Shown one piece after another: positions 1 through 64,000 of a stretch of DNA of 64,000 nt. The notes under the pieces are model-generated. The model worked only from the letters and a program-made list of their open reading frames with translations, was not told where the DNA came from and ran no database searches. Both the position numbers and the translations under genes were made by a program. Every line of letters begins with the position of its first letter. Positions within the stretch are counted from its first letter, which is position 1. Origin of the DNA: Bacteroidales bacterium (GTDB lineage: Bacteria; Bacteroidota; Bacteroidia; Bacteroidales; ML635J-15); the NCBI GenBank assembly GCA_031275085.1, contig JAISPG010000078.1:186001-250000 (forward strand). Reading direction: 5' to 3'.

Positions 1-161
1 TTATAGATATAACTATTTTATGGTAAATATACAGATTGTTTTGCTAATAACAAAAATTTAAAAGTAATGATTCACTGAGTAGTATTTCATTTCTGACGTA
101 GATAAATTTTTCACTCAGTGTATCATTACTTAAGTCTTTAGCATAGAATTCTATGTTAAAA

Positions 162-2231
162 CTATTTATTCTTTTTTTCGTTCAACTTTTTAAGGACTTC
201 TTCCTGTACTCCCGAAGGCAACGGCATATACTGATAAAATTCCATAGAATAATTTGCTCTTCCGGAAGTTATATTACGCAACTGTGTGGCATATCCGAAC
301 ATTTCCATTAAAGGAACTGTTCCCACAATTTTCTGGGAACCTTTTCTGTATCTTCTCATTGATTCTATTTTCCCTCTTCTGCGGTTAAGATTACCTACAA
401 CATCGCCGATATAATCATCAGGAGTATTAACTTCGATTTTCATAACAGGCTCCAACAGAATAGGTTTTGCTTTGTTAAATCCTTGTTTAAAACACATTTC
501 TGCACAAACCTGAAACGCCATATCCGAAGAATCCACAGGGTGATAACTTCCGTCGATAAGGTAAACTTTAACGTCAACAACAGGGAATCCGGCTAAAATA
601 CCTCTATCCATACATTTAATAATACCTTTATTTACAGAAGGAATGTATTCTCCGGGAATTACGCCGCCTTTTATCATATCGACATATTCATAGCCACTTC
701 CTGAGTTAGGCTCCATTCTTATAACCGTATGAGCAAACTGGCCTTTTCCTCCGGTTTGTTTTACATGTCTGTAATTCGATTCTACAGATTCTGTAATAGT
801 CTCCCTGAATGCTACCGAAGGTTCGCCGACTTCAACATCAATTTTAAATTCATCTCTAAGCCTGTCGACCATAATCTCAAGATGAAGTTCTCCCATACCC
901 GATATTACAGTTTCTTCTGTTTCGTCATCATATCTTGCATGGAATGAAGGATCTTCATTTACCAATTTACTTAATGCCTCACCAAGTTTATCTTTATCTT
1001 TTTGTTTTGCCGGCTGAATTTTTAATTCTATAACTGAAACAGGAATATGAATTGATTCCAATAACAAAGGATTATTTGGATCACAAAGAGTATCTCCGGT
1101 TTTTGTTATTTTCATACCCACTAATGCAACAATTTCGCCGGCACCAGCTTCACTTATTTCTTCACGTTCTTTTGCCTTAATCCTGAAAATTCTGCCAACA
1201 CGCTCATTTTTAAGTTTCGTAGAATTAAAAATCTGCATGCCGCTCGATATTTTTCCTGAAAATATTCTTATAAAAGTTTGTTGCCCTACATATGGGTCAT
1301 TGATCAACTTAAATGCCAGTGCGGAAAAACTTTCGCTACCGGAAGGATTGCGGGAATGTGTCTTTTCTTCGTCATTAAGATCGTGACCTACGACAGCGCC
1401 AATATCAACAGGCGAAGGTAAATAATTAACCACAGAATCAAGTAAAAGCTGTATTCCTATATTTTTATAAGCGGCTCCACAAAATACAGGAGTTATTAAT
1501 AATTTAAGTGTAGCATTTCTAACTGCTGCCATTAATTTTTCTGCAGGAACTTCTTTTTCTTCAAGAAAAAATTCCATAATCTCATCATCAAAATCAGAAA
1601 GTCTTTCAATCAGACTATTCCTTGCAGCTTCTACATTATCTTTATATTCAGCAGGAATTTCATTTTCATTTCTGGTATTATTCTCAAAAGTATAAGCTAT
1701 TCTGTTTACTATATCAATAGTCCCTGTAAATGAATCTTCAGAACCCATTGGAACTTGCAAAGGAATCGCATTAGCATCAAGATATTTATTCATTTGATTA
1801 AGAGCTTCGTCAAAATTCGCTCCCGTACGATCCATTTTATTTATAAAAGCAATTCTGGGAACTCTGTATCTGTCTGCCTGGTTCCACACCGTTTCACTCT
1901 GGGGTTCAACTCCCCCAACAGCACAGAATACAGCTACCATACCATCAATAACTCTTAAAGAACGTTCAACTTCAACAGTAAAATCAACGTGTCCGGGAGT
2001 ATCAATAAGATTGATCTGATGATCATTCCATTTACATGTTATTGCCGCAGAAGCAATTGTAATACCTCTCTCCTGCTCCTGTTTCATAAAGTCCATTGTC
2101 GCCTGGCCATCATGGGTTTCTCCAAGCTTACGGTTTGTTCCTGTAAAATATAAAATCCGTTCTGTTACTGTTGTTTTTCCTGCATCAATATGTGCTGCAA
2201 TTCCGATATTTCTAAGTTTATTCAAAGACAT
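162..2231 (-). CDS. fusA: Elongation factor G (translocation GTPase)
   Basis: Ribosomal translocase of 689 residues, full length for EF-G. The G domain shows the P-loop AHIDAGKTT near residue 14, the switch II motif DTPGHVDF near 77 and the NKMD guanine-specificity motif near 131, followed by domains II to V. It ends with the usual conserved region before a Lys-rich tail. The gene stands alone here, with a porin-like gene behind it and no rpsL/rpsG neighbours, so it may be a second EF-G paralogue rather than the copy of the str operon. EF-G identity is certain; the paralogue question cannot be settled from this window. Confidence 0.95.
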   Translation of the reverse strand: MSLNKLRNIGIAAHIDAGKTTVTERILYFTGTNRKLGETHDGQATMDFMKQEQERGITIASAAITCKWNDHQINLIDTPGHVDFTVEVERSLRVIDGMVAVFCAVGGVEPQSETVWNQADRYRVPRIAFINKMDRTGANFDEALNQMNKYLDANAIPLQVPMGSEDSFTGTIDIVNRIAYTFENNTRNENEIPAEYKDNVEAARNSLIERLSDFDDEIMEFFLEEKEVPAEKLMAAVRNATLKLLITPVFCGAAYKNIGIQLLLDSVVNYLPSPVDIGAVVGHDLNDEEKTHSRNPSGSESFSALAFKLINDPYVGQQTFIRIFSGKISSGMQIFNSTKLKNERVGRIFRIKAKEREEISEAGAGEIVALVGMKITKTGDTLCDPNNPLLLESIHIPVSVIELKIQPAKQKDKDKLGEALSKLVNEDPSFHARYDDETEETVISGMGELHLEIMVDRLRDEFKIDVEVGEPSVAFRETITESVESNYRHVKQTGGKGQFAHTVIRMEPNSGSGYEYVDMIKGGVIPGEYIPSVNKGIIKCMDRGILAGFPVVDVKVYLIDGSYHPVDSSDMAFQVCAEMCFKQGFNKAKPILLEPVMKIEVNTPDDYIGDVVGNLNRRRGKIESMRRYRKGSQKIVGTVPLMEMFGYATQLRNITSGRANYSMEFYQYMPLPSGVQEEVLKKLNEKKNK

Positions 2232-2316
2232 CTTATATTGTTTCTATGTTAATTATATTTTTTATAATTGAAAATCAAATGTTTAGATTACATACTCCTT
2301 CATCAGAAAAAGTTTG

Positions 2317-2324
2317 CAAAGGTA
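2317..2324 (-). promoter_or_regulatory. Bacteroidota -7 box upstream of EF-G
   Basis: On the minus strand this reads TACCTTTG, a match to the Bacteroidota -7 consensus TAnnTTTG, 86 bases before the EF-G start. No clear -33 TTTG is present at the usual distance, so only the -7 half is supported. Confidence 0.5.
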
Positions 2325-2490
2325 CAATAATTTTTTCTGAAAATATTATTATTTTTCATTTTTTTCTGAAAAATATGGCTTAAAATTTTTTGCAGACTAT
2401 ATTATTAAACCGGTATAAAACCCCGACTGATTAATCAACCTATGAATTATTGCCAGGTTTTAGGCTTAATGTATATATTACAACAAAGCA

Positions 2491-3759
2491 TTAAAAATGA
2501 TAATAGATCCCTAATAAAATACGCCAATTCATAACTTCTCTTGTATTCATTGGTATAGCTTTTCGACTATATGAACCATCACCAAATGCTGCTATAGTAC
2601 TCTCAAACTCCATACCGACCTGTAAGTTTTTAATAAAATAATCAACTCTCGGTGATATTCTGTATAAATATTTGATATTAGTATAATATCCGTAAATACT
2701 TCCGTGAATATCCTTATTTGTTCCGATGTTCCTGTTATATCCGGTAAAAATACCGAATCGTAACATTTTTCCTGTTGTTGAAATATCAATCCAGGTTGTA
2801 ACATTCCTCAGGGGGATATAACTGACATCTTTTTTTAAGAAATCAATTGTATCTAAAACTGCAAATCCTCCTACCATTAAAAAATCTGTAGAGTTTTCCC
2901 CATAAGCTGCAGAAATTTTAAAATCAATATATTTATTTTTTTTACGGAAATATGCAATTGCAGAAAATGCATTGACTTTTTGACTGGTTACATAATTTGC
3001 AGAAGTTTCCAATTGTGGTAACATTGATTTAAAGTTTCCTCCCAAACCAATGACAAAATAATCTTCAATTGATACTTTTTTATTTGAATGTTGGATATTT
3101 ACATTTAAAGAAGGAATACCCGAATTCCTGACATAAGCACTATTTGCACTACCGTCTAATCCGCGGGAAGGAAAATCACGTTCGGAAAAAGCTGTAAAAC
3201 TTATATTAAATAGTCCTAATATTGCGGTATATCTTATTTGAGGATTCCTCGCAAAAGGCTGGAAACACATTCCCGTATTAAATGAAACTGTTCCCGGAAA
3301 ACAGTCAACAGGAAATAACGGATGCCAATATTGCCCCAATAATAATTCCGACCTTTTCCAGTCAAGTTTTATATATGCATGCCTTAATCTTAAACTATTT
3401 ATATTTGCATTTGTAGTACCCAAAAACTCTCCTTCCATAAATCCGGAAGTTTTTGCATTAAGAATATCCGGACCTGTAATTTTTAGTGCTACCCTACTTT
3501 GGATAGATAAAAAATTAAAACTGCCACGTGCATTAATATCTTTTCCGTCTTCATCAAGCTCTACATTCTGCGGAAACATAACCAAATGTCCTTCTCTGGA
3601 ATCTACTATCTGGCGACTATCATAAAACATGTCATATTTTATATATCCGGTAAGCTTCAGATTGAATTTTTTATCTTTATTTTCTTCCTGAGCTATCAAA
3701 GAAATAAAATTGAAAGTCAGAAGATGAATCACAAAAACAAATGCTAATAGTTTCTTCAT
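2491..3759 (-). CDS. Outer-membrane porin-like beta-barrel protein
   Basis: A 422-residue secreted protein with a signal peptide (MKKLLAFVFVIHLLTF onward, cleavage near residue 24). Many alternating amphipathic strands and a C-terminal aromatic strand ending YYHF are typical of outer-membrane barrels. A GQYWHPLF stretch near residue 142 sits in a region rich in Trp, Tyr and Gly, as in porin-family proteins of Bacteroidota. The substrate cannot be told from sequence. It lies downstream of nothing obvious in operon and diverges from the Ohr gene. The barrel fold is likely; the specific family is not recognised. Confidence 0.6.
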   Translation of the reverse strand: MKKLLAFVFVIHLLTFNFISLIAQEENKDKKFNLKLTGYIKYDMFYDSRQIVDSREGHLVMFPQNVELDEDGKDINARGSFNFLSIQSRVALKITGPDILNAKTSGFMEGEFLGTTNANINSLRLRHAYIKLDWKRSELLLGQYWHPLFPVDCFPGTVSFNTGMCFQPFARNPQIRYTAILGLFNISFTAFSERDFPSRGLDGSANSAYVRNSGIPSLNVNIQHSNKKVSIEDYFVIGLGGNFKSMLPQLETSANYVTSQKVNAFSAIAYFRKKNKYIDFKISAAYGENSTDFLMVGGFAVLDTIDFLKKDVSYIPLRNVTTWIDISTTGKMLRFGIFTGYNRNIGTNKDIHGSIYGYYTNIKYLYRISPRVDYFIKNLQVGMEFESTIAAFGDGSYSRKAIPMNTREVMNWRILLGIYYHF

Positions 3760-3995
3760 ATTTTTTTCCGCAAAAATAACCTTTCAATAAAAGAAATAAA
3801 ATAATATCAGAGTTTCTGTAGTAAAAAATCTTCTTTAGTCCAACAATCAGGCACTTACCGGAAGTTATGCCAATAAAAAATTATAAAATAAAAGATAATT
3901 GTATTTTTTTTATTAAATTCCATGTATTAGTTTTATTGAATGAAAACATTGTTATAAATTTCCTGTTAAAATTATAATTCAAAATATATAAAGAA

Positions 3996-4412
3996 ATGGA
4001 AAAATTGTATACAGCAAAAGTAACCGTAACAGGCGGTAGAAATGGTCACGTAAAAAGTGATGATGGTGTTATTGACATGGAATTAAGGATGCCTAAAACT
4101 CTTGGAGGAGAAGGCGGAAAATATACCAATCCTGAACAGCTTTTTGCAGCAGCATATTCAGCATGCTATGACGGAGCATTAAATCTAACTGCCAGAATGG
4201 AAAGGATTAAACTTGAAAGTACTACTGTGACTGCAAACGTCACAATAGGCAAAGATACTGACGGCGGATTAAGAATTGCAGCCATACTTGATATTGAAAT
4301 CAAAGGCGTTGACAAAAAGACTGCTGAAGAACTGGCTAAAAAAGCACACCAGACATGCCCATATTCAAAAGCAATAAAAAACAATGTTGACGTAGTACTT
4401 AATGTTATTTAA
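3996..4412 (+). CDS. ohr: Organic hydroperoxide resistance protein (Ohr/OsmC family)
   Basis: A 138-residue thiol peroxidase of the OsmC/Ohr family, which reduces organic hydroperoxides in the cytoplasm with dihydrolipoyl-type reductants. The two redox cysteines are in the expected contexts: ACYDGAL near residue 56 and HQTCPYSKA near residue 120. The N-terminal motif with EQLFAAAYSACY is characteristic of Ohr rather than of YhfA-type OsmC. Length is normal. It is a single-gene unit followed by a strong bidirectional hairpin. Confidence 0.9.
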   Translation: MEKLYTAKVTVTGGRNGHVKSDDGVIDMELRMPKTLGGEGGKYTNPEQLFAAAYSACYDGALNLTARMERIKLESTTVTANVTIGKDTDGGLRIAAILDIEIKGVDKKTAEELAKKAHQTCPYSKAIKNNVDVVLNVI

Positions 4413-4424
4413 GTTTTTCAACAA

Positions 4425-4465
4425 ATAGAGGATTAAATTTTCCCGGGAAAACTTAATCCTCTATT
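4425..4465. terminator. Bidirectional hairpin between ohr and a lipoprotein gene
   Basis: Inverted repeat with arms AGAGGATTAA / TTAATCCTCT around an AT-rich middle with CCCGGG at the centre. It lies between convergent genes (ohr on plus, lipoprotein on minus), which fits a shared rho-independent terminator. Confidence 0.7.
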
Positions 4466-4527
4466 CTAAAATTGGTTTTCATGTATTCAATTTTATATTT
4501 TTTGAGACAATCTATATCATTATTTTT

Positions 4528-5058
4528 TTACATATGGGGATAAACTGGTCCTACTACTTCAACAATATTTCCATCCCTGTCTACATAAAAAGTCTCTTCA
4601 TAAAACAGTATTTCATTCTGATTATCCCTTTTAGCTTTATATTTATGAATTATAGAATAAATTTTTTCCTTTTCTTTTCTTTCCCATTTCTTAATATCTT
4701 TTTCAAACTTATAGAATTTTTCTTCTTCTTTATTTAATTCATCTTTAAGTTCGGAATACAAATGTTCTTCTTCCTTAATACTTTCATTTTCAATATTACT
4801 TATCCTGGCTTTTAAGTCCTGAATATTATTTTCAATTTTGTTCTTTTCAGTTTTTAAATCCTGATATGCTTTTATATCACTGACATTTACCGAATCAAAG
4901 CTTTCAAATGAAATCACTTCATATGAATCAGGCTCATCAAGATTACTTATCACATATGTAGTTACTGTTTTTTCCACTACTTTCTTCTGGTGATCTTTTT
5001 TACTAGAGCATGAGACTGCAATTGCAGCAATTAAAACAAACAATAAATACTTTTTCAT
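4528..5058 (-). CDS. Lipoprotein with long coiled coil
   Basis: About 176 residues from the internal Met that opens a lipoprotein signal peptide (MKKYLLFVLIAAIAVSC). I prefer this start to one three codons upstream, because it places the charged n-region directly before the hydrophobic stretch. The lipobox Cys is near residue 17. The middle (residues 60-140) is almost entirely charged, with heptad-like spacing of Leu and Ile, so a coiled coil is expected. No family was recognised. It probably sits at the inner or outer membrane facing the periplasm. Confidence 0.65.
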   Translation of the reverse strand: MKKYLLFVLIAAIAVSCSSKKDHQKKVVEKTVTTYVISNLDEPDSYEVISFESFDSVNVSDIKAYQDLKTEKNKIENNIQDLKARISNIENESIKEEEHLYSELKDELNKEEEKFYKFEKDIKKWERKEKEKIYSIIHKYKAKRDNQNEILFYEETFYVDRDGNIVEVVGPVYPHM

Positions 5059-5164
5059 ATATAACAAATTTAAATTAATAAATACTTTTACTTAACATTA
5101 TAATAACAAATAAAAGGAATAATAGTTTATTATTTAATATATAAAACTATTAATTTAAAAGAGT

Positions 5165-5277
5165 AAGAGGCTGTCCCAAAAGTGTTTTTGTCATTGTTTT
5201 ATTCGTATCCCTATACAGCATCAAATTCAAATATTCGATTCTAAGGGATTAATGACCTACTTTTGGGACAGCCTCTT
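5165..5277. repeat. 113-bp palindrome-ended element (MITE-like), copy 1
   Basis: A 19-bp perfect inverted repeat (AAGAGGCTGTCCCAAAAGT and its complement) encloses 75 bp with no coding potential. The tip GAGGCTGTCCCA resembles inverted repeats I associate with IS1182-like elements of Bacteroidota; that link is from memory. No clear target duplication is visible. A related but diverged copy lies at 6012-6133. Confidence 0.6.
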
Positions 5278-5357
5278 TTAATTTTCTATTAATTAAATTT
5301 AAACAGGGCGTCATAAAAAACCTACAACTCCCGTGATACAATATTATATAGTTTATT

Positions 5358-5912
5358 TTATTCGGAATGTTGAACCCATATCAGATTTTCCGTATCATAA
5401 CCAATATTCTGTGCAATTTGCAGATATTTTTGTTTAATATCTTCAGGAATATGTCTTTTACGGGATAAAATCCATAAATAATTAAGATTTCTGCCGGCAA
5501 CTAACGCATACTTATAATTTGGGTCAATTTCTATAACATTATATCCTGAATAAACCTGACCGCCGAATTTTACTTTTAATTTTGCAGTTTTTTGATCTCC
5601 GACAAAAACAGCCTTACCAACCGAGATTTTATCTTCACGTTTTTTGAAATTATATCCGCGATTAATAACCTTAATACTTCCGTCATCATTTTGCAGGTAT
5701 TCGGCAGTAGTATTATTCATGTTTTTTTCCCAGTGAAAATCCAATCTTGCTATTTCATACCATTTACCCAGGTATTTTTTTATATCAAATTGATTTACTG
5801 CCTTTGCATTTTTAGGAATAGTTCTGCGGTTCTTTATTCCGAGGACAATCCCTGTTCCTAATAATACCCCTCCTATTGCAGCACCGCCGATAATAATATT
5901 TTTTCTTTTCAT
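5358..5912 (-). CDS. blc: Lipocalin (Blc-like), membrane-anchored
   Basis: 184 residues. The Met-Lys-Arg-Lys start leads into a glycine-rich hydrophobic segment (residues 6-26), a membrane anchor in place of the lipobox of E. coli Blc. The lipocalin signature follows: YLGKWYEIAR near 47-56, with the conserved GxW. NYKYALVAGRNLNYLWILSR near 132-151 corresponds to the second and third lipocalin motifs. Family members bind lipids or fatty acids at the envelope. It is a monocistronic unit between the two palindrome-ended repeats. Confidence 0.85.
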   Translation of the reverse strand: MKRKNIIIGGAAIGGVLLGTGIVLGIKNRRTIPKNAKAVNQFDIKKYLGKWYEIARLDFHWEKNMNNTTAEYLQNDDGSIKVINRGYNFKKREDKISVGKAVFVGDQKTAKLKVKFGGQVYSGYNVIEIDPNYKYALVAGRNLNYLWILSRKRHIPEDIKQKYLQIAQNIGYDTENLIWVQHSE

Positions 5913-6011
5913 GATTATAATATTTTAATAATTAATTCTTTAATTGATTTATTAAACATTTTAATACACTAAAAAGTTTCGGGAAATTTGTAGAATTTAG
6001 ACTTTATTAAT

Positions 6012-6133
6012 ATAAAAAAGGTTATCTAAAAGTATTTTGTTTTCATTTTATTAGGCCCCCCCAATGCGATGTAAAAATTCGTATGCCGAACTTTAAGAAA
6101 CAAACTACCATCTTTTCAGATAACCTTTTTTAT
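6012..6133. repeat. 122-bp palindrome-ended element (MITE-like), copy 2
   Basis: Inverted repeat arms of 16 bp (ATAAAAAAGGTTATCT and its complement). The interior follows the same plan as 5165-5277: after the left arm AAAAGT and a T-rich run with TTTTGTTTTCATTTTATT, and before the right arm a conserved CTACC-type junction. The arms differ from copy 1 but remain matched to each other, which suggests the palindrome is under selection. The rest of 5913-6536 holds no gene that I can support. Confidence 0.5.
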
Positions 6134-6442
6134 AATTTATTTAATTTAAAATTTATCAAAAAATGTGTTTGTAAATGGAGGGGATCTCATATTACAAACA
6201 CCGTTTTAATTAAGGAACTATAAAGAGGATAAATATTTTTCCATGTCTTGCGTAAATAACGTTTAGACTGTTAGTGTAATAATTTGATTAACTTCTCACA
6301 TTTTTAATACCTTAATTAAAAAATATATTATTTAGTTTCATTTGTTATGTTAATGGCAATCCTTGTGCCGAAATAACATATTTTAATTATACCCTCATAA
6401 TCAATATTTTACAAATATGCATACAAATTTCCTCATGTGGTC

Positions 6443-6461
6443 TTGTGGAAATTTTCCACAA
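6443..6461. promoter_or_regulatory. Perfect 9-bp-arm palindrome upstream of the hybrid kinase
   Basis: TTGTGGAAA-T-TTTCCACAA, a perfect palindrome 76 bases before the likely kinase start. It is a plausible operator for a dimeric regulator. No T-tract follows, so a terminator is unlikely. Confidence 0.4.
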
Positions 6462-6536
6462 TTTAATTGTAGAAACAATGACGGTTTACCATAATTATTT
6501 ATAATTTTGAATTGTTTTAATTATAGGTACTCTTAC

Positions 6537-8930
6537 ATGTATAAAACTATAGAGAACAAGATAAGAGTTAATGTATTTTTGATATATGCAATTGTTATAA
6601 TAATTTGTATTGGTCTGTCATTGTACATATACGACTCAAGAATTGAAATTAATGTACAAAAAGAAAATATTGAAAAACACTATGATGAACTTTTTCGTAC
6701 AAATGAACTGATTTATACAATAAACCGTGTCCAGACAGAAGCAAACCTTTTTGTTGCAACCAGACAATATTCACATTTTGAACAGTTCGGAGTATATCTG
6801 GACACATTGGAATATCTGGTCGACACATTAATTGCCAGAGAAACAGATACGGTTAAAATTGAAGTTTTACGTGAAATTAGTTATTTATTAAGAGAGAAAG
6901 AATGCATTATTTTTGAATTAGGAGCCCAGTTTGATAGTCAAACTCCGTTTGAGGATTTAAATGAAAGATTAAAATCCTATGCCCCTGCTGTTATAGATAA
7001 TTTTTTACAGATTACTATGGTCGAACAAGATACGATTATAGATGTAAAAGCATATGAAAAACAAAGCTTTTGGAAAAGAGTGGCAAATGTATTTTCTCCC
7101 CCTAAAAGAGCAACTGATTCCACAATAACCATAAGATCAGTAAAAAATGATACTACAAGACATACTCACTTAGATAGTCTTCGTTTTATTTCGGATGTAA
7201 ATACAATAGCCAGACGAATAAGTACTGATTATAAGAATCATATTCTGGAAATAGAAAGCGTAGTTGGAAAATTAATAATTGCAGATCAGGAAATATCTTC
7301 AAAAATATCAGATTTACTTATTTATTTATATAGTCACATAATTAATTCACGTATAGAAGAAATACAAGAGAAAGAGCAAACTATTGACAAGAGTAATATC
7401 TATTTTATCATAGGTATTATTATAGTTTTAACATTAATATTTATACTTACATATTTGATAATTAATAATGTAAACAAAGCATATTTTGCCCGAAAAGTAT
7501 TGGAAGCAGCCAATGCACGCACAAAAGACATAATGGAAAGCCGGCATAAATTACTTTTATCAGTTTCCCACGATATTAAGACTCCCTTAAATTCAATTAT
7601 GGGATATCTTGAATTAAGATATGATGATACATGTTTTTCAAAAAAAGATATTTCTTCAATGACGAATTCAAGTAAACATATTCTTATGCTAATTGAAAAT
7701 TTACTTGAATTTTCAAGCCTTGAACAAGGAAAATTAAAATTTGTACAAAACAGGTTTAATTTATATGAACTCTGTGTTGAAACATTCGATATGTTCGAAC
7801 CTCTTGCTACATGTAAAAAACTTAATTTTAAATATGATTTTAATTTTTCCAGTAGACTTTCTATTTGCTCCGACCAACTTAAAATAAAACAGATAATAAA
7901 TAATATCCTTTCTAATTCCATAAAATATACCTCTTCGGGAAGTGTTGTATTTGAAGTTGGTCATATAGATAAAAAAACACACTTCATCGTCAGTGACACA
8001 GGTGCAGGAATCCCTGAAGATCAAATTGAAACTATATTTCTGCCTTTCTCCAGAATTGAGAAAAATAACAGTATAGCTGAAGGAACAGGAATAGGTATGT
8101 ATGTTGTAAAAGGGCTTATAGATATATTAAACGGTGAAATAAAAATAAAATCTGAAATTGGAAAAGGAACCCGTATAGAAATTATTATACCTGTAAAAGA
8201 AACTGAAACAGTAAAAAATAATAATTTTAATAATATATTGATGGTTGACGATGACGTTACACTTTTGGAAATTATGAAAGATATGATTGGAAAATTAGGA
8301 TCAAAGGTAACGGTCTGTAATAATATCGACGAATTTGATGAATATCTGAAAAACATTGAAGGCTATGATCTTTTGATTACTGATATGGATATGGGTGATT
8401 TTTCCGGAATAGAAATCTTAGAAAAAGCTAAGAATGCGAAATGTTCCATTCCCGTTGTGGTCATGACCGGGAAAAGCGATTTTGATATTAAAGCAGCCCA
8501 AGAGTTGGGTTTTGACGATTATTTAAAGAAACCTGTAACTATGAAGACCCTATCCGGGTTACTTGGAAAATCCGGGCAAAACAAATTTAACGGAGACACT
8601 CTGGAAGAAATGTTCAGAGATGACACAAAAGCAATAACGGAAATACTTGAAATATTTATAAATTCTTCTGTTGAAAATCTTACAACATTAAAACAGTTAT
8701 TATTAAAAAATGATGTTCCTAAAATAAAATATTTATGCCATAAAATGTTACCTATGTGTATTCAGATTGGAGCAGATAATGATTTGACAAAGTTGCTGAA
8801 AAAATTTGACACACTGTCGGAAAAAGAACTGTTGTCAAATTTTACGTGGAAAAATGATGTTGAGGAGATAATAATTGAATTGGGGTCTCTTATTGCCTGT
8901 ATAAAAAATAAATATAACTTATTTTCCTGA
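6537..8930 (+). CDS. Hybrid sensor histidine kinase with receiver and HPt-like domain
   Basis: About 797 residues from the Met that precedes the first membrane helix; an in-frame Met ten codons upstream is possible. Layout: TM1 near 12-32, a periplasmic helical sensor of about 250 residues, TM2 near 288-310, then a HisKA H-box (SVSHDIKTPLNSIMGY) near 343. The HATPase has an N-box NNILSNSIKYT, a G1 box DTGAGIPEDQ and GTGIGMYVVKG. A receiver follows (MVDDDV, phospho-acceptor in ITDMDMGD, KKP), and a C-terminal helical domain has LCHKMLPMC, an HPt-type His. It is convergent with an NtrC-type regulator, a likely but unproven partner. Autophosphorylation and relay would occur at the cytoplasmic face; the signal is unknown. 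Confidence 0.88.
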   Translation: MYKTIENKIRVNVFLIYAIVIIICIGLSLYIYDSRIEINVQKENIEKHYDELFRTNELIYTINRVQTEANLFVATRQYSHFEQFGVYLDTLEYLVDTLIARETDTVKIEVLREISYLLREKECIIFELGAQFDSQTPFEDLNERLKSYAPAVIDNFLQITMVEQDTIIDVKAYEKQSFWKRVANVFSPPKRATDSTITIRSVKNDTTRHTHLDSLRFISDVNTIARRISTDYKNHILEIESVVGKLIIADQEISSKISDLLIYLYSHIINSRIEEIQEKEQTIDKSNIYFIIGIIIVLTLIFILTYLIINNVNKAYFARKVLEAANARTKDIMESRHKLLLSVSHDIKTPLNSIMGYLELRYDDTCFSKKDISSMTNSSKHILMLIENLLEFSSLEQGKLKFVQNRFNLYELCVETFDMFEPLATCKKLNFKYDFNFSSRLSICSDQLKIKQIINNILSNSIKYTSSGSVVFEVGHIDKKTHFIVSDTGAGIPEDQIETIFLPFSRIEKNNSIAEGTGIGMYVVKGLIDILNGEIKIKSEIGKGTRIEIIIPVKETETVKNNNFNNILMVDDDVTLLEIMKDMIGKLGSKVTVCNNIDEFDEYLKNIEGYDLLITDMDMGDFSGIEILEKAKNAKCSIPVVVMTGKSDFDIKAAQELGFDDYLKKPVTMKTLSGLLGKSGQNKFNGDTLEEMFRDDTKAITEILEIFINSSVENLTTLKQLLLKNDVPKIKYLCHKMLPMCIQIGADNDLTKLLKKFDTLSEKELLSNFTWKNDVEEIIIELGSLIACIKNKYNLFS

Positions 8931-8991
8931 GATAAACTAAATTATGGTATACTTTTTGTGTGAAAAATCATAGTTGTATATTTAGATAATT

Positions 8992-10320
8992 CTAAATATC
9001 TATACCGTATTGATGCATTTTATTATATAATGTTTTACGGTCAATTTTTAAAAATCCGGCAGCTTTTGTTTTATTTCCGTTTGCTTTTTTTAAGGCAATT
9101 TCTATTCGTTCTTTTTCATTTACTGATTTTAAAGATAAATCTTCTGTTAATACGGAATGAGGTGAAAATGACGGTAAATGTTCCAAAAGGATTTCATCAG
9201 TTTGAGAAAAAAGGGTTGCTCTTCTTACGACATTTCTTAGTTCTCTAAGATTACCTGTCCAATTGTGTTTCATTAATGCCTCCATAGCATCTTCTGAAAA
9301 TCTTTTAATATCTTTTTCAAGTTCCTGATTTGCAAGATTAAGAAAATATTGGGCAAAAACCGGTAAATCGTCTATTCTTTGCCTTAAAGGTGGTATTGTT
9401 ATGAAGAATTCATTTAACCTGTGATACAAATCTTCCCTGAATTTCCCTTCAGATATTGCAGTTTCAAGGTTCTCATTTGTTGCTACAATTATACGGACAT
9501 CTACTTTTATATCGGTTGCCGAACCTACAGGTCGTATTTTAAATTCTTGTAATGTACGTAAAAGCTGTACCTGCACATCATAAGACAAATTACCAATTTC
9601 GTCAAGAAAAACCGTGCCTCCGTTTGCAATTTCAAATACTCCTTTTTTATCTGAAATTGCTGAAGTGAATGAGCCTTTTATATGTCCGAATAATTCACTT
9701 GGAGCTAATTCTTTTGATAAACTCCCGCAGTCTACAGCAATAAAAGGAGCATTTTTCCTTTGACTGTTTTCATGTATTATTCTGGCTGCATATTCTTTAC
9801 CTGTACCACTTTCTCCTGTAATAAGTACGGACATTTTGGTCGGAGCTACTATTTTCAAATATTCGTGCATTTCTTTTGCAGCTTTGCTGGTACCGTAAAC
9901 AATATCGGAATGTTGCTCTGTTTTATTAGTAGCTACAGTATCAACAGGAGGTCCGGGAATATGATTAAGGGCTTGTTCTATTTTTTTACTCAGAATTGAG
10001 GGATTAATTGGTTTTTCAAGATAGTCAAAAGCACCAAGTTTTATTGAAGAAACAGCACTTTGTATTTCACCGTAACTTGTCATAACGATAACAGGAGTGG
10101 AAATTTTCTGTTCTTTTATCCAGGCAAGAAGCATTATACCATCTCCATCGGGTAATCTAAGGTCAGTTAATATAAGACTAAAATTATCTTTGAAGATTTC
10201 TTTTTTGGCCTGCTCCACTTTTGTAACAAGAATGGCTTTGAAGTCGTTTCGTTCAAACCACTTTTGCAACATCAATCCAAATGAAGCATCATCTTCTACA
10301 ATTAAAATTTTATGTCTCAT
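8992..10320 (-). CDS. Sigma-54-dependent response regulator (NtrC family)
   Basis: About 442 residues from MRHKILIVEDD; the reading frame extends eight codons upstream, but those codons do not fit a receiver. The receiver domain (residues 1-120) has the acidic pair EDD, the phospho-site in LILTDLRLPD and Lys in LEKP. The AAA+ domain has Walker A GESGTGKE, the sigma-54 contact loop GSFTSA (GAFTGA in most members) and Walker B GGTVFLDEIG. A Fis-type helix-turn-helix closes the protein (KANGNKTKAAGFLKIDRKTL). It activates RpoN promoters after phosphorylation, perhaps by the adjacent hybrid kinase. Confidence 0.92.
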   Translation of the reverse strand: MRHKILIVEDDASFGLMLQKWFERNDFKAILVTKVEQAKKEIFKDNFSLILTDLRLPDGDGIMLLAWIKEQKISTPVIVMTSYGEIQSAVSSIKLGAFDYLEKPINPSILSKKIEQALNHIPGPPVDTVATNKTEQHSDIVYGTSKAAKEMHEYLKIVAPTKMSVLITGESGTGKEYAARIIHENSQRKNAPFIAVDCGSLSKELAPSELFGHIKGSFTSAISDKKGVFEIANGGTVFLDEIGNLSYDVQVQLLRTLQEFKIRPVGSATDIKVDVRIIVATNENLETAISEGKFREDLYHRLNEFFITIPPLRQRIDDLPVFAQYFLNLANQELEKDIKRFSEDAMEALMKHNWTGNLRELRNVVRRATLFSQTDEILLEHLPSFSPHSVLTEDLSLKSVNEKERIEIALKKANGNKTKAAGFLKIDRKTLYNKMHQYGIDI

Positions 10321-10341
10321 AAAATATAATGAACAACAATG

Positions 10342-10349
10342 CAAAATTA
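10342..10349 (-). promoter_or_regulatory. -7 box upstream of the NtrC-type regulator
   Basis: The minus strand reads TAATTTTG, a match to TAnnTTTG, 21 bases before the chosen start. No -33 TTTG is visible. Confidence 0.4.
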
Positions 10350-10462
10350 AGTAAAAGCCTAATAACTTTTTTATAAAAAAATCTTAAAATTTATATTTAA
10401 CATAGATTGAAGTGATTTTAACTTCAAAAAAACAATATTCAGTTTTGAATTTATTCATGATT

Positions 10463-11278
10463 TTACAAAAAATAATCAGATATGGGTTCACATTCTGCAA
10501 AATATTCCAAAGGTGTTATTCCTGAAAATTGTTTATAGTCCCGAATCATATGAGATTGATCATAATAACCACATTTATATGCCAGTTTAGTGAGAGATGT
10601 TTCGTTATTAAGAGATCTTTCATTAAGAGAATTCTGAAATCGTATGATTTTAAGAAATTGTGCCGGAGAAATTCCTATATATTCTGAAAAAGTTCTTTCA
10701 AATTGTTTTCGGCTCAGGTATGCATTTGATATCAAAGTTTCTATTGAAATTTGCCCTTTCCTGCCGGTTATTGAATTAATACTATTAATAATTCGATTCA
10801 GTTCATATTCTTTAATATTCTTCTTTAATAATTGTAACAGGAAATTTTCTGCTGCGATTATTTTGCGCTCAAAGGATTCTGCTTCATGAATACTGTTCTC
10901 AAGTTCAAATATATTGTCTTTTATTATGTATTTTAGTGGTATACTTTTATCAAAAAATTCACTTGAAGGGATATTAAAAAATACTTTTGCACCATATGGT
11001 CTGAACATTACAGAAAAAATTGAAAGTTTGCCGGCTATGACAATATCATAAAACCCCTTTTGTTGTCCGCATATCAGAATATTATCTTCATATTTTTTGT
11101 TTTTATCCAGCGATTCCGGTCTTTTTCCGGAATAAAAAGTAAGTTCCATTAATCCATTGGGAACAATTCGTTGTATATGTACACTGTCTTTTTGCAAACA
11201 GCTTTCTATCATCCAGAATTGTTTTATGAATAAAGATAATGGATATGAAGGGGATGCCGATTTGAAAACTTCATTCAT
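10463..11278 (-). CDS. AraC-family transcriptional regulator
   Basis: 271 residues. The C-terminal third carries two helix-turn-helix motifs of the AraC/XylS type: ISIETLISNAYLSRKQFERTF near 180, and TKLAYKCGYYDQSHMIRDYK near 230 followed by GITPLEYF. The N-terminal 150 residues look like the beta-barrel sensor found on many Bacteroidota AraC proteins (PNGLMELTFYSG). It lies in the same direction as a VOC-family gene but is separated from it by a terminator-like hairpin. The ligand and targets are unknown. Confidence 0.88.
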   Translation of the reverse strand: MNEVFKSASPSYPLSLFIKQFWMIESCLQKDSVHIQRIVPNGLMELTFYSGKRPESLDKNKKYEDNILICGQQKGFYDIVIAGKLSIFSVMFRPYGAKVFFNIPSSEFFDKSIPLKYIIKDNIFELENSIHEAESFERKIIAAENFLLQLLKKNIKEYELNRIINSINSITGRKGQISIETLISNAYLSRKQFERTFSEYIGISPAQFLKIIRFQNSLNERSLNNETSLTKLAYKCGYYDQSHMIRDYKQFSGITPLEYFAECEPISDYFL

Positions 11279-11288
11279 ATTTATAAAA

Positions 11289-11320
11289 TAATTACGGTTG
11301 CGCTATAACAACCGTAATTA
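11289..11320 (-). terminator. Hairpin downstream of the VOC gene
   Basis: Arms TAATTACGGTTG / CAACCGTAATTA form a perfect 12-bp stem with an 8-base loop. It lies between two minus-strand genes and would end the upstream VOC transcript. Confidence 0.65.
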
Positions 11321-11338
11321 AAATTTATTGTTTTTTTA

Positions 11339-11698
11339 TTATTCATCTCCGTAAATTCCAAGTTTATTTCCTTCACTGTCGATGAAAAGAGCAAAATATC
11401 CACGTCCTTCAGCTTCAATTTTTGTTTTCGGACGTATTATTTTCCCTCCGTTTTCTTCTATTCTTTTTACAGTGTTTTCTATGTTATCGCTAACATTGAA
11501 ATTTACTATCACACCTTCGGTGGAAGGCAAATAACCTTCAGCATAAAACACAGCTCCTTCTCCGGAAGGAAAACATGCCATTTTTTCGGATTCATATTCA
11601 AAAACTTCTAACTGAAGTTCAAAAACCTTGCTGTAAAAATTTACAGCTCTTGTAAAATCTTTTGAAGGGATCTCTACCCACGAAACTAATTTTTTCAT
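11339..11698 (-). CDS. VOC-family (glyoxalase/bleomycin-resistance fold) protein
   Basis: 119 residues, a single vicinal-oxygen-chelate unit of two beta-alpha-beta-beta-beta modules. The opening VSWVEIPSKDFTRAVNFYSKVF is typical of small VOC proteins, and the end FALFIDSEGNKLGIYG carries the usual metal-side Glu/Asp position. These proteins are dimeric and often bind small molecules or act as metal-dependent lyases or dioxygenases. The substrate cannot be predicted. Confidence 0.85.
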   Translation of the reverse strand: MKKLVSWVEIPSKDFTRAVNFYSKVFELQLEVFEYESEKMACFPSGEGAVFYAEGYLPSTEGVIVNFNVSDNIENTVKRIEENGGKIIRPKTKIEAEGRGYFALFIDSEGNKLGIYGDE

Positions 11699-11789
11699 TG
11701 TACTAAATTTAATTTAAAATAATAGGGTAAAAATAAGATCCATTAAAATGGTGAAATTGTATAATTGCGACATTTTACTGTCGATATGA

Positions 11790-12326
11790 TTAATTCAGAT
11801 AAAGATCGATTAGTCCGCCGGGAGCATCAATTTCAAGTTTTTTATTTTCATCATCGATATTTATTATAAAATCTTCACTATAGGGTAAAATTATTAATTT
11901 TCCATTAAATTCGGTTTCGAAGACCGGATTACCGGGGATAAGGTTTAAGTTCTTTATTTTTCCTATATAACCGTATTTTCGGTCAAAGACTTCATAATCA
12001 TATAATTCCCATTTTTCATCAGAACATTCTTCGCTTTCTTCTTTAATATTATTTTTTGCTATGTATATTGAACAGAATCTGAAGTTATTTGCAGTTTCTT
12101 CCGAATCAATATGTTTTAACTTTACTAAAAAACCATTACCTGCATTTTTTTTTTGTTCAATAAAAAAAGGAACCGGTATCCCTTTTACATCAAGAAATAC
12201 CGGTATTTTTTCTTTAAAAACATTATGTGAAAAATTATCGAACATTTTTACACTTAATTGTCCTTTCAAACCATGTGATTTAACAATATAAGCTACTTCA
12301 ATAAGTTCACATCCGTCAAATATCAT
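11790..12326 (-). CDS. rimM: 16S rRNA processing protein RimM
   Basis: 178 residues with the two RimM parts: an N-terminal beta-barrel (VAYIVKSHGLKGQLSVKMF near 11-29) and a C-terminal PRC-barrel (WELYDYEVFDRKYGYIGKI, then ILPYSEDFI). RimM helps assemble the 30S head and binds S19. It sits 10 bases downstream of rpsP on the same strand, the classic rpsP-rimM order, so the two are co-transcribed. Confidence 0.92.
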   Translation of the reverse strand: MIFDGCELIEVAYIVKSHGLKGQLSVKMFDNFSHNVFKEKIPVFLDVKGIPVPFFIEQKKNAGNGFLVKLKHIDSEETANNFRFCSIYIAKNNIKEESEECSDEKWELYDYEVFDRKYGYIGKIKNLNLIPGNPVFETEFNGKLIILPYSEDFIINIDDENKKLEIDAPGGLIDLYLN

Positions 12327-12336
12327 AAAGAATTAA

Positions 12337-12921
12337 TTATTCTTCTGATCTTTCTTCAGTAGTTTCTTCTGCTGTAGTAGTATCTGCAACAACTTCTTCT
12401 GTAGTATTGTCTTCATTAGCAGGAACTTCTTCAGCTGATTCTTCTTTTAAAGCATTCATTGCTTCAAGTTGTTTTTTCGCAATGGCTTCAGCTCTTTTCT
12501 CTTTTACTTTTGTTTCCGCTTCTAATTTAGCTTTGCTTTCAGTACGTTTAGCAGATTCAAGATCGCTAACTTTAGATCTGATTTTGCTATTCTTTTCTTC
12601 TAGCCATGCGTTAAAACGTTTTTCTGCTTCAGTTTCATCGAATGCACCTTTTTTCACACCTTCCAATAAGTGTTTTTTCATAAGAACTCCTTTGTAAGAT
12701 AAAATTCTTCTTACAGTATCAGAAGGTTGTGCTCCATTGTTTAACCATGTTAATGCACGGTCAAAATCCAATTCAATAGTTGCAGGGTTTGTAACAGGAT
12801 TGTAAGATCCTATTCTTTCAATAAATTTACCATCACGTGGAGATCTGTTGTCTGTAGCAACAATGTAATAATATGGTCTCGTTTTACGACCATGTCTTGC
12901 AAGTCTTAATCTAACTGCCAT
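12337..12921 (-). CDS. rpsP: 30S ribosomal protein S16, long form
   Basis: 194 residues. The first 80 are canonical S16 ([20 protein letters not shown] and ERIGSYNP). The remaining 110 form a charged extension, first Lys/Ala/Glu helix and then an acidic Thr/Glu tail. Such extended S16 proteins are normal in Bacteroidota. It is the first gene of an rpsP-rimM operon, with a -7 box about 60 bases upstream. Confidence 0.95.
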
Positions 12922-12978
12922 AATTCAAAATTTAATTTTTTAGTTAAAAACTTATTTACGGTTTCTCGAACCGGGCTG

Positions 12979-12986
12979 CAAAGTTA
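12979..12986 (-). promoter_or_regulatory. -7 box of the rpsP-rimM operon
   Basis: The minus strand reads TAACTTTG, matching TAnnTTTG, 58 bases before the rpsP start. No TTTG is found at the -33 distance. Confidence 0.5.
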
Positions 12987-13041
12987 ATATTTCTTTTGAT
13001 TATTATATTGTTTTCATGAAATTAATTTTCAATATCATGAA

Positions 13042-14160
13042 TTATCCCAGATTACTCAACATTTTCAATGTATCCGGATTTAATATCTCAATAACTTTGT
13101 TGTTGATACTTATGATATTATCTTTTTTTAGATCGGATAATATTCTTACAAGGTTTTCTGTTGCAAGACCGGAAAATTCGGCAATATCTTTTCTTGTTAC
13201 CGATGTCTCAATAATGTTACTTTCAAATACTTTTTCGGAAAGGTATATAAGTGTATCGCAAACTCTACCTAATGCTTGTTTATTAGCTATACTGCCAAGT
13301 TTATCATAAACATTTTGCAGAGAATTTGAATACATTTTCATTATTTCAATAGAAAATTGTGGATTTGATCTTATAATCAAATCAAAATTGTTTCTTTCTA
13401 CCAGATATATTTTTGAAGGCATAAGAGCCTGACAACTAAAGTGATAATAATTATCTCCATATAAGCTGGACAGACCAATAATATTAAAAGGTTTTGTTAT
13501 TTTAAAAACATGATTTTTATAATGTGAATTTTCTATAAATGCCTTAACCAATCCTTCTTTGTGTATCATCACAAAAGAAGCAAATGATCCTTGTTTGCAA
13601 ATAGTTTCACCTTTTCTGAACTCTATTGGGACTTTTGTAATTATATCAATTTCTTCATTACTTAAATGAAGTTTTTTCAGATATTCCGAAAATCCGCTTT
13701 CATGATTATTATGCTTAAGCTTGTTTTCAATACTTTCAGAATATTGTTCCTTGAGTTTTCTAAATGAAAGATATTGATTTATTTTTTCTACTATAGTTTG
13801 AAACAACCTGTTTTCTTCTTCAAGAAAAACACCTTTTTCTGCCCGTACCGGTTTAATATAACATAACATTAGCTCACCTACCTGTATTTCATCGACAAAT
13901 AAAGGGGCTGATAGTTTTAATTCCGATTTTTTGAAATCTTTTGAAGCGGCTTCAACATCGTACACAGAAATTTTAATTTTACATATATCGGAATATCGCC
14001 AACCTATAGGAACTATATCCACAATTTGTAGTAAAACGCTTTTCAGATCATTATCAAAGTCTTTTAAAACAAAATCTATTTTATAAATACATTCAAGCTC
14101 TTTTTTTCTTTCGTTAAGACTTTTAACTATACTTTCTATGTTGTCCTTCTGATTATACAT
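13042..14160 (-). CDS. GAF-like / CRP-FNR family transcriptional regulator
   Basis: 372 residues, much longer than the 220-230 of a plain CRP. Residues 1-165 form a GAF-like sensor (IVPIGWRYSDICKIKISV), commonly found with ligand or redox sensing. Residues 190-300 are a cyclic-nucleotide-binding beta-roll (EFRKGETICKQGSFASFVMI). Residues 315-365 are a CRP winged helix (VTRKDIAEFSGLATENLVRI). There is no Cys cluster for an iron-sulfur centre. It diverges from gdhA, so glutamate dehydrogenase control is a fair guess. Confidence 0.85.
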   Translation of the reverse strand: MYNQKDNIESIVKSLNERKKELECIYKIDFVLKDFDNDLKSVLLQIVDIVPIGWRYSDICKIKISVYDVEAASKDFKKSELKLSAPLFVDEIQVGELMLCYIKPVRAEKGVFLEEENRLFQTIVEKINQYLSFRKLKEQYSESIENKLKHNNHESGFSEYLKKLHLSNEEIDIITKVPIEFRKGETICKQGSFASFVMIHKEGLVKAFIENSHYKNHVFKITKPFNIIGLSSLYGDNYYHFSCQALMPSKIYLVERNNFDLIIRSNPQFSIEIMKMYSNSLQNVYDKLGSIANKQALGRVCDTLIYLSEKVFESNIIETSVTRKDIAEFSGLATENLVRILSDLKKDNIISINNKVIEILNPDTLKMLSNLG

Positions 14161-14177
14161 TCTATATTATTCCAGTG

Positions 14178-14185
14178 CAAAATTA
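14178..14185 (-). promoter_or_regulatory. -7 box of the GAF-CRP regulator
   Basis: The minus strand reads TAATTTTG, a match to TAnnTTTG, 18 bases before the start codon. This implies a very short leader. Confidence 0.4.
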
Positions 14186-14243
14186 AGAAAAAACCATATC
14201 CAAACAAAAATCATTGATAAATATCAATCATTAATGTCAAATC

Positions 14244-14272
14244 TTAGGGAGAAAAAAGTTAGGGAGAAAAAA
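14244..14272 (+). repeat. Tandem 14-base repeat in the gdhA leader
   Basis: TTAGGGAGAAAAAA occurs twice, at 14244 and 14259, a 15-base period, about 80 bases before gdhA and between divergent promoters. It could be a regulator site or a simple duplication. Confidence 0.4.
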
Positions 14273-14350
14273 AACATAAACTTAAATTTACATCGAGAAA
14301 TTAATTTATGTTTAACCAAGTATCCGCAAGGATAAGTTAATATTAAAAAA

Positions 14351-15688
14351 ATGAACGTAGAAAAAATTTTAACTGATTTAGAGAAAAAACATCCGGGTGA
14401 AGTAGAATATCTTCAGGCTGTAAGAGAAGTTCTGGAAACTATTGAAGATGTTTATAATGAAAATCCTAAATACGAAGCAAACGGGATTATCGAAAGATTA
14501 GTAGAACCTGACAGGATTTTAACTTTCAAAGTTCCATGGACAGATGATAATGATAAAGTTCATGTAAACATCGGTTACCGTGTTCAATTTAACGGAGCTA
14601 TTGGTCCTTATAAAGGTGGAATCAGATTCCATCCAAGTGTTAATTTAAGTATTTTAAAATTCTTAGGTTTCGAACAAATTTTCAAAAACTCTCTTACTTC
14701 ATTACCTATGGGTGGTGGTAAAGGTGGTTCTGATTTCGATCCTAAAGGAAAATCCGACAGAGAAGTTATGCGCTTCTGCCAATCTTTCATGTTAGAATTA
14801 TGGAAGATCATAGGTCCTGAAACTGATGTTCCTGCTGGTGATATTGGTGTAGGTGCCCGCGAAATTGGTTACATGTACGGAATGTATAAAAAATTAGCTC
14901 AAGAACATACAGGTGTTTTAACCGGTAAAGGGCTTAACTGGGGTGGATCATTAGTTCGTCCGGAAGCTACAGGTTTTGGTGGAGTTTATTTTGTAGACCA
15001 TATGTTAAAAACTAAAAATATTGACATAAAAGGCAAAACAGTTTCTTGTTCCGGTTTCGGTAATGTTGCCTGGGGTGCTGCTCTTAAAGCTACTGAATTA
15101 GGTGCTAAAGTAGTTGCTATTTCAGGTCCTGACGGATATGTTTATGACGAAGCAGGTATTAGCGGAGAAAAAATCAACTATATGCTTGATTTACGTAGTT
15201 CAAATCAAGATATCGTTGCTCCTTACGCACAAAAATTCCCAGGATCTAAATTCGTAGCAGGTAAAAAACCTTGGGAAGTAAAAGTTGATATCGCTCTTCC
15301 ATGTGCAACTCAAAATGAACTTAACGGAGAAGATGCTGCAACTCTTATTAAAAATGGTGTAATCTGTGTTGGTGAAATTTCTAACATGGGTTGTACTCCT
15401 GAAGCTATTGAAGCTTTCCAAAAAGCAAAAATACTTTTTGCTCCGGGTAAAGCAGTAAATGCTGGTGGTGTTGCTACTTCAGGTCTTGAAATGAGCCAAA
15501 ATAGTTTGAAACTAAGCTGGACAAGAGAAGAAGTTGATGTTCGTTTAAAACAAATTATGGAAAATATCCACGTAGCATGTGTTAAATACGGAAAACAAGC
15601 TGATGGATATATCAATTATGTAAAAGGTGCAAACATTGCAGGATTCTTAAAAGTAGCTGATGCAATGGTTGATCAAGGTGTAGTATAA
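14351..15688 (+). CDS. gdhA: NADP-type glutamate dehydrogenase
   Basis: 445 residues, the size of hexameric bacterial GDH. It interconverts glutamate with 2-oxoglutarate and ammonia in the cytoplasm. Visible landmarks are GPYKGGIRFHPSVN near 88, the catalytic Lys in LPMGGGKGGSDFDPKGKSD near 119, PAGDIGVGAREIGYM near 166, and the Rossmann motif SGFGNVAWGAALKATELGA near 235. Codon use is distinctly regular and G/T-rich compared with its neighbours, as expected of a highly expressed gene. A clear terminator follows. Confidence 0.95.
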   Translation: MNVEKILTDLEKKHPGEVEYLQAVREVLETIEDVYNENPKYEANGIIERLVEPDRILTFKVPWTDDNDKVHVNIGYRVQFNGAIGPYKGGIRFHPSVNLSILKFLGFEQIFKNSLTSLPMGGGKGGSDFDPKGKSDREVMRFCQSFMLELWKIIGPETDVPAGDIGVGAREIGYMYGMYKKLAQEHTGVLTGKGLNWGGSLVRPEATGFGGVYFVDHMLKTKNIDIKGKTVSCSGFGNVAWGAALKATELGAKVVAISGPDGYVYDEAGISGEKINYMLDLRSSNQDIVAPYAQKFPGSKFVAGKKPWEVKVDIALPCATQNELNGEDAATLIKNGVICVGEISNMGCTPEAIEAFQKAKILFAPGKAVNAGGVATSGLEMSQNSLKLSWTREEVDVRLKQIMENIHVACVKYGKQADGYINYVKGANIAGFLKVADAMVDQGVV

Positions 15689-15707
15689 TACATAAATAAA
15701 ATTTAAT

Positions 15708-15744
15708 AAAAAATTCCTCTTCTTTTCCGGAGAGGAATTTTTTT
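15708..15744 (+). terminator. Rho-independent terminator of gdhA
   Basis: Arms AAATTCCTCT / AGAGGAATTT around a TCTTTTCCGG loop, followed by a run of T, 20 bases after the gdhA stop. Confidence 0.85.
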
Positions 15745-15824
15745 ATATTTATACTTTAAAATTTATGAATTTAAGTAATTTACAAACCTTAATTTATCAT
15801 ATTATTGTACACAAATTTTTTTAA

Positions 15825-16232
15825 ATGAAAGATCTAAGTATAGTTATAATTTTTTTATGTGTTTTGATTATTTTTACTGCATGTAGCAGTGATGGTCATT
15901 TTGATTCTGAAAAATGGAAATATAAATATGATATGGCATATCCTTACAGACCAGATATGATACAATCAATTATTAATTCAGAATTACTGACTAATAAAAA
16001 ATTTTATGAAGTTTTGGATCTATTAGGAGAGCCAAATAATACTGATACTATAGATAATTGCAAAATATCCTGTATATATGAAGTTCAGGAATCTTACGGA
16101 TGGAATATTGATCCCTTGTACAGATCGTGGCTCGTTATTGAATTTAATTTAAAAACAAATGAAACAGAAAGTGTAGAATTTATGCAAACAGAGGATAAAC
16201 GTAGTATATTAGAGAAAATATTTACGGAATAA
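15825..16232 (+). CDS. Small lipoprotein, BamE/SmpA-like C-terminal part
   Basis: 135 residues with a lipoprotein signal peptide and lipobox Cys near residue 20 (IIFTACSS). The pattern LTNKKFYEVLDLLGEPNN near 55-72 recalls the turn between two helices in BamE/SmpA-like small outer-membrane lipoproteins, and is followed by three strands. No partner is evident. The assignment to that fold is tentative. Confidence 0.55.
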   Translation: MKDLSIVIIFLCVLIIFTACSSDGHFDSEKWKYKYDMAYPYRPDMIQSIINSELLTNKKFYEVLDLLGEPNNTDTIDNCKISCIYEVQESYGWNIDPLYRSWLVIEFNLKTNETESVEFMQTEDKRSILEKIFTE

Positions 16233-16284
16233 TAAATATATGATATTGACAAGAGTTAAATAAATTTTATAGGAGAAACAAAAT

Positions 16285-18231
16285 ATGAGAATTAATAAAC
16301 AAAGAATTCAAATGCTTTTTACCGCATTGTTAGTGATATTTTTCACAAACACTACTTTTTCGCAAAGTATTGAACGTAACGTATTGTACACTTTAGGAGA
16401 AAAAGAGGAGATCGTTGTCAATCATTATGCTTCCGGATCTGGAACAAAGTTTTCATTTCAGGATGATTCTGTGAAGTATTCTTGTTTGATAAAAAGAAAA
16501 GAAGCAAATGCTGATAAACACATGACATTAGTAGTTAACGGTAAAACAATACTAACAGCAACAGAAATATTACCCGTTTGGTTTGACTATTATGATATTA
16601 ATATATTTGATGTTGAAAAATCAAAGTTATTATATACAAAAGGCAATGAATACTTTGCCAAATATAAAGGAAAAGAATATGGTCCATTTGAACATGCAAG
16701 ATTCCCTGTGTCTAGTTCTTTTGGGAATGAGGATGCAAATAATGTAATAGAATATAGTCAAATGGGGCAATCTCTTTTGATATTACCTGATGGGCGAACC
16801 ATTCAAAAACCCGAAACTGTAAAGGGAGATAATGAAGATGGTATTCAAGTTATCTTTATTCCTAATAGTAATAATTATTTTTTGATTATTACTGCGAAAT
16901 ATTGGAGCAGTTCAAAAAATAGGCATAAAATTTATTATAACACTAAATATCTTACTGAGACGACAGGACAAAATGTTTATCCTCAATTGTATTACAATAA
17001 AAATGGAGATTGGTTAGCATCTTTTGGCGAAGATGTGTTTTTAAATGGGAAAAATATTGGAAATCACAAAGGCTGGAATAATGTATTTGGTTTCACAAAT
17101 AGTAAAAAATACATTATTGAATATGGTAATGAGAATGAGACATATTTGGATATTAGTGGCGAAAAAAAGTTTCATTTAAATAAAAATGATAGACTGTGGG
17201 ATGCTCAAATTAATGAAAACGGAGAATATATTTTTCGATATTCTAAAGACTATTGGACAGAAGAAGGGTATTCAAAAGATTATATAATTGTAAACGGCAA
17301 GACAATTACATACAACTATTTTCCCGTAGGTACTATTGACGGTGCAGAGCAAATTATTGCCAATGGTGTGGATGACCTGGGGCACTTTACACAAACTATT
17401 ATTAATGACAAAGGTGATTACATTTATGCTTACTACACAAATAATAAATTTCATGTTGCAATAAACGAACGAAGCGAAGGTCCTTATGATATGGTATGGC
17501 CTCCTTATTTAGACGAAAAAGGGAATTACGCTTATCTATGTATGACAGGCACTAAACAACATATTGTAAAAAACGGAAAAATAAGCGATGCATTTGATAA
17601 ATGTTCGGAACCAACTATTAATAATGGTCATTGTATCTATGCTTATGCTAAGCAAAACAAATTTTATGTTTCAATTGACGGACAGATAGAAGGTCCTTAT
17701 GATTTCATGCCTTACGATTTTTGGGGAGAAGTCAAATTGGCACCTTTATATTACTTAAATGAAAAAGGACAATATGCATATACTTATGAAAATGAAGGCA
17801 TACAATATGCTTGCATTAATGGGAAAGTATATAAAGCTCCTTTTGACGGAGAAAGGAATGAGCAACCGGTAAGTGTACTTAGCGGAGGGGGAAGAATTTT
17901 AACCGGTGGCGGATTTTATTTCAAGGAAGATAGTAAAAATGGATTTGATGCGGAATATCATTATGAAGAAAATAATCTTATTGTGGATTTGGACGGAAAA
18001 GTAATAAGTATAAGCCCTGTGATTGATGATAAATCTGGCACCTTTATTGCAAAAAATGAAAAAGACAATATGATTTTCAACAAAAATTATCCTTATGTAT
18101 TAATTAACAATCAAAAATATGGAAACGGAAAAATATTAGCAGCAGGATATAATCAATTTTTGAATGTTTTTCGGTGGGCTGTGTTAGAAAACCAGGAATT
18201 AGTAGTTTATGAATACAAAATAGAAAAGTAA
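16285..18231 (+). CDS. Secreted repeat protein (propeller-like), function unknown
   Basis: 648 residues with a signal peptide (cleaved near residue 27, TFSQ). Degenerate repeats of 60-80 residues contain a strand of type YxYAYxxxNKFxVxI followed by EGPYD or GPFE, for example near 388, 418, 460 and 490. This recalls beta-propeller blades. There is no catalytic motif and no sorting domain at the C-terminus. It follows the small lipoprotein on the same strand with 52 bases between them, perhaps as one unit. Confidence 0.6.
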   Translation: MRINKQRIQMLFTALLVIFFTNTTFSQSIERNVLYTLGEKEEIVVNHYASGSGTKFSFQDDSVKYSCLIKRKEANADKHMTLVVNGKTILTATEILPVWFDYYDINIFDVEKSKLLYTKGNEYFAKYKGKEYGPFEHARFPVSSSFGNEDANNVIEYSQMGQSLLILPDGRTIQKPETVKGDNEDGIQVIFIPNSNNYFLIITAKYWSSSKNRHKIYYNTKYLTETTGQNVYPQLYYNKNGDWLASFGEDVFLNGKNIGNHKGWNNVFGFTNSKKYIIEYGNENETYLDISGEKKFHLNKNDRLWDAQINENGEYIFRYSKDYWTEEGYSKDYIIVNGKTITYNYFPVGTIDGAEQIIANGVDDLGHFTQTIINDKGDYIYAYYTNNKFHVAINERSEGPYDMVWPPYLDEKGNYAYLCMTGTKQHIVKNGKISDAFDKCSEPTINNGHCIYAYAKQNKFYVSIDGQIEGPYDFMPYDFWGEVKLAPLYYLNEKGQYAYTYENEGIQYACINGKVYKAPFDGERNEQPVSVLSGGGRILTGGGFYFKEDSKNGFDAEYHYEENNLIVDLDGKVISISPVIDDKSGTFIAKNEKDNMIFNKNYPYVLINNQKYGNGKILAAGYNQFLNVFRWAVLENQELVVYEYKIEK

Positions 18232-18239
18232 CACTACCC

Positions 18240-18358
18240 ATAACAATCAGCTTGCAATACTGTGAGGTATTAACTAGCAGAAAGTAATGAGGGCATTTAA
18301 TTTAACACGTCCAAACTATTTTCGTATCCCCGCACTATGGCAAGCTATCAACTGTTAT
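18240..18358 (+). other. attC-like imperfect hairpin upstream of a methyltransferase
   Basis: Outer arms TAACA / TGTTA and inner arms GCTTGC / GCAAGC are separated by unequal bulges (ATCA against TATCAA), with a further small hairpin (AATAC...GTATT) inside. This layout resembles an integron cassette attC site, and the methyltransferase start follows 25 bases after it. The core does not match the GTTRRRY rule exactly, and no integron integrase is in the window, so this is only suggestive. Confidence 0.3.
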
Positions 18359-18382
18359 ATGCAATTTTAAGAAACAATCACA

Positions 18383-19114
18383 ATGAAAGAGAATAAATAC
18401 GATGACTTGACATTTTTTGAACAATATGAAAAAATGAACCGCTCACAAAAAGGGCTTGAGGCCGCTGGTGAATGGAGCGTCCTCAAAAGTATGTTACCTG
18501 ATTTTACAGAAAAGGATGTGCTTGATCTTGGTTGCGGATTTGGCTGGCACTGCCGGTATGCAATAGAAAATGGAGCAAAGTCGGTTATTGGTGTGGACAT
18601 TTCTGAAAAAATGCTTGAAAAAGCAAAAAAAATTAACAATTTAAAAGGAATCAGCTACATTAAAAAAGCTCTTGAAGATGTGGATTATCCTATTGAACAA
18701 TTTGATATTGTATTAAGTTCTCTGACGTTTCATTATGTAGAGTTGTTTGATACGGTCAGTAAAAATATTTATAAATGGCTTAAACCTAAAGGACATTTTA
18801 TTTTTTCAGTCGAACATCCTATTTTTACCGCATCCGGAAGTCAAGATTGGATATATGGAGAAGCCGGAAAAAAACTTTATTGGCCTGTAGATAATTACTT
18901 TAAAGAAGGAAAACGAGAAGCAATATTTTTGGGTGAAAAAGTTGTAAAATATCACAAAACCCTGACAACCTATATAAGTACATTGCTTAAACAAGGTTTT
19001 AAAATCAACGAAATTATTGAGCCCGAACCAAGTAAAAAAATGTTGGAGGAATTTTCAGAAATGGAAGATGAATTACGTCGTCCGATGATGTTATTGATTT
19101 CGACAGAAAAATAG
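18383..19114 (+). CDS. SAM-dependent methyltransferase (class I)
   Basis: 243 residues with a full class I Rossmann fold: motif I VLDLGCGFGWHCRYAIENGA near 50-68, motif II GVDISEKMLEKA near 73, motif IV FDIVLSSLTFHYVE near 111. The SVEHPIFTASGSQDW segment and the insert after it are typical of a broad group annotated as small-molecule methyltransferases. The substrate is unknown. It ends before a hairpin terminator and the left end of the integrated element. Confidence 0.88.
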   Translation: MKENKYDDLTFFEQYEKMNRSQKGLEAAGEWSVLKSMLPDFTEKDVLDLGCGFGWHCRYAIENGAKSVIGVDISEKMLEKAKKINNLKGISYIKKALEDVDYPIEQFDIVLSSLTFHYVELFDTVSKNIYKWLKPKGHFIFSVEHPIFTASGSQDWIYGEAGKKLYWPVDNYFKEGKREAIFLGEKVVKYHKTLTTYISTLLKQGFKINEIIEPEPSKKMLEEFSEMEDELRRPMMLLISTEK

Positions 19115-19148
19115 ACTAAAGGGAACTTCATATAAGATACATAAAAAT

Positions 19149-19182
19149 AAAAAATGGTTAACTGTTCAGTAACCATTTTTTA
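19149..19182. terminator. Hairpin terminator next to attL
   Basis: AAAAAATGGTTA / TAACCATTTTTTAT stem with a 9-base loop. On plus it ends the methyltransferase transcript. On minus it would have been the terminator of the tRNA gene before integration. Confidence 0.7.
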
Positions 19183-19185
19183 TTT

Positions 19186-19228
19186 GTGGTCCCTCTAGGG
19201 CTTGAACCTAGGACCCCCTGATTATGAG
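19186..19228. repeat. attL, left copy of the 43-bp core repeat
   Basis: Identical over 43 bases to the 3' half of the tRNA at the right end, from the anticodon loop through the discriminator base. It is the displaced original tRNA 3' end, left next to the old chromosomal terminator at 19149-19182. Confidence 0.95.
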
Positions 19229-19289
19229 AAATAAATAAATTTCACACAACACGATGTTATTCAAATAATTACGAATGCGAGTTTAGCCA

Positions 19290-19315
19290 AACTGAACCAA
19301 TAGTGAACTAATTTT
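19290..19315. promoter_or_regulatory. Integrase arm-type sites, left end
   Basis: A pair of CTGAAC/GTGAAC repeats spaced 11 bases apart. The 26-base block differs at one position from 63233-63258 at the other end of the element. Placement 60-90 bases inside attL fits arm-type binding sites of a tyrosine recombinase. Confidence 0.6.
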
Positions 19316-19459
19316 ATTGAAAATAAAATTAACTTTTTTTTAACAATTTATTTTTATCTTAATTTCGTAATCAATGTTTTTCTTATCTTTTTACCTATTG
19401 TTTATTTTTAAATCCACATTTATTTTGTGCAATATTAAAAATATTTTAGAAAACTAAAA

Positions 19460-19888
19460 TTACGCTTCCTTATTCTTCTCCGCAACCACAATTTCCCAAA
19501 ACTCAGATGTCATTTTAAGTGTACTTATCATAAACTTTTGGTCTTCCAAAATCTCATTCTTTTCCTTTATAATCTCGTTCTTTTCTTCTATGATTTTGTC
19601 TTTCTCAATTATTAATCGCTCCAATTCATTATTTTTTTTATCTTTTTCAGCGAGTGTCTCAAAATCAAGCGTTTCAAAATCAAAACCATTATCTACAAAA
19701 AACAAATTAGGATCAACATTTAGAGCATTAGCAATACTTAACAAAGTACTTAACTTTATATCCTCAAGTTTAAAACTTTTATGCAGCCCTGTTTCAGAAT
19801 AATCAATCATTTCAGCCAGTTCTTTCTGGCTGATTTTCTTAATTTTCATTATTTTTTTAACATTTTCTAAAATTTGAGAGCTTTTCAT
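19460..19888 (-). CDS. XRE-family repressor with coiled-coil tail
   Basis: 142 residues. Residues 8-62 are an HTH_3/XRE domain (MKIKKISQKELAEMIDYSE, then LSTLLSIANALNVDPNLFF). Residues 80-125 are a strongly charged coiled coil with a repeated EKNEI pattern, suitable for dimerisation; there is no LexA-type peptidase. It is divergent from the early genes, with a promoter between them, the usual place of a lysogeny repressor. This suggests induction by a route other than RecA-driven self-cleavage. Confidence 0.85.
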   Translation of the reverse strand: MKSSQILENVKKIMKIKKISQKELAEMIDYSETGLHKSFKLEDIKLSTLLSIANALNVDPNLFFVDNGFDFETLDFETLAEKDKKNNELERLIIEKDKIIEEKNEIIKEKNEILEDQKFMISTLKMTSEFWEIVVAEKNKEA

Positions 19889-19971
19889 TTTTTTATTTTA
19901 TGTTTTCAGATCTTGATATTACAGCAAATAAATACAAAATTTTACTTTTTTCCAATTTTTTCCTCAACTTT

Positions 19972-20004
19972 TTTGCAATTATCAAATAATTAATTTTATA
20001 TTTG
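19972..20004 (+). promoter_or_regulatory. Bacteroidota promoter for the early module
   Basis: TTTG at 19972-19975 and TATATTTG at 19997-20004, with 21 bases between, match the -33/-7 consensus TTTG / TAnnTTTG. The first early gene starts 49 bases further on. Confidence 0.65.
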
Positions 20005-20052
20005 TTCCGTAAAGCTAATTAAATTTTTAATAACTAAATAAATTATTTAAGT

Positions 20053-20157
20053 ATGGAAGCTCTAATTAATCCAATGAAAAAGGTTGATGAAAAACGGAAA
20101 CCCCACTTTAACGAGAAATTTTATTTGTTATCCTATTTATCACAAATCGACTTCTAA
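20053..20157 (+). CDS. 34-residue early peptide
   Basis: An intact small frame (MEALINPMKK onward, ending QIDF) that is the first frame after the early promoter. It is basic in the middle. It has no homologue that I recognise and could be a leader peptide or a small regulator. The support is position only. Confidence 0.35.
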   Translation: MEALINPMKKVDEKRKPHFNEKFYLLSYLSQIDF

Positions 20158-20309
20158 TTTTTAAAGATTAAAATTAAATCATTTCATTTTTATTAGAATT
20201 TTACTGGTAGTCGTGTAAAGACACTATGTTAGAATTGGGTAAAGCTCAATGTGTTACAATTATGTACATTGTTAACAGTAGGATTCTTTTGCCAAAATTT
20301 AAAAGAAAT

Positions 20310-20597
20310 ATGAAACAAAATTGTACAAAAAAAGAATTACCAAAAATTGAAAATAATGTAGGTATTGATAAAGAATGGTTAAGCTTCGATGACATTTGTT
20401 TTCTATATGGTATTACCTCCCAAAAAGGAGCTTACGAAATACGCATAAGAAAAGAAATAACCGTAAGTAAACACCCTTTAAATAACAAGAAGTACATATA
20501 CCTAAGGTCGGATATTGAAGAAAAAATCCGCATGAATACAATTCATAAACAAACAATGAAAGGAGAAATCATTGATTTTGAAGAAGATTATTTATAA
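20310..20597 (+). CDS. Small DNA-binding-like early protein
   Basis: 95 residues from the internal Met (MKQNCTKKEL); the frame is open to an ATG at 20226, so the N-terminus is uncertain. The segment LSFDDICFLYGIT...IRIRKEITVSKHPLNNKKYIYL (not contiguous) reads like a MerR/excisionase-type winged helix: a helix-turn-helix followed by a strand and an R/K-rich wing, then RSDIEEKI. This would suit an excisionase or early regulator. A hairpin lies directly behind the gene. Confidence 0.5.
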   Translation: MKQNCTKKELPKIENNVGIDKEWLSFDDICFLYGITSQKGAYEIRIRKEITVSKHPLNNKKYIYLRSDIEEKIRMNTIHKQTMKGEIIDFEEDYL

Positions 20598-20616
20598 AGA
20601 AATTTAACAACAGGAA

Positions 20617-20672
20617 ACAAGTAAGGGCGTGCCCACATGTAGTTGGAAGCTCATAAAGCACGTCCCCCTTGT
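20617..20672 (+). terminator. Hairpin between early genes
   Basis: Arms ACAAGTAAGGGCGTGC / GCACGTCCCCCTTGT with one bulge and a 25-base loop, 19 bases before the next gene. It lacks a T-tract, so attenuation or RNA processing is more likely than full termination. Confidence 0.45.
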
Positions 20673-20691
20673 ACCATAAAAAAACAAATAT

Positions 20692-22065
20692 ATGAATTAT
20701 TTTTTAATTGATAAGCAATTATCAGAGCTTAATTATAGACTGTATTCCATTGTCTATAACCAAAACAAAGAAAGCAAATACCGCTTAAAGAAACAGCACG
20801 AACAATATTTTGAGAAATTGCTAAAACAGGCAAACGGACAACTTTATGAACGAAATAAGGCAGGAAAGACTGTAAATGAAGCCGTACTATATACAAATTC
20901 CGAGCATTTAGGCAAAGTTTTAGGTTGTTCTGCCCGGACAATCAGAAATTATAATACCAGGTTAATAGAAGCCGGAATTGTCGTAAAAAAATATCATGGA
21001 CATACTCATGACTACGAACTGATATTTAATGAATTTCTTGTACCGTTAAAAGACCGGAATGATATAAACGGGCATTGGTTAGCCTATGATAAAGAACCAA
21101 AAGCAATAAGTTTTGCAAGGTATATCCAAAATGAATATATGCGGAAAGATATTCCTTCACTAAAAGAATTACAGGTTCATTATAATAACCAATTAATAGA
21201 AAAGGAAGACGTAAATAATCAAAATTCAGAGCAAAAATTAACTCTTGAAGCACTAAATAAAAAATACAGCCAAACCTACGTTTACAGCATTAAAGATTAT
21301 TTACGCCTGATTAGTGATTTTGGCTATTTAAACGCCAAAATCGACATAGCCAATGACGTAGCCACAGGAAACAAGGACAGGGCAAAGCCATTGGAAAAAG
21401 CAGACGAAAAAAAAGATATTCCGCCGGCGAAAATTCCGGTTCCGGCAAGTCCGCAACAGAAAATCCTGAAAAAAATTAAATCCGAACACATGTTGACAGT
21501 ACTGAAAACATCTTGTTTAGAGGAGCTGAAATATGTATTTGCATATATTCTGTTTGCTTATTCTATTGATAAAATCCCTAACTGGAAAAATACTGTTTAT
21601 CCGAAAGTTGTTGAAAATACTGTATTATATATTGCCGAAAACTACTTTGCAGAATTTAAAACCAAATCCGAACTTGATAAAGCATCGGTAACTTATCAGA
21701 AAACAATTGATATTTCATCTAGGATTATCCGTAAAAAACTGTATTCAGGACAATGGCAGAACTATTGGGTTTTCCCTCAAACATTCTTTTCTCTTGAATA
21801 TAAAAATGGCTTTCTGAAAGCATATCAATTACAGAAAGAAAAGCAAACCGAAAAACAAAAATCCCATTTAAATAAACAAAGAGTTGAAGTAAATGACAGA
21901 TTGAATGAAATCTTGAAAGAATATTTTGCAAATCCTCATAAAACCAACTATAAGAAATTGCTTGAAAAGGTAAGGAATACCATTCCATGCCGTGAAGAAC
22001 AATTTAAACACTGCATTGAAAATAATATACAAAAAGTAGAAAATTATTACTCAAAAACAGCATAG
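20692..22065 (+). CDS. Early wHTH protein, possible replication initiator
   Basis: 457 residues with no known full-length family that I recognise. Residues 60-115 contain a winged helix (NSEHLGKVLGCSARTIRNYN, then LIEAGIVVKKYHGHTHDYEL). The middle has a Pro/Lys linker (near 250-265), and the C-terminal half is helical and basic (FKHCIENNIQKVENYY at the end). Its position as the largest early gene, ahead of a J-domain gene, makes a replication-initiation role plausible. It could also be a transcription factor. Confidence 0.5.
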   Translation: MNYFLIDKQLSELNYRLYSIVYNQNKESKYRLKKQHEQYFEKLLKQANGQLYERNKAGKTVNEAVLYTNSEHLGKVLGCSARTIRNYNTRLIEAGIVVKKYHGHTHDYELIFNEFLVPLKDRNDINGHWLAYDKEPKAISFARYIQNEYMRKDIPSLKELQVHYNNQLIEKEDVNNQNSEQKLTLEALNKKYSQTYVYSIKDYLRLISDFGYLNAKIDIANDVATGNKDRAKPLEKADEKKDIPPAKIPVPASPQQKILKKIKSEHMLTVLKTSCLEELKYVFAYILFAYSIDKIPNWKNTVYPKVVENTVLYIAENYFAEFKTKSELDKASVTYQKTIDISSRIIRKKLYSGQWQNYWVFPQTFFSLEYKNGFLKAYQLQKEKQTEKQKSHLNKQRVEVNDRLNEILKEYFANPHKTNYKKLLEKVRNTIPCREEQFKHCIENNIQKVENYYSKTA

Positions 22066-22068
22066 TCT

Positions 22069-22320
22069 ATGGGACATCCATGTAAAGAAAACAGTAAATA
22101 TAAGATGTGGATTGGCTTTGAAGGAGAAAAACCGAATATAATAAGATACAGCTTTCCTACCCTTGATAAACGAGGTGCTGAATACCAATTCAATTACATG
22201 TATCAGAATCTACTTTCTAAACAGTTTAACCACAATTATAACTGTACTTACTTTATTGAAGTAGCAACAGATATAAAACTAAAGAAAGTAGAAAAAGGCG
22301 GTGTAATTACAAATTTATGA
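22069..22320 (+). CDS. Hypothetical 83-aa early protein
   Basis: Starts three bases after the preceding stop, so it is translationally linked. It is a mixed alpha/beta protein rich in Tyr, Asn and Lys (FPTLDKRGAEYQFNYMYQNL). No domain was recognised and no signal peptide is present. Confidence 0.5.
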   Translation: MGHPCKENSKYKMWIGFEGEKPNIIRYSFPTLDKRGAEYQFNYMYQNLLSKQFNHNYNCTYFIEVATDIKLKKVEKGGVITNL

Positions 22321-22339
22321 TTATCAAAAAATAAATACC

Positions 22340-22705
22340 ATGAAAAACAGATTTAAAGGATTAAGTTTTGACGAAGCTAAAAAATTATACCGTAATTTAG
22401 CAAAACAATGCCACCCCGACAAAGGTGGCACTCCCGAAGAATTTCATAAATTAACAATAGAATTTGAGGAATATGTAAAAAGTTCTAATAACCTAAAAAG
22501 CGACAAAACAACCTCAACTAATATGGAAAGCCTAATTAACGAATTACTTAATATCGTTCCTGAACAATATATAAATCTATTTACCGAAAGTTCGCTTTAT
22601 AAGGTTTTCTCATCGGGAATTATATCCGATGCTTTAGGCTTTTTGGGTAAAGACTATGAGAAAATAAAGAGTATTGAAAATTTGATCCGTAATATAAAAC
22701 AATAG
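22340..22705 (+). CDS. J-domain protein
   Basis: 121 residues. Residues 8-48 form a J-domain core: LSFDEAKKLYRNLAKQCHPD with the HPD tripeptide that stimulates DnaK ATPase, then KGGTPEEFHKLTIEFEEYV. There is no Gly/Phe region, zinc finger or substrate domain; the C-terminal 70 residues are helical and unfamiliar. A stand-alone J-domain in the early module suggests recruitment of host DnaK, for example to remodel an initiator complex, as large T antigen and lambda-type systems do by other means. Confidence 0.85.
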   Translation: MKNRFKGLSFDEAKKLYRNLAKQCHPDKGGTPEEFHKLTIEFEEYVKSSNNLKSDKTTSTNMESLINELLNIVPEQYINLFTESSLYKVFSSGIISDALGFLGKDYEKIKSIENLIRNIKQ

Positions 22706-22709
22706 TAAT

Positions 22710-22952
22710 ATGTATAGTATTAAAAATGGCTACATTTATGATAATGGACTGGAAACAGGTGTAAAAGCAAAATACAGTAAAAAAGAAATATATCAGCTGT
22801 ATAGTTGGAATAGGGAAACCGGGCGTAAAATGCTTTTGGAAATTGCACATAAAGTATATAAACGCTATCCTGATGGGACTTATAAAACTTCAAAAAAGAC
22901 TTTCACACCTAATGAGTTATGTTATATTTTAGATTATTTTGGGTTGCCGTGA
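22710..22952 (+). CDS. Hypothetical 80-aa early protein
   Basis: Last gene of the early module, four bases after the J-domain gene. The segment ETGVKAKYSKKEIYQLYSWN may be a small helical DNA- or protein-binding unit. It is convergent with the LytTR regulator. No family was recognised. Confidence 0.45.
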   Translation: MYSIKNGYIYDNGLETGVKAKYSKKEIYQLYSWNRETGRKMLLEIAHKVYKRYPDGTYKTSKKTFTPNELCYILDYFGLP

Positions 22953-22960
22953 AATTATTT

Positions 22961-24085
22961 CTATTCAATAGCATGATAACCTCCAGATCTGGCTGAACCT
23001 CTATATTCAATAAGTCCTTTATCTTTCAGGCTTTTTATATTTCTGTCAATAGTTCTTTTAGATTTATTAATATTATTAGATATTTCAGAAAATTTACAAT
23101 TTGGATGTTTTAATATGTATTCAAAAATTTCATTTTCGAGAAAATTTAGTTCAAAATTTGACTCTTTTTCTTTATTTTTCTTTGCCAAATTTTCGAATTT
23201 TACCAAATTTTCTTTGCCATTTTTAAATTTTTCTTTGCCAATTTGTTCTTTGGTTTTTGCAATGAAATTATTTGAAATTTGGTTTCCAAATTTTTCTAAT
23301 TCTGATAAAACATTTTCTTTATATTTTGGAGATATTGATAAAGCAACATGCTTATTTTCTTCAATAAGATCTAATATTACAAAAGAATCATTATATTCAA
23401 TAACCTGGGAAATCAAAATAATATTATTTTTGCTGATTCTCAAATATGATTTTTCAGGTAATAAATCTTCTATGTTTTTTAGATATATCTGTTGAAAGTA
23501 TTTTTCTCCCGTTATCATATGGAAACAAGTATAGCTGTTGCTATGTGATAAATATGCAATATCGGATATTTTTATAATTTTAACTGACTTATTTGAACTT
23601 GATACCATAACAGCAATAGTTTGAACACTTTCGGCTATTGCTTTACTTTCGGCAATATATTTTGATGATAAATTCTGATAAAGCCTAACAACAAAAAAGA
23701 AAAGGAAAAAACAGGCTGCTCTTATTAGATAAATGAAAGACTGTACTTTTAAATACTCATTTAGAACATCTTCAGGTATATCATCAGGAATACACTGAAC
23801 AATTACAGGCTTAAATAAAAGATGCTCCCCTATTGCAACTATAAAGACCGATAAACCGGCAATAATCCAGTATGCAACTAATCTACCTGTTTGAAAATAT
23901 TGAGGAATAAGCACAAAATAATTAAAATATACCATTACCATTAGTATTACAACACATATATACTCTCTATAAACATGCGAACCTGATGATGGTCTTATAA
24001 ACGAGTAAGTTGCAAAAAAATAAAAAATTACTATCCAAAAAAAGGTATGTAATGCTATGTTTAAAATTTTATGTTTAGTATTCAT
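22961..24085 (-). CDS. Membrane-bound LytTR regulator with C-terminal winged helix
   Basis: 374 residues. Four predicted membrane helices occupy residues 8-140 (FFWIVIFYFFATYSF, VVILMVMVYFNYFVL, WIIAGLSVFIVAIG, IRAACFFLFFFVVRL), like a sensor-kinase membrane part without the kinase. Residues 170-255 are a LytTR DNA-binding domain (IAYLSHSNSYTCFHM, LRISKNNIILI). A Lys/Glu-rich linker follows, then a winged helix at 320-374 (FSEISNNINKSKRTIDRNIK). It stands at the head of the RiPP region, divergent from it, and is the likely controller. Two DNA-binding domains on one membrane protein is unusual. Confidence 0.8.
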   Translation of the reverse strand: MNTKHKILNIALHTFFWIVIFYFFATYSFIRPSSGSHVYREYICVVILMVMVYFNYFVLIPQYFQTGRLVAYWIIAGLSVFIVAIGEHLLFKPVIVQCIPDDIPEDVLNEYLKVQSFIYLIRAACFFLFFFVVRLYQNLSSKYIAESKAIAESVQTIAVMVSSSNKSVKIIKISDIAYLSHSNSYTCFHMITGEKYFQQIYLKNIEDLLPEKSYLRISKNNIILISQVIEYNDSFVILDLIEENKHVALSISPKYKENVLSELEKFGNQISNNFIAKTKEQIGKEKFKNGKENLVKFENLAKKNKEKESNFELNFLENEIFEYILKHPNCKFSEISNNINKSKRTIDRNIKSLKDKGLIEYRGSARSGGYHAIE

Positions 24086-24244
24086 CTGATATTATTTTTT
24101 ATAAAATTAGATTATTATTTATTCAAAAAAAATAAAATTTCAGCAGAATTTCACCATTATTTCACTTTATTTTTAAAATATCATTTTTGATATAAAATCT
24201 TTAGTATTTTGGAGTAAGAATATTAGTAATTTAATTCAAATATT

Positions 24245-24760
24245 ATGAAAAGAAAATACCCTTTTTTATTATTGTCATTATTCATTGTTTTTTCATGCAC
24301 AAAAAAAGAAAACGCTCAATCAACTAATATTGATTACGAGCATCGTGCCATTCCGATTGAAATTAATAGTAAGAGTACCAGTTCTCATTCAGGTAATGGA
24401 TACTTATTAATAACTAAATCCGGTCATTTAGCAAACGGTTGTAGCGGATGTGTTAAAGTTGGAGACTATTACATGCATGTGGATTGTTCCGGTGCAGGTA
24501 ATGCATGTAATCTTTCTGCAGGGATTGCATTATACAATGCTAATGGTAATTTCTATGATGCTATCACTATTGAAGAAAATGAACTTACCGACAACGATAT
24601 TTTTGTTATGCCCGACCGCTCTCTTTATGTTGGCGAAGAAGACAATCAACAGGTATGGCTTAATATTCCCGGACAATTATCGGTTAAAGATAGCGAAAGC
24701 GGACAGTTTGTTTTTAACGATGTGTATTTTTCAAATAATAAAGTGTTTGAAAATGAGTAA
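24245..24760 (+). CDS. RiPP-locus lipoprotein
   Basis: 171 residues with a signal peptide and lipobox Cys near residue 18 (IVFSCTKK). Three to four Cys lie in a Gly-rich segment near 65-95 (NGCSGCVKVGDYYMHVDCSG), possibly disulfide-bonded. It precedes the Cys-rich precursor and its maturase, so an immunity or receptor role for the peptide is a reasonable guess. No family was recognised. Confidence 0.55.
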   Translation: MKRKYPFLLLSLFIVFSCTKKENAQSTNIDYEHRAIPIEINSKSTSSHSGNGYLLITKSGHLANGCSGCVKVGDYYMHVDCSGAGNACNLSAGIALYNANGNFYDAITIEENELTDNDIFVMPDRSLYVGEEDNQQVWLNIPGQLSVKDSESGQFVFNDVYFSNNKVFENE

Positions 24761-24822
24761 AAATATTAAATATATTAAGATAATTTATTTACAAGTCTCA
24801 CCAGCTAGCAGATAAATATAAA

Positions 24823-24839
24823 AGCCTCCCTTGTAGGCT
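24823..24839 (+). terminator. Weak hairpin after the lipoprotein gene
   Basis: AGCCT / AGGCT five-pair stem with a seven-base loop, 63 bases after the stop, followed by AT-rich sequence without a T-run. The 332-base gap to the precursor gene also holds the inverted repeat at 24950-25013 and no other gene. Confidence 0.35.
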
Positions 24840-24949
24840 ATAAATACAAGAAAATTGCGAGAGTTCTTATAATTTTAACTTAAAAACAAAGAAGGCGGTG
24901 TAAAAGTAATAAAATTTGTTAAACTAATCAAAAGTTGGAAAGTTTGACA

Positions 24950-25013
24950 CACTATGTTTTAGATTTAAATAAAATAAGTTTAAATACTTACAAAAAATTT
25001 AAATATCATAGTG
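24950..25013 (+). promoter_or_regulatory. Inverted repeat upstream of the Cys-rich precursor
   Basis: CACTATG...ATTTAAAT and ATTTAAAT...CATAGTG form an imperfect 64-base palindrome about 80 bases before the precursor start. It is a candidate operator for the neighbouring LytTR-wHTH protein or a leader hairpin. Confidence 0.4.
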
Positions 25014-25092
25014 CATAAACAGAGAATAAATAAAGCAATTGTATAAAGTTTTATTAAAAAAATAATTAAATAATTATTAAAAATTATAAATT

Positions 25093-25368
25093 ATGTCAGA
25101 AATTAAAATAATAAATAAAGGAAAAACTACATTTCCAATTTCTAAAACAACTGTTCCATTTTTATTATCTGATGCAGAATTAGCTCAGATACATGGTGGA
25201 GCATCTGGAACATGTGGTACAAAATATATATTATGTGATGGAAATAAAAAAGACAAATGCACAGGCGGTTATGAAGGCTGTTGTACAGATCCTGAAGGTT
25301 GTAAAACAGTTACTTGTACCACGAGATTTGTGTGGAAACCAGTTACTGTTGCAGTTCAAATTCCTTAG
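25093..25368 (+). CDS. Cys-rich RiPP precursor with double-Gly leader
   Basis: 91 residues. The leader ends at SDAELAQIHGG (cleavage after Gly37), the form cut by C39 peptidase-ABC exporters. The predicted core of about 54 residues contains seven Cys, with CC and CxxxxC spacing, and several Gly and Lys, then a hydrophobic Val/Pro tail. The radical SAM/SPASM gene follows directly after an intergenic hairpin, so thioether (sactipeptide or ranthipeptide-like) crosslinks are a fair hypothesis; plain disulfides are the alternative. Confidence 0.85.
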   Translation: MSEIKIINKGKTTFPISKTTVPFLLSDAELAQIHGGASGTCGTKYILCDGNKKDKCTGGYEGCCTDPEGCKTVTCTTRFVWKPVTVAVQIP

Positions 25369-25385
25369 TTTAACATAATAAAACA

Positions 25386-25436
25386 AAGAAGATATTCGAG
25401 TCTTAAACATTTATATAAGATTTCGAATATCTTCTT
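25386..25436 (+). terminator. Attenuator-like hairpin between precursor and maturase
   Basis: AAGAAGATATTCGA / TCGAATATCTTCTT, a perfect 14-bp stem with a 23-base loop and only a weak T-rich tail. Partial termination here would give more precursor than enzyme mRNA, as is common in RiPP operons. Confidence 0.65.
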
Positions 25437-25463
25437 ATATTAACCATTTAAAAATATAAAAAT

Positions 25464-26771
25464 ATGATTTGGTCAAAATATAATCTCCTTTTTAAATCTG
25501 AAAAATATGGGTTTTTGTTATATAACTCCCTTTCCAATTGTTTTATAGAATTAAAAGAAAATCTCTATAATATGTTGACTAATATTGATAAGTCTGATAA
25601 TAATTTGGAAAAAAAATTACCTGAAAATATTGTAGAGCCTTTAAAAGAACATAGAATTTTAGTTAATAGCGATTTAGATGAATTTTACAACATAAAATAT
25701 CAAACACTTTTTAATAGATTTTATGATAAACATCTTGAGCTAACAATAAATCCTACTTTAGCATGTAATTTTGCATGTCCCTATTGTTTTGAAGAAAATA
25801 AAACTTTTTCAACAATGACTGATGAAATTGAAAATAATTTGATTAAATTTATTGATAGTTATAAAACTATTAATGGGCTTAGTGTTGTATGGTTTGGAGG
25901 AGAACCTTTAATGGCATTTAATCGCATTGAGAGTATTTCCAAAAAAATATTGGAAAAAGATATAGCCTATGAAGCAAAAATGATTACAAACGGATATTTA
26001 TTATCAGAAAAAATAATAAATTCTTTAGAAAAATTAAAAATAAATTCTTTGCAGATAACTCTAGATGGTACAGAAGACGCTCATAATTCACGACGCTTCC
26101 TTCATAATGGAAAAGGAACATTTAATAAAATAATATCAAATATTGAATCAATTTTAACAAATAGTCCTAAAACTCAAATTATAATTAGGGTCAATATAGA
26201 TGAAACAAATGCAGGGCAGTTTGTTGAGATTTATAAATATTTATTAAATAAATGGAAGCATCTTAAAAATCCTAATTTTTATATCGTTCCAGGATTTGTT
26301 GAACAAAGCAATGTTTGTAGCTCTGTTTCTGGATGTTTATTTGATAGGAAAAAGAAAGTTAAATTTTTGGGTGAATTATATGAAAATTATGGCTTAAATT
26401 CTCTCGGTTTTTATCCAGAAAATGATAAGTATGAATGTCCGGCAAGGAATCCATACCATTTAACAATTGGCCCTGAGGGCGAATTATATAAATGTTGGAA
26501 TGATATCGGAAATGTAGAAAAAATTGTGGGTAATATTAATATAAAAGGCTCTTTAAACAACACATTATTGACAAGATATTATACCGCAGCAGACCCATTA
26601 GAGGATGTAAAATGTATTAATTGTTTTCATTTTCCGACATGTGGAGGAGGTTGTCCCTATTTGAGAATAGAGGGATTATATAATAATGTTGAAGTTGATA
26701 CTTGTTGCCTAATTAAAGATAATGCAATTCAATTTTTAGAATGGCATTATGATTTTCAAAGAAATTTTTAA
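25464..26771 (+). CDS. Radical SAM/SPASM peptide maturase
   Basis: 435 residues. The radical SAM cluster motif CNFACPYCFE (CxxxCxxC) is near residue 100, with WFGGEPL near 147 as the SAM-binding GGEP. The C-terminal SPASM region has Cys clusters for auxiliary 4Fe-4S centres (YKCWND near 345; CINCFHFPTCGGGCPYL near 388-404; CC near 421). The N-terminal 90 residues resemble a RiPP precursor-binding domain. It should modify the Cys-rich precursor encoded just upstream in the cytoplasm. Confidence 0.9.
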   Translation: MIWSKYNLLFKSEKYGFLLYNSLSNCFIELKENLYNMLTNIDKSDNNLEKKLPENIVEPLKEHRILVNSDLDEFYNIKYQTLFNRFYDKHLELTINPTLACNFACPYCFEENKTFSTMTDEIENNLIKFIDSYKTINGLSVVWFGGEPLMAFNRIESISKKILEKDIAYEAKMITNGYLLSEKIINSLEKLKINSLQITLDGTEDAHNSRRFLHNGKGTFNKIISNIESILTNSPKTQIIIRVNIDETNAGQFVEIYKYLLNKWKHLKNPNFYIVPGFVEQSNVCSSVSGCLFDRKKKVKFLGELYENYGLNSLGFYPENDKYECPARNPYHLTIGPEGELYKCWNDIGNVEKIVGNINIKGSLNNTLLTRYYTAADPLEDVKCINCFHFPTCGGGCPYLRIEGLYNNVEVDTCCLIKDNAIQFLEWHYDFQRNF

Positions 26772-26780
26772 ATAAAAGAT

Positions 26781-28337
26781 ATGAAAAATTTTATTGTTTT
26801 ATTGTTATTGTTATTTTCTATAAATCTTTTTTCTCAAGAAGATAAAATCTTGACTAATAAGCAAATTAAAGAAGATTACGGCTATTTTGTTAATATATTA
26901 AAAGACGTAAACCCACAATTATGTATTAGAAAATATATTTATAATCAAGATATAATAAACGATATTGAAAAGTTAGCTCAAAACCAAATAGATACAATAG
27001 AAAGCTTAGATGAATTTTATTTTTTCTTGTATAAAGCAATAAATCTGTGTTCTGACCAACATTTACGTTTAACAATTCCTAATGAAACTGAAATAATAGA
27101 ATTTGATACAAGTATTCAAATCGCAGATATTAAATTGAATAGAGAAATTAAAAAAAATGCCTTAAGAAAATTTAATATAGGGACAGCGATCCCCTACCTA
27201 AGTTATAACAATGGCAATTATTATTTTCTCCAAGAAATCAAGTTTTATTCAAAAAGTAGAGTTGAAAACAAAAAACTAATATTTGATTATACAGATACAA
27301 TATTTGCTGGTTCCAAACTTACTCATATAAACAACATAGAGATAGATGAATATATAATGAAATATAGTAGATTTTATGATAATTCCTTACGATGGGATAA
27401 AAATATGAACAAATTCTATTCTTATTATGTATTTGGAGATTTAAATAAGAAAAATGACATTTATACGATTGAATACCAAAATATTCCAAAAGAAGTTAAA
27501 AGGCAAAATATTGCAATAGATGGTGGAGGAAACACAGATAAAGAAGAAGGTAATGCTTTTTTATTGTGTAAGAATATATTATATATAAGAATTCCGGAAA
27601 TGAACTATCAATGCCTAAACAGTATACAAAAAGATCTAAAAAAAATAAAAAAAGGTAAAAATTTAGAAGCTGTTATTATTGATGTTAGGGGAAATATTGG
27701 GGGAAGCGATTTGGTTTGGATGGAACTACTATCAGATATAATAAATGAAGAAATAATTGAAGTTAACGTCAAATTAGCCTCAAAAAAATCAAAAGAATCA
27801 AAAGAATATATAAAATCTATCTTTAGTATATCAAATATAGAACAATTTGCAGAAGATAATTCTATTTTTATTTGTGAAGACACAATGTTTAATACTATTT
27901 ATGGAAATAATATTAGTATTGAACCATCAGAACAAACAATAAAGCATAGTGGAAAAATTTTTATTTTAAAAGATTTTTTCAGTTATTCTTCCGCTCTGTC
28001 ATTAGTTTCGTTTACCTCAAATAATAATCTAAAAGAAAGGTTTAAAGTTGTTGGTACTTATACTGAGCTATTTGGAGGTAGAGGATTTGATCCTGCCTTA
28101 TTCATTCTTCCAAATTCAAGGATTATTTTTCAAATAGAACCTGTCATTGATGTTACAAACATAAAAAATATGGAAGATATTTTACAAGATATTGTTGATA
28201 TAGAAGTTAATCAGAATTTAGAAGATTGGATAAATGAAATAAACTATAAAGGGAAAAGATATGGAAAGAAATATTTATTAAACAATGATTCTTATATAAG
28301 AGAAATTCTAAACTATCTAAGTAAAATTGATGAGTAA
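26781..28337 (+). CDS. S41-family-like peptidase of the RiPP locus
   Basis: 518 residues with a signal peptide (MKNFIVLLLLLFSINLFSQ). The C-terminal half has the S41 (C-terminal processing protease) pattern: IIDVRGNIGGSD near 298-309 and FFSYSSALSLVSF near 397 with the candidate nucleophile Ser, then GGRGFDP. No PDZ domain is evident between them. It is secreted, and overlaps the exporter gene by one base, so coordinated expression is certain. It may trim the exported peptide or act in immunity. Confidence 0.75.
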   Translation: MKNFIVLLLLLFSINLFSQEDKILTNKQIKEDYGYFVNILKDVNPQLCIRKYIYNQDIINDIEKLAQNQIDTIESLDEFYFFLYKAINLCSDQHLRLTIPNETEIIEFDTSIQIADIKLNREIKKNALRKFNIGTAIPYLSYNNGNYYFLQEIKFYSKSRVENKKLIFDYTDTIFAGSKLTHINNIEIDEYIMKYSRFYDNSLRWDKNMNKFYSYYVFGDLNKKNDIYTIEYQNIPKEVKRQNIAIDGGGNTDKEEGNAFLLCKNILYIRIPEMNYQCLNSIQKDLKKIKKGKNLEAVIIDVRGNIGGSDLVWMELLSDIINEEIIEVNVKLASKKSKESKEYIKSIFSISNIEQFAEDNSIFICEDTMFNTIYGNNISIEPSEQTIKHSGKIFILKDFFSYSSALSLVSFTSNNNLKERFKVVGTYTELFGGRGFDPALFILPNSRIIFQIEPVIDVTNIKNMEDILQDIVDIEVNQNLEDWINEINYKGKRYGKKYLLNNDSYIREILNYLSKIDE

Positions 28338-30526
28338 TGAATTATTTCCCTTTTTACATACAACACGATGCTATGGACTGCGGAGCTACCTGCCTCCGCA
28401 TGATTGCTAAATACTATGGCAAAACCTATACAGCTCAAACACTAAAAAACCGCTCTCATATAACAAGACAAGGAGTTTCATTGCTGGGCATAAGCGATGC
28501 CGCAGAGAGTATTGGTTTTCGTACAATGGGAGTAAAATCCACATTAGAAAAACTTGAAAAGGAAAAAGTAACACCATTTATTGCCCATTGGAATCAAAAC
28601 CATTTTGTAATAGTTTATGAAATAACAAAAGATAAAGTATACGTAGCAGATCCCGGAGCAGGAAAAATCACATACTCAAAAGAAGAATTTTTATCACATT
28701 GGGCAAGCATCCAAAAAGATGGAGAAAAACTTGGCATTGCATTATTACTTGAACCAACACCTAGTTTCTACGAACAATTAGATGAAAAGGCGGACAGAAC
28801 AAAGCTTTCTTTTCTTTTTAAATACCTGAAACCACACAAAAAACTGATAGGGCAGTTAATCTTAGGATTAATATTCGGCAGTTTAATACAGCTAATATTC
28901 CCATTTTTAACACAAAGCGTAGTTGACTTTGGTATTGCAAATAACAACCTGTCATTTATTACTTTGGTTTTAATTGCCCAATTAGTTTTAATGATAAGCC
29001 AGACAGCAGTGAGCTTTATACGTTCGTGGATAATGTTACACATGAGTACCAGAATAAATATTTCTCTTATTTCTGATTTTTTAATAAAGCTGATGCGGTT
29101 ACCGATAGGCTATTTCGATACAAAAATGACAGGCGACCTTATGCAGAGGATAGGCGACCACAGTCGTATCGAAAGTTTTCTGACAGGACAAACACTTAGT
29201 ACATTGTTTTCGTTTGTAAACTTTATAATATTCGGAGCAATTTTGGTCTATTATTCTATTAAAATATTTATTGTATTCCTTATAGGTTCTGCCTTGTATG
29301 TATTATGGATTTTATTATTTATGAAAAAAAGGCGTGAACTCGATCATAAACGATTTGAAGTTGCTTCAAAAGAACAAAGCAATAAGATTCAGCTTATTCA
29401 AAGTATGCAAGAAATAAAACTTCAAAATGCAGAAAAACAAATGCGTTGGGGATGGGAACGTATAAGGATTAAGCTATTTAAGGTCAGCATAAAATCATTA
29501 GCATTGGGACAATACCAAGCTTCGGGGACAATATTTATAAATGAAACAAAAAACTTATTAATATCATTTTTAGCGGCTTATTCGGTTGTAACAGGTGATA
29601 TAACTTTAGGTATGATGCTTGCAATACAGTATATTATCGGTCAGTTAAATGCTCCTGTCGACCAGCTTATCGAATTTGTACAATCATTTCAGGATGCAAA
29701 AATAAGTTTGGAAAGGCTTGGCGAAATTCATAATAAGGAAGATGAAGAAGATTTGAATGAAGAAAAAATCACAATATTTCCGTCAGATAAAAGCATAAAT
29801 ATCTCCAATATTGAATTTCAGTACGACAAACCATACGGCGAAGTAGTTTTGAAAGATGTAAGTTTAAAAATCCCTGAAAATAAGATAACCGCAGTAGTAG
29901 GTACAAGCGGAAGCGGAAAGACTACACTTGTAAAACTACTATTAGGCTTTTACGAATTAAACAAAGGACAAATAACAATAGGTGAAAATCCTTTGAAAAA
30001 TTATTCAATGGAATGGTGGCGTTCCAAAGTAGGAACGGTCATGCAGGATGGCTTTATCTTTAATGAATCAATAGCACGCAATATAGCAGTGGGCGATGAA
30101 AATGTAGATATACAAAGACTCATAGAAGCCGTAAAGATTGCCAATATTCAGGAATTCATCGAAAGTTTGCCTTTAGGCTACAACACAAAAATAGGTAGCG
30201 AAGGACACGGACTAAGTCAGGGACAAAAACAACGAATTTTAATAGCACGAGCAGTATATAAAGAACCTGAATATCTGTTTTTCGATGAAGCAACAAACGC
30301 CTTAGACGCAAACAATGAAAAAATAATTATGGACAACCTTAATAAGTTTTTCAAAGGACGTACAGTTGTAATTGTTGCACACAGGTTAAGCACAGTAAAA
30401 AATGCCGACCAGATTGTAGTGATTGAAAAAGGAGAAATTTCAGAAGTTGGTACACATGAGGAATTAACAGCCCTGAAAGGAGCGTATTATGGATTAGTGA
30501 AGAATCAGTTGGAACTTGGGAATTAA
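28337..30526 (+). CDS. C39 peptidase-containing ABC exporter
   Basis: 729 residues, the usual length. An N-terminal C39 peptidase (residues 1-135) has the catalytic Cys in MDCGATCLRMIA and the His in HWNQNHFVIVYE. A six-helix ABC membrane domain follows (165-440). The ATPase has Walker A VGTSGSGKTTLVK, signature LSQGQKQRILIARA, Walker B YLFFDEATNALD and the H-loop AHRLST. It would cut leaders after the double Gly and pass peptides to the HlyD and TolC partners encoded next. Base composition is less AT-rich than the adjoining maturase genes. Confidence 0.95.
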   Translation: MNYFPFYIQHDAMDCGATCLRMIAKYYGKTYTAQTLKNRSHITRQGVSLLGISDAAESIGFRTMGVKSTLEKLEKEKVTPFIAHWNQNHFVIVYEITKDKVYVADPGAGKITYSKEEFLSHWASIQKDGEKLGIALLLEPTPSFYEQLDEKADRTKLSFLFKYLKPHKKLIGQLILGLIFGSLIQLIFPFLTQSVVDFGIANNNLSFITLVLIAQLVLMISQTAVSFIRSWIMLHMSTRINISLISDFLIKLMRLPIGYFDTKMTGDLMQRIGDHSRIESFLTGQTLSTLFSFVNFIIFGAILVYYSIKIFIVFLIGSALYVLWILLFMKKRRELDHKRFEVASKEQSNKIQLIQSMQEIKLQNAEKQMRWGWERIRIKLFKVSIKSLALGQYQASGTIFINETKNLLISFLAAYSVVTGDITLGMMLAIQYIIGQLNAPVDQLIEFVQSFQDAKISLERLGEIHNKEDEEDLNEEKITIFPSDKSINISNIEFQYDKPYGEVVLKDVSLKIPENKITAVVGTSGSGKTTLVKLLLGFYELNKGQITIGENPLKNYSMEWWRSKVGTVMQDGFIFNESIARNIAVGDENVDIQRLIEAVKIANIQEFIESLPLGYNTKIGSEGHGLSQGQKQRILIARAVYKEPEYLFFDEATNALDANNEKIIMDNLNKFFKGRTVVIVAHRLSTVKNADQIVVIEKGEISEVGTHEELTALKGAYYGLVKNQLELGN

Positions 30527-30536
30527 ACATAAGTGT

Positions 30537-30580
30537 AAAGTAACAAGGTGCAAGTCAAATCGCACGCACCTTTTAACTTG
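30537..30580 (+). repeat. Intergenic imperfect palindrome (AAGTAACAAG type)
   Basis: Arms AAGTAACAAGGTGC / GCACCTTTTAACTT between the exporter and HlyD genes. It is the same class of repeat as those at 43675, 53636 and 57601 in the viral module. Confidence 0.6.
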
Positions 30581-30589
30581 GAACTGAAA

Positions 30590-31909
30590 ATGGCAGAACA
30601 AGAAAAAATAAATAAAAAAGAACTCAAAAACATAGAAATCCGGAGCGAAGAATTTCAGGAAATCTTGGGAGCAACGCCACATTGGTTACTTCGTTCGGGA
30701 ATACTTGTAATATTAATTGTAGTGATTGTTATCTTAATTGGTAGCTACTTTTTTAAATATCCTGATATAATAACATCACAAGTATCTATTGTAACGCAAA
30801 ATCCACCAGTTCCATTAAAATCTTTTTCAACAGGAAAAATAACCCATTTATTCTATTCCGAAAACCAACAAGTAAAAGAAGACAGCGTAATTGCAATAAT
30901 TGAAAACACAGCCTATTATCCTGATGTAATATATCTTAAATCTATAATGGACACACTAACAAATTTTGAATATTTCCCAGAAATAGTATACTTAAATCTT
31001 GGAGAAATTCAAACATCATATTCAGGACTGAACAGAAATATAAAATCATATAAAAACTTTAAAAAACTCGATTATCACAACAATAAAATAGAATCTACAA
31101 AAAAACAGATTAGTGAGAATAAACAATATTACTCACAACTTCTGGTACAATCACAGTTATTAAAACAAGAACTCGATATAGCTGAAAAACAATTTCAGAG
31201 AGACAAAAAACTGCACGAACAAAATGTTTATTCAAAAGCTGATTACGAAAAAGCAGAACAAACATACCTGCAACAAAGACGCAATTACGAAAGCTTCCAA
31301 TCAACTCTCACAAATACACAAATGCAGATAACCCAACTTGAACAACAAATTTTAGATTTGGAACTACAAAAAATACAAGAAACAGACAATTACGAAGTAC
31401 AAATACATGAAACCTTTGACGGACTTAAAAGTCAACTATCGCAATGGGAAAAATCATATCTTATAAAATCCCCCATAACCGGACGTGCCACATTTACAGA
31501 AGTATGGTCAAAAAACCAAACAGTACAGGCAGGTCAAACAGTTGCTACAATAGTTCCCAATGAAGAAACGGAAATAATAGGAAAAGTTACAATTCCATCA
31601 ACAGGAGTTGGCAAGATAAAAACAGGACATCCGGTAAACATCAAATTGGATAATTATCCACACATGGAATTTGGAATGCTAAAAGCAAATGTGAAAAACA
31701 TATCGCTAGTACCGGTCGAAACTGAAGACGGAGTTTTCTATATTTCCGAAATAGAACTACCACCCAATTTTACTTCAAACTATGGCAAACAATTACAATT
31801 TTCACAAAATATGACTGGAACAGCAGAAATAATTACAGATGATGTCAGATTGCTTGAAAGGTTCTTGAACCCGATAAGGTCATTATGGAAAAAAAATATA
31901 GACTATTAA
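30590..31909 (+). CDS. HlyD-family membrane fusion protein
   Basis: About 439 residues from MAEQEKINKK; the frame opens 14 codons earlier, but those codons lie in the palindromic repeat. One TM helix (residues 45-65) is followed by a barrel/lipoyl half (TGKITHLFYSENQQVKEDSVI) and a long coiled-coil hairpin (150-280). The second lipoyl half is LIKSPITGRATFTEVWSKNQ, and the rest is beta-barrel. It bridges the inner-membrane exporter to the TolC protein in the periplasm. Confidence 0.92.
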   Translation: MAEQEKINKKELKNIEIRSEEFQEILGATPHWLLRSGILVILIVVIVILIGSYFFKYPDIITSQVSIVTQNPPVPLKSFSTGKITHLFYSENQQVKEDSVIAIIENTAYYPDVIYLKSIMDTLTNFEYFPEIVYLNLGEIQTSYSGLNRNIKSYKNFKKLDYHNNKIESTKKQISENKQYYSQLLVQSQLLKQELDIAEKQFQRDKKLHEQNVYSKADYEKAEQTYLQQRRNYESFQSTLTNTQMQITQLEQQILDLELQKIQETDNYEVQIHETFDGLKSQLSQWEKSYLIKSPITGRATFTEVWSKNQTVQAGQTVATIVPNEETEIIGKVTIPSTGVGKIKTGHPVNIKLDNYPHMEFGMLKANVKNISLVPVETEDGVFYISEIELPPNFTSNYGKQLQFSQNMTGTAEIITDDVRLLERFLNPIRSLWKKNIDY

Positions 31910-31910
31910 G

Positions 31911-33329
31911 ATGAAGATATTTTTCATATCCATATTATCGTTTATTATCATAAACACATATTCACAGGAATTATGGACTTTGGAAAAATGTATAAATCAT
32001 GCTATAGAAAATAATATTCAGATAAAAACGCAGGAACTTAGTTTGGAAATAAACAACAATCAATTACTTCAATCTAAATTGGGTTTACTTCCAAGTATAA
32101 GTGCAGGAGCAAGCGAGAGCCTCACATTCGGAAGAAGCGTTGACCCGTTTACAAATGATTTTGCTCCCGAAAATTATAACTCAACAAACTTTCAGGTATC
32201 ATCATCAATAACTCTATTTAACGGATTAAGCCAGTATAACTCCATTAAAAAAGCTGAAATCAATCAAAAGTCAGGTTTATTAACTTTAGAAAAACTAAAA
32301 AACGATATTACCCTTAATATAACATCAGCATACCTAAATGTGTTATTTGCAATAGACCTGCTAAATACAGCCACTGAACAAAAATCTATTACCGAAGAGC
32401 AATTGGAAAGAACAATAAAACTTGTTGATGCAGGCAGTATTTCGGTTAAAGACAGATACGAACTTGAAGCACAATTGGCAAATGAAGAATTGGATATTGT
32501 AAATTATGAAAACCAGTTAAATATATCATTACTACTATTAGCACAATTATTAGAAATTGAAGATTGGGAAAATTTCAATATTGCTTCTCCAAATCTTGAT
32601 AACATAATTACCGAATCTTCATTACTATCGGTTAATGAAATATTTAATGAAGCATTTACAGTAATGCCACAAGTAGAGAGTTCTGAACTAACCTATCAAT
32701 CTGCAATAAAAGACCTGCAAATATCAAGAAGTTATTTAATGCCAACACTAAGTTTAAGTGCCTCTTACGGCACAGGATATTCAAGCAGTAGGACAATGAT
32801 AGACCAAATGGCACAATCGCAAAGTATTATGGGTTTTGTAACAGATATTAATGGAAATATTTTAGATGTATATCAGAACACTTACAACTACACATACAAA
32901 AAACAGTCATTTACCAGTCAATTAAAAGAAAATGCAAGTGCTTATGTTACTTTTAATTTAAATATTCCGATTTTTAATGGCTGGCAGTCTAAAACACAGA
33001 TAAATAATTCCAAGATATATCTTGAACAATCTAAATATGAGATTGAACAGACAAAAAAAGATTTACTTAAAGAAATACAGCAAGTACATTCTGATGCTGT
33101 ATCTGCAATTAAAAAATATTATGCTACTGAGAAATCATTATCTGCAACAAGCCTGAGTTTTGAATATTCTCAAAAAAGTTATGATGAAGGTGTTTTAAAT
33201 ATAACTGATTATAATATTGCTAAAAATAACCTTGCAAAAGCTGAAATAGAGTTGTTGAAAGCAAAATATGAGTTGGTGTTCAAGCAGAAGATTTTGGATT
33301 TTTATAGGGGAAGGGAGATAAAATTATGA
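31911..33329 (+). CDS. TolC-family outer-membrane efflux protein
   Basis: 472 residues with a signal peptide. The TolC repeat architecture is complete: LEKCINHAIENNIQIKTQEL near 24, strand and coiled-coil repeats, LNIPIFNGWQSK near 350, and a closing coiled coil. It starts one base after the HlyD stop. Its last 68 bases are duplicated, with four mismatches, at 37281-37348 behind the grasp-with-spasm cassette. Confidence 0.93.
   Translation: MKIFFISILSFIIINTYSQELWTLEKCINHAIENNIQIKTQELSLEINNNQLLQSKLGLLPSISAGASESLTFGRSVDPFTNDFAPENYNSTNFQVSSSITLFNGLSQYNSIKKAEINQKSGLLTLEKLKNDITLNITSAYLNVLFAIDLLNTATEQKSITEEQLERTIKLVDAGSISVKDRYELEAQLANEELDIVNYENQLNISLLLLAQLLEIEDWENFNIASPNLDNIITESSLLSVNEIFNEAFTVMPQVESSELTYQSAIKDLQISRSYLMPTLSLSASYGTGYSSSRTMIDQMAQSQSIMGFVTDINGNILDVYQNTYNYTYKKQSFTSQLKENASAYVTFNLNIPIFNGWQSKTQINNSKIYLEQSKYEIEQTKKDLLKEIQQVHSDAVSAIKKYYATEKSLSATSLSFEYSQKSYDEGVLNITDYNIAKNNLAKAEIELLKAKYELVFKQKILDFYRGREIKL
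33244..33311 (+). repeat. 68-bp direct repeat, copy in the tolC 3' end
   Basis: Matches 37281-37348 with four differences, all at or near codon third positions of the tolC frame. The pair flanks the whole grasp-with-spasm cassette. Confidence 0.9.
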
Positions 33330-33670
33330 GAAGTTTTATAGATAACAAGAATATTATAGAAAAAATGGATAACTTAATTCGTTTTAAATCTACAGGAACT
33401 CCCGAAGACTTTGCAAAGAAATTAAATATCTCGGAACGTAAACTTTATAGGTTAATCAAAAAATTAAAAGAATTTGGTTGTCCCATTGTATATAACAATT
33501 ATAAAAAATGTTATGAGTATGAATATGATGGTAATATTATTATTAAATTTTCCCCTAAAAACAATGAACATATTGACTTAAATAAAATAAATGGAGGATT
33601 TTTTAATAATTTTTTGCTCACTGACAGTTTTTGGCAGTGTGATGATTTATATTTGAATCGTGATAAATAA
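33326..33670 (+). CDS. Small HTH regulator of the RiPP locus
   Basis: 114 residues, overlapping the tolC stop by four bases. Residues 14-55 form a helix-turn-helix of HTH_11 type (TGTPEDFAKKLNISERKLYR LIKKLKEFG in two parts), then FGCPIVYNNYKKCYEYEYDG as the wing. Proteins of this kind often accompany peptide precursors of Bacteroidota. It probably regulates the two precursor genes downstream. Confidence 0.75.
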   Translation: MRSFIDNKNIIEKMDNLIRFKSTGTPEDFAKKLNISERKLYRLIKKLKEFGCPIVYNNYKKCYEYEYDGNIIIKFSPKNNEHIDLNKINGGFFNNFLLTDSFWQCDDLYLNRDK

Positions 33671-33698
33671 AATACATTATTAATTAAAATTAATTTTT

Positions 33699-33947
33699 AT
33701 GAAATTTGAAAGTATTAAAAAGGATGATTTTAAGAAATTATCGAATGAAGAACTAAACTTAGTTGTTGGAGGTTATAAATGGGGTTGGTATGTTGATAGT
33801 ACTAATTCTGAGTACAAGTGGCAAATAGCAAGATATCCAGATGGCACTTCTTATTCACAAGCTACTGCAGAAAGATATAATATTTTTGGAAAAAAAACAG
33901 GAGAAACTATGTCTATAACAGATGAAGGTACTTGCATGTACTCTTAA
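33699..33947 (+). CDS. RiPP precursor 1 of the grasp-with-spasm cassette
   Basis: 82 residues. The leader ends ELNLVVGG (cleavage after Gly25), with the typical preceding KLSNEEL helix. The core starts YKWGWYVDSTN and is rich in Tyr, Trp, Thr, Ser and Lys/Glu, with one Cys near the end. Acidic and hydroxyl residues suit omega-ester or amide crosslinks by an ATP-grasp ligase. It shares the element [R]YNIFG...T with precursor 2 (RYNWFG). Confidence 0.82.
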   Translation: MKFESIKKDDFKKLSNEELNLVVGGYKWGWYVDSTNSEYKWQIARYPDGTSYSQATAERYNIFGKKTGETMSITDEGTCMYS

Positions 33948-33978
33948 TTAAAATTAATAATCAATAAAAATTTTTATT

Positions 33979-34218
33979 ATGGAAAAATTAGAATCATTAA
34001 AAAATGAAAAATTTGAATCATTAACTGCTGATGATATGAATAACATACATGGCGGTGGGATTTGGAGCACATGGAAATATGAAATAGCAGTAAAAAATAT
34101 AAATGAGTTTGGGGAACCAATTCTTTGTACAACATTTAGAAGATATAACTGGTTCGGACTTCATGCAACTGCTGAAACTACAGAGCAAGCAGATGATCCG
34201 TCCTTATATTCAGTTTAG
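33979..34218 (+). CDS. RiPP precursor 2 of the grasp-with-spasm cassette
   Basis: 79 residues. The leader MEKLESLKNEKFESLTADDM ends NNIHGG, for double-Gly cleavage. The core, GIWSTWKYEIAVKN onward, contains FRRYNWFGLHATAETTEQAD, parallel to ERYNIFGKKTGETMS in precursor 1. The shared R-Y-N-x-F-G then Thr/Glu pattern may mark the modified part. Confidence 0.82.
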   Translation: MEKLESLKNEKFESLTADDMNNIHGGGIWSTWKYEIAVKNINEFGEPILCTTFRRYNWFGLHATAETTEQADDPSLYSV

Positions 34219-34234
34219 ATAATCATTTATAAAA

Positions 34235-35128
34235 ATGGTAAAAAAAATAATAACAATTTTATTATATGTAACTGTAACAAATTTAGTTTTATCCCAAAAT
34301 AAGTTACAGTTACATGTTTTAGATTCAGAAACCAATGAGGGGATTCCTTTTTGTGATGTACTTTATGGAGTCAATAAAGGAACGATAACAAATGATGATG
34401 GGACATTAAGCTTAAATTTGGACTTTTATCCGGATTCTATTGTTATTTACAATCTTGCATATGAAACAAAAACTGTTAAAGTTAATAAAAGTCAATCTGA
34501 ATATTATATAAAACTTCAACCCAAGAAATTCTATCTGAATGAGGTTGAAGTAGTAGCTAAAAGAGGAAAATCTATTAAACTTGGGATATACAAAAATAAG
34601 TGGTATGCAGGACCTAATTATGAACGAGGAACGAATGTCTCTTTATTTATTGATAATAAAAATGCAAATAAAGGATACATAAAAAATCTTCAGTATTATA
34701 TGTGTAAAAAAAACACACTGAATCCTACGAATATTTTCAGAGTTCATATTTATGCCGTAGATTCCATAACAAAAGGTCCCGGAAAAGAATTATTGTCGGA
34801 AAATGTTTTTGCTAACGCTAAGGAAGGAGATGAATGGGTTGTAGTTGATGTGTTAAAATATAATATTGAATATCCTCCTGAAGGCTTTTTTATTGGCTAC
34901 GAAGTTTTATCTAATCATAGAGAAGATGAGGGCGTTCTTATTGAAAATCGCTACATGGAAAGTCATAATGCAGTATTAGCAGCTTCTGAAGAAAAAACGA
35001 ATCAGAGATTAACATGGATAAAATATCCCGGAAGAGAAAAATGGCGAAAAGGTACACTTCCACCAACATGTAAAAATTGTGTTAATCTAAATGCAAAAAT
35101 GGCTTGTGAAATTATTATAGAAAAATGA
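34235..35128 (+). CDS. Secreted carboxypeptidase-regulatory-like (CarboxypepD_reg) protein
   Basis: 297 residues with a signal peptide (ending NLVLSQ). Residues 22-95 form the beta-sandwich common at the start of TonB-dependent receptors (LHVLDSETNEGIPFCDVLYG and GTITNDDGTLSLNL). The rest is a beta-rich domain with no barrel, so this is not a full receptor. It overlaps the ATP-grasp start by four bases. The role in the cassette is unknown; recognition or immunity at the envelope is possible. Confidence 0.7.
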   Translation: MVKKIITILLYVTVTNLVLSQNKLQLHVLDSETNEGIPFCDVLYGVNKGTITNDDGTLSLNLDFYPDSIVIYNLAYETKTVKVNKSQSEYYIKLQPKKFYLNEVEVVAKRGKSIKLGIYKNKWYAGPNYERGTNVSLFIDNKNANKGYIKNLQYYMCKKNTLNPTNIFRVHIYAVDSITKGPGKELLSENVFANAKEGDEWVVVDVLKYNIEYPPEGFFIGYEVLSNHREDEGVLIENRYMESHNAVLAASEEKTNQRLTWIKYPGREKWRKGTLPPTCKNCVNLNAKMACEIIIEK

Positions 35129-36087
35129 TTTTAATAATTACAAATAATGAAGATGCATCAACAAATGACGTTATAGATTGGCTTGATTTTTACGATGCAG
35201 ATTTTTTTCGTATAAATGCATCAGATATTTTTAATTATAAAAATTTTTGCATTTATATAGATAATTATGATGACACAAAAATTATTATAAATAATAGAGA
35301 GATAAATTTAAAAGAGATAAATTCTATATGGTATAGAAGGTGGGGGTATTCTTTTAATAAAGAATATAATGACATTCAAATATCAAGTTCATTACAAACA
35401 GAATTTAAAGATATTTCTAATTATTTATTTAGGTTGTTTAAAAATATTCCCTCTATTAATGTAATAGAAGATTTTCAATTAGATAAATTAACTCAATTAG
35501 AATACGCCAAAAAAGCCGGGTTGTTGATACCAGATACTTTAGTATCTAATAAACGTTCCAATTGTTACGACTTTATTGATTCAGAAAGTTCATATATAAC
35601 AAAGCCACTAAAAGCAAAAATTTATTTGCAAAAAGGAAATGACACATATTTAAATTATACTTCACAAATTGATAAAAATAAGTTGCCAATCGAAGATTAT
35701 TTCTTTCCATGCTTAATACAAAAAGAAATAACTAAAGATATAGAAATTAGAACTTTCATTCTAGACAAAAAATGTTATTCAATGGCAATATTTTCGCAAT
35801 CAGATAATCAAACTAAAGTTGATTTTAGAAATTATAATTTGGAAAAGCCCAATAGGCATGTGCCTTATAAGCTACCTGATGAAATTGAAGAAAAATTATT
35901 GTTATTTATGGAATATGTTAATCTAAATTGTGGATCTATTGATATTATTTTATCTAAAGATAGCGAATATTATTTTTTAGAAGTAAATCCTGTTGGACAA
36001 TTCGGTATGGTTTCTATTCCTTGTAACTACTGTATAGAAGAAAAAATTGCATTAAAACTAATAGAATTTGACAAAAATGGAAAATAA
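35125..36087 (+). CDS. gwsG: Grasp-with-spasm ATP-grasp peptide maturase
   Basis: 320 residues, the size of RiPP ATP-grasp ligases. The N-terminal part MILIITNNEDASTNDVIDWL leads to IWYRRWGY near 68, typical of this family. The ATP-grasp part shows SYITKPLKAKI near 152 (nucleotide-binding Lys), RTFILDKKCYSMAIFSQ near 208, and the metal-binding end FLEVNPVGQFGMVS near 287. It should activate acidic side chains of the two precursors for ester or amide ring formation. It partners with the SPASM protein encoded just downstream. Confidence 0.85.
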   Translation: MILIITNNEDASTNDVIDWLDFYDADFFRINASDIFNYKNFCIYIDNYDDTKIIINNREINLKEINSIWYRRWGYSFNKEYNDIQISSSLQTEFKDISNYLFRLFKNIPSINVIEDFQLDKLTQLEYAKKAGLLIPDTLVSNKRSNCYDFIDSESSYITKPLKAKIYLQKGNDTYLNYTSQIDKNKLPIEDYFFPCLIQKEITKDIEIRTFILDKKCYSMAIFSQSDNQTKVDFRNYNLEKPNRHVPYKLPDEIEEKLLLFMEYVNLNCGSIDIILSKDSEYYFLEVNPVGQFGMVSIPCNYCIEEKIALKLIEFDKNGK

Positions 36088-36223
36088 AATAAATCTACCA
36101 ATATCATTTACAGAGTTAACCAAAGTTGAATATATTTCATATTATAAAGATGCTGAATGTTCATTCTATAATACAATTTATTATAATTTATTTGATTTTT
36201 ATAAACCGATTGCATTACTATGA
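36077..36223 (+). CDS. 48-residue coupled protein between gwsG and gwsS
   Basis: A complete short frame that overlaps the gwsG stop by 11 bases and shares ATGA with the gwsS start. Such tight coupling on both sides argues for a real gene. The product is aromatic and acidic (SYYKDAECSFYNTIYYNLFD) with no double-Gly site, so it is probably not a precursor. A small leader-binding or partner subunit is possible. Confidence 0.6.
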   Translation: MENKINLPISFTELTKVEYISYYKDAECSFYNTIYYNLFDFYKPIALL

Positions 36224-37302
36224 ACATAAAACTACATTCTAATTGCATTCCAATAAAAGGATATTATAGGTCAATTATCATTGACTTGCAAAGAAAAACT
36301 TATTATTTCATACCAAATTCAATGTTTGAAATAATTCAACAATTTACAAAAAAAAGGATTACTGAAATAAAAAAATTATACACAGAAGAAGAAAGTAAAA
36401 TTATAGATGAGTATATAAATTTTTTATTTAGCAATGACTTGTGTTTTTATTACAATGATGTAAATGAAGATTATTTTTCTCCGTTAAGTTTTGATTATAA
36501 AAGCCCATCCAAAATTACTAATGCAATAATATCTGTTAAATCAAATTCCATAATAGTAAATAAAATAGTTGAACAATTAGATAAGCTTGGATGCAAAGCG
36601 ATTCAGATACAAATGCTTGATAATATTGACATTAATGAATTAGAAAATATTTCTCATTGTTTTAATGATAGTAGAATAAGAGATATTCAATTATTATTTC
36701 CATATAATGAATATCTTGAAAAAGAAAATTTACTTAAATTATTAGAAACAAACCATAGAATCACAAAGCTTTTTGTGTTCGGAGCCCCAAATAGTGAAAT
36801 AATATTTTTAGATGAATATAGAAAGTTTCCTGTTTACTTAACTAAACAAAAAATAGAAAATTATTCTTTTTGTGGAAATATTCATCCTCAAAATTTTACT
36901 TGTAACATGTCTTTTTTTATTGAATCTCAATTCTACAATACATGCTTAAATCGAAAAGTCTGTATAGATACAAACGGCAATATTAAAAATTGTCCAAATA
37001 TGCAGAAAACATACGGCAACATACAAGATACTACCTTAACAGAAGCAATTTTAAAACAAGGCTTTAAAGATTATTGGTTTATAAAAAAAGACGATATTGA
37101 TGTTTGTCAAGATTGTGAATTCCGACATATATGTACTGATTGCAGAGCATTTATAAAAGACCCTGAAAATATTTATTCCCAACCTTCCAAATGTAGCTAT
37201 AATCCATATATAGCAAAATGGGAAGGACAAGAGGGGTGGATAAGTGTTGAAGAATGGAGAAAAGATAATAAATATAACCAAAATAGAGTTGTTGAAAGCT
37301 AA
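36220..37302 (+). CDS. gwsS: Grasp-with-spasm SPASM protein
   Basis: 360 residues. It lacks the radical SAM CxxxCxxC motif in its N-terminal half but has a SPASM-type Cys set at the C-terminus: NRKVCIDTNGNIKNCPN near 246, and CQDCEFRHICTDC near 295-307, then CSY near 325. This is the expected form for the SPASM partner of a grasp-with-spasm pair. The last codons (NRVVES) are read from the duplicated tolC tail, so the natural C-terminus was replaced by a few residues. Confidence 0.82.
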   Translation: MNIKLHSNCIPIKGYYRSIIIDLQRKTYYFIPNSMFEIIQQFTKKRITEIKKLYTEEESKIIDEYINFLFSNDLCFYYNDVNEDYFSPLSFDYKSPSKITNAIISVKSNSIIVNKIVEQLDKLGCKAIQIQMLDNIDINELENISHCFNDSRIRDIQLLFPYNEYLEKENLLKLLETNHRITKLFVFGAPNSEIIFLDEYRKFPVYLTKQKIENYSFCGNIHPQNFTCNMSFFIESQFYNTCLNRKVCIDTNGNIKNCPNMQKTYGNIQDTTLTEAILKQGFKDYWFIKKDDIDVCQDCEFRHICTDCRAFIKDPENIYSQPSKCSYNPYIAKWEGQEGWISVEEWRKDNKYNQNRVVES

Positions 37303-37348
37303 ATATGAATTGGTATTTAAGCAGAAGATTTTGGATTTTTATAGGGGA
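37281..37348 (+). repeat. 68-bp direct repeat, copy behind gwsS
   Basis: Second copy of the tolC 3' end (see 33244-33311). It begins inside gwsS, 22 bases before its stop. Confidence 0.9.
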
Positions 37349-37366
37349 GTAAAAATAACTTTTTAA
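37283..37366 (+). pseudogene. tolC 3'-end remnant
   Basis: In the tolC frame this reads IELLKAKYELVFKQKILDFY then RGVKITF and a stop, almost the same as the end of the intact TolC at 33329. Only the last 27 codons remain. Behind it (37367-37623) I see a decayed frame with one internal stop, no convincing gene, and AT-rich sequence. Confidence 0.85.
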
Positions 37367-37623
37367 TGCTTATATATGGTTGATTTAAAAAAGAAAAAAG
37401 ACAAATCAAATTTTGATTAAGAACCACAAACCTATGTTGTCGGAACCATGTATTCATTTTTGGAATAAGAAATTATAGAAAATCTAAATATAATCCGGAC
37501 AACATACACATACTACAACTATATAGGATTAATTTGATGTACTTTATTCTAACATTTCCTAATTGATACAAAAGAAAAAAGAAGATAAATTGAAATATAC
37601 TGAAATTTTTATCATCAGTTTAA

Positions 37624-38817
37624 CTACATACGCTTAACTTCTACTTTTTTAATTTCTCTTGTATAGATATCTCTAAGTTCTAAAATTCGTTTATCATCGT
37701 CAGAGGCAATTTCAAATATAATTAATTCACAAAAACTCATTGACTGAATATCTATTCCGTTAATACTTAATATTTCATCTCCAAGATTTATTTTAGATTC
37801 TAATTCCTTGTCCCAGATAATACCTACAATCATTTTATTATCTTGCAAAGAACTAGAAATAGCCCATGTCTTTTCAGAAAGTTCGATTGTATTGGTATTG
37901 CCAAAAGGTTCAAAATAGAAGCGTTTCTTTTTGTAGTCCAACGTAGTTTTTCCATGTTTAAGAAGTTTTGCACCTATTCGTGAATAGTTAGCGTGTGTAG
38001 TAGTAACTGTTAAATCGCAGAATGTCGCTCCACTAATAATAATGTTTGGAATATTAATTAATAAATGTTTTTGTTTTTTATGTAACCCGTGAATTCCAAA
38101 AGAAAAAGACCCCTCGCTTTCTGCTATTTTACTAACTATTACCTCATTAAAATTATTCATTGACATGTTATAAAAGTCACTCTGACCAGAATCAAACAAT
38201 GCTCTATAATCTACTATATTCTCTTCTTTTTGTAAAGTTACAATAATAAAAGGAAGACTTTGATTTGAGGAGAGTTTCATCTTTTGAGACTTGCTTTTTT
38301 GTAGTGAAAGTTTCTTGATATTATCAGTAATGATTATGAGTTTATTCTGTTCATCAAACTGTACTACAGAGTTTCTTAGCATATTACTGCCAATAATTCC
38401 ATCAATCCCAAGACACTCAAACAACTCAGATTCTTCATGAAATACAACACCTGGAGTGTTGATAAATGTAATTTCTTGAATGCTTATTTCAGGAAGTGAA
38501 ATGTATTTCATGTCTTTTTTTTCTCCAGATGATGAATTTATTATTATTCGACCAAGTATTGGTAAGTTAAGTTCTTTATAAATTCTATCAGATATTACTA
38601 ACATTGCACCTGTGTCAAGAATAAAGTTATACATTTTCCCATTTATTGTGACCGGAACTATAGGTATTCCCACTATCTTTTCATATGGGATTTCTTGTAA
38701 GTAATTTTTCTGCTTTATTTTCCCTTTATTAAAGTTAATGTTTTGTGCCGTGACTGAGCTTATAAAAAACATTAATGGCAATAAAATAAATATTTTTATC
38801 ATTGACGTAATTTTCAT
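37624..38817 (-). CDS. Secreted retropepsin-like aspartyl protease with PDZ domain
   Basis: 397 residues with a signal peptide (ending SSVTAQN). An aspartyl-protease half has FILDTGAMLVIS near 68-79 (DTG), and a second half has ALFDSGQSDFYN near 205 with DSG, so both active-site strands are present in one chain. A PDZ domain follows (KINLGDEILSINGIDIQSMS near 345-364). This arrangement is common at Bacteroidota RiPP loci, where it may process or destroy exported peptide. It is convergent with the cassette. Confidence 0.8.
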   Translation of the reverse strand: MKITSMIKIFILLPLMFFISSVTAQNINFNKGKIKQKNYLQEIPYEKIVGIPIVPVTINGKMYNFILDTGAMLVISDRIYKELNLPILGRIIINSSSGEKKDMKYISLPEISIQEITFINTPGVVFHEESELFECLGIDGIIGSNMLRNSVVQFDEQNKLIIITDNIKKLSLQKSKSQKMKLSSNQSLPFIIVTLQKEENIVDYRALFDSGQSDFYNMSMNNFNEVIVSKIAESEGSFSFGIHGLHKKQKHLLINIPNIIISGATFCDLTVTTTHANYSRIGAKLLKHGKTTLDYKKKRFYFEPFGNTNTIELSEKTWAISSSLQDNKMIVGIIWDKELESKINLGDEILSINGIDIQSMSFCELIIFEIASDDDKRILELRDIYTREIKKVEVKRM

Positions 38818-39045
38818 TTTTTTCTTTGTATTTGTTAATTCTAAATATTTGCAATATAACTATTTTCACATATGAAATGAAACACTATTTCAGACAATTG
38901 TAAAATATTTTACTAACTAGCATATCTACTAAGTATTGTTTATATTTAGTATTATCTATTTATATTTTTTATTAAATGTCTCAATCCCCACTAAACCACA
39001 ACAAACCACACTAATTAATATCTAACTACAGCGAACCCCAAACAT

Positions 39046-39083
39046 AAAAATCTTTGCAACCTACCTTTGTTGCAAAGATTTTT
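39046..39083 (+). promoter_or_regulatory. 15-bp perfect hairpin at the start of the viral operon
   Basis: AAAAATCTTTGCAAC / GTTGCAAAGATTTTT with an 8-base loop and a T-run, ending two bases before the ATG of the first gene. It has terminator form but no gene in front of it on plus. The loop region includes TACCTTTG, a perfect -7 box. The 268-base stretch 38818-39085 is otherwise AT- and CA-rich with no gene. Confidence 0.6.
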
Positions 39084-39085
39084 TT

Positions 39086-39625
39086 ATGACCAATACTAAA
39101 CTTGCAATATTAGAAAAGAACAACAAAACCAAATACTTTATAATTGGGAGTCTAGCTATTGGTACAGCCACATTTTTAGGCATCAAAATCTTTAAAATCA
39201 TAAACTGGTACAATGCACTTAAAATAAGTATTACAAGCAAAATCCACAACTACCGCAACGGCAACATAATACTAAAATGCCAGGTACAAATAGACAATCC
39301 CAAAAACTTTAAAATCACAATCACTAAACCTGCCATAAGGATTTTCAGCGGAAATAAACTAATTGCAAAATCCTCACAATCCAAAGAAAAAATAACAATA
39401 CAATCCAATACCGTAACAACAATAAACTATGATATAGAAATCCCCTTACTATCGGGAGAACTATATAAAATCCTTCTCACAGCAGGCGTAGGAATAACCA
39501 ACTACATAAAACAACTAAGCGAAGGTACGGCAACAAACCTGAACTTAGGCTTAAACCTAACTGTAAAAGGCTACATGCAGATCTACTTCATGGAAAAAGA
39601 ATTTACAAATAACATTACAATCTGA
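39086..39625 (+). CDS. LEA2-like single-TM protein, first gene of the viral module
   Basis: 179 residues. One TM helix (residues 18-40, FIIGSLAIGTATFLGIKIF) with a short cytoplasmic N-terminus is followed by a beta-sandwich of the LEA14/WHy type (ISITSKIHNYRNGNIILKCQ, VQIDNPKNFKITITKPAIRI). The start codon abuts a strong hairpin. It overlaps the next gene by one base. A virion membrane protein would fit; the WHy match is by pattern only. Confidence 0.65.
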   Translation: MTNTKLAILEKNNKTKYFIIGSLAIGTATFLGIKIFKIINWYNALKISITSKIHNYRNGNIILKCQVQIDNPKNFKITITKPAIRIFSGNKLIAKSSQSKEKITIQSNTVTTINYDIEIPLLSGELYKILLTAGVGITNYIKQLSEGTATNLNLGLNLTVKGYMQIYFMEKEFTNNITI

Positions 39626-41865
39626 TGAAATACGGAAGAAGAAATATAAAAAACGGAGACCAATTTGATAAATACTTTTCAAAACCTGAAAATGACATCA
39701 TTAAATATGGTAACAATCCTGTTATCTATAATGTAGAAAATATAATTCCCCAAATTGTAAACAAATACAAATATCAGGCAGAAAAAATATCAGATTATTT
39801 ATTTAATAAAGATATTTATGTATTTTGTAGAAATATATGGTCTTTCCTATTTAATTATATACAATATGAATATGACGATTTTGGTAAAGAACAATTTCGA
39901 ACCCCATCAAGGTCATGGCAGGACAGGAAAACTGGAATTGACTGCGATTGCTTTTCTATATTTATAAGTTGCATACTTTCAAATAAAAATACCCCGCACT
40001 ATATACGAATAACCAAATACGAATTTAACCCAAGCTGGCAACATATATATGTTATTGTGCCGAAGTCCACCAACACTTTTTCCCCTGATAATAACAGTAC
40101 ATATTACACCATTGATGCTGTTATCCACGAATTTAACAAAGAAAAAGAATTTACAAATCAAAAAACATATAGAATGGAAAGTAATTTAGGAATAGTTACC
40201 GAAGTATTAAGCGGTATAGAAAACCAAAATCAAGATATAATAACATCAGTATTAGCAGGAGATTTGGAGGGGTTAGGTACAGCTGAAGGCACAGCACAAT
40301 TAAAAAAACACTTGATACAAACCCGTGATTGGATAGCAAAAAATCCGACATTATACAAAGCACAAGGCGGAAGTCCCAAAGCAGGACTAAAAATGTATGA
40401 CTATGCAATAGAACATGTTGACAAACCTGCACATATAAGGGATAAGGCATTTGAAGTCCTTGCAAGAAATGAAGCCTCGTATAATAAAAATGTATTAAAA
40501 ATTCAGGACGAAGACCTTGACGGATACATTGATGACGATGATTATGAATTTTCCGCACTTGGTGATTTAGGTAAAGCCAAAGCCAGAAAAGCAAAAAGAC
40601 AGGAGAAAAAACAAGCCCGTAAAGAGAAGAAACAGGAAAAGAAAGCCATTAAAAAAGAAACAAAAAAGGAAAAAAAGCAAGAACGTAAGGACGAACGAAA
40701 AGAGAGAAAAGAAGAAAGAAAAAATGCACAGGGCTTTTTCCGTAAAATCGGTGTAGCTGTAAAACAAGGAGCAAAACAAGTATTAGTAAAGTACAATCCC
40801 GCAATAATAGCGGCTCGTGCAGGATTTTTAACGGCAGTAAGGCTGAATTTATTCCGTCTTGCAAGCCGTCTGGCTCCTGCATATGGTACAGAAGAAGAAG
40901 CAAAGAAAAAAGGCATAAACTATCTGGCTTCCAAAAAAATGCTTGATAAAGTCCATGAAATCTTCGATAAAAAACTGGAAGGCTCAAAAGCCGAGTTGAA
41001 AAAAGCGGTTCTTATCGGAGCATTAAAAAAAGGACAAGACCTGCAAGGATTAGGTGAAATACTCATGGGACTTGGCGATCCTGCCACAATGGCAAGTGTT
41101 CTTACTGCTGTTTCAGTAATAGTAGCAATTATAAATGCAATCATAAAAGTAGAAGACGAACACGGAATCGAAGGACTTTACGGATTTGGAGAAACCGATT
41201 CCATAAGAGATGATGTTGACGATGTGATTGAGTTCCTGAATGGATTGGACGATTATGTAAATGAAGAATGCCTTGACGGAAAGAAAAAAGTAAATGCAGG
41301 AGTGATAACAAGTTTTATCAAAAAGATTTTTGGCGGGAATAAAGAGAAAAAGGCTGAACGTAAAGCGAAAAGACAAGAAAAGAAAGCAACAAAGAATGCT
41401 GCAAAGCAAGAAAAGAAAACAGCAAAAACGGAGAAAAAAGAAACTAAATCACTGATAAAATCACAAACTAAATCTGCAAAAGCAGAAAATACTACAAATT
41501 CATCTGTTGGGAAAAAGATAGTTACCGGAGCAAAGAATTTTGTTCAGAATTTTACAAAAGCCCAGAATGGCGAACCTCTTGAAGATTATAACGAGCTGAT
41601 AATAGATAATACAGATGATTATATCATCAGCCCAAAAAATTCCCAATCAGCAAATGATGATAAAAAGAAAAAAACAAAGAAAATAATAATCGGAGCAGTT
41701 GGGGCAGGTGTTTTAGGAATAGGAGGAATCGCATTATTCAAATATTTGAAAAGTAAAAAGCCAAAAGCACTCCCTTCCGGACAAAATCAATCATTAAACG
41801 GATTAGACGGAACTAAAAAAAGAAAATCACAAAAAAGAAGAAAAGTGATAAAAGCAAGTCTTTAA
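39625..41865 (+). CDS. Large viral-module protein: transglutaminase-like domain, basic stalks, C-terminal TM
   Basis: 746 residues. Residues 90-170 carry a transglutaminase-like Cys/His/Asp set: GIDCDCFS (C107/C109), SWQHIYVIV (H140) and YYTIDAVIHEF (D164). Residues 315-370 and 570-620 are extreme Lys/Glu/Arg runs, between which lie hydrophobic and Gly-rich parts. A TM helix is near 690-710 (IIIGAVGAGVLGIGGIALF), and the tail is basic. Five-residue LxGLG-type motifs recur at 214, 473, 480 and 518. It may be a protease or crosslinking structural protein. The catalytic role is inferred from residue spacing only. Confidence 0.6.
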   Translation: MKYGRRNIKNGDQFDKYFSKPENDIIKYGNNPVIYNVENIIPQIVNKYKYQAEKISDYLFNKDIYVFCRNIWSFLFNYIQYEYDDFGKEQFRTPSRSWQDRKTGIDCDCFSIFISCILSNKNTPHYIRITKYEFNPSWQHIYVIVPKSTNTFSPDNNSTYYTIDAVIHEFNKEKEFTNQKTYRMESNLGIVTEVLSGIENQNQDIITSVLAGDLEGLGTAEGTAQLKKHLIQTRDWIAKNPTLYKAQGGSPKAGLKMYDYAIEHVDKPAHIRDKAFEVLARNEASYNKNVLKIQDEDLDGYIDDDDYEFSALGDLGKAKARKAKRQEKKQARKEKKQEKKAIKKETKKEKKQERKDERKERKEERKNAQGFFRKIGVAVKQGAKQVLVKYNPAIIAARAGFLTAVRLNLFRLASRLAPAYGTEEEAKKKGINYLASKKMLDKVHEIFDKKLEGSKAELKKAVLIGALKKGQDLQGLGEILMGLGDPATMASVLTAVSVIVAIINAIIKVEDEHGIEGLYGFGETDSIRDDVDDVIEFLNGLDDYVNEECLDGKKKVNAGVITSFIKKIFGGNKEKKAERKAKRQEKKATKNAAKQEKKTAKTEKKETKSLIKSQTKSAKAENTTNSSVGKKIVTGAKNFVQNFTKAQNGEPLEDYNELIIDNTDDYIISPKNSQSANDDKKKKTKKIIIGAVGAGVLGIGGIALFKYLKSKKPKALPSGQNQSLNGLDGTKKRKSQKRRKVIKASL

Positions 41866-41867
41866 AA

Positions 41868-41995
41868 TTAGAAATGAGAAATGAATAATTAAAAATTAAA
41901 AATGAGGGAATAGTGAATAAGGAAACAGAAAATAAGAGTTGCTCTGAGTTTCTCACTTACAATTTACTTATTCACTTCTTTCCTAAAAAATAACA
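41868..41995 (+). repeat. Intergenic imperfect palindrome (GTGAATAAGG type)
   Basis: Purine-rich left half (GAATAGTGAATAAGG) and matching right half (CTTATTCACTTC). The 48-base core 41913-41960 recurs at 47344-47391 with four differences. Confidence 0.65.
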
Positions 41996-42018
41996 ATAAC
42001 TAAAAAAACGATAGAAAA

Positions 42019-42711
42019 ATGGCAACAAAAGCACAATTAGAAGCCTTGAAAAAAGCAAGAAAAGTAAGAGCCTCAAACCTTAAAAAGAAATATGGTTCGG
42101 GTTCAGGTGGAAGAACAAAAAGAAGCAAGGGATTGGGAGGTTTTTCTCTGGGTTCTGTAGCTACTGTCAAGCAGAAAGACGTGTTAGAAATGGTAAAAAA
42201 TTCCGGTGCAATCATACTCGGATATGTAGCAGGAAAAGTAACCGGAAACCTTATTGCTAAAGCAGTAGTTAAACCGGGAGATGAACAAGGTTTTGCAAAG
42301 TATATCGAACCCATCCTGCAACTTGGTGGCGGAGTAATCCTTACAGCTTCGGCAGGCAAAAACCAATTCTTTAAATACGCAGGTGCAGGAATGGTAACCA
42401 GTGGTGTAGTTACAGGAATTGAAAGAATTACTAAAAAGTCAATTATGGACTTGCTTGGAGTAAATAAGCTTGAAGGATTTTTAGGACTGGACGAAGGTAG
42501 CATAAGCGGAGCAAAAACAATTGACGAAATAGACAATATTTCATTTACTCCAAATCTGCCCGAACTTGAAGGTATTGATGATGAAATAGACTTTGAGGGA
42601 TTTGAAGGGTTGAATAATATAACTAGCGATAGTGATATTATTGAAAACACCCCGACACCTGCGGATTATTTTTCGGGAATGGACGATGATGATGGAATGG
42701 AAATCCTGTAA
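42019..42711 (+). CDS. Glycine-rich membrane protein of the viral module
   Basis: 230 residues. A basic N-terminus (residues 1-40, with LKKARKVRASNLKKKYGSGS) is followed by two or three hydrophobic, Gly/Ala-rich segments (SGAIILGYVAGKVTGNLIAK; LQLGGGVILTASAG; AGAGMVTSGVVTG) and an acidic tail. The profile fits a nucleic-acid- or membrane-binding virion component. No family was recognised. Confidence 0.6.
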   Translation: MATKAQLEALKKARKVRASNLKKKYGSGSGGRTKRSKGLGGFSLGSVATVKQKDVLEMVKNSGAIILGYVAGKVTGNLIAKAVVKPGDEQGFAKYIEPILQLGGGVILTASAGKNQFFKYAGAGMVTSGVVTGIERITKKSIMDLLGVNKLEGFLGLDEGSISGAKTIDEIDNISFTPNLPELEGIDDEIDFEGFEGLNNITSDSDIIENTPTPADYFSGMDDDDGMEIL

Positions 42712-42835
42712 TGAATGAGAAATGAGAAGTTAGAAATGAGGAAATAGAGAATAGTGAATAAGTAAATAGTAAACAAGTAAATAGAACCCCAGACAAACAC
42801 CTATTCACTATTTACTATTCTCTTATTAACTGAAA
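42712..42835 (+). repeat. Intergenic imperfect palindrome (GTGAATAG type)
   Basis: AATAGAGAATAGTGAATAAG on the left pairs with CTATTCACTATTTACTATT on the right across a CCCCAGAC centre. It has no coding potential. Confidence 0.65.
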
Positions 42836-42862
42836 TATTAACAATTAAATAATTTATAAAAA

Positions 42863-43672
42863 ATGGAAAATGATATTTTAGATCAGATTGAAAACAGTGA
42901 GTTTGAAAATGTATCGGGACTTTTAGGTGATGTTTCGGAAGAAGAACTATTAGCGGTTGCCAAAAGAAACCCTAAAAAACTCAAAAGAGTAGTTTCAAGG
43001 GCATCAACCAAAGTAAAATCAAGCGGAGCAACAAATGCCGTAGCTTCGGCAGTACCGCAAGCGGCTTCACGCTCCGAGTTCGAGGCAAGGTTTACATCGC
43101 TTAAACCCGAACTTAAAAACGGACTTTTGAACAAAACAATGCAGTTGTCCGATACGGTAATTTATGTTACTAAATCAATTGACGGAGCAAAAACCGTAAA
43201 AATGTTTGAGGATTCGGACAACAAACTTGTGGGAGTTTCAAATATTTCATCCGCAAAGTTGGAAAAGAACGAAGTATTCCTATGTTCAGGTATTCAGGTG
43301 CTTTATGGAAAAGGTACAAGCACAGGAAACACTCAAACTAATGTCGCTACTGTTCCAAATTGGGAACTTCTGCCCCATTTCCTTGAATGTGGAGAATTTA
43401 CTTTCCGTGCTTCGGGTAAAACATTAATTGATAAAATGTCAAACTCGGTTTTCAAAAACTATATGACTGAAAAAATCAGCAATGCTACTCCTGCCATTGT
43501 AGGTGGAACTTCTTTCGGAGACGGCAATTTGCCGGGATTTTACAAACTGGCAAATCCAAAACTAATCGAAACACAACAAGCGATTGAGTTTACCTTAGAG
43601 TGGCTTGCCACAGCACCTCAATACTCCTATATAAGAGTAAACCTTTTCGGAACTAAAATCATGAAGTATTAA
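42863..43672 (+). CDS. Candidate major capsid protein (beta-rich)
   Basis: 269 residues. Residues 1-75 are acidic then basic helix with an Ala/Val-rich linker. Residues 75-269 are almost all predicted strands with turns (LSDTVIYVTKSIDGAKTVKM; ECGEFTFRASGKTLIDKM). The end, GFYKLANPKLIETQQAIEFT then LEWLATAPQYSYIRVNLFG, resembles the closing strands of jelly-roll capsid proteins. It precedes two small beta-rich genes. The capsid call is inference from size, strand pattern and position; I recognise no family. Confidence 0.45.
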   Translation: MENDILDQIENSEFENVSGLLGDVSEEELLAVAKRNPKKLKRVVSRASTKVKSSGATNAVASAVPQAASRSEFEARFTSLKPELKNGLLNKTMQLSDTVIYVTKSIDGAKTVKMFEDSDNKLVGVSNISSAKLEKNEVFLCSGIQVLYGKGTSTGNTQTNVATVPNWELLPHFLECGEFTFRASGKTLIDKMSNSVFKNYMTEKISNATPAIVGGTSFGDGNLPGFYKLANPKLIETQQAIEFTLEWLATAPQYSYIRVNLFGTKIMKY

Positions 43673-43674
43673 AA

Positions 43675-43770
43675 AAAGTAACAAGTGCAAAGTAACAAGT
43701 AGCAAGGGACAAGAAAAGTATAGATTATCAAAAGACTTGAAACTTGCCACTTGTAACTTGCCACTAATAA
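43675..43770 (+). repeat. Intergenic imperfect palindrome (AAGTAACAAG type)
   Basis: Left half AAGTAACAAGTAGCAAGGGA pairs with right half CTTGCCACTTGTAACTTGCC. The palindrome ends just before the next start. Confidence 0.7.
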
Positions 43771-43778
43771 TTAAAACC

Positions 43779-44144
43779 ATGTCAGAAAAAACTAAATATG
43801 AAGTTTACCAATTTCAGGTTACAGGAGCAACGACCAATATTGAAATTGACAGGAATATTGATAAGAGATACACAAAGGTTACGGATATTTTTATCTACAC
43901 ATCTTCTGTTGTCGAAAATAACAAGAACCTTGAGTTCTCAAAAGATTTAAGGATTGATGATAAAATAGTATATCCGCAAAACTTCGATAGCTTCATGTTG
44001 TATCCGATGATGCAGAATCAGGAATTTACAAAATTGCGTGAACCTATTTCTATCAACAGCTCAAAAATAGAAGGCGAATTAAAATTAGGAGAAAAAGTAG
44101 ATAAGGATTGTTCCCTGAAAATTGTATTAAAACTGGAAATGTAA
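43779..44144 (+). CDS. Small beta-rich protein, candidate minor capsid
   Basis: 121 residues from MSEKTKYEVYQFQ; earlier in-frame Met codons lie in the palindromic repeat. Strands alternate along the whole chain (YQFQVTGATTNIEIDR, VTDIFIYTSSV, DCSLKIVLKLEM), as in a single jelly roll. It follows the candidate capsid gene and is two bases ahead of another protein of the same size and style. Confidence 0.45.
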   Translation: MSEKTKYEVYQFQVTGATTNIEIDRNIDKRYTKVTDIFIYTSSVVENNKNLEFSKDLRIDDKIVYPQNFDSFMLYPMMQNQEFTKLREPISINSSKIEGELKLGEKVDKDCSLKIVLKLEM

Positions 44145-44146
44145 AA

Positions 44147-44509
44147 ATGCTTAAATGCTATAAACATATTACCAATATTGCACAGCAAAGCATAGGCTCT
44201 GTAACAATACCGGGCGGAGTAACCAAACTTACAGGTGTTGCAGTAGTCGGAGCTTCTACATGTAATTTTAAAAGAAAAGGCAATTCTTCAAACGGTTACA
44301 GGTTAAGGCTTATGATTAATAACAGGGCAGATAATCCAATAAATATAGATTATCAGGACACATATCTTGATGTTTTCAATAATGTAAATGAAAATTTAAG
44401 ACTAATCCAAATGGATTATAATCTAAAATCACAAACAAAGATAGACTACATTATTACTTACAGTTCCAAACCCCACCATTCGGTAAAATTATATTTAAGA
44501 TTTGAATAA
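44147..44509 (+). CDS. Small beta-rich protein, candidate minor capsid or penton
   Basis: 120 residues from MLKCYKHITN. All-beta pattern (SIGSVTIPGGVTKLTGVAVV; YRLRLMINNR; KIDYIITYSSKPHHSVKLYL). The N- and C-terminal strand arrangement is similar to that of the preceding protein. It overlaps the next start by one base. A single jelly-roll fold is a guess. Confidence 0.4.
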   Translation: MLKCYKHITNIAQQSIGSVTIPGGVTKLTGVAVVGASTCNFKRKGNSSNGYRLRLMINNRADNPINIDYQDTYLDVFNNVNENLRLIQMDYNLKSQTKIDYIITYSSKPHHSVKLYLRFE

Positions 44510-44844
44510 TGCAGATTTTCGATTACATAAAGCAAAGGATGATGAACATGGGTTATAACCCTGATGATGTGGTTATAGAACCCCATGTTGAACTATTCAG
44601 GGGTGAGAGAACCATAATTGAAGCAACCAATGTGTATTACTACCTCTATGATGTTACGGAATATACTCACTATTGGGTAATTGAATCCGACACCGAAATT
44701 TTAAACAACTTCAAATTTATACTTGACGAGAAAATACCATACGGAATAGCAGAGCTGACAGGCAATATTGAAATTACAGCAGTAGAAAAAGAAGAAAATA
44801 CATTTATGTTTTACAAGGCAACACCGGGGAGAGTTAAGAATTAA
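44509..44844 (+). CDS. Hypothetical 111-aa viral-module protein
   Basis: Mixed alpha/beta protein (FDYIKQRMMNMGYNPDDVVI; LYDVTEYTHYWVIES) with no signal or TM. Translationally coupled to the gene before it. No family was recognised. Behind it (44845-44946) lies a further AT-rich repeat-like spacer that begins with AATGAGGAATGAGAA. Confidence 0.45.
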   Translation: MQIFDYIKQRMMNMGYNPDDVVIEPHVELFRGERTIIEATNVYYYLYDVTEYTHYWVIESDTEILNNFKFILDEKIPYGIAELTGNIEITAVEKEENTFMFYKATPGRVKN

Positions 44845-44946
44845 AAATGAGGAATGAGAAACTAAAAAAAGAAGTTAAAGAAGTTAAGAATTAAAACCTT
44901 AGTGAACTTAGAGCCTTAGTGGTTACTTGAACTTAGAACTAATAAA

Positions 44947-45927
44947 ATGATGGCAAAAAGAATAAATAACGTGGAAAAGATGAGCATAAACAGCCTGCTT
45001 ACGGATTCTCATACAATAGTTACACAACTAATTCCTGATTCCGTAGCAAAAGCAGATGTCCATTACTGTGTTGAAGTTGCCAATAAAAAAGACCCTGAAT
45101 GGTTTATTGCGATTCCCAAGACAAATAAAATCCGCAATATGCGTGAGGTAATAGAAAAAGTTGTAGCTACCCAATCCCCACCTGCCATAGCAGTAACAAT
45201 ATACAGCAATGAAAAGACCGAACATACAAGATTATATTTAAAACTAGACAATACCTACGTTCCTGCCGTTGATGGTGAAGAACCTGAAGATTATAAAAAG
45301 CCTAATAAAGTTCATGATACTACTGATGAACTAACAGGACTGGGAACAATAGGTAATTTGATGATAGATAATAATAGAATACGTTTTGAAAATCAGATTG
45401 AAAACCTTAAAACCCAATATAATTCGGAGAAAAAACTACACCAGTTAGAACATCAGAACACAGTAAGGGAACTTAATAATGTAATTGACAGGCAGGAAAA
45501 AGAAATTGAAGAATTAAAAGAAGACCTTGCAGAAGCCACAATAACCATTGAACAATACGAAAAAGAATCTGCGGAAAAAAACTCCGATTTTGATAATGTG
45601 AAGAAATCTGGACTTAACCTGGCTTTAATGGGAATAGCCAGTAAAGTATTCGGAATTGAAGCCTCTGAACTTTCAGGCTTGTTCGGTTCGGGAGAAAGTC
45701 CTCAAAGTACACCAATACAACAACCTAAAAATGCCGAGTTTGAAATAGAACAACCAGAATTACCAGAATCCGGTATCAACCGTAATGAAGAAATTGCAGT
45801 AATAATAGACTTCTTACAAGGACTTGAACCTGAGTTAATGCAGAAAGTTATCGGTATTCTTCAATCCATTGCAGTGGATAATTCTTTGGCAGATACAATT
45901 CTTGAATTGATAACTCAAAACGTATAA
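44947..45927 (+). CDS. Coiled-coil viral-module protein
   Basis: 326 residues. Residues 15-115 are a mixed domain (VHYCVEVANKKDPEWFIAIP). An LTGLG motif lies at 129. Residues 140-215 are a long coiled coil. Then come a hydrophobic Gly-rich patch (SGLNLALMGIASKVFGI), a Pro/Gln linker and a helical end. It could be a structural spoke or scaffold. The 69-aa gene behind it starts two bases later. Confidence 0.45.
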   Translation: MMAKRINNVEKMSINSLLTDSHTIVTQLIPDSVAKADVHYCVEVANKKDPEWFIAIPKTNKIRNMREVIEKVVATQSPPAIAVTIYSNEKTEHTRLYLKLDNTYVPAVDGEEPEDYKKPNKVHDTTDELTGLGTIGNLMIDNNRIRFENQIENLKTQYNSEKKLHQLEHQNTVRELNNVIDRQEKEIEELKEDLAEATITIEQYEKESAEKNSDFDNVKKSGLNLALMGIASKVFGIEASELSGLFGSGESPQSTPIQQPKNAEFEIEQPELPESGINRNEEIAVIIDFLQGLEPELMQKVIGILQSIAVDNSLADTILELITQNV

Positions 45928-45929
45928 TT

Positions 45930-46139
45930 ATGGAATTTAATATAAAAATAACCATAGAAGCTAACGACAGCAATGAAGCCAATCAAATCATAAAATCATT
46001 GCTTGCCATATACAAACATCTTTCAACCGAAGATTTGATAGCAGTTGCGGGACACATTGAAAAAGACCCTAAAATAATAAACAAAGTGAAAAGTATAGCT
46101 GATAACCCATTTGTCAAAACCTTATTTAACAAGAAATAA
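45930..46139 (+). CDS. Hypothetical 69-aa helical protein
   Basis: Acidic N-terminal strand (MEFNIKITIEANDSNEANQI) then helices. The pattern LLAIYKHLSTEDLIAVAGHI may be a small interaction unit. It shares with the preceding protein a C-terminal helical style. No function is evident. Confidence 0.4.
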   Translation: MEFNIKITIEANDSNEANQIIKSLLAIYKHLSTEDLIAVAGHIEKDPKIINKVKSIADNPFVKTLFNKK

Positions 46140-46143
46140 GCAA

Positions 46144-47136
46144 ATGCCTGAAAAAAAGAAAAATATAACCCAGTTAGGCAACCCTGCATTAATAGCAGGA
46201 GCAACAACTGCATTGCTGAATAGTAAACAGGGACAGCAAGTTATTAATAAAACTGCCGATACTGTAACTATTCAAACTGAAAAAACAATTCAAGGCTTAC
46301 GAAAAGCAGGCAAAGTTGCAGGTATAGTTCTGATTGTCGGTGTTGGTTCTTATGTAAGCTATAAAAGTTATATCGCCATAAGAAGAAACCAGTTAAAGAA
46401 AAAAGCTCTTTCCAATCCTGAAATAAAAACAGCAATCGACCTTTGGGAATGTATTCCTGACGGATATAAAAATAAATGGTCGGTTTTCACCTTATTAAAT
46501 CCTCTATCATTAGTATCAAAGGCTTACGAAGAAATAGAAACACTTTGGAAAGACACTAATACTAAACGTCTGCTTGAAATTTCTGAAAATATTTATAAAA
46601 ACCAATACAGCATATCCAAAATTTCAAGGTACTTCAAAACACTATACGGCTTAGACCTAATTACAATCTTAAATAAAGTATTAACCGGAACTCAATTAGA
46701 TTCATTTTCAAACTATATAACTCGTGGATCAGCTTCAATAACACCACAAGTTCAAAACGGATTATTTGCATTTGCAAAGCAGGCTACCCATTTAAGGGAA
46801 AACCCTGAAATACCTACAACATGGTCAAACTTTACCAAAGGCGATAATGTAAAAGCTACAACAAAGAGCGGACAAATAGCAGGTCAGGTAACAGGTCGGG
46901 AACATACATATACCAATGGAAAAACCACAACAATCTTTGTAGAGCTTATGGCTTATGATTCCTCAAAGAATGATAATAAATATTGTGTTCCCGTATGGGC
47001 ATGGAAAGGCGGTTTTGACTTCCTTTCAAAAGAAGATATAAAAGAAAAATATGGCAATCCTGAAGTACTGGATTTAAACCTTTCCTTTTTCGGTAAAGTA
47101 AAAACAAGTTTTTTAAACTCCTTTAGATTCTATTAA
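46144..47136 (+). CDS. Single-TM viral-module protein with basic N-terminus
   Basis: 331 residues from MPEKKKNITQ; an upstream ATG would overlap the previous gene. One TM helix is near 60-78 (VAGIVLIVGVGSYVSY), flanked by Lys/Arg. The 250-residue C-terminal part is helical, then beta, with NVKATTKSGQIAGQVTGREH resembling an SH3-like or barrel turn. A membrane-embedded virion protein would fit. Confidence 0.5.
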   Translation: MPEKKKNITQLGNPALIAGATTALLNSKQGQQVINKTADTVTIQTEKTIQGLRKAGKVAGIVLIVGVGSYVSYKSYIAIRRNQLKKKALSNPEIKTAIDLWECIPDGYKNKWSVFTLLNPLSLVSKAYEEIETLWKDTNTKRLLEISENIYKNQYSISKISRYFKTLYGLDLITILNKVLTGTQLDSFSNYITRGSASITPQVQNGLFAFAKQATHLRENPEIPTTWSNFTKGDNVKATTKSGQIAGQVTGREHTYTNGKTTTIFVELMAYDSSKNDNKYCVPVWAWKGGFDFLSKEDIKEKYGNPEVLDLNLSFFGKVKTSFLNSFRFY

Positions 47137-47137
47137 G

Positions 47138-47314
47138 ATGAAATTCGGGCCGGAACATAATGCAAAAGGTGTAGCAATCCTGAACGCTATTGAAAAGCTA
47201 TCAGAGAATGATAATGATATGTCAATATTTGAAGAAATACCAATAACGGAAGATGATTATAACAGACTATCGGATATGGAAAAAGAAGCAAAGAACTACA
47301 TAGTGATTAATTGA
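47138..47314 (+). CDS. 58-aa fibre-module peptide (paralogous N-terminus)
   Basis: A complete frame that starts one base after the previous stop. Its first 22 residues, MKFGPEHNAKGVAILNAIEK, match the start of the fibre gene at 49595, and its end (EEIPITEDDYNRLSDMEKEA then KNYIVI) matches the end of the 188-residue fibre at 47436 (EITETAFNALTPAQQTAKDY then IVI). It is therefore a head and tail of two fibre proteins without the middle. Confidence 0.7.
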   Translation: MKFGPEHNAKGVAILNAIEKLSENDNDMSIFEEIPITEDDYNRLSDMEKEAKNYIVIN

Positions 47315-47412
47315 AAATTGAAAATTGAAAAATGAGGAAATTAGTGAATAAGGAAATAGAAAATAAGAGTTGCTCTAAGTTTCTCATTCACTATTTACTA
47401 TTCACTATTTAC
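47315..47412 (+). repeat. Intergenic imperfect palindrome (GTGAATAAGG type)
   Basis: Shares a 48-base core (47344-47391) with 41913-41960. The ends AATTGAAAATTGAAAA and TTCACTATTTACTATTCAC pair loosely with the opposite halves. Confidence 0.65.
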
Positions 47413-47435
47413 TACTAAAAATAAATTAAAGAAAA

Positions 47436-48002
47436 ATGGCAAAGAAAGCAAAAGTAAGTTATCAGCTGTATGCTGAACATAAGAACAACCAGACAATCCA
47501 CGTAACTGCACAGGAAAAGGCTCGTTGGAATAATAAAGATGTAGCGGAAGTATTTAACACTAAAGCAGAAATGGACGCATGGATAGCAATATCTGCAAAT
47601 ATTGCAAATTTCCCTGTAGGCGGTTCATTCCTTATAAAAGCAAATAATGTTCCCGATTACTGGTGGGACGGAACACAAGCCGTAGAATGGGAAGCAAAAC
47701 AAGTTGACCTGAACGGCTATGTAAAAACTGTAAATAACCGCTCTGTTGATTCAGGAACAACAAATGTTACCTTAACAACTGCACATATTAACGATTCAAC
47801 CAATAAACGGTATGTTACAGATGCCCAAAAAACAAAAATTGATAATCTGAACATAGTTGAAAAATCTAATACCAACCGCAATATAAAAATCAATGGAACA
47901 GAAGTAGTTGTGTTCGAGGAAGAAGAAATAACAGAAACGGCATTTAACGCACTGACTCCTGCACAGCAAACTGCTAAGGATTATATTGTAATACCGGATT
48001 AA
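47436..48002 (+). CDS. Receptor-binding fibre-like protein
   Basis: 188 residues. IHVTAQEKARWNNKD near 25-39 and YVTDAQKTKIDNL near 128 are the HVTxxEKxxWN and YVTDAQK motifs of phage tail or spike fibres, with VNNRSVDSGTTNVTL between. The N-terminus MAKKAKVSYQLYAEH is paralogous to that of the next gene (MGKTAKISYDLFRKH), suggesting a shared virion-anchoring peptide. Fibre identity is well supported; the receptor is unknown. Confidence 0.75.
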   Translation: MAKKAKVSYQLYAEHKNNQTIHVTAQEKARWNNKDVAEVFNTKAEMDAWIAISANIANFPVGGSFLIKANNVPDYWWDGTQAVEWEAKQVDLNGYVKTVNNRSVDSGTTNVTLTTAHINDSTNKRYVTDAQKTKIDNLNIVEKSNTNRNIKINGTEVVVFEEEEITETAFNALTPAQQTAKDYIVIPD

Positions 48003-48066
48003 AACATAGTGAGAGCAATGAATTAGAGTTATATAAATTTTTAATAATCGTACTAATCTTAAAGAT

Positions 48067-49581
48067 ATGGGAAAGACGGCTAAAATAAGTTACGATTTAT
48101 TCAGGAAACACATGTCAAAAGTTGTAAAAGATATTGATAATAACGAAATAACCCAGTCCTTTTACAGGTCTGATTCGGACTATGGATTTAAAGGAGCTTT
48201 AACAACCCATTCACCGGTATATCCGCATGCCAGATATACAATCTTCTGGGGGCTTGGACTTTACCGTGCAAGTTATAATATAAACACAGGAGTGGCAAGC
48301 TATACACAGCTATATGCAAACCGGAATATAATTTATACTTGTGCAGTAAGGGATACAAATAATTATTTGTATTTCGGCACAGATGGTACAGGAATACACC
48401 GTATGAGTATGGCGACAAGTACAAGCTCCACAGCATGGGGAATAACTTCGGGAACTGTTTATGATATTTTACTTGCACGTAATGGCAATATGTATTTTGC
48501 CACATCAGAGGGGTTTTATTTTAAAATAAAAGGAGCAACAAATAATCTGACACAAATTACATTGCCGGCAACTCCGCAGAAACTTACTCAGGGATTGGAC
48601 GGAACTATTTATATATGCACCAATGCAGGGATATATACAATGCCTGAAACTGGCACAACAGTATCAACATTATATGCAACAAGAAACTGGAAATATTGTG
48701 TAACAGGAAATGACGGAACTATATGGTTCGCTACTGATTATTTAATTTATAAATTAAGAACCGGGCAATCCTCAATTACAGATACAGGATTTTCAAATAT
48801 AATAAATTATTTATATGCAGAAAAGAACAGTTCCAGAATATGGTGTTGTTGCAACAGCGGAATATATACAGCTAATAGCGGAAGTACGAATTTCTTTAGT
48901 GCATTTTCAAATGTTGAAATATTTACGGCATACGAATATGATAACTATGTGTATTTCGGAAGTGTGGGAAAGATCATAAGGCTTAATTATATTTTAAGCT
49001 CCAGAGCCTTTGAAGAATTTCAAATAAATGATATTCCGACTTATAAAGTAAATGCTTTTGATGAAGATGATAACGGCAATCTTTTACTTATTGGTACAGG
49101 AGTTTCAATAAAAGAAAAAGAAAAGTATTACTCAAGGATAAATGGGAAATGGGTGTGTATTCCCAATAATTGCTCATTATCAAAACATATAACTATAGAT
49201 TATAGTAATGAAGGCAATATAACACTTCTTGACCTTGATAATTATGACAGGATAAATATAAAATTTAATTATCCCGACTGGTCAAATATTAATTTATCTG
49301 TTTCGGATTTTTACAAACTGCCTAAAATATCATGTAAAAAGGAAATCAGATGTTTAAGCTTAACTGATTTTTCAGGTTCGGGAACACTAAATATTTATCC
49401 GCCTGAAAATTTATTAGAACTTACCAAGTGCGGGATAATATATAAGTTTTATATCGAAAGTTTTCCGCAATACCAGTCAATACTCCCAAATAAGATATTT
49501 ACAATACATCTTAAGTTTGACTTTCTCACATCTGATATATGCAATGTATATGTATCAGTTCCTAATTATAATCATAGTTAA
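48067..49581 (+). CDS. Propeller-type spike protein
   Basis: 504 residues. After the shared anchor (residues 1-20) come at least five blade-like repeats of 40-45 residues, with a D/N-G-x-[IM]-[YW]-[FI]-[AC] strand start (NGNMYFATSEGFY, DGTIYICTNAGIY, DGTIWFATDYLIY, SRIWCCCNSGIY). This is the two-component-propeller type of beta-propeller. The C-terminal 150 residues are beta-rich. In this context a receptor-binding spike is likely. Confidence 0.65.
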   Translation: MGKTAKISYDLFRKHMSKVVKDIDNNEITQSFYRSDSDYGFKGALTTHSPVYPHARYTIFWGLGLYRASYNINTGVASYTQLYANRNIIYTCAVRDTNNYLYFGTDGTGIHRMSMATSTSSTAWGITSGTVYDILLARNGNMYFATSEGFYFKIKGATNNLTQITLPATPQKLTQGLDGTIYICTNAGIYTMPETGTTVSTLYATRNWKYCVTGNDGTIWFATDYLIYKLRTGQSSITDTGFSNIINYLYAEKNSSRIWCCCNSGIYTANSGSTNFFSAFSNVEIFTAYEYDNYVYFGSVGKIIRLNYILSSRAFEEFQINDIPTYKVNAFDEDDNGNLLLIGTGVSIKEKEKYYSRINGKWVCIPNNCSLSKHITIDYSNEGNITLLDLDNYDRINIKFNYPDWSNINLSVSDFYKLPKISCKKEIRCLSLTDFSGSGTLNIYPPENLLELTKCGIIYKFYIESFPQYQSILPNKIFTIHLKFDFLTSDICNVYVSVPNYNHS

Positions 49582-49594
49582 ATTAAATAATCAA

Positions 49595-50296
49595 ATGAAT
49601 TTCGGACCGGAACATAACAGCAAAGGAGTAGCAATTTTAAATGCTATTGAAAATCTTGCGGAGAATAACAGTAATACAGGCTCAAATGAAAATTGTGATT
49701 GCGAAGTAAAATCCGTAAACGGAAAGCTACCCGATGAAAAAGGCAATATACTGTTAAATGCTGTTGATATTGTAGCCCTACCTGAAGTTATTGGTATATG
49801 CTATAATACTGCAACAAACGAAAATACACAGCAGGGAATACAAATAACCCTTTCCAGACCTGCACCTGCAAATTGCTACCTCCAAATTGCAAGAAGGCAG
49901 GAGTTAAAAAAGAAATATAACAAAACATCACGGGCGAAATATTACAGGATAATGGGCAGGAAGTGGGCAGTAGAATCCTTAACATCGAAAATTTATTACA
50001 AATATGCTCCCAGTATCTCGATACCGGAAGGAGCTACTGTTTATATAATTCCTGTATCAGAGCTTAATTACAGGTTTAGACCGTGCAGGTGTTCAGGACA
50101 TCAGAAAAACACAGTATACGACAACAGGAGAAATACAGCTTATTTCAAATTCTGTATTTCCACTTATACAAAAGGAAACTATAAACAAGGAAAGCTAAGC
50201 AACGCAACATTATGCTTTAAACAATACTATATAAACCCTAAAAGTCCGGATTTAAATAATATAGAAAACATTATAAAAACATGGAAAGTATTATAA
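49595..50296 (+). CDS. Fibre protein with VKSVNGK motif
   Basis: About 233 residues from MNFGPEHNSKGVAILNAIEN, the same start as the 58-aa gene at 47138; earlier in-frame Met codons lie inside the previous gene. VKSVNGKLPDEKGNILLNAV near 38-57 is a standard phage-fibre motif (VNGKxPDxxGNVxL). The remainder is beta-rich and basic. It closes the fibre block before the lysis genes. Confidence 0.72.
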   Translation: MNFGPEHNSKGVAILNAIENLAENNSNTGSNENCDCEVKSVNGKLPDEKGNILLNAVDIVALPEVIGICYNTATNENTQQGIQITLSRPAPANCYLQIARRQELKKKYNKTSRAKYYRIMGRKWAVESLTSKIYYKYAPSISIPEGATVYIIPVSELNYRFRPCRCSGHQKNTVYDNRRNTAYFKFCISTYTKGNYKQGKLSNATLCFKQYYINPKSPDLNNIENIIKTWKVL

Positions 50297-50322
50297 AATA
50301 TTATAAAGAAATTCACTCACGA

Positions 50323-50418
50323 TACCTTGCGGTAGCCGGAGTTATACACGGGCTGTCTTAGCTATGGCAGGTGTTAAACACATGCTATCTTAGTTATAGC
50401 CGGTGTCCCCGTAAGGGG
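50323..50418 (+). repeat. Array of four short stem-loops before the lysis genes
   Basis: TACC-TTGC-GGTA (50323), GCTGT-CTTAGCT-ATGGC (50352), GCTAT-CTTAGTT-ATAGC (50384) and CCCC-GTAA-GGGG (50407) are spaced about 23-32 bases apart. The middle two keep pairing through compensatory changes. The last has a GNRA loop. They form a 148-base spacer with no gene. Confidence 0.55.
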
Positions 50419-50443
50419 GTTAAAAATTAAATAAATAAAAATT

Positions 50444-50653
50444 ATGAAAGACAAGATTTTAAGCGTTACAGGTGGAATTTTCAGTGGTGTGATTACTTAT
50501 GCGGAAAATTCATGGGACTTTATTTTTATGGAAATAGGAGTTCCATTAATTATTGCTTTTGGTGCAGGAATACTAGGCTATTTCGGCAATACAATAGGTA
50601 AAATCATATTTCAAAAAATCAAAAACAGATGCAGAAGAATAAAGTCAAAATAA
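50444..50653 (+). CDS. Holin-like small membrane protein
   Basis: 69 residues with a TM helix at 30-52 (IGVPLIIAFGAGILGYFGN), a possible weaker first helix, and a strongly basic tail (KIKNRCRRIKSK). It overlaps the amidase gene by 25 bases, the usual holin-endolysin order. Small size, TM and position support a holin; sequence family is not recognised. Confidence 0.6.
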   Translation: MKDKILSVTGGIFSGVITYAENSWDFIFMEIGVPLIIAFGAGILGYFGNTIGKIIFQKIKNRCRRIKSK

Positions 50654-51417
50654 TAGGTGCTGTAATTGGTGCAATTACGCTAACTGTAACTTTATTGTTT
50701 ACCGGTAAAGACAAACCATTTACCAATGTAAAATATAAAGACAGGTCGGCAATCCATGTTTTAATATCAAGTGGACACGGAAGTATTTTAAATTCCATTT
50801 ACCAGACTTTGGGCAAGCAGTCCCCGACATGGGCTGACAGCCTTAAAATCTATGAGGGTTACTCAACTAAGATGTTAGCACTGGATTTAAGCCATAAGTT
50901 AATGCAAAATAATATAGATGTTACTTATATCAATGCTTATAATACGGATATGACATTAAATGAACGTGTTCAGAGAGTCAATGAACTATATAAAAACGAT
51001 AAGCGTGTAATCTTAATAGATATACACCATAATGCTCAACCAATTGGAAAAGCTAATTATACGGATTTTGAGGGATATAAAGGTTTTGTAAATTCTCCGT
51101 TTGGTGCAACAGGAATAGAAACTTTCACATCAGTAGGTTTTACAGAATCGGATATAATAAATAATGAATTTATCATTCCCGAACTTGAAAATGACTTTCA
51201 ATTCCGGTATGGAACATGGACAAAAGGTAAAGAAGAAAACTTTTATATGCTAAAGCATTCCCACTGCCCTGCGGTACTTATCGAATTTCTATTTATGACA
51301 ACCTACGAAGATTGTCTACTCATAGCAGATCCTGAACAAAGAGATTTATTTACTACTCATATTACAAATGCACTTGTAAATTACAATAACTATCTAAATT
51401 CTAAAGGCAATGAATAA
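50629..51417 (+). CDS. N-acetylmuramoyl-L-alanine amidase (Amidase_3)
   Basis: 262 residues. A signal-anchor helix (residues 7-24) precedes a zinc amidase: SSGHGS near 47 (His ligand), YEGYSTKMLALDL near 75 (Glu), IDIHHNAQ near 131 (His) and CPAVLIEFLFM near 215 (catalytic Glu). It cleaves the bond between muramic acid and the stem peptide. The N-terminal anchor may put it in the virion membrane or export it in SAR-endolysin style. It overlaps the holin-like gene. Confidence 0.85.
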   Translation: MQKNKVKIIGAVIGAITLTVTLLFTGKDKPFTNVKYKDRSAIHVLISSGHGSILNSIYQTLGKQSPTWADSLKIYEGYSTKMLALDLSHKLMQNNIDVTYINAYNTDMTLNERVQRVNELYKNDKRVILIDIHHNAQPIGKANYTDFEGYKGFVNSPFGATGIETFTSVGFTESDIINNEFIIPELENDFQFRYGTWTKGKEENFYMLKHSHCPAVLIEFLFMTTYEDCLLIADPEQRDLFTTHITNALVNYNNYLNSKGNE

Positions 51418-51916
51418 GGAAATATTAAATAATAAATGGGTAAAAGTTGGAATCGTAACTATTGGGGTTGCTTCTGTTATCGGGGTAATTGTATATGTGA
51501 TAAAAAAGAAAAATGATAAGAAAAAACTTGCTAATCTTATAAGTTCCGCACAGAAAGAAATCGGAGTAAATCCAACTGCAACAAATAATAATGTTACCGT
51601 ACAAAACAATGGTATTGGATTAGTTAGTTCCTATACTGCAAATTCTTTTACTGCAAACAAAAAGACATATATATTTGAAAAATCGGGAATAATCAAACTA
51701 CAAAAATACTTTTCAGAAAAGGATCCTGAAGCTAAAAAACTGATTGCCGAAAGCGGAGGTTTTGACGGAATTATCGGAAAAGCTTTTGTTACATCATTAA
51801 GCATACTTTCAAAGAAAATGCCCTTGTCAATTACATTTACAGATACTTATATAAAATCTTTATTTACGCTTGCAAAACTGAATACGAACGAGTTTGAAAT
51901 TAGAAATGAGGAATGA
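51410..51916 (+). CDS. Single-TM viral-module protein
   Basis: 168 residues with a TM helix at 11-29 (VGIVTIGVASVIGVIVYVI) and a basic stop-transfer. The 100-residue exterior part contains KSGIIKLQKYFSEKDPEAKK then a helix-rich end, perhaps a peptidoglycan-binding-like helical unit. The last residues (EIRNEE) and the stop come from the palindromic repeat that follows. Confidence 0.45.
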   Translation: MNKEILNNKWVKVGIVTIGVASVIGVIVYVIKKKNDKKKLANLISSAQKEIGVNPTATNNNVTVQNNGIGLVSSYTANSFTANKKTYIFEKSGIIKLQKYFSEKDPEAKKLIAESGGFDGIIGKAFVTSLSILSKKMPLSITFTDTYIKSLFTLAKLNTNEFEIRNEE

Positions 51917-52000
51917 AGAAATAAGGGAATAGAAAATGAGGAAATAGTAAATAGGCATTTGGCAGGCTTCATTTACCATTTACTATTCACTTGCAACTAT
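51917..52000 (+). repeat. Intergenic imperfect palindrome (GAGGAAATAG type)
   Basis: GAGGAAATAGTAAATAG on the left pairs with CATTTACTATTCAC on the right. The repeat starts inside the end of the previous gene. Confidence 0.6.
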
Positions 52001-52009
52001 TTAAAAACA

Positions 52010-52606
52010 ATGAAACAACTAATGAATAATATAATACTGATAGTAATAATTATAATCTGCTTTTTAATAATCGGCAGGCTGATATATACCCGAAGAAAAG
52101 AGAAAGTCAGATATGATGAAAATATGAATGTTCTGTTTTTGCAAAACTATAGCCTTGAAACAAGGAATGGACAGCTTGCCAATCAGGTAAAAACATTAAG
52201 GCTTACGGTTGATGAGTTTGAAAAATATGTTCCTGAACTAAAATCTGAAATCCATAACCTTAAAATAAAACTTAAAAGGGTTGAAAGTATCTCACAAATA
52301 ACAACCAAAATCACAGATACAATAAAAGTCCCGATAAAAGATACAGTCATTTTAACGGATAGCTTAAAAACATTCAGCTATAACGATGAATTTACAAATA
52401 TATCAGGAAAGATATTCACAGATAGCCTTGATTTAAGCTATTCCGTTTTTGATTCAATTATTCAGGTAGTCCATAAAGGTAAATATCAAAAGTGGCACTA
52501 CGCACTTAATCCATTTCGTAAACGACCATTGGTGCAGACTATAACAACTAAAAATCCTAATACGACCATTTTATATAACAGGCATATTGTAATTGAAAAG
52601 AAATGA
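52010..52606 (+). CDS. Rz/spanin-like single-TM coiled-coil protein
   Basis: About 198 residues from MKQLMNNIIL; upstream in-frame codons are in the repeat. One TM helix at 6-24 (IILIVIIIICFLIIGRLIY), a coiled coil at 45-95, then repeated strands. Topology recalls an inner-membrane spanin, and the gene lies in the lysis block, but no lipoprotein partner is evident. It overlaps the methylase gene by four bases. Confidence 0.5.
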   Translation: MKQLMNNIILIVIIIICFLIIGRLIYTRRKEKVRYDENMNVLFLQNYSLETRNGQLANQVKTLRLTVDEFEKYVPELKSEIHNLKIKLKRVESISQITTKITDTIKVPIKDTVILTDSLKTFSYNDEFTNISGKIFTDSLDLSYSVFDSIIQVVHKGKYQKWHYALNPFRKRPLVQTITTKNPNTTILYNRHIVIEKK

Positions 52607-53685
52607 ACGGCAAATTTGTCCAACATATTGAAAAAGAATTAAAAACCGATGTCAGGCATAATAAACGAAGCATTGAAAAAATAGCTTCTTCTTACGGTAT
52701 TTACGACAAAAATCTTATCAAAGAACTGACAGAACTTGCTATTGTAAATCTCTGCCGTGAAATATCAAAGGCTGAACTTATCGAAAATTATATAAACTTC
52801 TCTCTTATAGTTGATATTTACAAACGGCAGGTCAATCTTTCGCACCGAACATCAAAATCAATAATGTTCCAGCAGTATTCAACACCTGCACCGATTTCTT
52901 ATGTGGGTGGATTATTCCTGTTGCAACAACACAAAAACCTATGCAATTTCAAAAAAGAAAAATATACGATTCCATTATGCTTTGAACCATCTGCCGGGAA
53001 CGGTTTATTAGCAATTGCTCTACCATATAAAAACACTTATGTAAACGAGGTTGATAAAGTAAGACTCAACAATTTGAAAACACAACCCTTTGCAAGAATA
53101 ACCAATCAGGATGCAACTAAACCATTTAATGATTATTACCGTAAATTTGATTGTGTTATAACTAATCCGCCATTCGGAAGTCTGTCAGAAGCTGTATATT
53201 ATGATAGTTACCCTATAAAATGCTTAGACCATTTAATGGCATTACGTGTATTGGACACAATGAAAAATGAGGGAAGTGCAGTAATAATAATCGGAGGTCA
53301 TACCCAGTGGGACGATAAGAACAGAATACAGGCAGGAAAAAATCGTATTTTTTTCAATTATCTGTACTCACATTATTTCGTTTCCGATGTAATTGCAATT
53401 GACGGACACAGCTTATATTCAAAGCAGGGAACATCATTTGACGTAAGAATGATACTAATAAACGGCAGAAAAATAAAAACAGACGGAGTTGCACCTCTCA
53501 AAGCCTATCCGCAAGATGAAACCGTATATGATTTTGATGACCTGTACGATAGAGTTTTGAAAGAACAAACAATTGAAAAATTTGAGAATAAGGAGTTTTG
53601 TAAATGGCTATCGGCAAAAACGAGAATGATTAAAATAAGTAACAAGTTACAAGTAAGCTCCGCACCAAAAACTTGCAACTTGTAA
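52603..53685 (+). CDS. N6-adenine DNA methyltransferase
   Basis: 360 residues. Motif I region FEPSAGNGLLAIALPY near 126-141 binds SAM, and motif IV FDCVITNPPFGSLSEA near 184 is the NPPF form of N6-adenine methylases. An N-terminal 100-residue helical part precedes it. Methylases of this type often stand beside a Strawberry-notch helicase on phages and plasmids, as here. The last 15 residues and the stop are read from a palindromic repeat. Confidence 0.85.
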   Translation: MNGKFVQHIEKELKTDVRHNKRSIEKIASSYGIYDKNLIKELTELAIVNLCREISKAELIENYINFSLIVDIYKRQVNLSHRTSKSIMFQQYSTPAPISYVGGLFLLQQHKNLCNFKKEKYTIPLCFEPSAGNGLLAIALPYKNTYVNEVDKVRLNNLKTQPFARITNQDATKPFNDYYRKFDCVITNPPFGSLSEAVYYDSYPIKCLDHLMALRVLDTMKNEGSAVIIIGGHTQWDDKNRIQAGKNRIFFNYLYSHYFVSDVIAIDGHSLYSKQGTSFDVRMILINGRKIKTDGVAPLKAYPQDETVYDFDDLYDRVLKEQTIEKFENKEFCKWLSAKTRMIKISNKLQVSSAPKTCNL

Positions 53686-53703
53686 CTTTTCACTTGCAAC
53701 TAA
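53636..53703 (+). repeat. Imperfect palindrome at the methylase 3' end
   Basis: AAGTAACAAGTTACAAG pairs with CTTGCAACTTGTAACTT. It supplies the C-terminal codons and stop of the methylase, so it has been added to, or replaced, the natural 3' end. Confidence 0.7.
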
Positions 53704-53715
53704 AAATTAATAACC

Positions 53716-56700
53716 ATGAAATACAACCATTACGTAAAAGTCAGAATAAACAAAAGAGAAGTTTGGCTTTATATAGACCAAATCAAAACGGATAAGAATG
53801 GTGATTTAATCGGGAAATCCCTGAAAGATAACAAGTATTATTCTTTCTCCCCAAGCGATGTCCTTGCATTCTATTCAGGGAATATCAAAGATATTAAAGG
53901 TTTGGGAATGGCTTATGTTCCGGCTTCCGATGTCGGAACTATACTCGACACAATTGTTCCCGATTCAATGGCTTATGAAACACATATTTCTGCAAGGATA
54001 ATAGAAATCAAACTAAAGCAGAGCCTTGATAAATATGTAGCAAAGAAATTACATTATACAGAAAGCGAATTACACAAATACCTTTCAGCCGAACAGATTG
54101 ATGCAATAGCAATGGCAGTTTATAATATCGAAAAAAAGAAACAGGCAATAATCATAGGCGATCAGACAGGTATAGGAAAAGGCAGGGTAGCTGCAAGTAT
54201 CATAAGATACGGAGTCCTTAAAGGCAAAAAGCCAATTTTCGTAACTGAAAAACCCAACCTCTTTTCAGATATTTACAGGGACTTAAAAGATATTGGAAGT
54301 GAAAACTTTAAACCGTTTATTGTAAATAACTTTGACGTAAAAACAAAAGTCAAAGACGATAACGGAGATGTTATTTATGAACCACTACGACAGAATGAAC
54401 AGGAAAAAATCTTTAAAACAGCAAAACTCCCTGCGGAATTTGATTATATCGAATTAACCTACTCACAGGTATCAAGTGAAAAACCAACACTAAAACAAGG
54501 ATTTATAAGGAAAATGGCACATGATAATATAATTATCCTTGATGAAAGCCATAATGCGGGTGGAAATATGAATACTTCAAACACAGCACGGTATTTTTAT
54601 GATATTGTCAGTATGGCTCAGGGAGTAATTTTCCTTTCCGCAACATTTGCAAAACGTCCCGATAATATGCCTTTATATGCCTGCAAAACTTCAATGTCGG
54701 AAGCCAATATGTCGCATGACGAATTAGTAGAAGCAGTACAAAAAGGCGGTGTTGCATTGCAGGAGGTTTTATCCGCACAGCTTGTTCAGGAGGGACAGAT
54801 GATAAGGCGTGAACGTAGTTTTGAGGGCGTGGAAGTAAATTGGATATTGCTTGATGAAAAAAAACATGAACATATTTCGGTATTTGATAATATTACATCT
54901 GTACTTCGTGATATTATCAGTTTTCAGGAAAATCATGTTAAGGATATTGTTTCTGCAATGGACAGCATAGCTTCGGCAGAGGGAAAGGAAGTGGAAGAAA
55001 GAAAAGGAACAAGCAAGGCAGGGGTTGATAATTCCCCATTTTTCTCAAAAGTATTCCAGGTAATTAATCAGATATTATTCTCATTAAAAGCTAAATCGGT
55101 AGCAGAACTTGCAGTACAACATTTGGAAAACGGCAAAAAGCCTGTAATTGCTTTTTCTTCAACAATGGAAACATTTTTGGAAGAAGTCGGGGAAATTGGC
55201 GAAACCGTAAACTGCGATTTTAAATCGGTACTCCAAAAAGGATTAGACAGCGTCCTGAAATATACGGTTATTACTCCTGAAGGAAGCCGGGAACATAAGC
55301 AATTTTCAACCCATGAACTGGGAATGGAAGCAGTAACTGCATATAACGAAATAAGCAATAAAATAAACAGCATATCTACAGGAATATCATTAACCCCGAT
55401 TGATATTATAAAAAGCCATGTGAGAAATGCAGGCTATACGATTGATGAAGTTACAGGTCGTGATTTGGAAGTACAATTTACAGGTAAAAGCGAATCTCTT
55501 GGAGTATTATTAAAAAGAAAAAAACTATCTGCAACCGATGCTTTCAGGCAGTTTAATAATAATGAACTTGACTGCCTTATGATAAACCAGTCGGGAAGTA
55601 CCGGAGCTTCTGCCCATGCTATTATAACAAAAAAAGTTTCTGCAAACGAAGTAAAACAGCGTGTAATGATAATATTGCAGGCTGAACTTGATATTAACAG
55701 GGAAGTACAAAAAAGAGGACGTATAAACCGCACAGGGCAGATAATGAAACCCATTTATGATTATGTAATGTCAGTAATCCCTGCTGAAAAAAGATTGATG
55801 ATGATGTTGCGGAAAAAGCTCAAAAGTTTGGATGCAAATACTACATCTAACCAGAAACAAAGCGAAAAATCAATTGAGGGAGATGATTTCTTGAATAAAT
55901 ACGGCGATAAAGTAGTTACCGACTATCTTGTTGAAAATACTGATATTGCTCAAATGCTTGATGATCCGTTAAAATTTGAAACAACAAATCAAGGTGCAGG
56001 TGTTATTGAAGGGGCTTCAAGCAAGGTTTCGGGACGTGTTGCCGTATTATCAGTCGATGAACAGGAACAGTTTTATAATGAAATACTTGAACGTTACAAT
56101 GAATATGTTGATTATTTAAGACAGGCTGGTCAGTATGATTTGGAAGTGGAGGCATTAAATCTTGAAGCAAAAACACTAGATAAGGAAGTTACGGTTCAGG
56201 GAAAAGACGGCGGAAGTGTTTTTGCTGAAAATACATATCTTGAAAAATGCGAGGTCAATGTTCTGAAAAAGCCTTTTACAAAAGATGAATTGCAGAATAT
56301 TATTACTAAAAACCTTGATAACCGCAATACAAAAGACATTCAAAATGGATTGATTCAGGAAGTGAAAGATTTTCATTTGAAAAAGGTAGATGATGGAATA
56401 ATCGAAACTGAAGAAAAATACAAGAAACTGGTTGAAAATATCACAAAAGAAAAGAAGTATCAAAAACTTAATACGGCATTTGAAAGGGAGAATTACATAA
56501 AAAACAGGGAAAGGGAACTAAATACAGCAAGTGAGGAAGCTGTAAAAATGCTGAAAGATAAACTGAACAATCAATACAAATATATTTACGGTTACATTTC
56601 ATTTTTCTATATTGGGAAAGCATTGGAATATCCTACATTTTTTCAACAAACCGAAAAAGCTGTATGTGTAAATATTGCAGTTGACAGGAAAAAGAAAAAT

Positions 56701-57600
56701 CCATTTACCCCCTCAAATATTAAAATACAGGTAGCTGTTGCAAACAGTACAAAATATATGTCATTGGCTTTAAGCGGAGAAACGGCAAGGTCGTTGTCCG
56801 AAATAATGGGAAACTCCATAAGGAATACATCTTATGATGATGAAAGCGTAATAAAGAACTGGCAGGAATATACAGAAAAGTCAAATGTTAACAGGCAGGT
56901 AAGATATATTGTTACAGGAAACATACTACAAGGCTATGCAAAGTTTGATAATGGCAAACTTATTTCATATACACTTCTTGACGGAGGGATTAAGAAAGGA
57001 ATATTACTTCCTGAAAATTATGACCCTCAAAAAAACATAAAGGATAAGTTTGTAAATGTTCCCATAGGCAAGGCGGAAAGGTATATTATGGATTTGGGTA
57101 CAAATTCTGCGGTAAGGTCTTCTGATGATAAAATCGTACTGTATCGTGAAAACCGTTACAGTTCGGATAATTATTCTTTTACGGTTCCGGCAAACAGGAA
57201 TTACCACAACTACATCAAAGATGAAAATATTATTGCATTATGCAATAATCCTGATGGTTTTGAAAGGAAAAGCGACAGAATGGTTGCATATTTTCAAAAG
57301 GAGAATATTCCCAAATTACTGCAATATTTAGATAAGGAGTTTAAGTTGTCAATAGCAGTATCAAAGGCATATTTCTCAACTTACTTTGATAATATTGATG
57401 ATAACAGTAGCTATCAAAAAGATAATCTTACAAAGGAAGCAGAAAAAATATATGAAAAAGACAAGCAGGATTTTGAGAAACGGAAACAAGTACAACAAAA
57501 GGTAAAATCTCCGAAAGAAGTAAAAAGTACCATTGATGAAAAATCAAGGAAAATAAAAATAGCTAAAGCTAAAATGATGATGTTGAAGTTAAATTTTTAA
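53716..57600 (+). CDS. Strawberry-notch-type superfamily 2 helicase
   Basis: 1294 residues. After an N-terminal 110-residue domain comes the helicase: IIIGDQTGIGKGRVAASII near 148 (Walker A), NIIILDESHNAGGNMN near 273 (DExH), VIFLSATFAKRPDN near 305. The C-terminal helicase lobe has INQSGSTGASAHA near 631 and NREVQKRGRINRTGQI near 660, characteristic of Strawberry-notch proteins. The last 400 residues are unfamiliar. The enzyme is an ATP-driven DNA translocase; here it may serve replication, DNA modification or packaging. Confidence 0.85.
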   Translation: MKYNHYVKVRINKREVWLYIDQIKTDKNGDLIGKSLKDNKYYSFSPSDVLAFYSGNIKDIKGLGMAYVPASDVGTILDTIVPDSMAYETHISARIIEIKLKQSLDKYVAKKLHYTESELHKYLSAEQIDAIAMAVYNIEKKKQAIIIGDQTGIGKGRVAASIIRYGVLKGKKPIFVTEKPNLFSDIYRDLKDIGSENFKPFIVNNFDVKTKVKDDNGDVIYEPLRQNEQEKIFKTAKLPAEFDYIELTYSQVSSEKPTLKQGFIRKMAHDNIIILDESHNAGGNMNTSNTARYFYDIVSMAQGVIFLSATFAKRPDNMPLYACKTSMSEANMSHDELVEAVQKGGVALQEVLSAQLVQEGQMIRRERSFEGVEVNWILLDEKKHEHISVFDNITSVLRDIISFQENHVKDIVSAMDSIASAEGKEVEERKGTSKAGVDNSPFFSKVFQVINQILFSLKAKSVAELAVQHLENGKKPVIAFSSTMETFLEEVGEIGETVNCDFKSVLQKGLDSVLKYTVITPEGSREHKQFSTHELGMEAVTAYNEISNKINSISTGISLTPIDIIKSHVRNAGYTIDEVTGRDLEVQFTGKSESLGVLLKRKKLSATDAFRQFNNNELDCLMINQSGSTGASAHAIITKKVSANEVKQRVMIILQAELDINREVQKRGRINRTGQIMKPIYDYVMSVIPAEKRLMMMLRKKLKSLDANTTSNQKQSEKSIEGDDFLNKYGDKVVTDYLVENTDIAQMLDDPLKFETTNQGAGVIEGASSKVSGRVAVLSVDEQEQFYNEILERYNEYVDYLRQAGQYDLEVEALNLEAKTLDKEVTVQGKDGGSVFAENTYLEKCEVNVLKKPFTKDELQNIITKNLDNRNTKDIQNGLIQEVKDFHLKKVDDGIIETEEKYKKLVENITKEKKYQKLNTAFERENYIKNRERELNTASEEAVKMLKDKLNNQYKYIYGYISFFYIGKALEYPTFFQQTEKAVCVNIAVDRKKKNPFTPSNIKIQVAVANSTKYMSLALSGETARSLSEIMGNSIRNTSYDDESVIKNWQEYTEKSNVNRQVRYIVTGNILQGYAKFDNGKLISYTLLDGGIKKGILLPENYDPQKNIKDKFVNVPIGKAERYIMDLGTNSAVRSSDDKIVLYRENRYSSDNYSFTVPANRNYHNYIKDENIIALCNNPDGFERKSDRMVAYFQKENIPKLLQYLDKEFKLSIAVSKAYFSTYFDNIDDNSSYQKDNLTKEAEKIYEKDKQDFEKRKQVQQKVKSPKEVKSTIDEKSRKIKIAKAKMMMLKLNF

Positions 57601-57685
57601 AAGCAGAAAGGAGTAGCAAGTAGCAAGGGACAAGTAACAAACGCAAAGTAGCTAAACTTGCTACTTGTAACTAAAAACAGAATTA
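57601..57685 (+). repeat. Intergenic imperfect palindrome (GTAGCAAGTAGCAAG type)
   Basis: AGTAGCAAGTAGCAAG pairs with CTTGCTACTTGTAACT. It lies between the helicase and the RadA-like gene. Confidence 0.7.
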
Positions 57686-57704
57686 AATATAAAAATAAAT
57701 GATT

Positions 57705-59246
57705 ATGAAAGTTACAATACAAAATTACGATGAAGCAATAAAAAATATTGGATTGAAAAACCTTAATCCGAAACAGGCAAAGGCACATGAGAATATTGTC
57801 AGAGATAAAAAAGATGAGATATTTGATGAGTTGATGAACGATAGTGAGTATGCCGGCATTGTGAAAAATTATTTTAAGTCTTTGGAAGTTATGGTAGGAA
57901 AAAAAGGGAATAAGAAAATAGTAAATAAGACATCAAAAAGAGCGGTAAGGAAAGTAACAAAAAGAAAAGTTCCCAAAACTGTTAAGCCTGTAAAAAAAGA
58001 AGAGGTTGATAGAAAAACAGCAGTTTCAAAACCTAAGAGGAAAACAGTAACGAAAACCACAAAGAAAAAAATATCTGTAAAACCTAAAAAAGAGGATAAT
58101 GTAAAATATGTTGAAAGTATTGATATTGAAGTGAGTTTGATTAAAAGGTTTGCACTACTGCATAATAAAACCAAAACAATAGGTCAGTTAACAACATTGC
58201 TTACGGCACTAAAAAAAGCTATACTTCAAAAGAAAATCCGTGCCAATTCCATTTTTGTAAAGGAAATAAAGGAAATGGAAAAACGTCTTCTAAAACTTAT
58301 TGATACCGTAAAAAAACAAAAGGCAGATGAAGTAAAAATCACTATTGATGATTACCAAAAGTTTAAAGAAATTGGAAACTCCGAAAAGGTTATCAAAGCT
58401 GTAACTTACATAATCCGGTATATGGGATTAGTAAATAAACCGAATATTGACACTAAAGCTAAAAATCTTTTAAGCCATATAAATACTGCATTAGACAAAG
58501 GTGAAATTGATAAAAATTATATGGAAACCATAAAATTTATAAAGTCAAATTTGTCCAACTTGGACAATAATAAAACATTGCTTGAAATACCGCAGACTGC
58601 ATTGCAGGGGTTACAGGGTTTGAACGGTTTAAGTGGTTTTGACGGTTTGGGTTCATTATCTTCAATTTTGAGTGATTTGGCAAACCCTGAACCTGAAATG
58701 GTATCGGCTCAACAATTAGCAAGAATGGATTTTAATGATATTGAGTTAGAGCCTGAATTTGAAGAAGTATTAGGCAGAATTGCAAAAAGTTGTGCTATTA
58801 TGATTTCGGGAGAGCCGGGAAGCGGGAAGAGTTCTTTTGCCTTGTTGTTTGCTAAATCGAGAGCAGAACAGGGAAAACGTGTACTTTATATTACAAGCGA
58901 AGAGGGTATCAATTCAACAATGAAAGAAAAGATAATTAGATATAAAGCAACATTACCGAATCTTATTATTACTACAAAAATCCCTGATAATAAGAGTTCT
59001 TATGATGATATTATTTTTGATTCTGCTCAAACTTTGCAATTAACGCCGGAAGATATTAGAAATAATAAAAATCTTAATGCTGACTTGTGTTTTTATGTAT
59101 TTCAGGTTACGAAAGGGGGAGTTTTCAGGGGGGCAAAGGATTTTGAACATGAGGTAGATGTTGTTTTAAAGGCTCACAATGGTATTGTCTCGTCAAAAGG
59201 CTGTAAGAATCGTTTTGGCGGTAATGGTGAGATAAGGGTGTATTGA
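57705..59246 (+). CDS. RadA-like ATPase with basic N-terminal region
   Basis: About 513 residues; an ATG two codons earlier is equally possible. Residues 55-135 are a Lys-rich, histone-like stretch. Residues 145-295 are helical. A Gly/Leu linker follows (near 300-320, with FDGLG). The end is a compact RecA-type core: IMISGEPGSGKSSFALLFAK (Walker A), RVLYITSEEG, FDSAQT, FQVTKGGVFRGAKDFEHEVD and GCKNRFGGNGEIRVY. The VTKxG, LEHxVD and KNRFG motifs are signatures of RadA/Sms. The zinc finger and Lon-like domain of RadA are missing. It could act in recombination or DNA translocation. Confidence 0.8.
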   Translation: MKVTIQNYDEAIKNIGLKNLNPKQAKAHENIVRDKKDEIFDELMNDSEYAGIVKNYFKSLEVMVGKKGNKKIVNKTSKRAVRKVTKRKVPKTVKPVKKEEVDRKTAVSKPKRKTVTKTTKKKISVKPKKEDNVKYVESIDIEVSLIKRFALLHNKTKTIGQLTTLLTALKKAILQKKIRANSIFVKEIKEMEKRLLKLIDTVKKQKADEVKITIDDYQKFKEIGNSEKVIKAVTYIIRYMGLVNKPNIDTKAKNLLSHINTALDKGEIDKNYMETIKFIKSNLSNLDNNKTLLEIPQTALQGLQGLNGLSGFDGLGSLSSILSDLANPEPEMVSAQQLARMDFNDIELEPEFEEVLGRIAKSCAIMISGEPGSGKSSFALLFAKSRAEQGKRVLYITSEEGINSTMKEKIIRYKATLPNLIITTKIPDNKSSYDDIIFDSAQTLQLTPEDIRNNKNLNADLCFYVFQVTKGGVFRGAKDFEHEVDVVLKAHNGIVSSKGCKNRFGGNGEIRVY

Positions 59247-59740
59247 TGTTAAAAAAACAAGAAAATAATAGTCTTCCTGTGGCAGTTGGATTGAGCCTTT
59301 TATCGGTAGCAATTGCTACGGGGGTTATTGTTTATTTTAGAAATAGGAAAGTTAAGGTTTTAGGGGATTATCCTGTCAAAATCACAAGCCCTTTCGGGTA
59401 TCGTATTCACCCGATTACAGGAGAGCGTAAACTTCATAATGGGATTGATTTATCTGCCCCGATAGGAACGCCTGTGTATTCTCCAATGGCAGGTACGGTT
59501 TCGAGTGTTTGGCAGGATAGTGTTAATGGGATTGCTGTGAAGTTGAACCATAATGATAGTATTCATACGGTTTATTGTCATTTGAGTAAGGTATTGGTTG
59601 GTGTTGGGCAGAAGATTAGGAAAGGGGAAATAGTTGCTCTAACAGGTAATACGGGAGCAAGTACCGGGCCGCATTTGCATTTTGGGGTGTGGAATGTGGG
59701 GAGGGGTGGGTTTGTGGAGCCAAAGGAGATGATATTCTGA
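59243..59740 (+). CDS. M23 zinc peptidase with signal anchor
   Basis: 165 residues. A TM anchor at 13-30 (VGLSLLSVAIATGVIVYF) precedes a lysostaphin-type M23 domain: SPFGYRIHPITGERKLHNGI near 49-68 with ligands His and Asp of HxxxD, then VYCHLSKV and GPHLHFGVW with the HLH ligands. It cuts peptide crosslinks in peptidoglycan. It overlaps the preceding gene by four bases and closes the 20.6-kb rightward module, so a virion or lysis enzyme is likely. Confidence 0.88.
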   Translation: MMLKKQENNSLPVAVGLSLLSVAIATGVIVYFRNRKVKVLGDYPVKITSPFGYRIHPITGERKLHNGIDLSAPIGTPVYSPMAGTVSSVWQDSVNGIAVKLNHNDSIHTVYCHLSKVLVGVGQKIRKGEIVALTGNTGASTGPHLHFGVWNVGRGGFVEPKEMIF

Positions 59741-59829
59741 AAAAATAATTAGTAATAATTATAAATAAATTAAATAATACAAATTACTAAATAATATTTT
59801 TTATATTGCGTATGTTTATAGCATATAGT

Positions 59830-60795
59830 ATGGAAATTGATATTAAAGGAAAAATTAATGAAAAAAAACTAGCATATAGCAATACATTGCTCCCTTTGTA
59901 TGAGGCTGTTGTAAATTCTATTCATGCTATAGATGAGTATAGCTCAACTAAACCAGGCATAATCGAAATTGATATAGCTCGTTCCAATCAGAAAGAATTA
60001 GATTTTGAAAACATTGATAAGTTGCCTGAAATTATAGATTTTGTAATAAAAGATAATGGAATAGGTTTTAATGAACGAAATTTTGAATCTTTTAATTATG
60101 CACATTCTACATATAAGAAAGGAGGTAAAGGAATTGGTAGATTTACTTGGTTGAGAGCATTTCATAAAGCTGAAATTGAAAGTTATTATACAGAAGGAGA
60201 AAAGTCTTATTTTAGAAAATTTTCTTTTGAACCTACAAAAAAAGGTATTGAAAATTACGATAAAAAAGAAGTTGTACCCATTCAAAAACATTCTACAATC
60301 GTCAAATTAATAAACTTGAAAGAAGATTATAGAAAATGGTGCAATTCAAAGACGGAGGATATCGCTTTAAAAATAATAGAACACACTTTTATATATTTCT
60401 TAAATAAAGATTGTCCTAGAATAAAAATAAATGATTTTGGTGAAACTGTAATTGTTAACGACTTATTTTCATTGTTTACCAAAGGGCAAGTTGATAACAA
60501 AAATGTAACAATACGCAACAATAAATTCAAGCTGAGCATTGTAAAATTATTTAATAATAAAATAGATAATAAAATCCATTATTGTGCAAATAATAGAGAA
60601 GTCTTATGTGATAAAATTTCTGTTGATATTCCTGAATTTGATAATTTTTTAACTGACGATGAAGATCGTAATTATTCAATTGCTGTATATGTTGAAGGTG
60701 ATTTTCTGGATAATAATGTGAATGAAGAGAGAACTAATATTGCTTTTAGTAAAGGAGAGATCGAATACCCGATGAGACCACACAAGAGGAATTAA
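59830..60795 (+). CDS. GHKL ATPase part of a frameshifted GHKL-nuclease protein
   Basis: About 321 residues from MEIDIKGKI; an ATG at 59806 is possible. The GHKL fold is clear: LLPLYEAVVNSIHAIDEY (N-box), FVIKDNGIGFNERNF (DxGxG) and KGGKGIGRFTWLRAF (lid). The frame ends abruptly after SKGEIEYPM. The neighbouring frame continues the protein from about 60765, so an indel near 60760-60775 has split one gene of about 655 codons. It may be a sequencing error or a real mutation. Confidence 0.8.
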   Translation: MEIDIKGKINEKKLAYSNTLLPLYEAVVNSIHAIDEYSSTKPGIIEIDIARSNQKELDFENIDKLPEIIDFVIKDNGIGFNERNFESFNYAHSTYKKGGKGIGRFTWLRAFHKAEIESYYTEGEKSYFRKFSFEPTKKGIENYDKKEVVPIQKHSTIVKLINLKEDYRKWCNSKTEDIALKIIEHTFIYFLNKDCPRIKINDFGETVIVNDLFSLFTKGQVDNKNVTIRNNKFKLSIVKLFNNKIDNKIHYCANNREVLCDKISVDIPEFDNFLTDDEDRNYSIAVYVEGDFLDNNVNEERTNIAFSKGEIEYPMRPHKRN

Positions 60796-60971
60796 GAAAG
60801 AGTATTACAGAAATTTTATTAACTGAATATTCAGAGCAAATTAATAAATTATCAGAAGTAAGAATACAGAAAGTTAAAGAATTTGTTTCTGTACATCCTA
60901 GATATAAGCAGTTATTAAAATATAAACCAGAAAGACTAAAGAGAATTCCATCTACCCTTTCAGAAGAAAAA

Positions 60972-61799
60972 ATGGAAATAGAAGTATTCAAAATTCAACA
61001 AGAATTAGAATTAGAAGTAAAAAAAGAAACTAATTATGTATTAAAGTTTATTGATAGTGATGATGATAAAGAAGACTTTGAAGAAAAACAAAAAGAATTA
61101 TTTACAAAAGTTATTGAAGTTGGCAATTCAAAGCTATCTGAATATGTTATTCATAGAAAGCTAGTTATTGAATTATTTGATAAATTATTAAAGAAGAATG
61201 CTACAGAAAAGGCTGTTCATAGCTTAATATTCCCATTAAAAGCTTTATCTGACGAAATTGGCTTTGAAGACCATAATCTGTGGATTTTAGATGAAAAATT
61301 ATCGTACCACAAATATTTAGCTTCTGATAAATCTTTTCGTCAAATTGAAAAAATTGATTCAGACTCATTAGATAGACCTGATATAATTATTTTTAATAAA
61401 CCATTTGCTTTTGCTAATGATGAGAAACCCTATGAATCTATTGTACTCATTGAGTTTAAGAGACCAATGAGAGACGATTATTCGGATGTGGAAAATCCTA
61501 TTTTCCAGATTAATAAATATGCTAGAGAAATTATTTCTGGCGAGGTAAAGGATAAATATGATAGAGAGTTTAATTTTAGAAAAAATACACCAATATATGC
61601 TTATATTGTCTGTGATTTAACAAAAAAATTAAAATCATTTGCAGAAGATGCTGGATATAAATCATTACCGAGTGGGGACGGATATTTTTCTTTCAATGAT
61701 AATTATAATATGTATGTTGAAATTATCAGTTTTGATAAGCTAATTAAAGACTCAAAAGAAAAAAATAGAGTGCTATTTGAGAAGTTAAATTTAGTATAA
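60972..61799 (+). CDS. PD-(D/E)XK nuclease part of the same split gene
   Basis: 275 residues from the first Met; the frame is open without an ATG from about 60753 and joins the GHKL part. The C-terminal half carries a PD-(D/E)XK core: LDRPDIIIF (D137) and SIVLIEFKRP (E161, K163), preceded by NLWILDEKLSYHKYLASDK, a stretch typical of GHKL-nuclease proteins. ATPase-nuclease architecture and a site next to the integrase suggest an anti-phage defence gene, but no function is established. Confidence 0.75.
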   Translation: MEIEVFKIQQELELEVKKETNYVLKFIDSDDDKEDFEEKQKELFTKVIEVGNSKLSEYVIHRKLVIELFDKLLKKNATEKAVHSLIFPLKALSDEIGFEDHNLWILDEKLSYHKYLASDKSFRQIEKIDSDSLDRPDIIIFNKPFAFANDEKPYESIVLIEFKRPMRDDYSDVENPIFQINKYAREIISGEVKDKYDREFNFRKNTPIYAYIVCDLTKKLKSFAEDAGYKSLPSGDGYFSFNDNYNMYVEIISFDKLIKDSKEKNRVLFEKLNLV

Positions 61800-61844
61800 A
61801 GTGTAAAAATTAGACAGTGTCCAAAAAATTGTGTAAATGGAAAA

Positions 61845-63206
61845 CTACAAAGCATCAAGTATCCTTTGTCTTCTCTCATCCTTTTCCTTTTGCTTAAAAG
61901 CATGGTACGCTTCAAAATTATTTACATAAAATAAAACTTCATCTTGTGCATTATCAATATGTTCTTTTCTAACATAAATATATCTGTCGATTACCTCATT
62001 AGAAACATGTCCTAAACATTTTTGAATATGCTTAACATCTATTCCGACTTCATTTGCAATAGTGGCAAATGAATTACGAGCATAAGCAGTGGATAGCTTG
62101 CGGATATTAAGTGATTTTGCAATTTTTTTAAGAGTTTCATTAACATCACCTTTTATATCTGTATAAACTTCTGTGCTACGGTCTTGTTTTGCTGTCTTTA
62201 ATTTTTTCTCTAGAAAATTTAATAAGAATTCTTCTCCCTCATACTTTTTTATTATATCCCATGCTTCAGGGATAATATATATTGAAAGTTCGTTTTGAGT
62301 TTTTAACCTATCAAAATGGAGTCTATTGTTAAATATGTAGTCTTTTTGCAAATACAAAAGATCTTTAATATTTAAGCCTAAAAACATAAAAAGTAGCTTA
62401 AAAATATCTATTGCGACTTCTTCCTTATAATTTTGAGGTTCATATTTAAACAGTTTCCCTATTTCTCCTATCTCCAATGGTTCTTTTTTATTTGCAGTTT
62501 CTTTCGGAAGTTTAAATCCCTCAAAAGGATAATTATTTTTGGATATTATCTTTAATTCTTTTATTGCATAATTATATACTGTTCTTATATTAGTAAAATT
62601 TATACCCATTGTTGCAGTTGAGTGGTTAAGTTTTTCTTGACAATACTTTTTCAAATCTATTAAAAAATCCTTATCAATTAAGTGTATATTAAAAGAAACT
62701 GTCCTAGCAATATTTTTATTAATATCTTTTAATCTTTCTTCTTTCAGGTAATTTAATAAAAGAGTGTGAGTCGTTTTAAATGTTGATGCTGTACTTGCTT
62801 TAGAGTTTCTTTTTTTACATAAATCCGAATAATCAATCATTAATTTAAGAAAATCGCAATCATTTATTGACTCCTCTTTTGGCTTTTTCTTTTCCTGTAA
62901 TTTTTCTTTAAAATCTAATATTAATTGTTTTGGAGTATATTCTGCTAAATTTTCTTTTAATCCTCGTTCTGTCAAATAATTGTCAAATTGTTGCTTCATA
63001 TTGGTTATATTTATATTAGCAACATCTGCATTATATTGTTTACATTGTTTTTTTATTTTTCTTTTAGAAGAATCCCAGTCTGATTCTTTTATTATATATC
63101 CAGTCGGAAGATAATTTTTTTTGTAATAGTTACTAACTCTGATTGTTACATGATATTTATTTTCAACTGAAAATCTTTTGTCTAAAATTATACTTGTTAC
63201 TGCCAT
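61845..63206 (-). CDS. int: Tyrosine recombinase (integrase) of the element
   Basis: 453 residues. An N-terminal arm-binding domain (residues 1-80, with KKNYLPTGYIIKESDWDSSK) is followed by a SAM-like core-binding domain (115-230) and the catalytic domain. Visible catalytic residues are Lys in DRLKTQNEL near 325, Arg in AYARNSFATIA near 388, His in CLGHVSNEV near 411 and Tyr in IDRYIYV near 420. The first Arg is absent; the place is GLNIKDLLYL. It is transcribed away from attR, close to arm-type repeats, and matches the element's ends. Confidence 0.92.
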   Translation of the reverse strand: MAVTSIILDKRFSVENKYHVTIRVSNYYKKNYLPTGYIIKESDWDSSKRKIKKQCKQYNADVANINITNMKQQFDNYLTERGLKENLAEYTPKQLILDFKEKLQEKKKPKEESINDCDFLKLMIDYSDLCKKRNSKASTASTFKTTHTLLLNYLKEERLKDINKNIARTVSFNIHLIDKDFLIDLKKYCQEKLNHSTATMGINFTNIRTVYNYAIKELKIISKNNYPFEGFKLPKETANKKEPLEIGEIGKLFKYEPQNYKEEVAIDIFKLLFMFLGLNIKDLLYLQKDYIFNNRLHFDRLKTQNELSIYIIPEAWDIIKKYEGEEFLLNFLEKKLKTAKQDRSTEVYTDIKGDVNETLKKIAKSLNIRKLSTAYARNSFATIANEVGIDVKHIQKCLGHVSNEVIDRYIYVRKEHIDNAQDEVLFYVNNFEAYHAFKQKEKDERRQRILDAL

Positions 63207-63232
63207 TTTCTTATATTTTAATTAAGTAAAAA

Positions 63233-63300
63233 AACTGAACCAATACTGAACTAATTTTTTACAAATTTATAAAAAAATGAACTAAAACTGAACTAGGCTT
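63233..63300. promoter_or_regulatory. Integrase arm-type sites, right end
   Basis: Two pairs of TGAAC(C/T)A: at 63236 and 63247, and at 63278 and 63289, each pair spaced by 11 bases. The first pair matches 19290-19315 near the left end with one difference. The sites also overlap the integrase promoter region, so binding could repress it. Confidence 0.6.
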
Positions 63301-63392
63301 TTTGGAACATCTTGGAATATAATGGAGTAAAAAATGGTAACCAATTAAGATGTTACCATAGCTAAAGACAATAAAATCAACTTATTACAAAG

Positions 63393-63421
63393 AAAAAAGC
63401 CCGATATAATCGGGCTTTTTT
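63393..63421 (-). terminator. Terminator for the reconstituted tRNA gene
   Basis: AAAAAAGCCCGA / TCGGGCTTTTTT stem five bases from the tRNA 3' end. It is supplied by the element and replaces the original one now at 19149-19182. Confidence 0.75.
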
Positions 63422-63424
63422 CTC

Positions 63425-63467
63425 GTGGTCCCTCTAGGGCTTGAACCTAGGACCCCCTGATTATGAG
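63425..63467. repeat. attR, right copy of the 43-bp core repeat
   Basis: Identical to 19186-19228. It covers the tRNA from the anticodon loop to its 3' end. Confidence 0.95.
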
Positions 63468-63499
63468 TCAGGTGCTCTAACCAACTGAGCTAAGGGACC
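63426..63499 (-). tRNA. tRNA with CAT anticodon (Met, or lysidine-type Ile)
   Basis: 74-nt cloverleaf on the minus strand without encoded CCA. Acceptor GGTCCCT / AGGGACC, D arm GCTC...GAGC, anticodon stem CCTGA / TCAGG with loop CTCATAA (anticodon CAT), T arm CTAGG-TTCAAGC-CCTAG, discriminator A. It is not the initiator form, as the acceptor starts with a G-C pair. Elongator Met and Ile2 cannot be told apart with certainty. Confidence 0.92.
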
Positions 63500-63749
63500 T
63501 CTGTTTTTTTGTTAAACAGGATTGCAAATTTAGATATTTTATTTTAAAATTCAAATAAATATATTATTTTTTATAATTTAGATAAAAAATAATTTTTAAT
63601 AAGCTTAATTACAAATACTTAGAAAAAAAACAATTGCTTTTTTAATTTAATAATTTTAATACAACGGTGAATAAATTATAATCGTAATAAAATATTATTT
63701 TGTCGTAGTATACTTTTCTTTAACAAGATATGTTATCAGAATAATATTT

Positions 63750-63757
63750 TATATTTG
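63750..63757 (+). promoter_or_regulatory. -7 box upstream of the TamA/BamA-like gene
   Basis: TATATTTG matches TAnnTTTG, eight bases before the start codon. This implies a leaderless or nearly leaderless mRNA. The 266 bases between the tRNA and this gene hold nothing else that I can support. Confidence 0.4.
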
Positions 63758-63765
63758 CATTCGGA

Positions 63766-64000
63766 ATGCGGAGGATAACAAAAAAAATATTTTGTAAATT
63801 TTTTAGTATTGTACTTATTGCATCAATAATTGCAATAATGCCTTCATGTCGTTCAACAAAGCATGTTCCCGAAGGAGAATATTTACTTAAAAAAGTTAAA
63901 TTTGACACCGATAATAAAGATCTGGATAAAGATAACCTAAATTCTACCCTGAAACAGAAGCCCAACCGTAAAACATTGTTTTTTATAAAATTTCATTTGG
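63766..64000 (+). CDS. TamA/BamA-family outer-membrane protein, 5' part
   Basis: 78 codons before the window ends. A lipoprotein-type signal peptide (IIAIMPSCRSTKHVPEGEYL) leads to LLKKVKFDTDNKD and LKQKPNRKTLFFIKFHL, the opening of the first POTRA-like unit in the Bacteroidota BamA/TamA-like (D15 surface antigen) family. These proteins insert or export outer-membrane proteins. The rest of the gene is outside the window. Confidence 0.7.
   Translation, partial: MRRITKKIFCKFFSIVLIASIIAIMPSCRSTKHVPEGEYLLKKVKFDTDNKDLDKDNLNSTLKQKPNRKTLFFIKFHL

Follow-up and report, generated by a model that had tools for sequence, protein, structure and literature searches.

A probable tailless icosahedral provirus, distantly related to phage SSIP-1, integrated at tRNA-Met in a Bacteroidales genome

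SSIP-1 is a tailless phage isolated at a very salty site about which little is known. Its host, Salisaeta, belongs to the phylum Rhodothermota within the Bacteroidota/Chlorobiota group. It is described as an isolated, membrane-containing, icosahedral virus with two capsid protein types (PMC6356626, PMC6260650). Two further systems are relevant for comparison, namely the Helvetiavirae/Singelaviria (P23-77, SH1, and HHIV-2), with two single jelly-roll proteins and with temperate members described (Simuloviridae), and the Portogloboviridae, whose archaeal representative SPV1 is characterized in PMC8812541 as having no packaging ATPase.

The locus compared here lies in a window of 64,000 nt (the whole stretch analyzed) from a Bacteroidales bacterium (ML635J-15; assembly GCA_031275085.1, contig JAISPG010000078.1, positions 186,001-250,000 of the forward strand). 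A preliminary description had placed a tailless integrative virus of an undescribed lineage at 39086-59740. This 20.6-kb rightward module is real, but the span is too narrow: the provirus occupies 19186-63467 (44.2 kb). A perfect repeat of 43 bp from the 3' end of tRNA-Met, with exactly two copies in the whole assembly, marks its ends. Directly inside the left copy (attL, 19186..19228) lies a gene for an HTH repressor-like protein (19460..19888, minus strand; Pfam HTH_26, E 4.4e-8). The right copy (attR, 63425..63467) is within an intact tRNA-Met gene (63425-63499, minus strand) and is adjoined by a tyrosine integrase gene (61845..63206, minus strand; Phage_integrase E 1.7e-9, phrog_1 E 2.2e-23). 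Very probably, the element is the temperate provirus of a dsDNA virus with a tailless icosahedral particle and a distant relationship to SSIP-1; the earlier proposal is supported, although the lineage is not wholly unprecedented. Judged from sequence, the reading is based on the integrase beside attR, the perfect tRNA-Met att repeats, early genes that a relative retains, and a phylum-wide cassette.

Same-genus genomes offer a view of the integration site. Among ten regions at the 789-aa gene of the right flank, two have a tRNA-Met upstream of that gene on the same strand as in the window (G003, at 250 bp, and G011, at 2.3 kb); the others have tRNA-Arg (four), tRNA-Pro (two), or no tRNA (two), and in a further region (G025) tRNA-Met lies on the opposite side of the gene. 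It is plausible that this tRNA-Met marks the native (empty) site, a grading we keep because the G003 and G011 regions yielded neither the window's left-flank genes nor the att string. Within the available stretches of six relatives of the element, the only candidate att repeats were chance-like ones of 19 and 20 bp.

The likeness to SSIP-1 runs through two proteins whose homologs in that phage are both annotated as structural, which gives the tailless-virus reading independent support. The first, B (39625..41865, plus strand), is transglutaminase-like with a C-terminal TM segment and is a putative maturation protease. It matches SSIP-1 gp34 (HMMER profile E 1.5e-17; hhalign 97.8%), which is itself Transglut_core by Pfam (E 8.9e-7). 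B is newly recognized here as a conserved Cys-His-Asp protein (triad C107-H140-D164) with adenain-like LxGLG motifs; its profile had no matches in PDB. The second, T (57699..59246, plus strand), is a KaiC/RadA-type ATPase and putative packaging ATPase, which matches gp40 (profile E 6.4e-19; hhalign 98.5%) as well as phrog_6891 (E 1.6e-18), KaiC, DnaB_C, and RadA/Sms. SSIP-1 also has a methyltransferase (gp43) among its structural genes and an annotated integrase. On the other hand, clear matches are limited to the two proteins, the capsid proteins are not alignable by sequence, gp43 is without a Strawberry-notch domain by Pfam, and gene order and host phylum differ. Moreover, the element here is integrated at a tRNA gene as a provirus and carries RiPP genes.

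Downstream of B, the three consecutive beta-rich proteins noted earlier are present (D, E, and F, plus strand, with starts at 42863, 43779, and 44147). The AF2 model of D (42863..43672; pLDDT 85, pTM 0.80) contains a single 8-strand barrel (residues 93-269). Viral capsid proteins head its matches to solved structures, with the score of one jelly-roll enzyme not far below; the best Foldseek match is SPV1, an archaeal virus, and a BFVD search gave mixed capsid and unrelated matches at low TM. Searches with the D sequence were negative in PHROGs, Pfam, phage records, and IMG/VR; the one PDB chain returned (E 0.42) is not meaningful. The model of E (43779..44144; pLDDT 91.4, pTM 0.84) likewise forms one barrel in 121 residues. 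F (44147..44509) may be a tandem paralog of E: hhalign of E against a three-sequence F profile gives 72%, a value to be read knowing that the profile includes an E-like second copy from locus L042 (95% alone) and that F alone gives 1.4%. Against the 57 SSIP-1 proteins, hhalign of D and E found nothing convincing, the best for D being gp46 (probability 2.7-5.7%). From the models, D and E, perhaps with F, are predicted to be single jelly-roll proteins, and D and E would build the virus shell. The structural expectation for 42863 is borne out by the model, and of the double or single jelly-roll capsid first suggested only the single form stands.

A relationship to the double jelly-roll viruses (PM2, FLiP, and tectivirus types) would fit the resemblance of both models to single barrels of PRD1 P3, PBCV-1, and PM2 P2. 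However, D and E each hold one barrel, for which reason we rejected the double jelly-roll reading, and the Pfam scan of 30 proteins matched no FtsK/HerA ATPase; such a relationship is highly improbable, and the double jelly-roll of the Bamfordvirae/Abadenavirae is not what the two single-barrel models show. With the Helvetiavirae/Singelaviria the element shares, by fold prediction only, two single jelly-roll proteins, but its ATPase is KaiC/RadA-type rather than FtsK-like and D has no sequence match to PDB chains. With no FtsK/HerA-type packaging ATPase matched in the 30 proteins, we do not assign the element to the Helvetiavirae.

A genome scan with B yielded 213 relatives, 80 of which were inspected and are almost all from Bacteroidota. 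Named isolates with related loci include Chitinophagaceae LGM1, Taibaiella soli R1-15, Plebeiobacterium marinum D04, and Marinilabilia salmonicolor JCM 21150. D is present in 70 of the 71 loci that were long enough and D together with E in 68, always in the order B-D-E (counted without requiring E to lie downstream of D). To look for tailed-phage genes, we searched PHROGs with 30 proteins of the element (20 of the module's 21 at a cut-off of E 1, then 53716 and nine others at 0.001) and Pfam with 30 window proteins (the holin-like 50444 left out). Neither scan matched a terminase, portal, or HK97 capsid, the hallmarks of Caudoviricetes, and PHROGs gave no tail-tube match either. This agrees with the preliminary description, and together with a jelly-roll model of 42863 whose top matches are capsid proteins, it is why the tailless reading survives. 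Genome-wide, TerL_ATPase (PF03354), the sole terminase family sought at that scale, had 0 matches in the host assembly, the control being positive in 3 of 14 genomes.

Some tail labels did appear. The 59246 product strongly matches 'tape measure' and 'minor head protein' PHROGs (E down to 5.7e-24), through its M23 peptidase domain only. Weaker matches are a tail fibre label for 39086 (E 0.013), a minor tail protein label for 47436 (E 0.002, located on the fibre motif), and tail labels on coiled-coil or charged parts of 39625 and 44947 (E no better than 0.037). One could imagine a tailed-phage remnant or satellite, or a gene-transfer agent, that lost its terminase, portal, and HK97 genes: Q (below) and the fibre motif are reminiscent of genes in tailed phages, Bacteroides phage BS-TP4, with an annotated portal, has a Strawberry-notch protein, and the E model is also similar to capsid-associated chains in the phages Pam1 and KHP40. 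This is nevertheless extremely unlikely in view of the phylum-wide B-D-E order, the SSIP-1 homology, and a 45.8-kb relative in which ten further proteins include no terminase or portal (a transglycosylase domain there matches head/tail-labelled PHROGs).

Between attL and the cassette, four early genes encode proteins of 457, 83, 121 (with a DnaJ-like HPD motif, read by eye), and 80 aa (20692..22952, plus strand). They are followed by an insertion (22961..38817), a RiPP island with a LytTR regulator, radical SAM maturase, S41 peptidase, C39-ABC exporter, HlyD, OEP, a grasp-with-spasm pair, and an aspartyl protease. RiPP and export genes within the att sites, and the fact that no replication gene was recognized, would suit an integrative island that is not a virus, in which the jelly-roll proteins make up a secreted or surface structure connected with the RiPP genes. 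Yet a relative, L018 (on one contig with L040), has all four early genes upstream of the cassette in unchanged order, with a gap of 0.85 kb and no RiPP genes there, versus 16.1 kb here. Given also the lysis enzymes and the homologs of SSIP-1 virion proteins, the island is very unlikely. For the provirus, the extra size comes from the RiPP island; the large size had been attributed to cargo and a Strawberry-notch helicase, which holds for the cargo but not for the helicase, a conserved cassette gene. The 44-kb size as a match to SSIP-1 (43.8 kb) may be coincidence, considering L018 without the insertion.

The remaining cassette genes, all on the plus strand, suggest how such a virus may work. 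The cassette starts with A (39086..39625), membrane-anchored with one TM segment and a weak LEA_2 match (Pfam E 0.012), found in 59 of 85 loci; the small protein C (42019..42711) has a profile match in 50 of the 85, and G, H (coiled coil), I, and J (44509..47136) in 11, 37, 53, and 6, respectively. Eight proteins (39086, 39625, 49595, 50444, 50629, 51410, 52004, and 59246) have one or more hydrophobic segments by Kyte-Doolittle (19 residues, mean of at least 1.6), in line with the at least eight TM-bearing proteins counted before. Such membrane-anchored proteins would sit in or under a presumed inner lipid membrane, B may act on itself, on H, and on other minor proteins, cutting them at LxGL|G-like sites as the virion matures, and T would drive DNA into the shell. 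K, L, and M (47436, 48067, and 49595; 47436..50296) are putative fibre/receptor-binding proteins that may bind the host. The fibre motifs HVTxxEKxxWN and VNGKxPDxxGN reported earlier are found as HVTAQEKARWN in 47436 and VNGKLPDEKGN in 49595, L has one Reg_prop repeat (Pfam), and none of the three has a profile match across the 85 loci.

The stretch 50444..52606 is a probable lysis segment (N, O, P, and Q, assigned by PHROGs, Pfam, and hydrophobicity). N (50444), previously called holin-like, is a 69-aa protein with one hydrophobic segment and a best PHROG match at E 0.021. O is the expected Amidase_3 (50629, E 2.2e-15), P and Q are membrane proteins, and Q has matches to phrog_14010 and to 63 phage records, the majority from phages of Bacteroides and Phocaeicola. 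The predicted M23 enzyme was also confirmed by Pfam as U (59246..59740; Peptidase_M23, E 5.8e-29), membrane-anchored by its hydrophobic segment; holin, amidase, and M23 enzymes would open the cell. R and S (52603 and 53716; 52603..57600) are a weakly methylase-like protein (Eco57I E 0.0014, below the significance cut-off; phrog_14770 E 2.9e-18) and the Strawberry-notch helicase (AAA_34 E 2e-26, Helicase_C_4 E 2.5e-19), the latter near the cassette in all six relatives inspected. They are putative virion-borne DNA protection, carried in the particle to shield incoming DNA. PADLOC, applied to seven of the proteins, gave a single weak match, of R to mad2.

More tentatively, and with doubts prevailing, a phylum-wide lineage of temperate tailless Bacteroidota viruses may form, together with SSIP-1, a separate high-rank group, with Singelaviria-like single jelly-roll shells, a KaiC/RadA-type packaging ATPase replacing FtsK/HerA, and a transglutaminase-fold maturation protease converged on an adenovirus-protease-type site, [LIM]xG[LMFI]|G. 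The provirus is relevant to two questions: how viruses with single jelly-roll shells might package DNA in the absence of an FtsK-type pump, and whether proteolytic maturation has more than one origin. The orphan phage SSIP-1 gains a large set of relatives; with its gp46 and gp34, IMG/VR had returned SSIP-1 itself and no other relatives. Virus catalogs seem nearly to miss the lineage, as B found five loci in IMG/VR and neither B nor D matched any of 50,697 phage records. By record titles, related loci occur in Bacteroidales, Chitinophagales, Flavobacteriales, Cytophagales (Fulvivirga), and Sphingobacteriaceae, which would place tailless, probably membrane-containing temperate viruses in all of these; several are in named isolates, so that induction can be tried directly.

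Two proteins connect the provirus (19186-63467) to SSIP-1, the tailless phage of Salisaeta, whose host genus belongs to Rhodothermota. A 16-row profile of the transglutaminase-like cassette protein B (39625) matched SSIP-1 gp34 (E 1.5e-17), and a five-row profile of T, the KaiC/RadA-type ATPase (57699), matched gp40 (E 6.4e-19). With hhalign, the pair B-gp34 reached 97.8% (next SSIP-1 protein 0.4%) and T-gp40 98.5% (next 9.1%). Both gp34 and gp40 are annotated as structural in the SSIP-1 record, and gp40 is mentioned as a predicted packaging ATPase (PMC4124505). Reviews portray SSIP-1 as an unclassified, membrane-containing virus with T = 49, two types of capsid protein, and a circular dsDNA genome of 44 kb bearing scarcely any similarity to GenBank entries (PMC6260650, PMC6356626, PMC4958249, PMC5332951). 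By analogy with SSIP-1, and given eight proteins with hydrophobic segments, the virion of the provirus would also have a membrane.

Helvetiavirae have two single jelly-roll proteins, the same fold as predicted for D (42863) and E (43779). However, they are stated to have acquired an FtsK-like ATPase (PMC8812541), whereas T is of the KaiC/RadA type, and we therefore do not assign the provirus to Helvetiavirae, a group now placed in Singelaviria (PMC12451622). The FLiP-like double jelly-roll sequences mentioned in Bacteroidetes genomes (PMC5894146) form a group distinct from the provirus.

The putative catalytic triad of B is highly conserved. In an alignment of 92 rows (B itself, 90 ORFs, and gp34), Cys107 is conserved in 87 of the 88 rows with a letter in its column, His140 in 88/88, and Asp164 in 87/87; gp34 aligns at Cys and His and has no letter in the Asp column. 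The triad is missing from five ORFs, each a second piece or a short, separate ORF. The motif [LIM]xG[LMFI]G is strongly enriched in the B family (159 in 90 ORFs, 82 of them with the motif, vs 15.6 expected from shuffles) and in that of the coiled-coil protein H, encoded within 44509-47136 (23 vs 1.3, 37 ORFs). Enrichment is moderate for A (39086; 16 vs 3.2, 58 ORFs) and C (42019; 16 vs 4.3, 50 ORFs) and absent for D (3 vs 3.7, 73 ORFs) and E (1 vs 1.9, 87 ORFs); J, the last of G-J, gave 3 vs 0.4 (6 ORFs), T 0 vs 0.5 (9), and other ORFs 79 vs 49.0 (1061). These counts come from related family members, which are not independent events, and from motif forms picked after viewing the sequences. The narrower [LIM]xG[LMF]G occurs five times in A-J of the window (four in B, one in H) vs 0.28 expected, with a maximum of 2 in 300 shuffles, and the SSIP-1 late module holds 12 of a looser form vs 5.0 and three of the narrower vs 0.87.

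The adenovirus protease cleaves at (M/I/L)XGX-G, which the LxGLG motif of the B and H families resembles. We infer a role for B in maturation, as a protease that would cut both itself and minor or scaffold-like proteins. Alternatively, LxGLG may be a binding motif.

Within the window (G000:C26:186001-250000, in a draft genome of 3.08 Mb), the element is bounded by a perfect direct repeat of 43 bp, attL at 19186-19228 and attR at 63425-63467, with a period of 44,239 bp and exactly two copies in the whole assembly. The right-hand copy forms the 3' part of tRNA-Met (63425-63499), the sole tRNA gene of the window. A tyrosine integrase (61845-63206) adjoins attR, and an HTH regulator (19460-19888) lies immediately inside attL. 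Among ten same-genus regions, tRNA-Met precedes the right-flank gene in two (G003, 250 bp; G011, 2.3 kb), tRNA-Arg was found in four, tRNA-Pro in two, and no tRNA in two; no empty junction was seen in the G003 and G011 regions. No replication gene was recognised in the window's copy, whereas the relative G500 has a primase. The PHROGs scan covered 30 element proteins, with 59824, 19460, and about a dozen insertion and left-arm proteins outside it, and the Pfam scan 30 window proteins, with 49595, 50444, 52004, 60972, and several more, mostly small ORFs, outside it. At 59824-61799, a GHKL-ATPase-like ORF is followed by one matching phrog_6203; neither matched PADLOC, and they are perhaps pieces of one broken gene.

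One relative contig (L018, equal to G026 and the contig of L040) keeps all four early genes (20692-22952) in identical order, 5' of its cassette. One early protein (22340-22705, 121 aa) carries, by eye, a DnaJ-type HPD motif, and nine similar ORFs occur in the fetched loci. Since the last early gene and gene A are 0.85 kb apart in L018 vs 16.1 kb here, the RiPP island (24245-37302), absent at this place in L018, looks like an insertion into the provirus. The 16.1-kb stretch encodes a LytTR regulator, a radical SAM/SPASM maturase, an S41 peptidase, an aspartyl protease, and the export genes C39-ABC exporter, HlyD, and outer-membrane efflux protein (OEP). A grasp-with-spasm pair (35125, 36220) matches TIGR04192 and TIGR04193, each above the curated cut-off, and the radical SAM maturase at 25464 is Clo7bot-like, under that model's cut-off. 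Small ORFs at 25093, 33699, and 33979 have leader-like ends by eye and are three candidate Gly-Gly leader peptides. The preliminary description ascribed the element's size to cargo and a Strawberry-notch helicase; on cargo this is right in kind, but the helicase S (53716, two Pfam domains) lies close to the cassette in all six relatives inspected and is not cargo.

At E <= 1e-5, S matched just three phage records, two of them from Acinetobacter phages and one from Bacteroides phage BS-TP4, where the protein is 5391 aa long. The neighbouring R (52603) is methylase-like by weaker matches. SSIP-1 gp43, a structural protein of 2319 aa, contains a methylase and, by Pfam, no Strawberry-notch domain. 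By analogy with DarB of phage P1, R and S may be injected and shield the incoming DNA.

The cassette is spread widely in Bacteroidota. With the window's own genome counted, D homologues occur in 15 of the 100 genomes examined as relatives and in 8 of 395 drawn across the phylum. When a species-genome collection was scanned with B, 338 candidate stretches came up, and 213 of them encode relatives. Titles name Bacteroidota groups for 77 of the best 80 of these 213 (L040-L119); two others come from one 'bacterium' MAG, and L107 from a 'Thalassovita' MAG contig, which is probably a binning error, its cassette scoring equal to Fulvivirga locus L111. B is split into two ORFs in L107, L111, and L113. 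IMG/VR yielded five loci with B and none with D alone. Over 85 loci (L040-L124; E <= 1e-3), profiles found B in 85, D in 74, E in 71, A in 59, I in 53, C in 50, and H in 37. Where more than 2.5 kb follows B (71 loci), D is present in 70, invariably after B, and E in 68, invariably after D; L067 lacks both, and L060 and L068 lack E. We recognised no description of such Bacteroidota proviruses in the open-access literature, a scope outside which subscription papers and bioRxiv preprints fall. The IMG/VR relative G500 (L174-L176) has integrase-like genes close to each end and also encodes a large methylase and a primase of 1034 aa. D copies lie at separate places in G494 (three) and G498 (two), as if several related proviruses shared one host.
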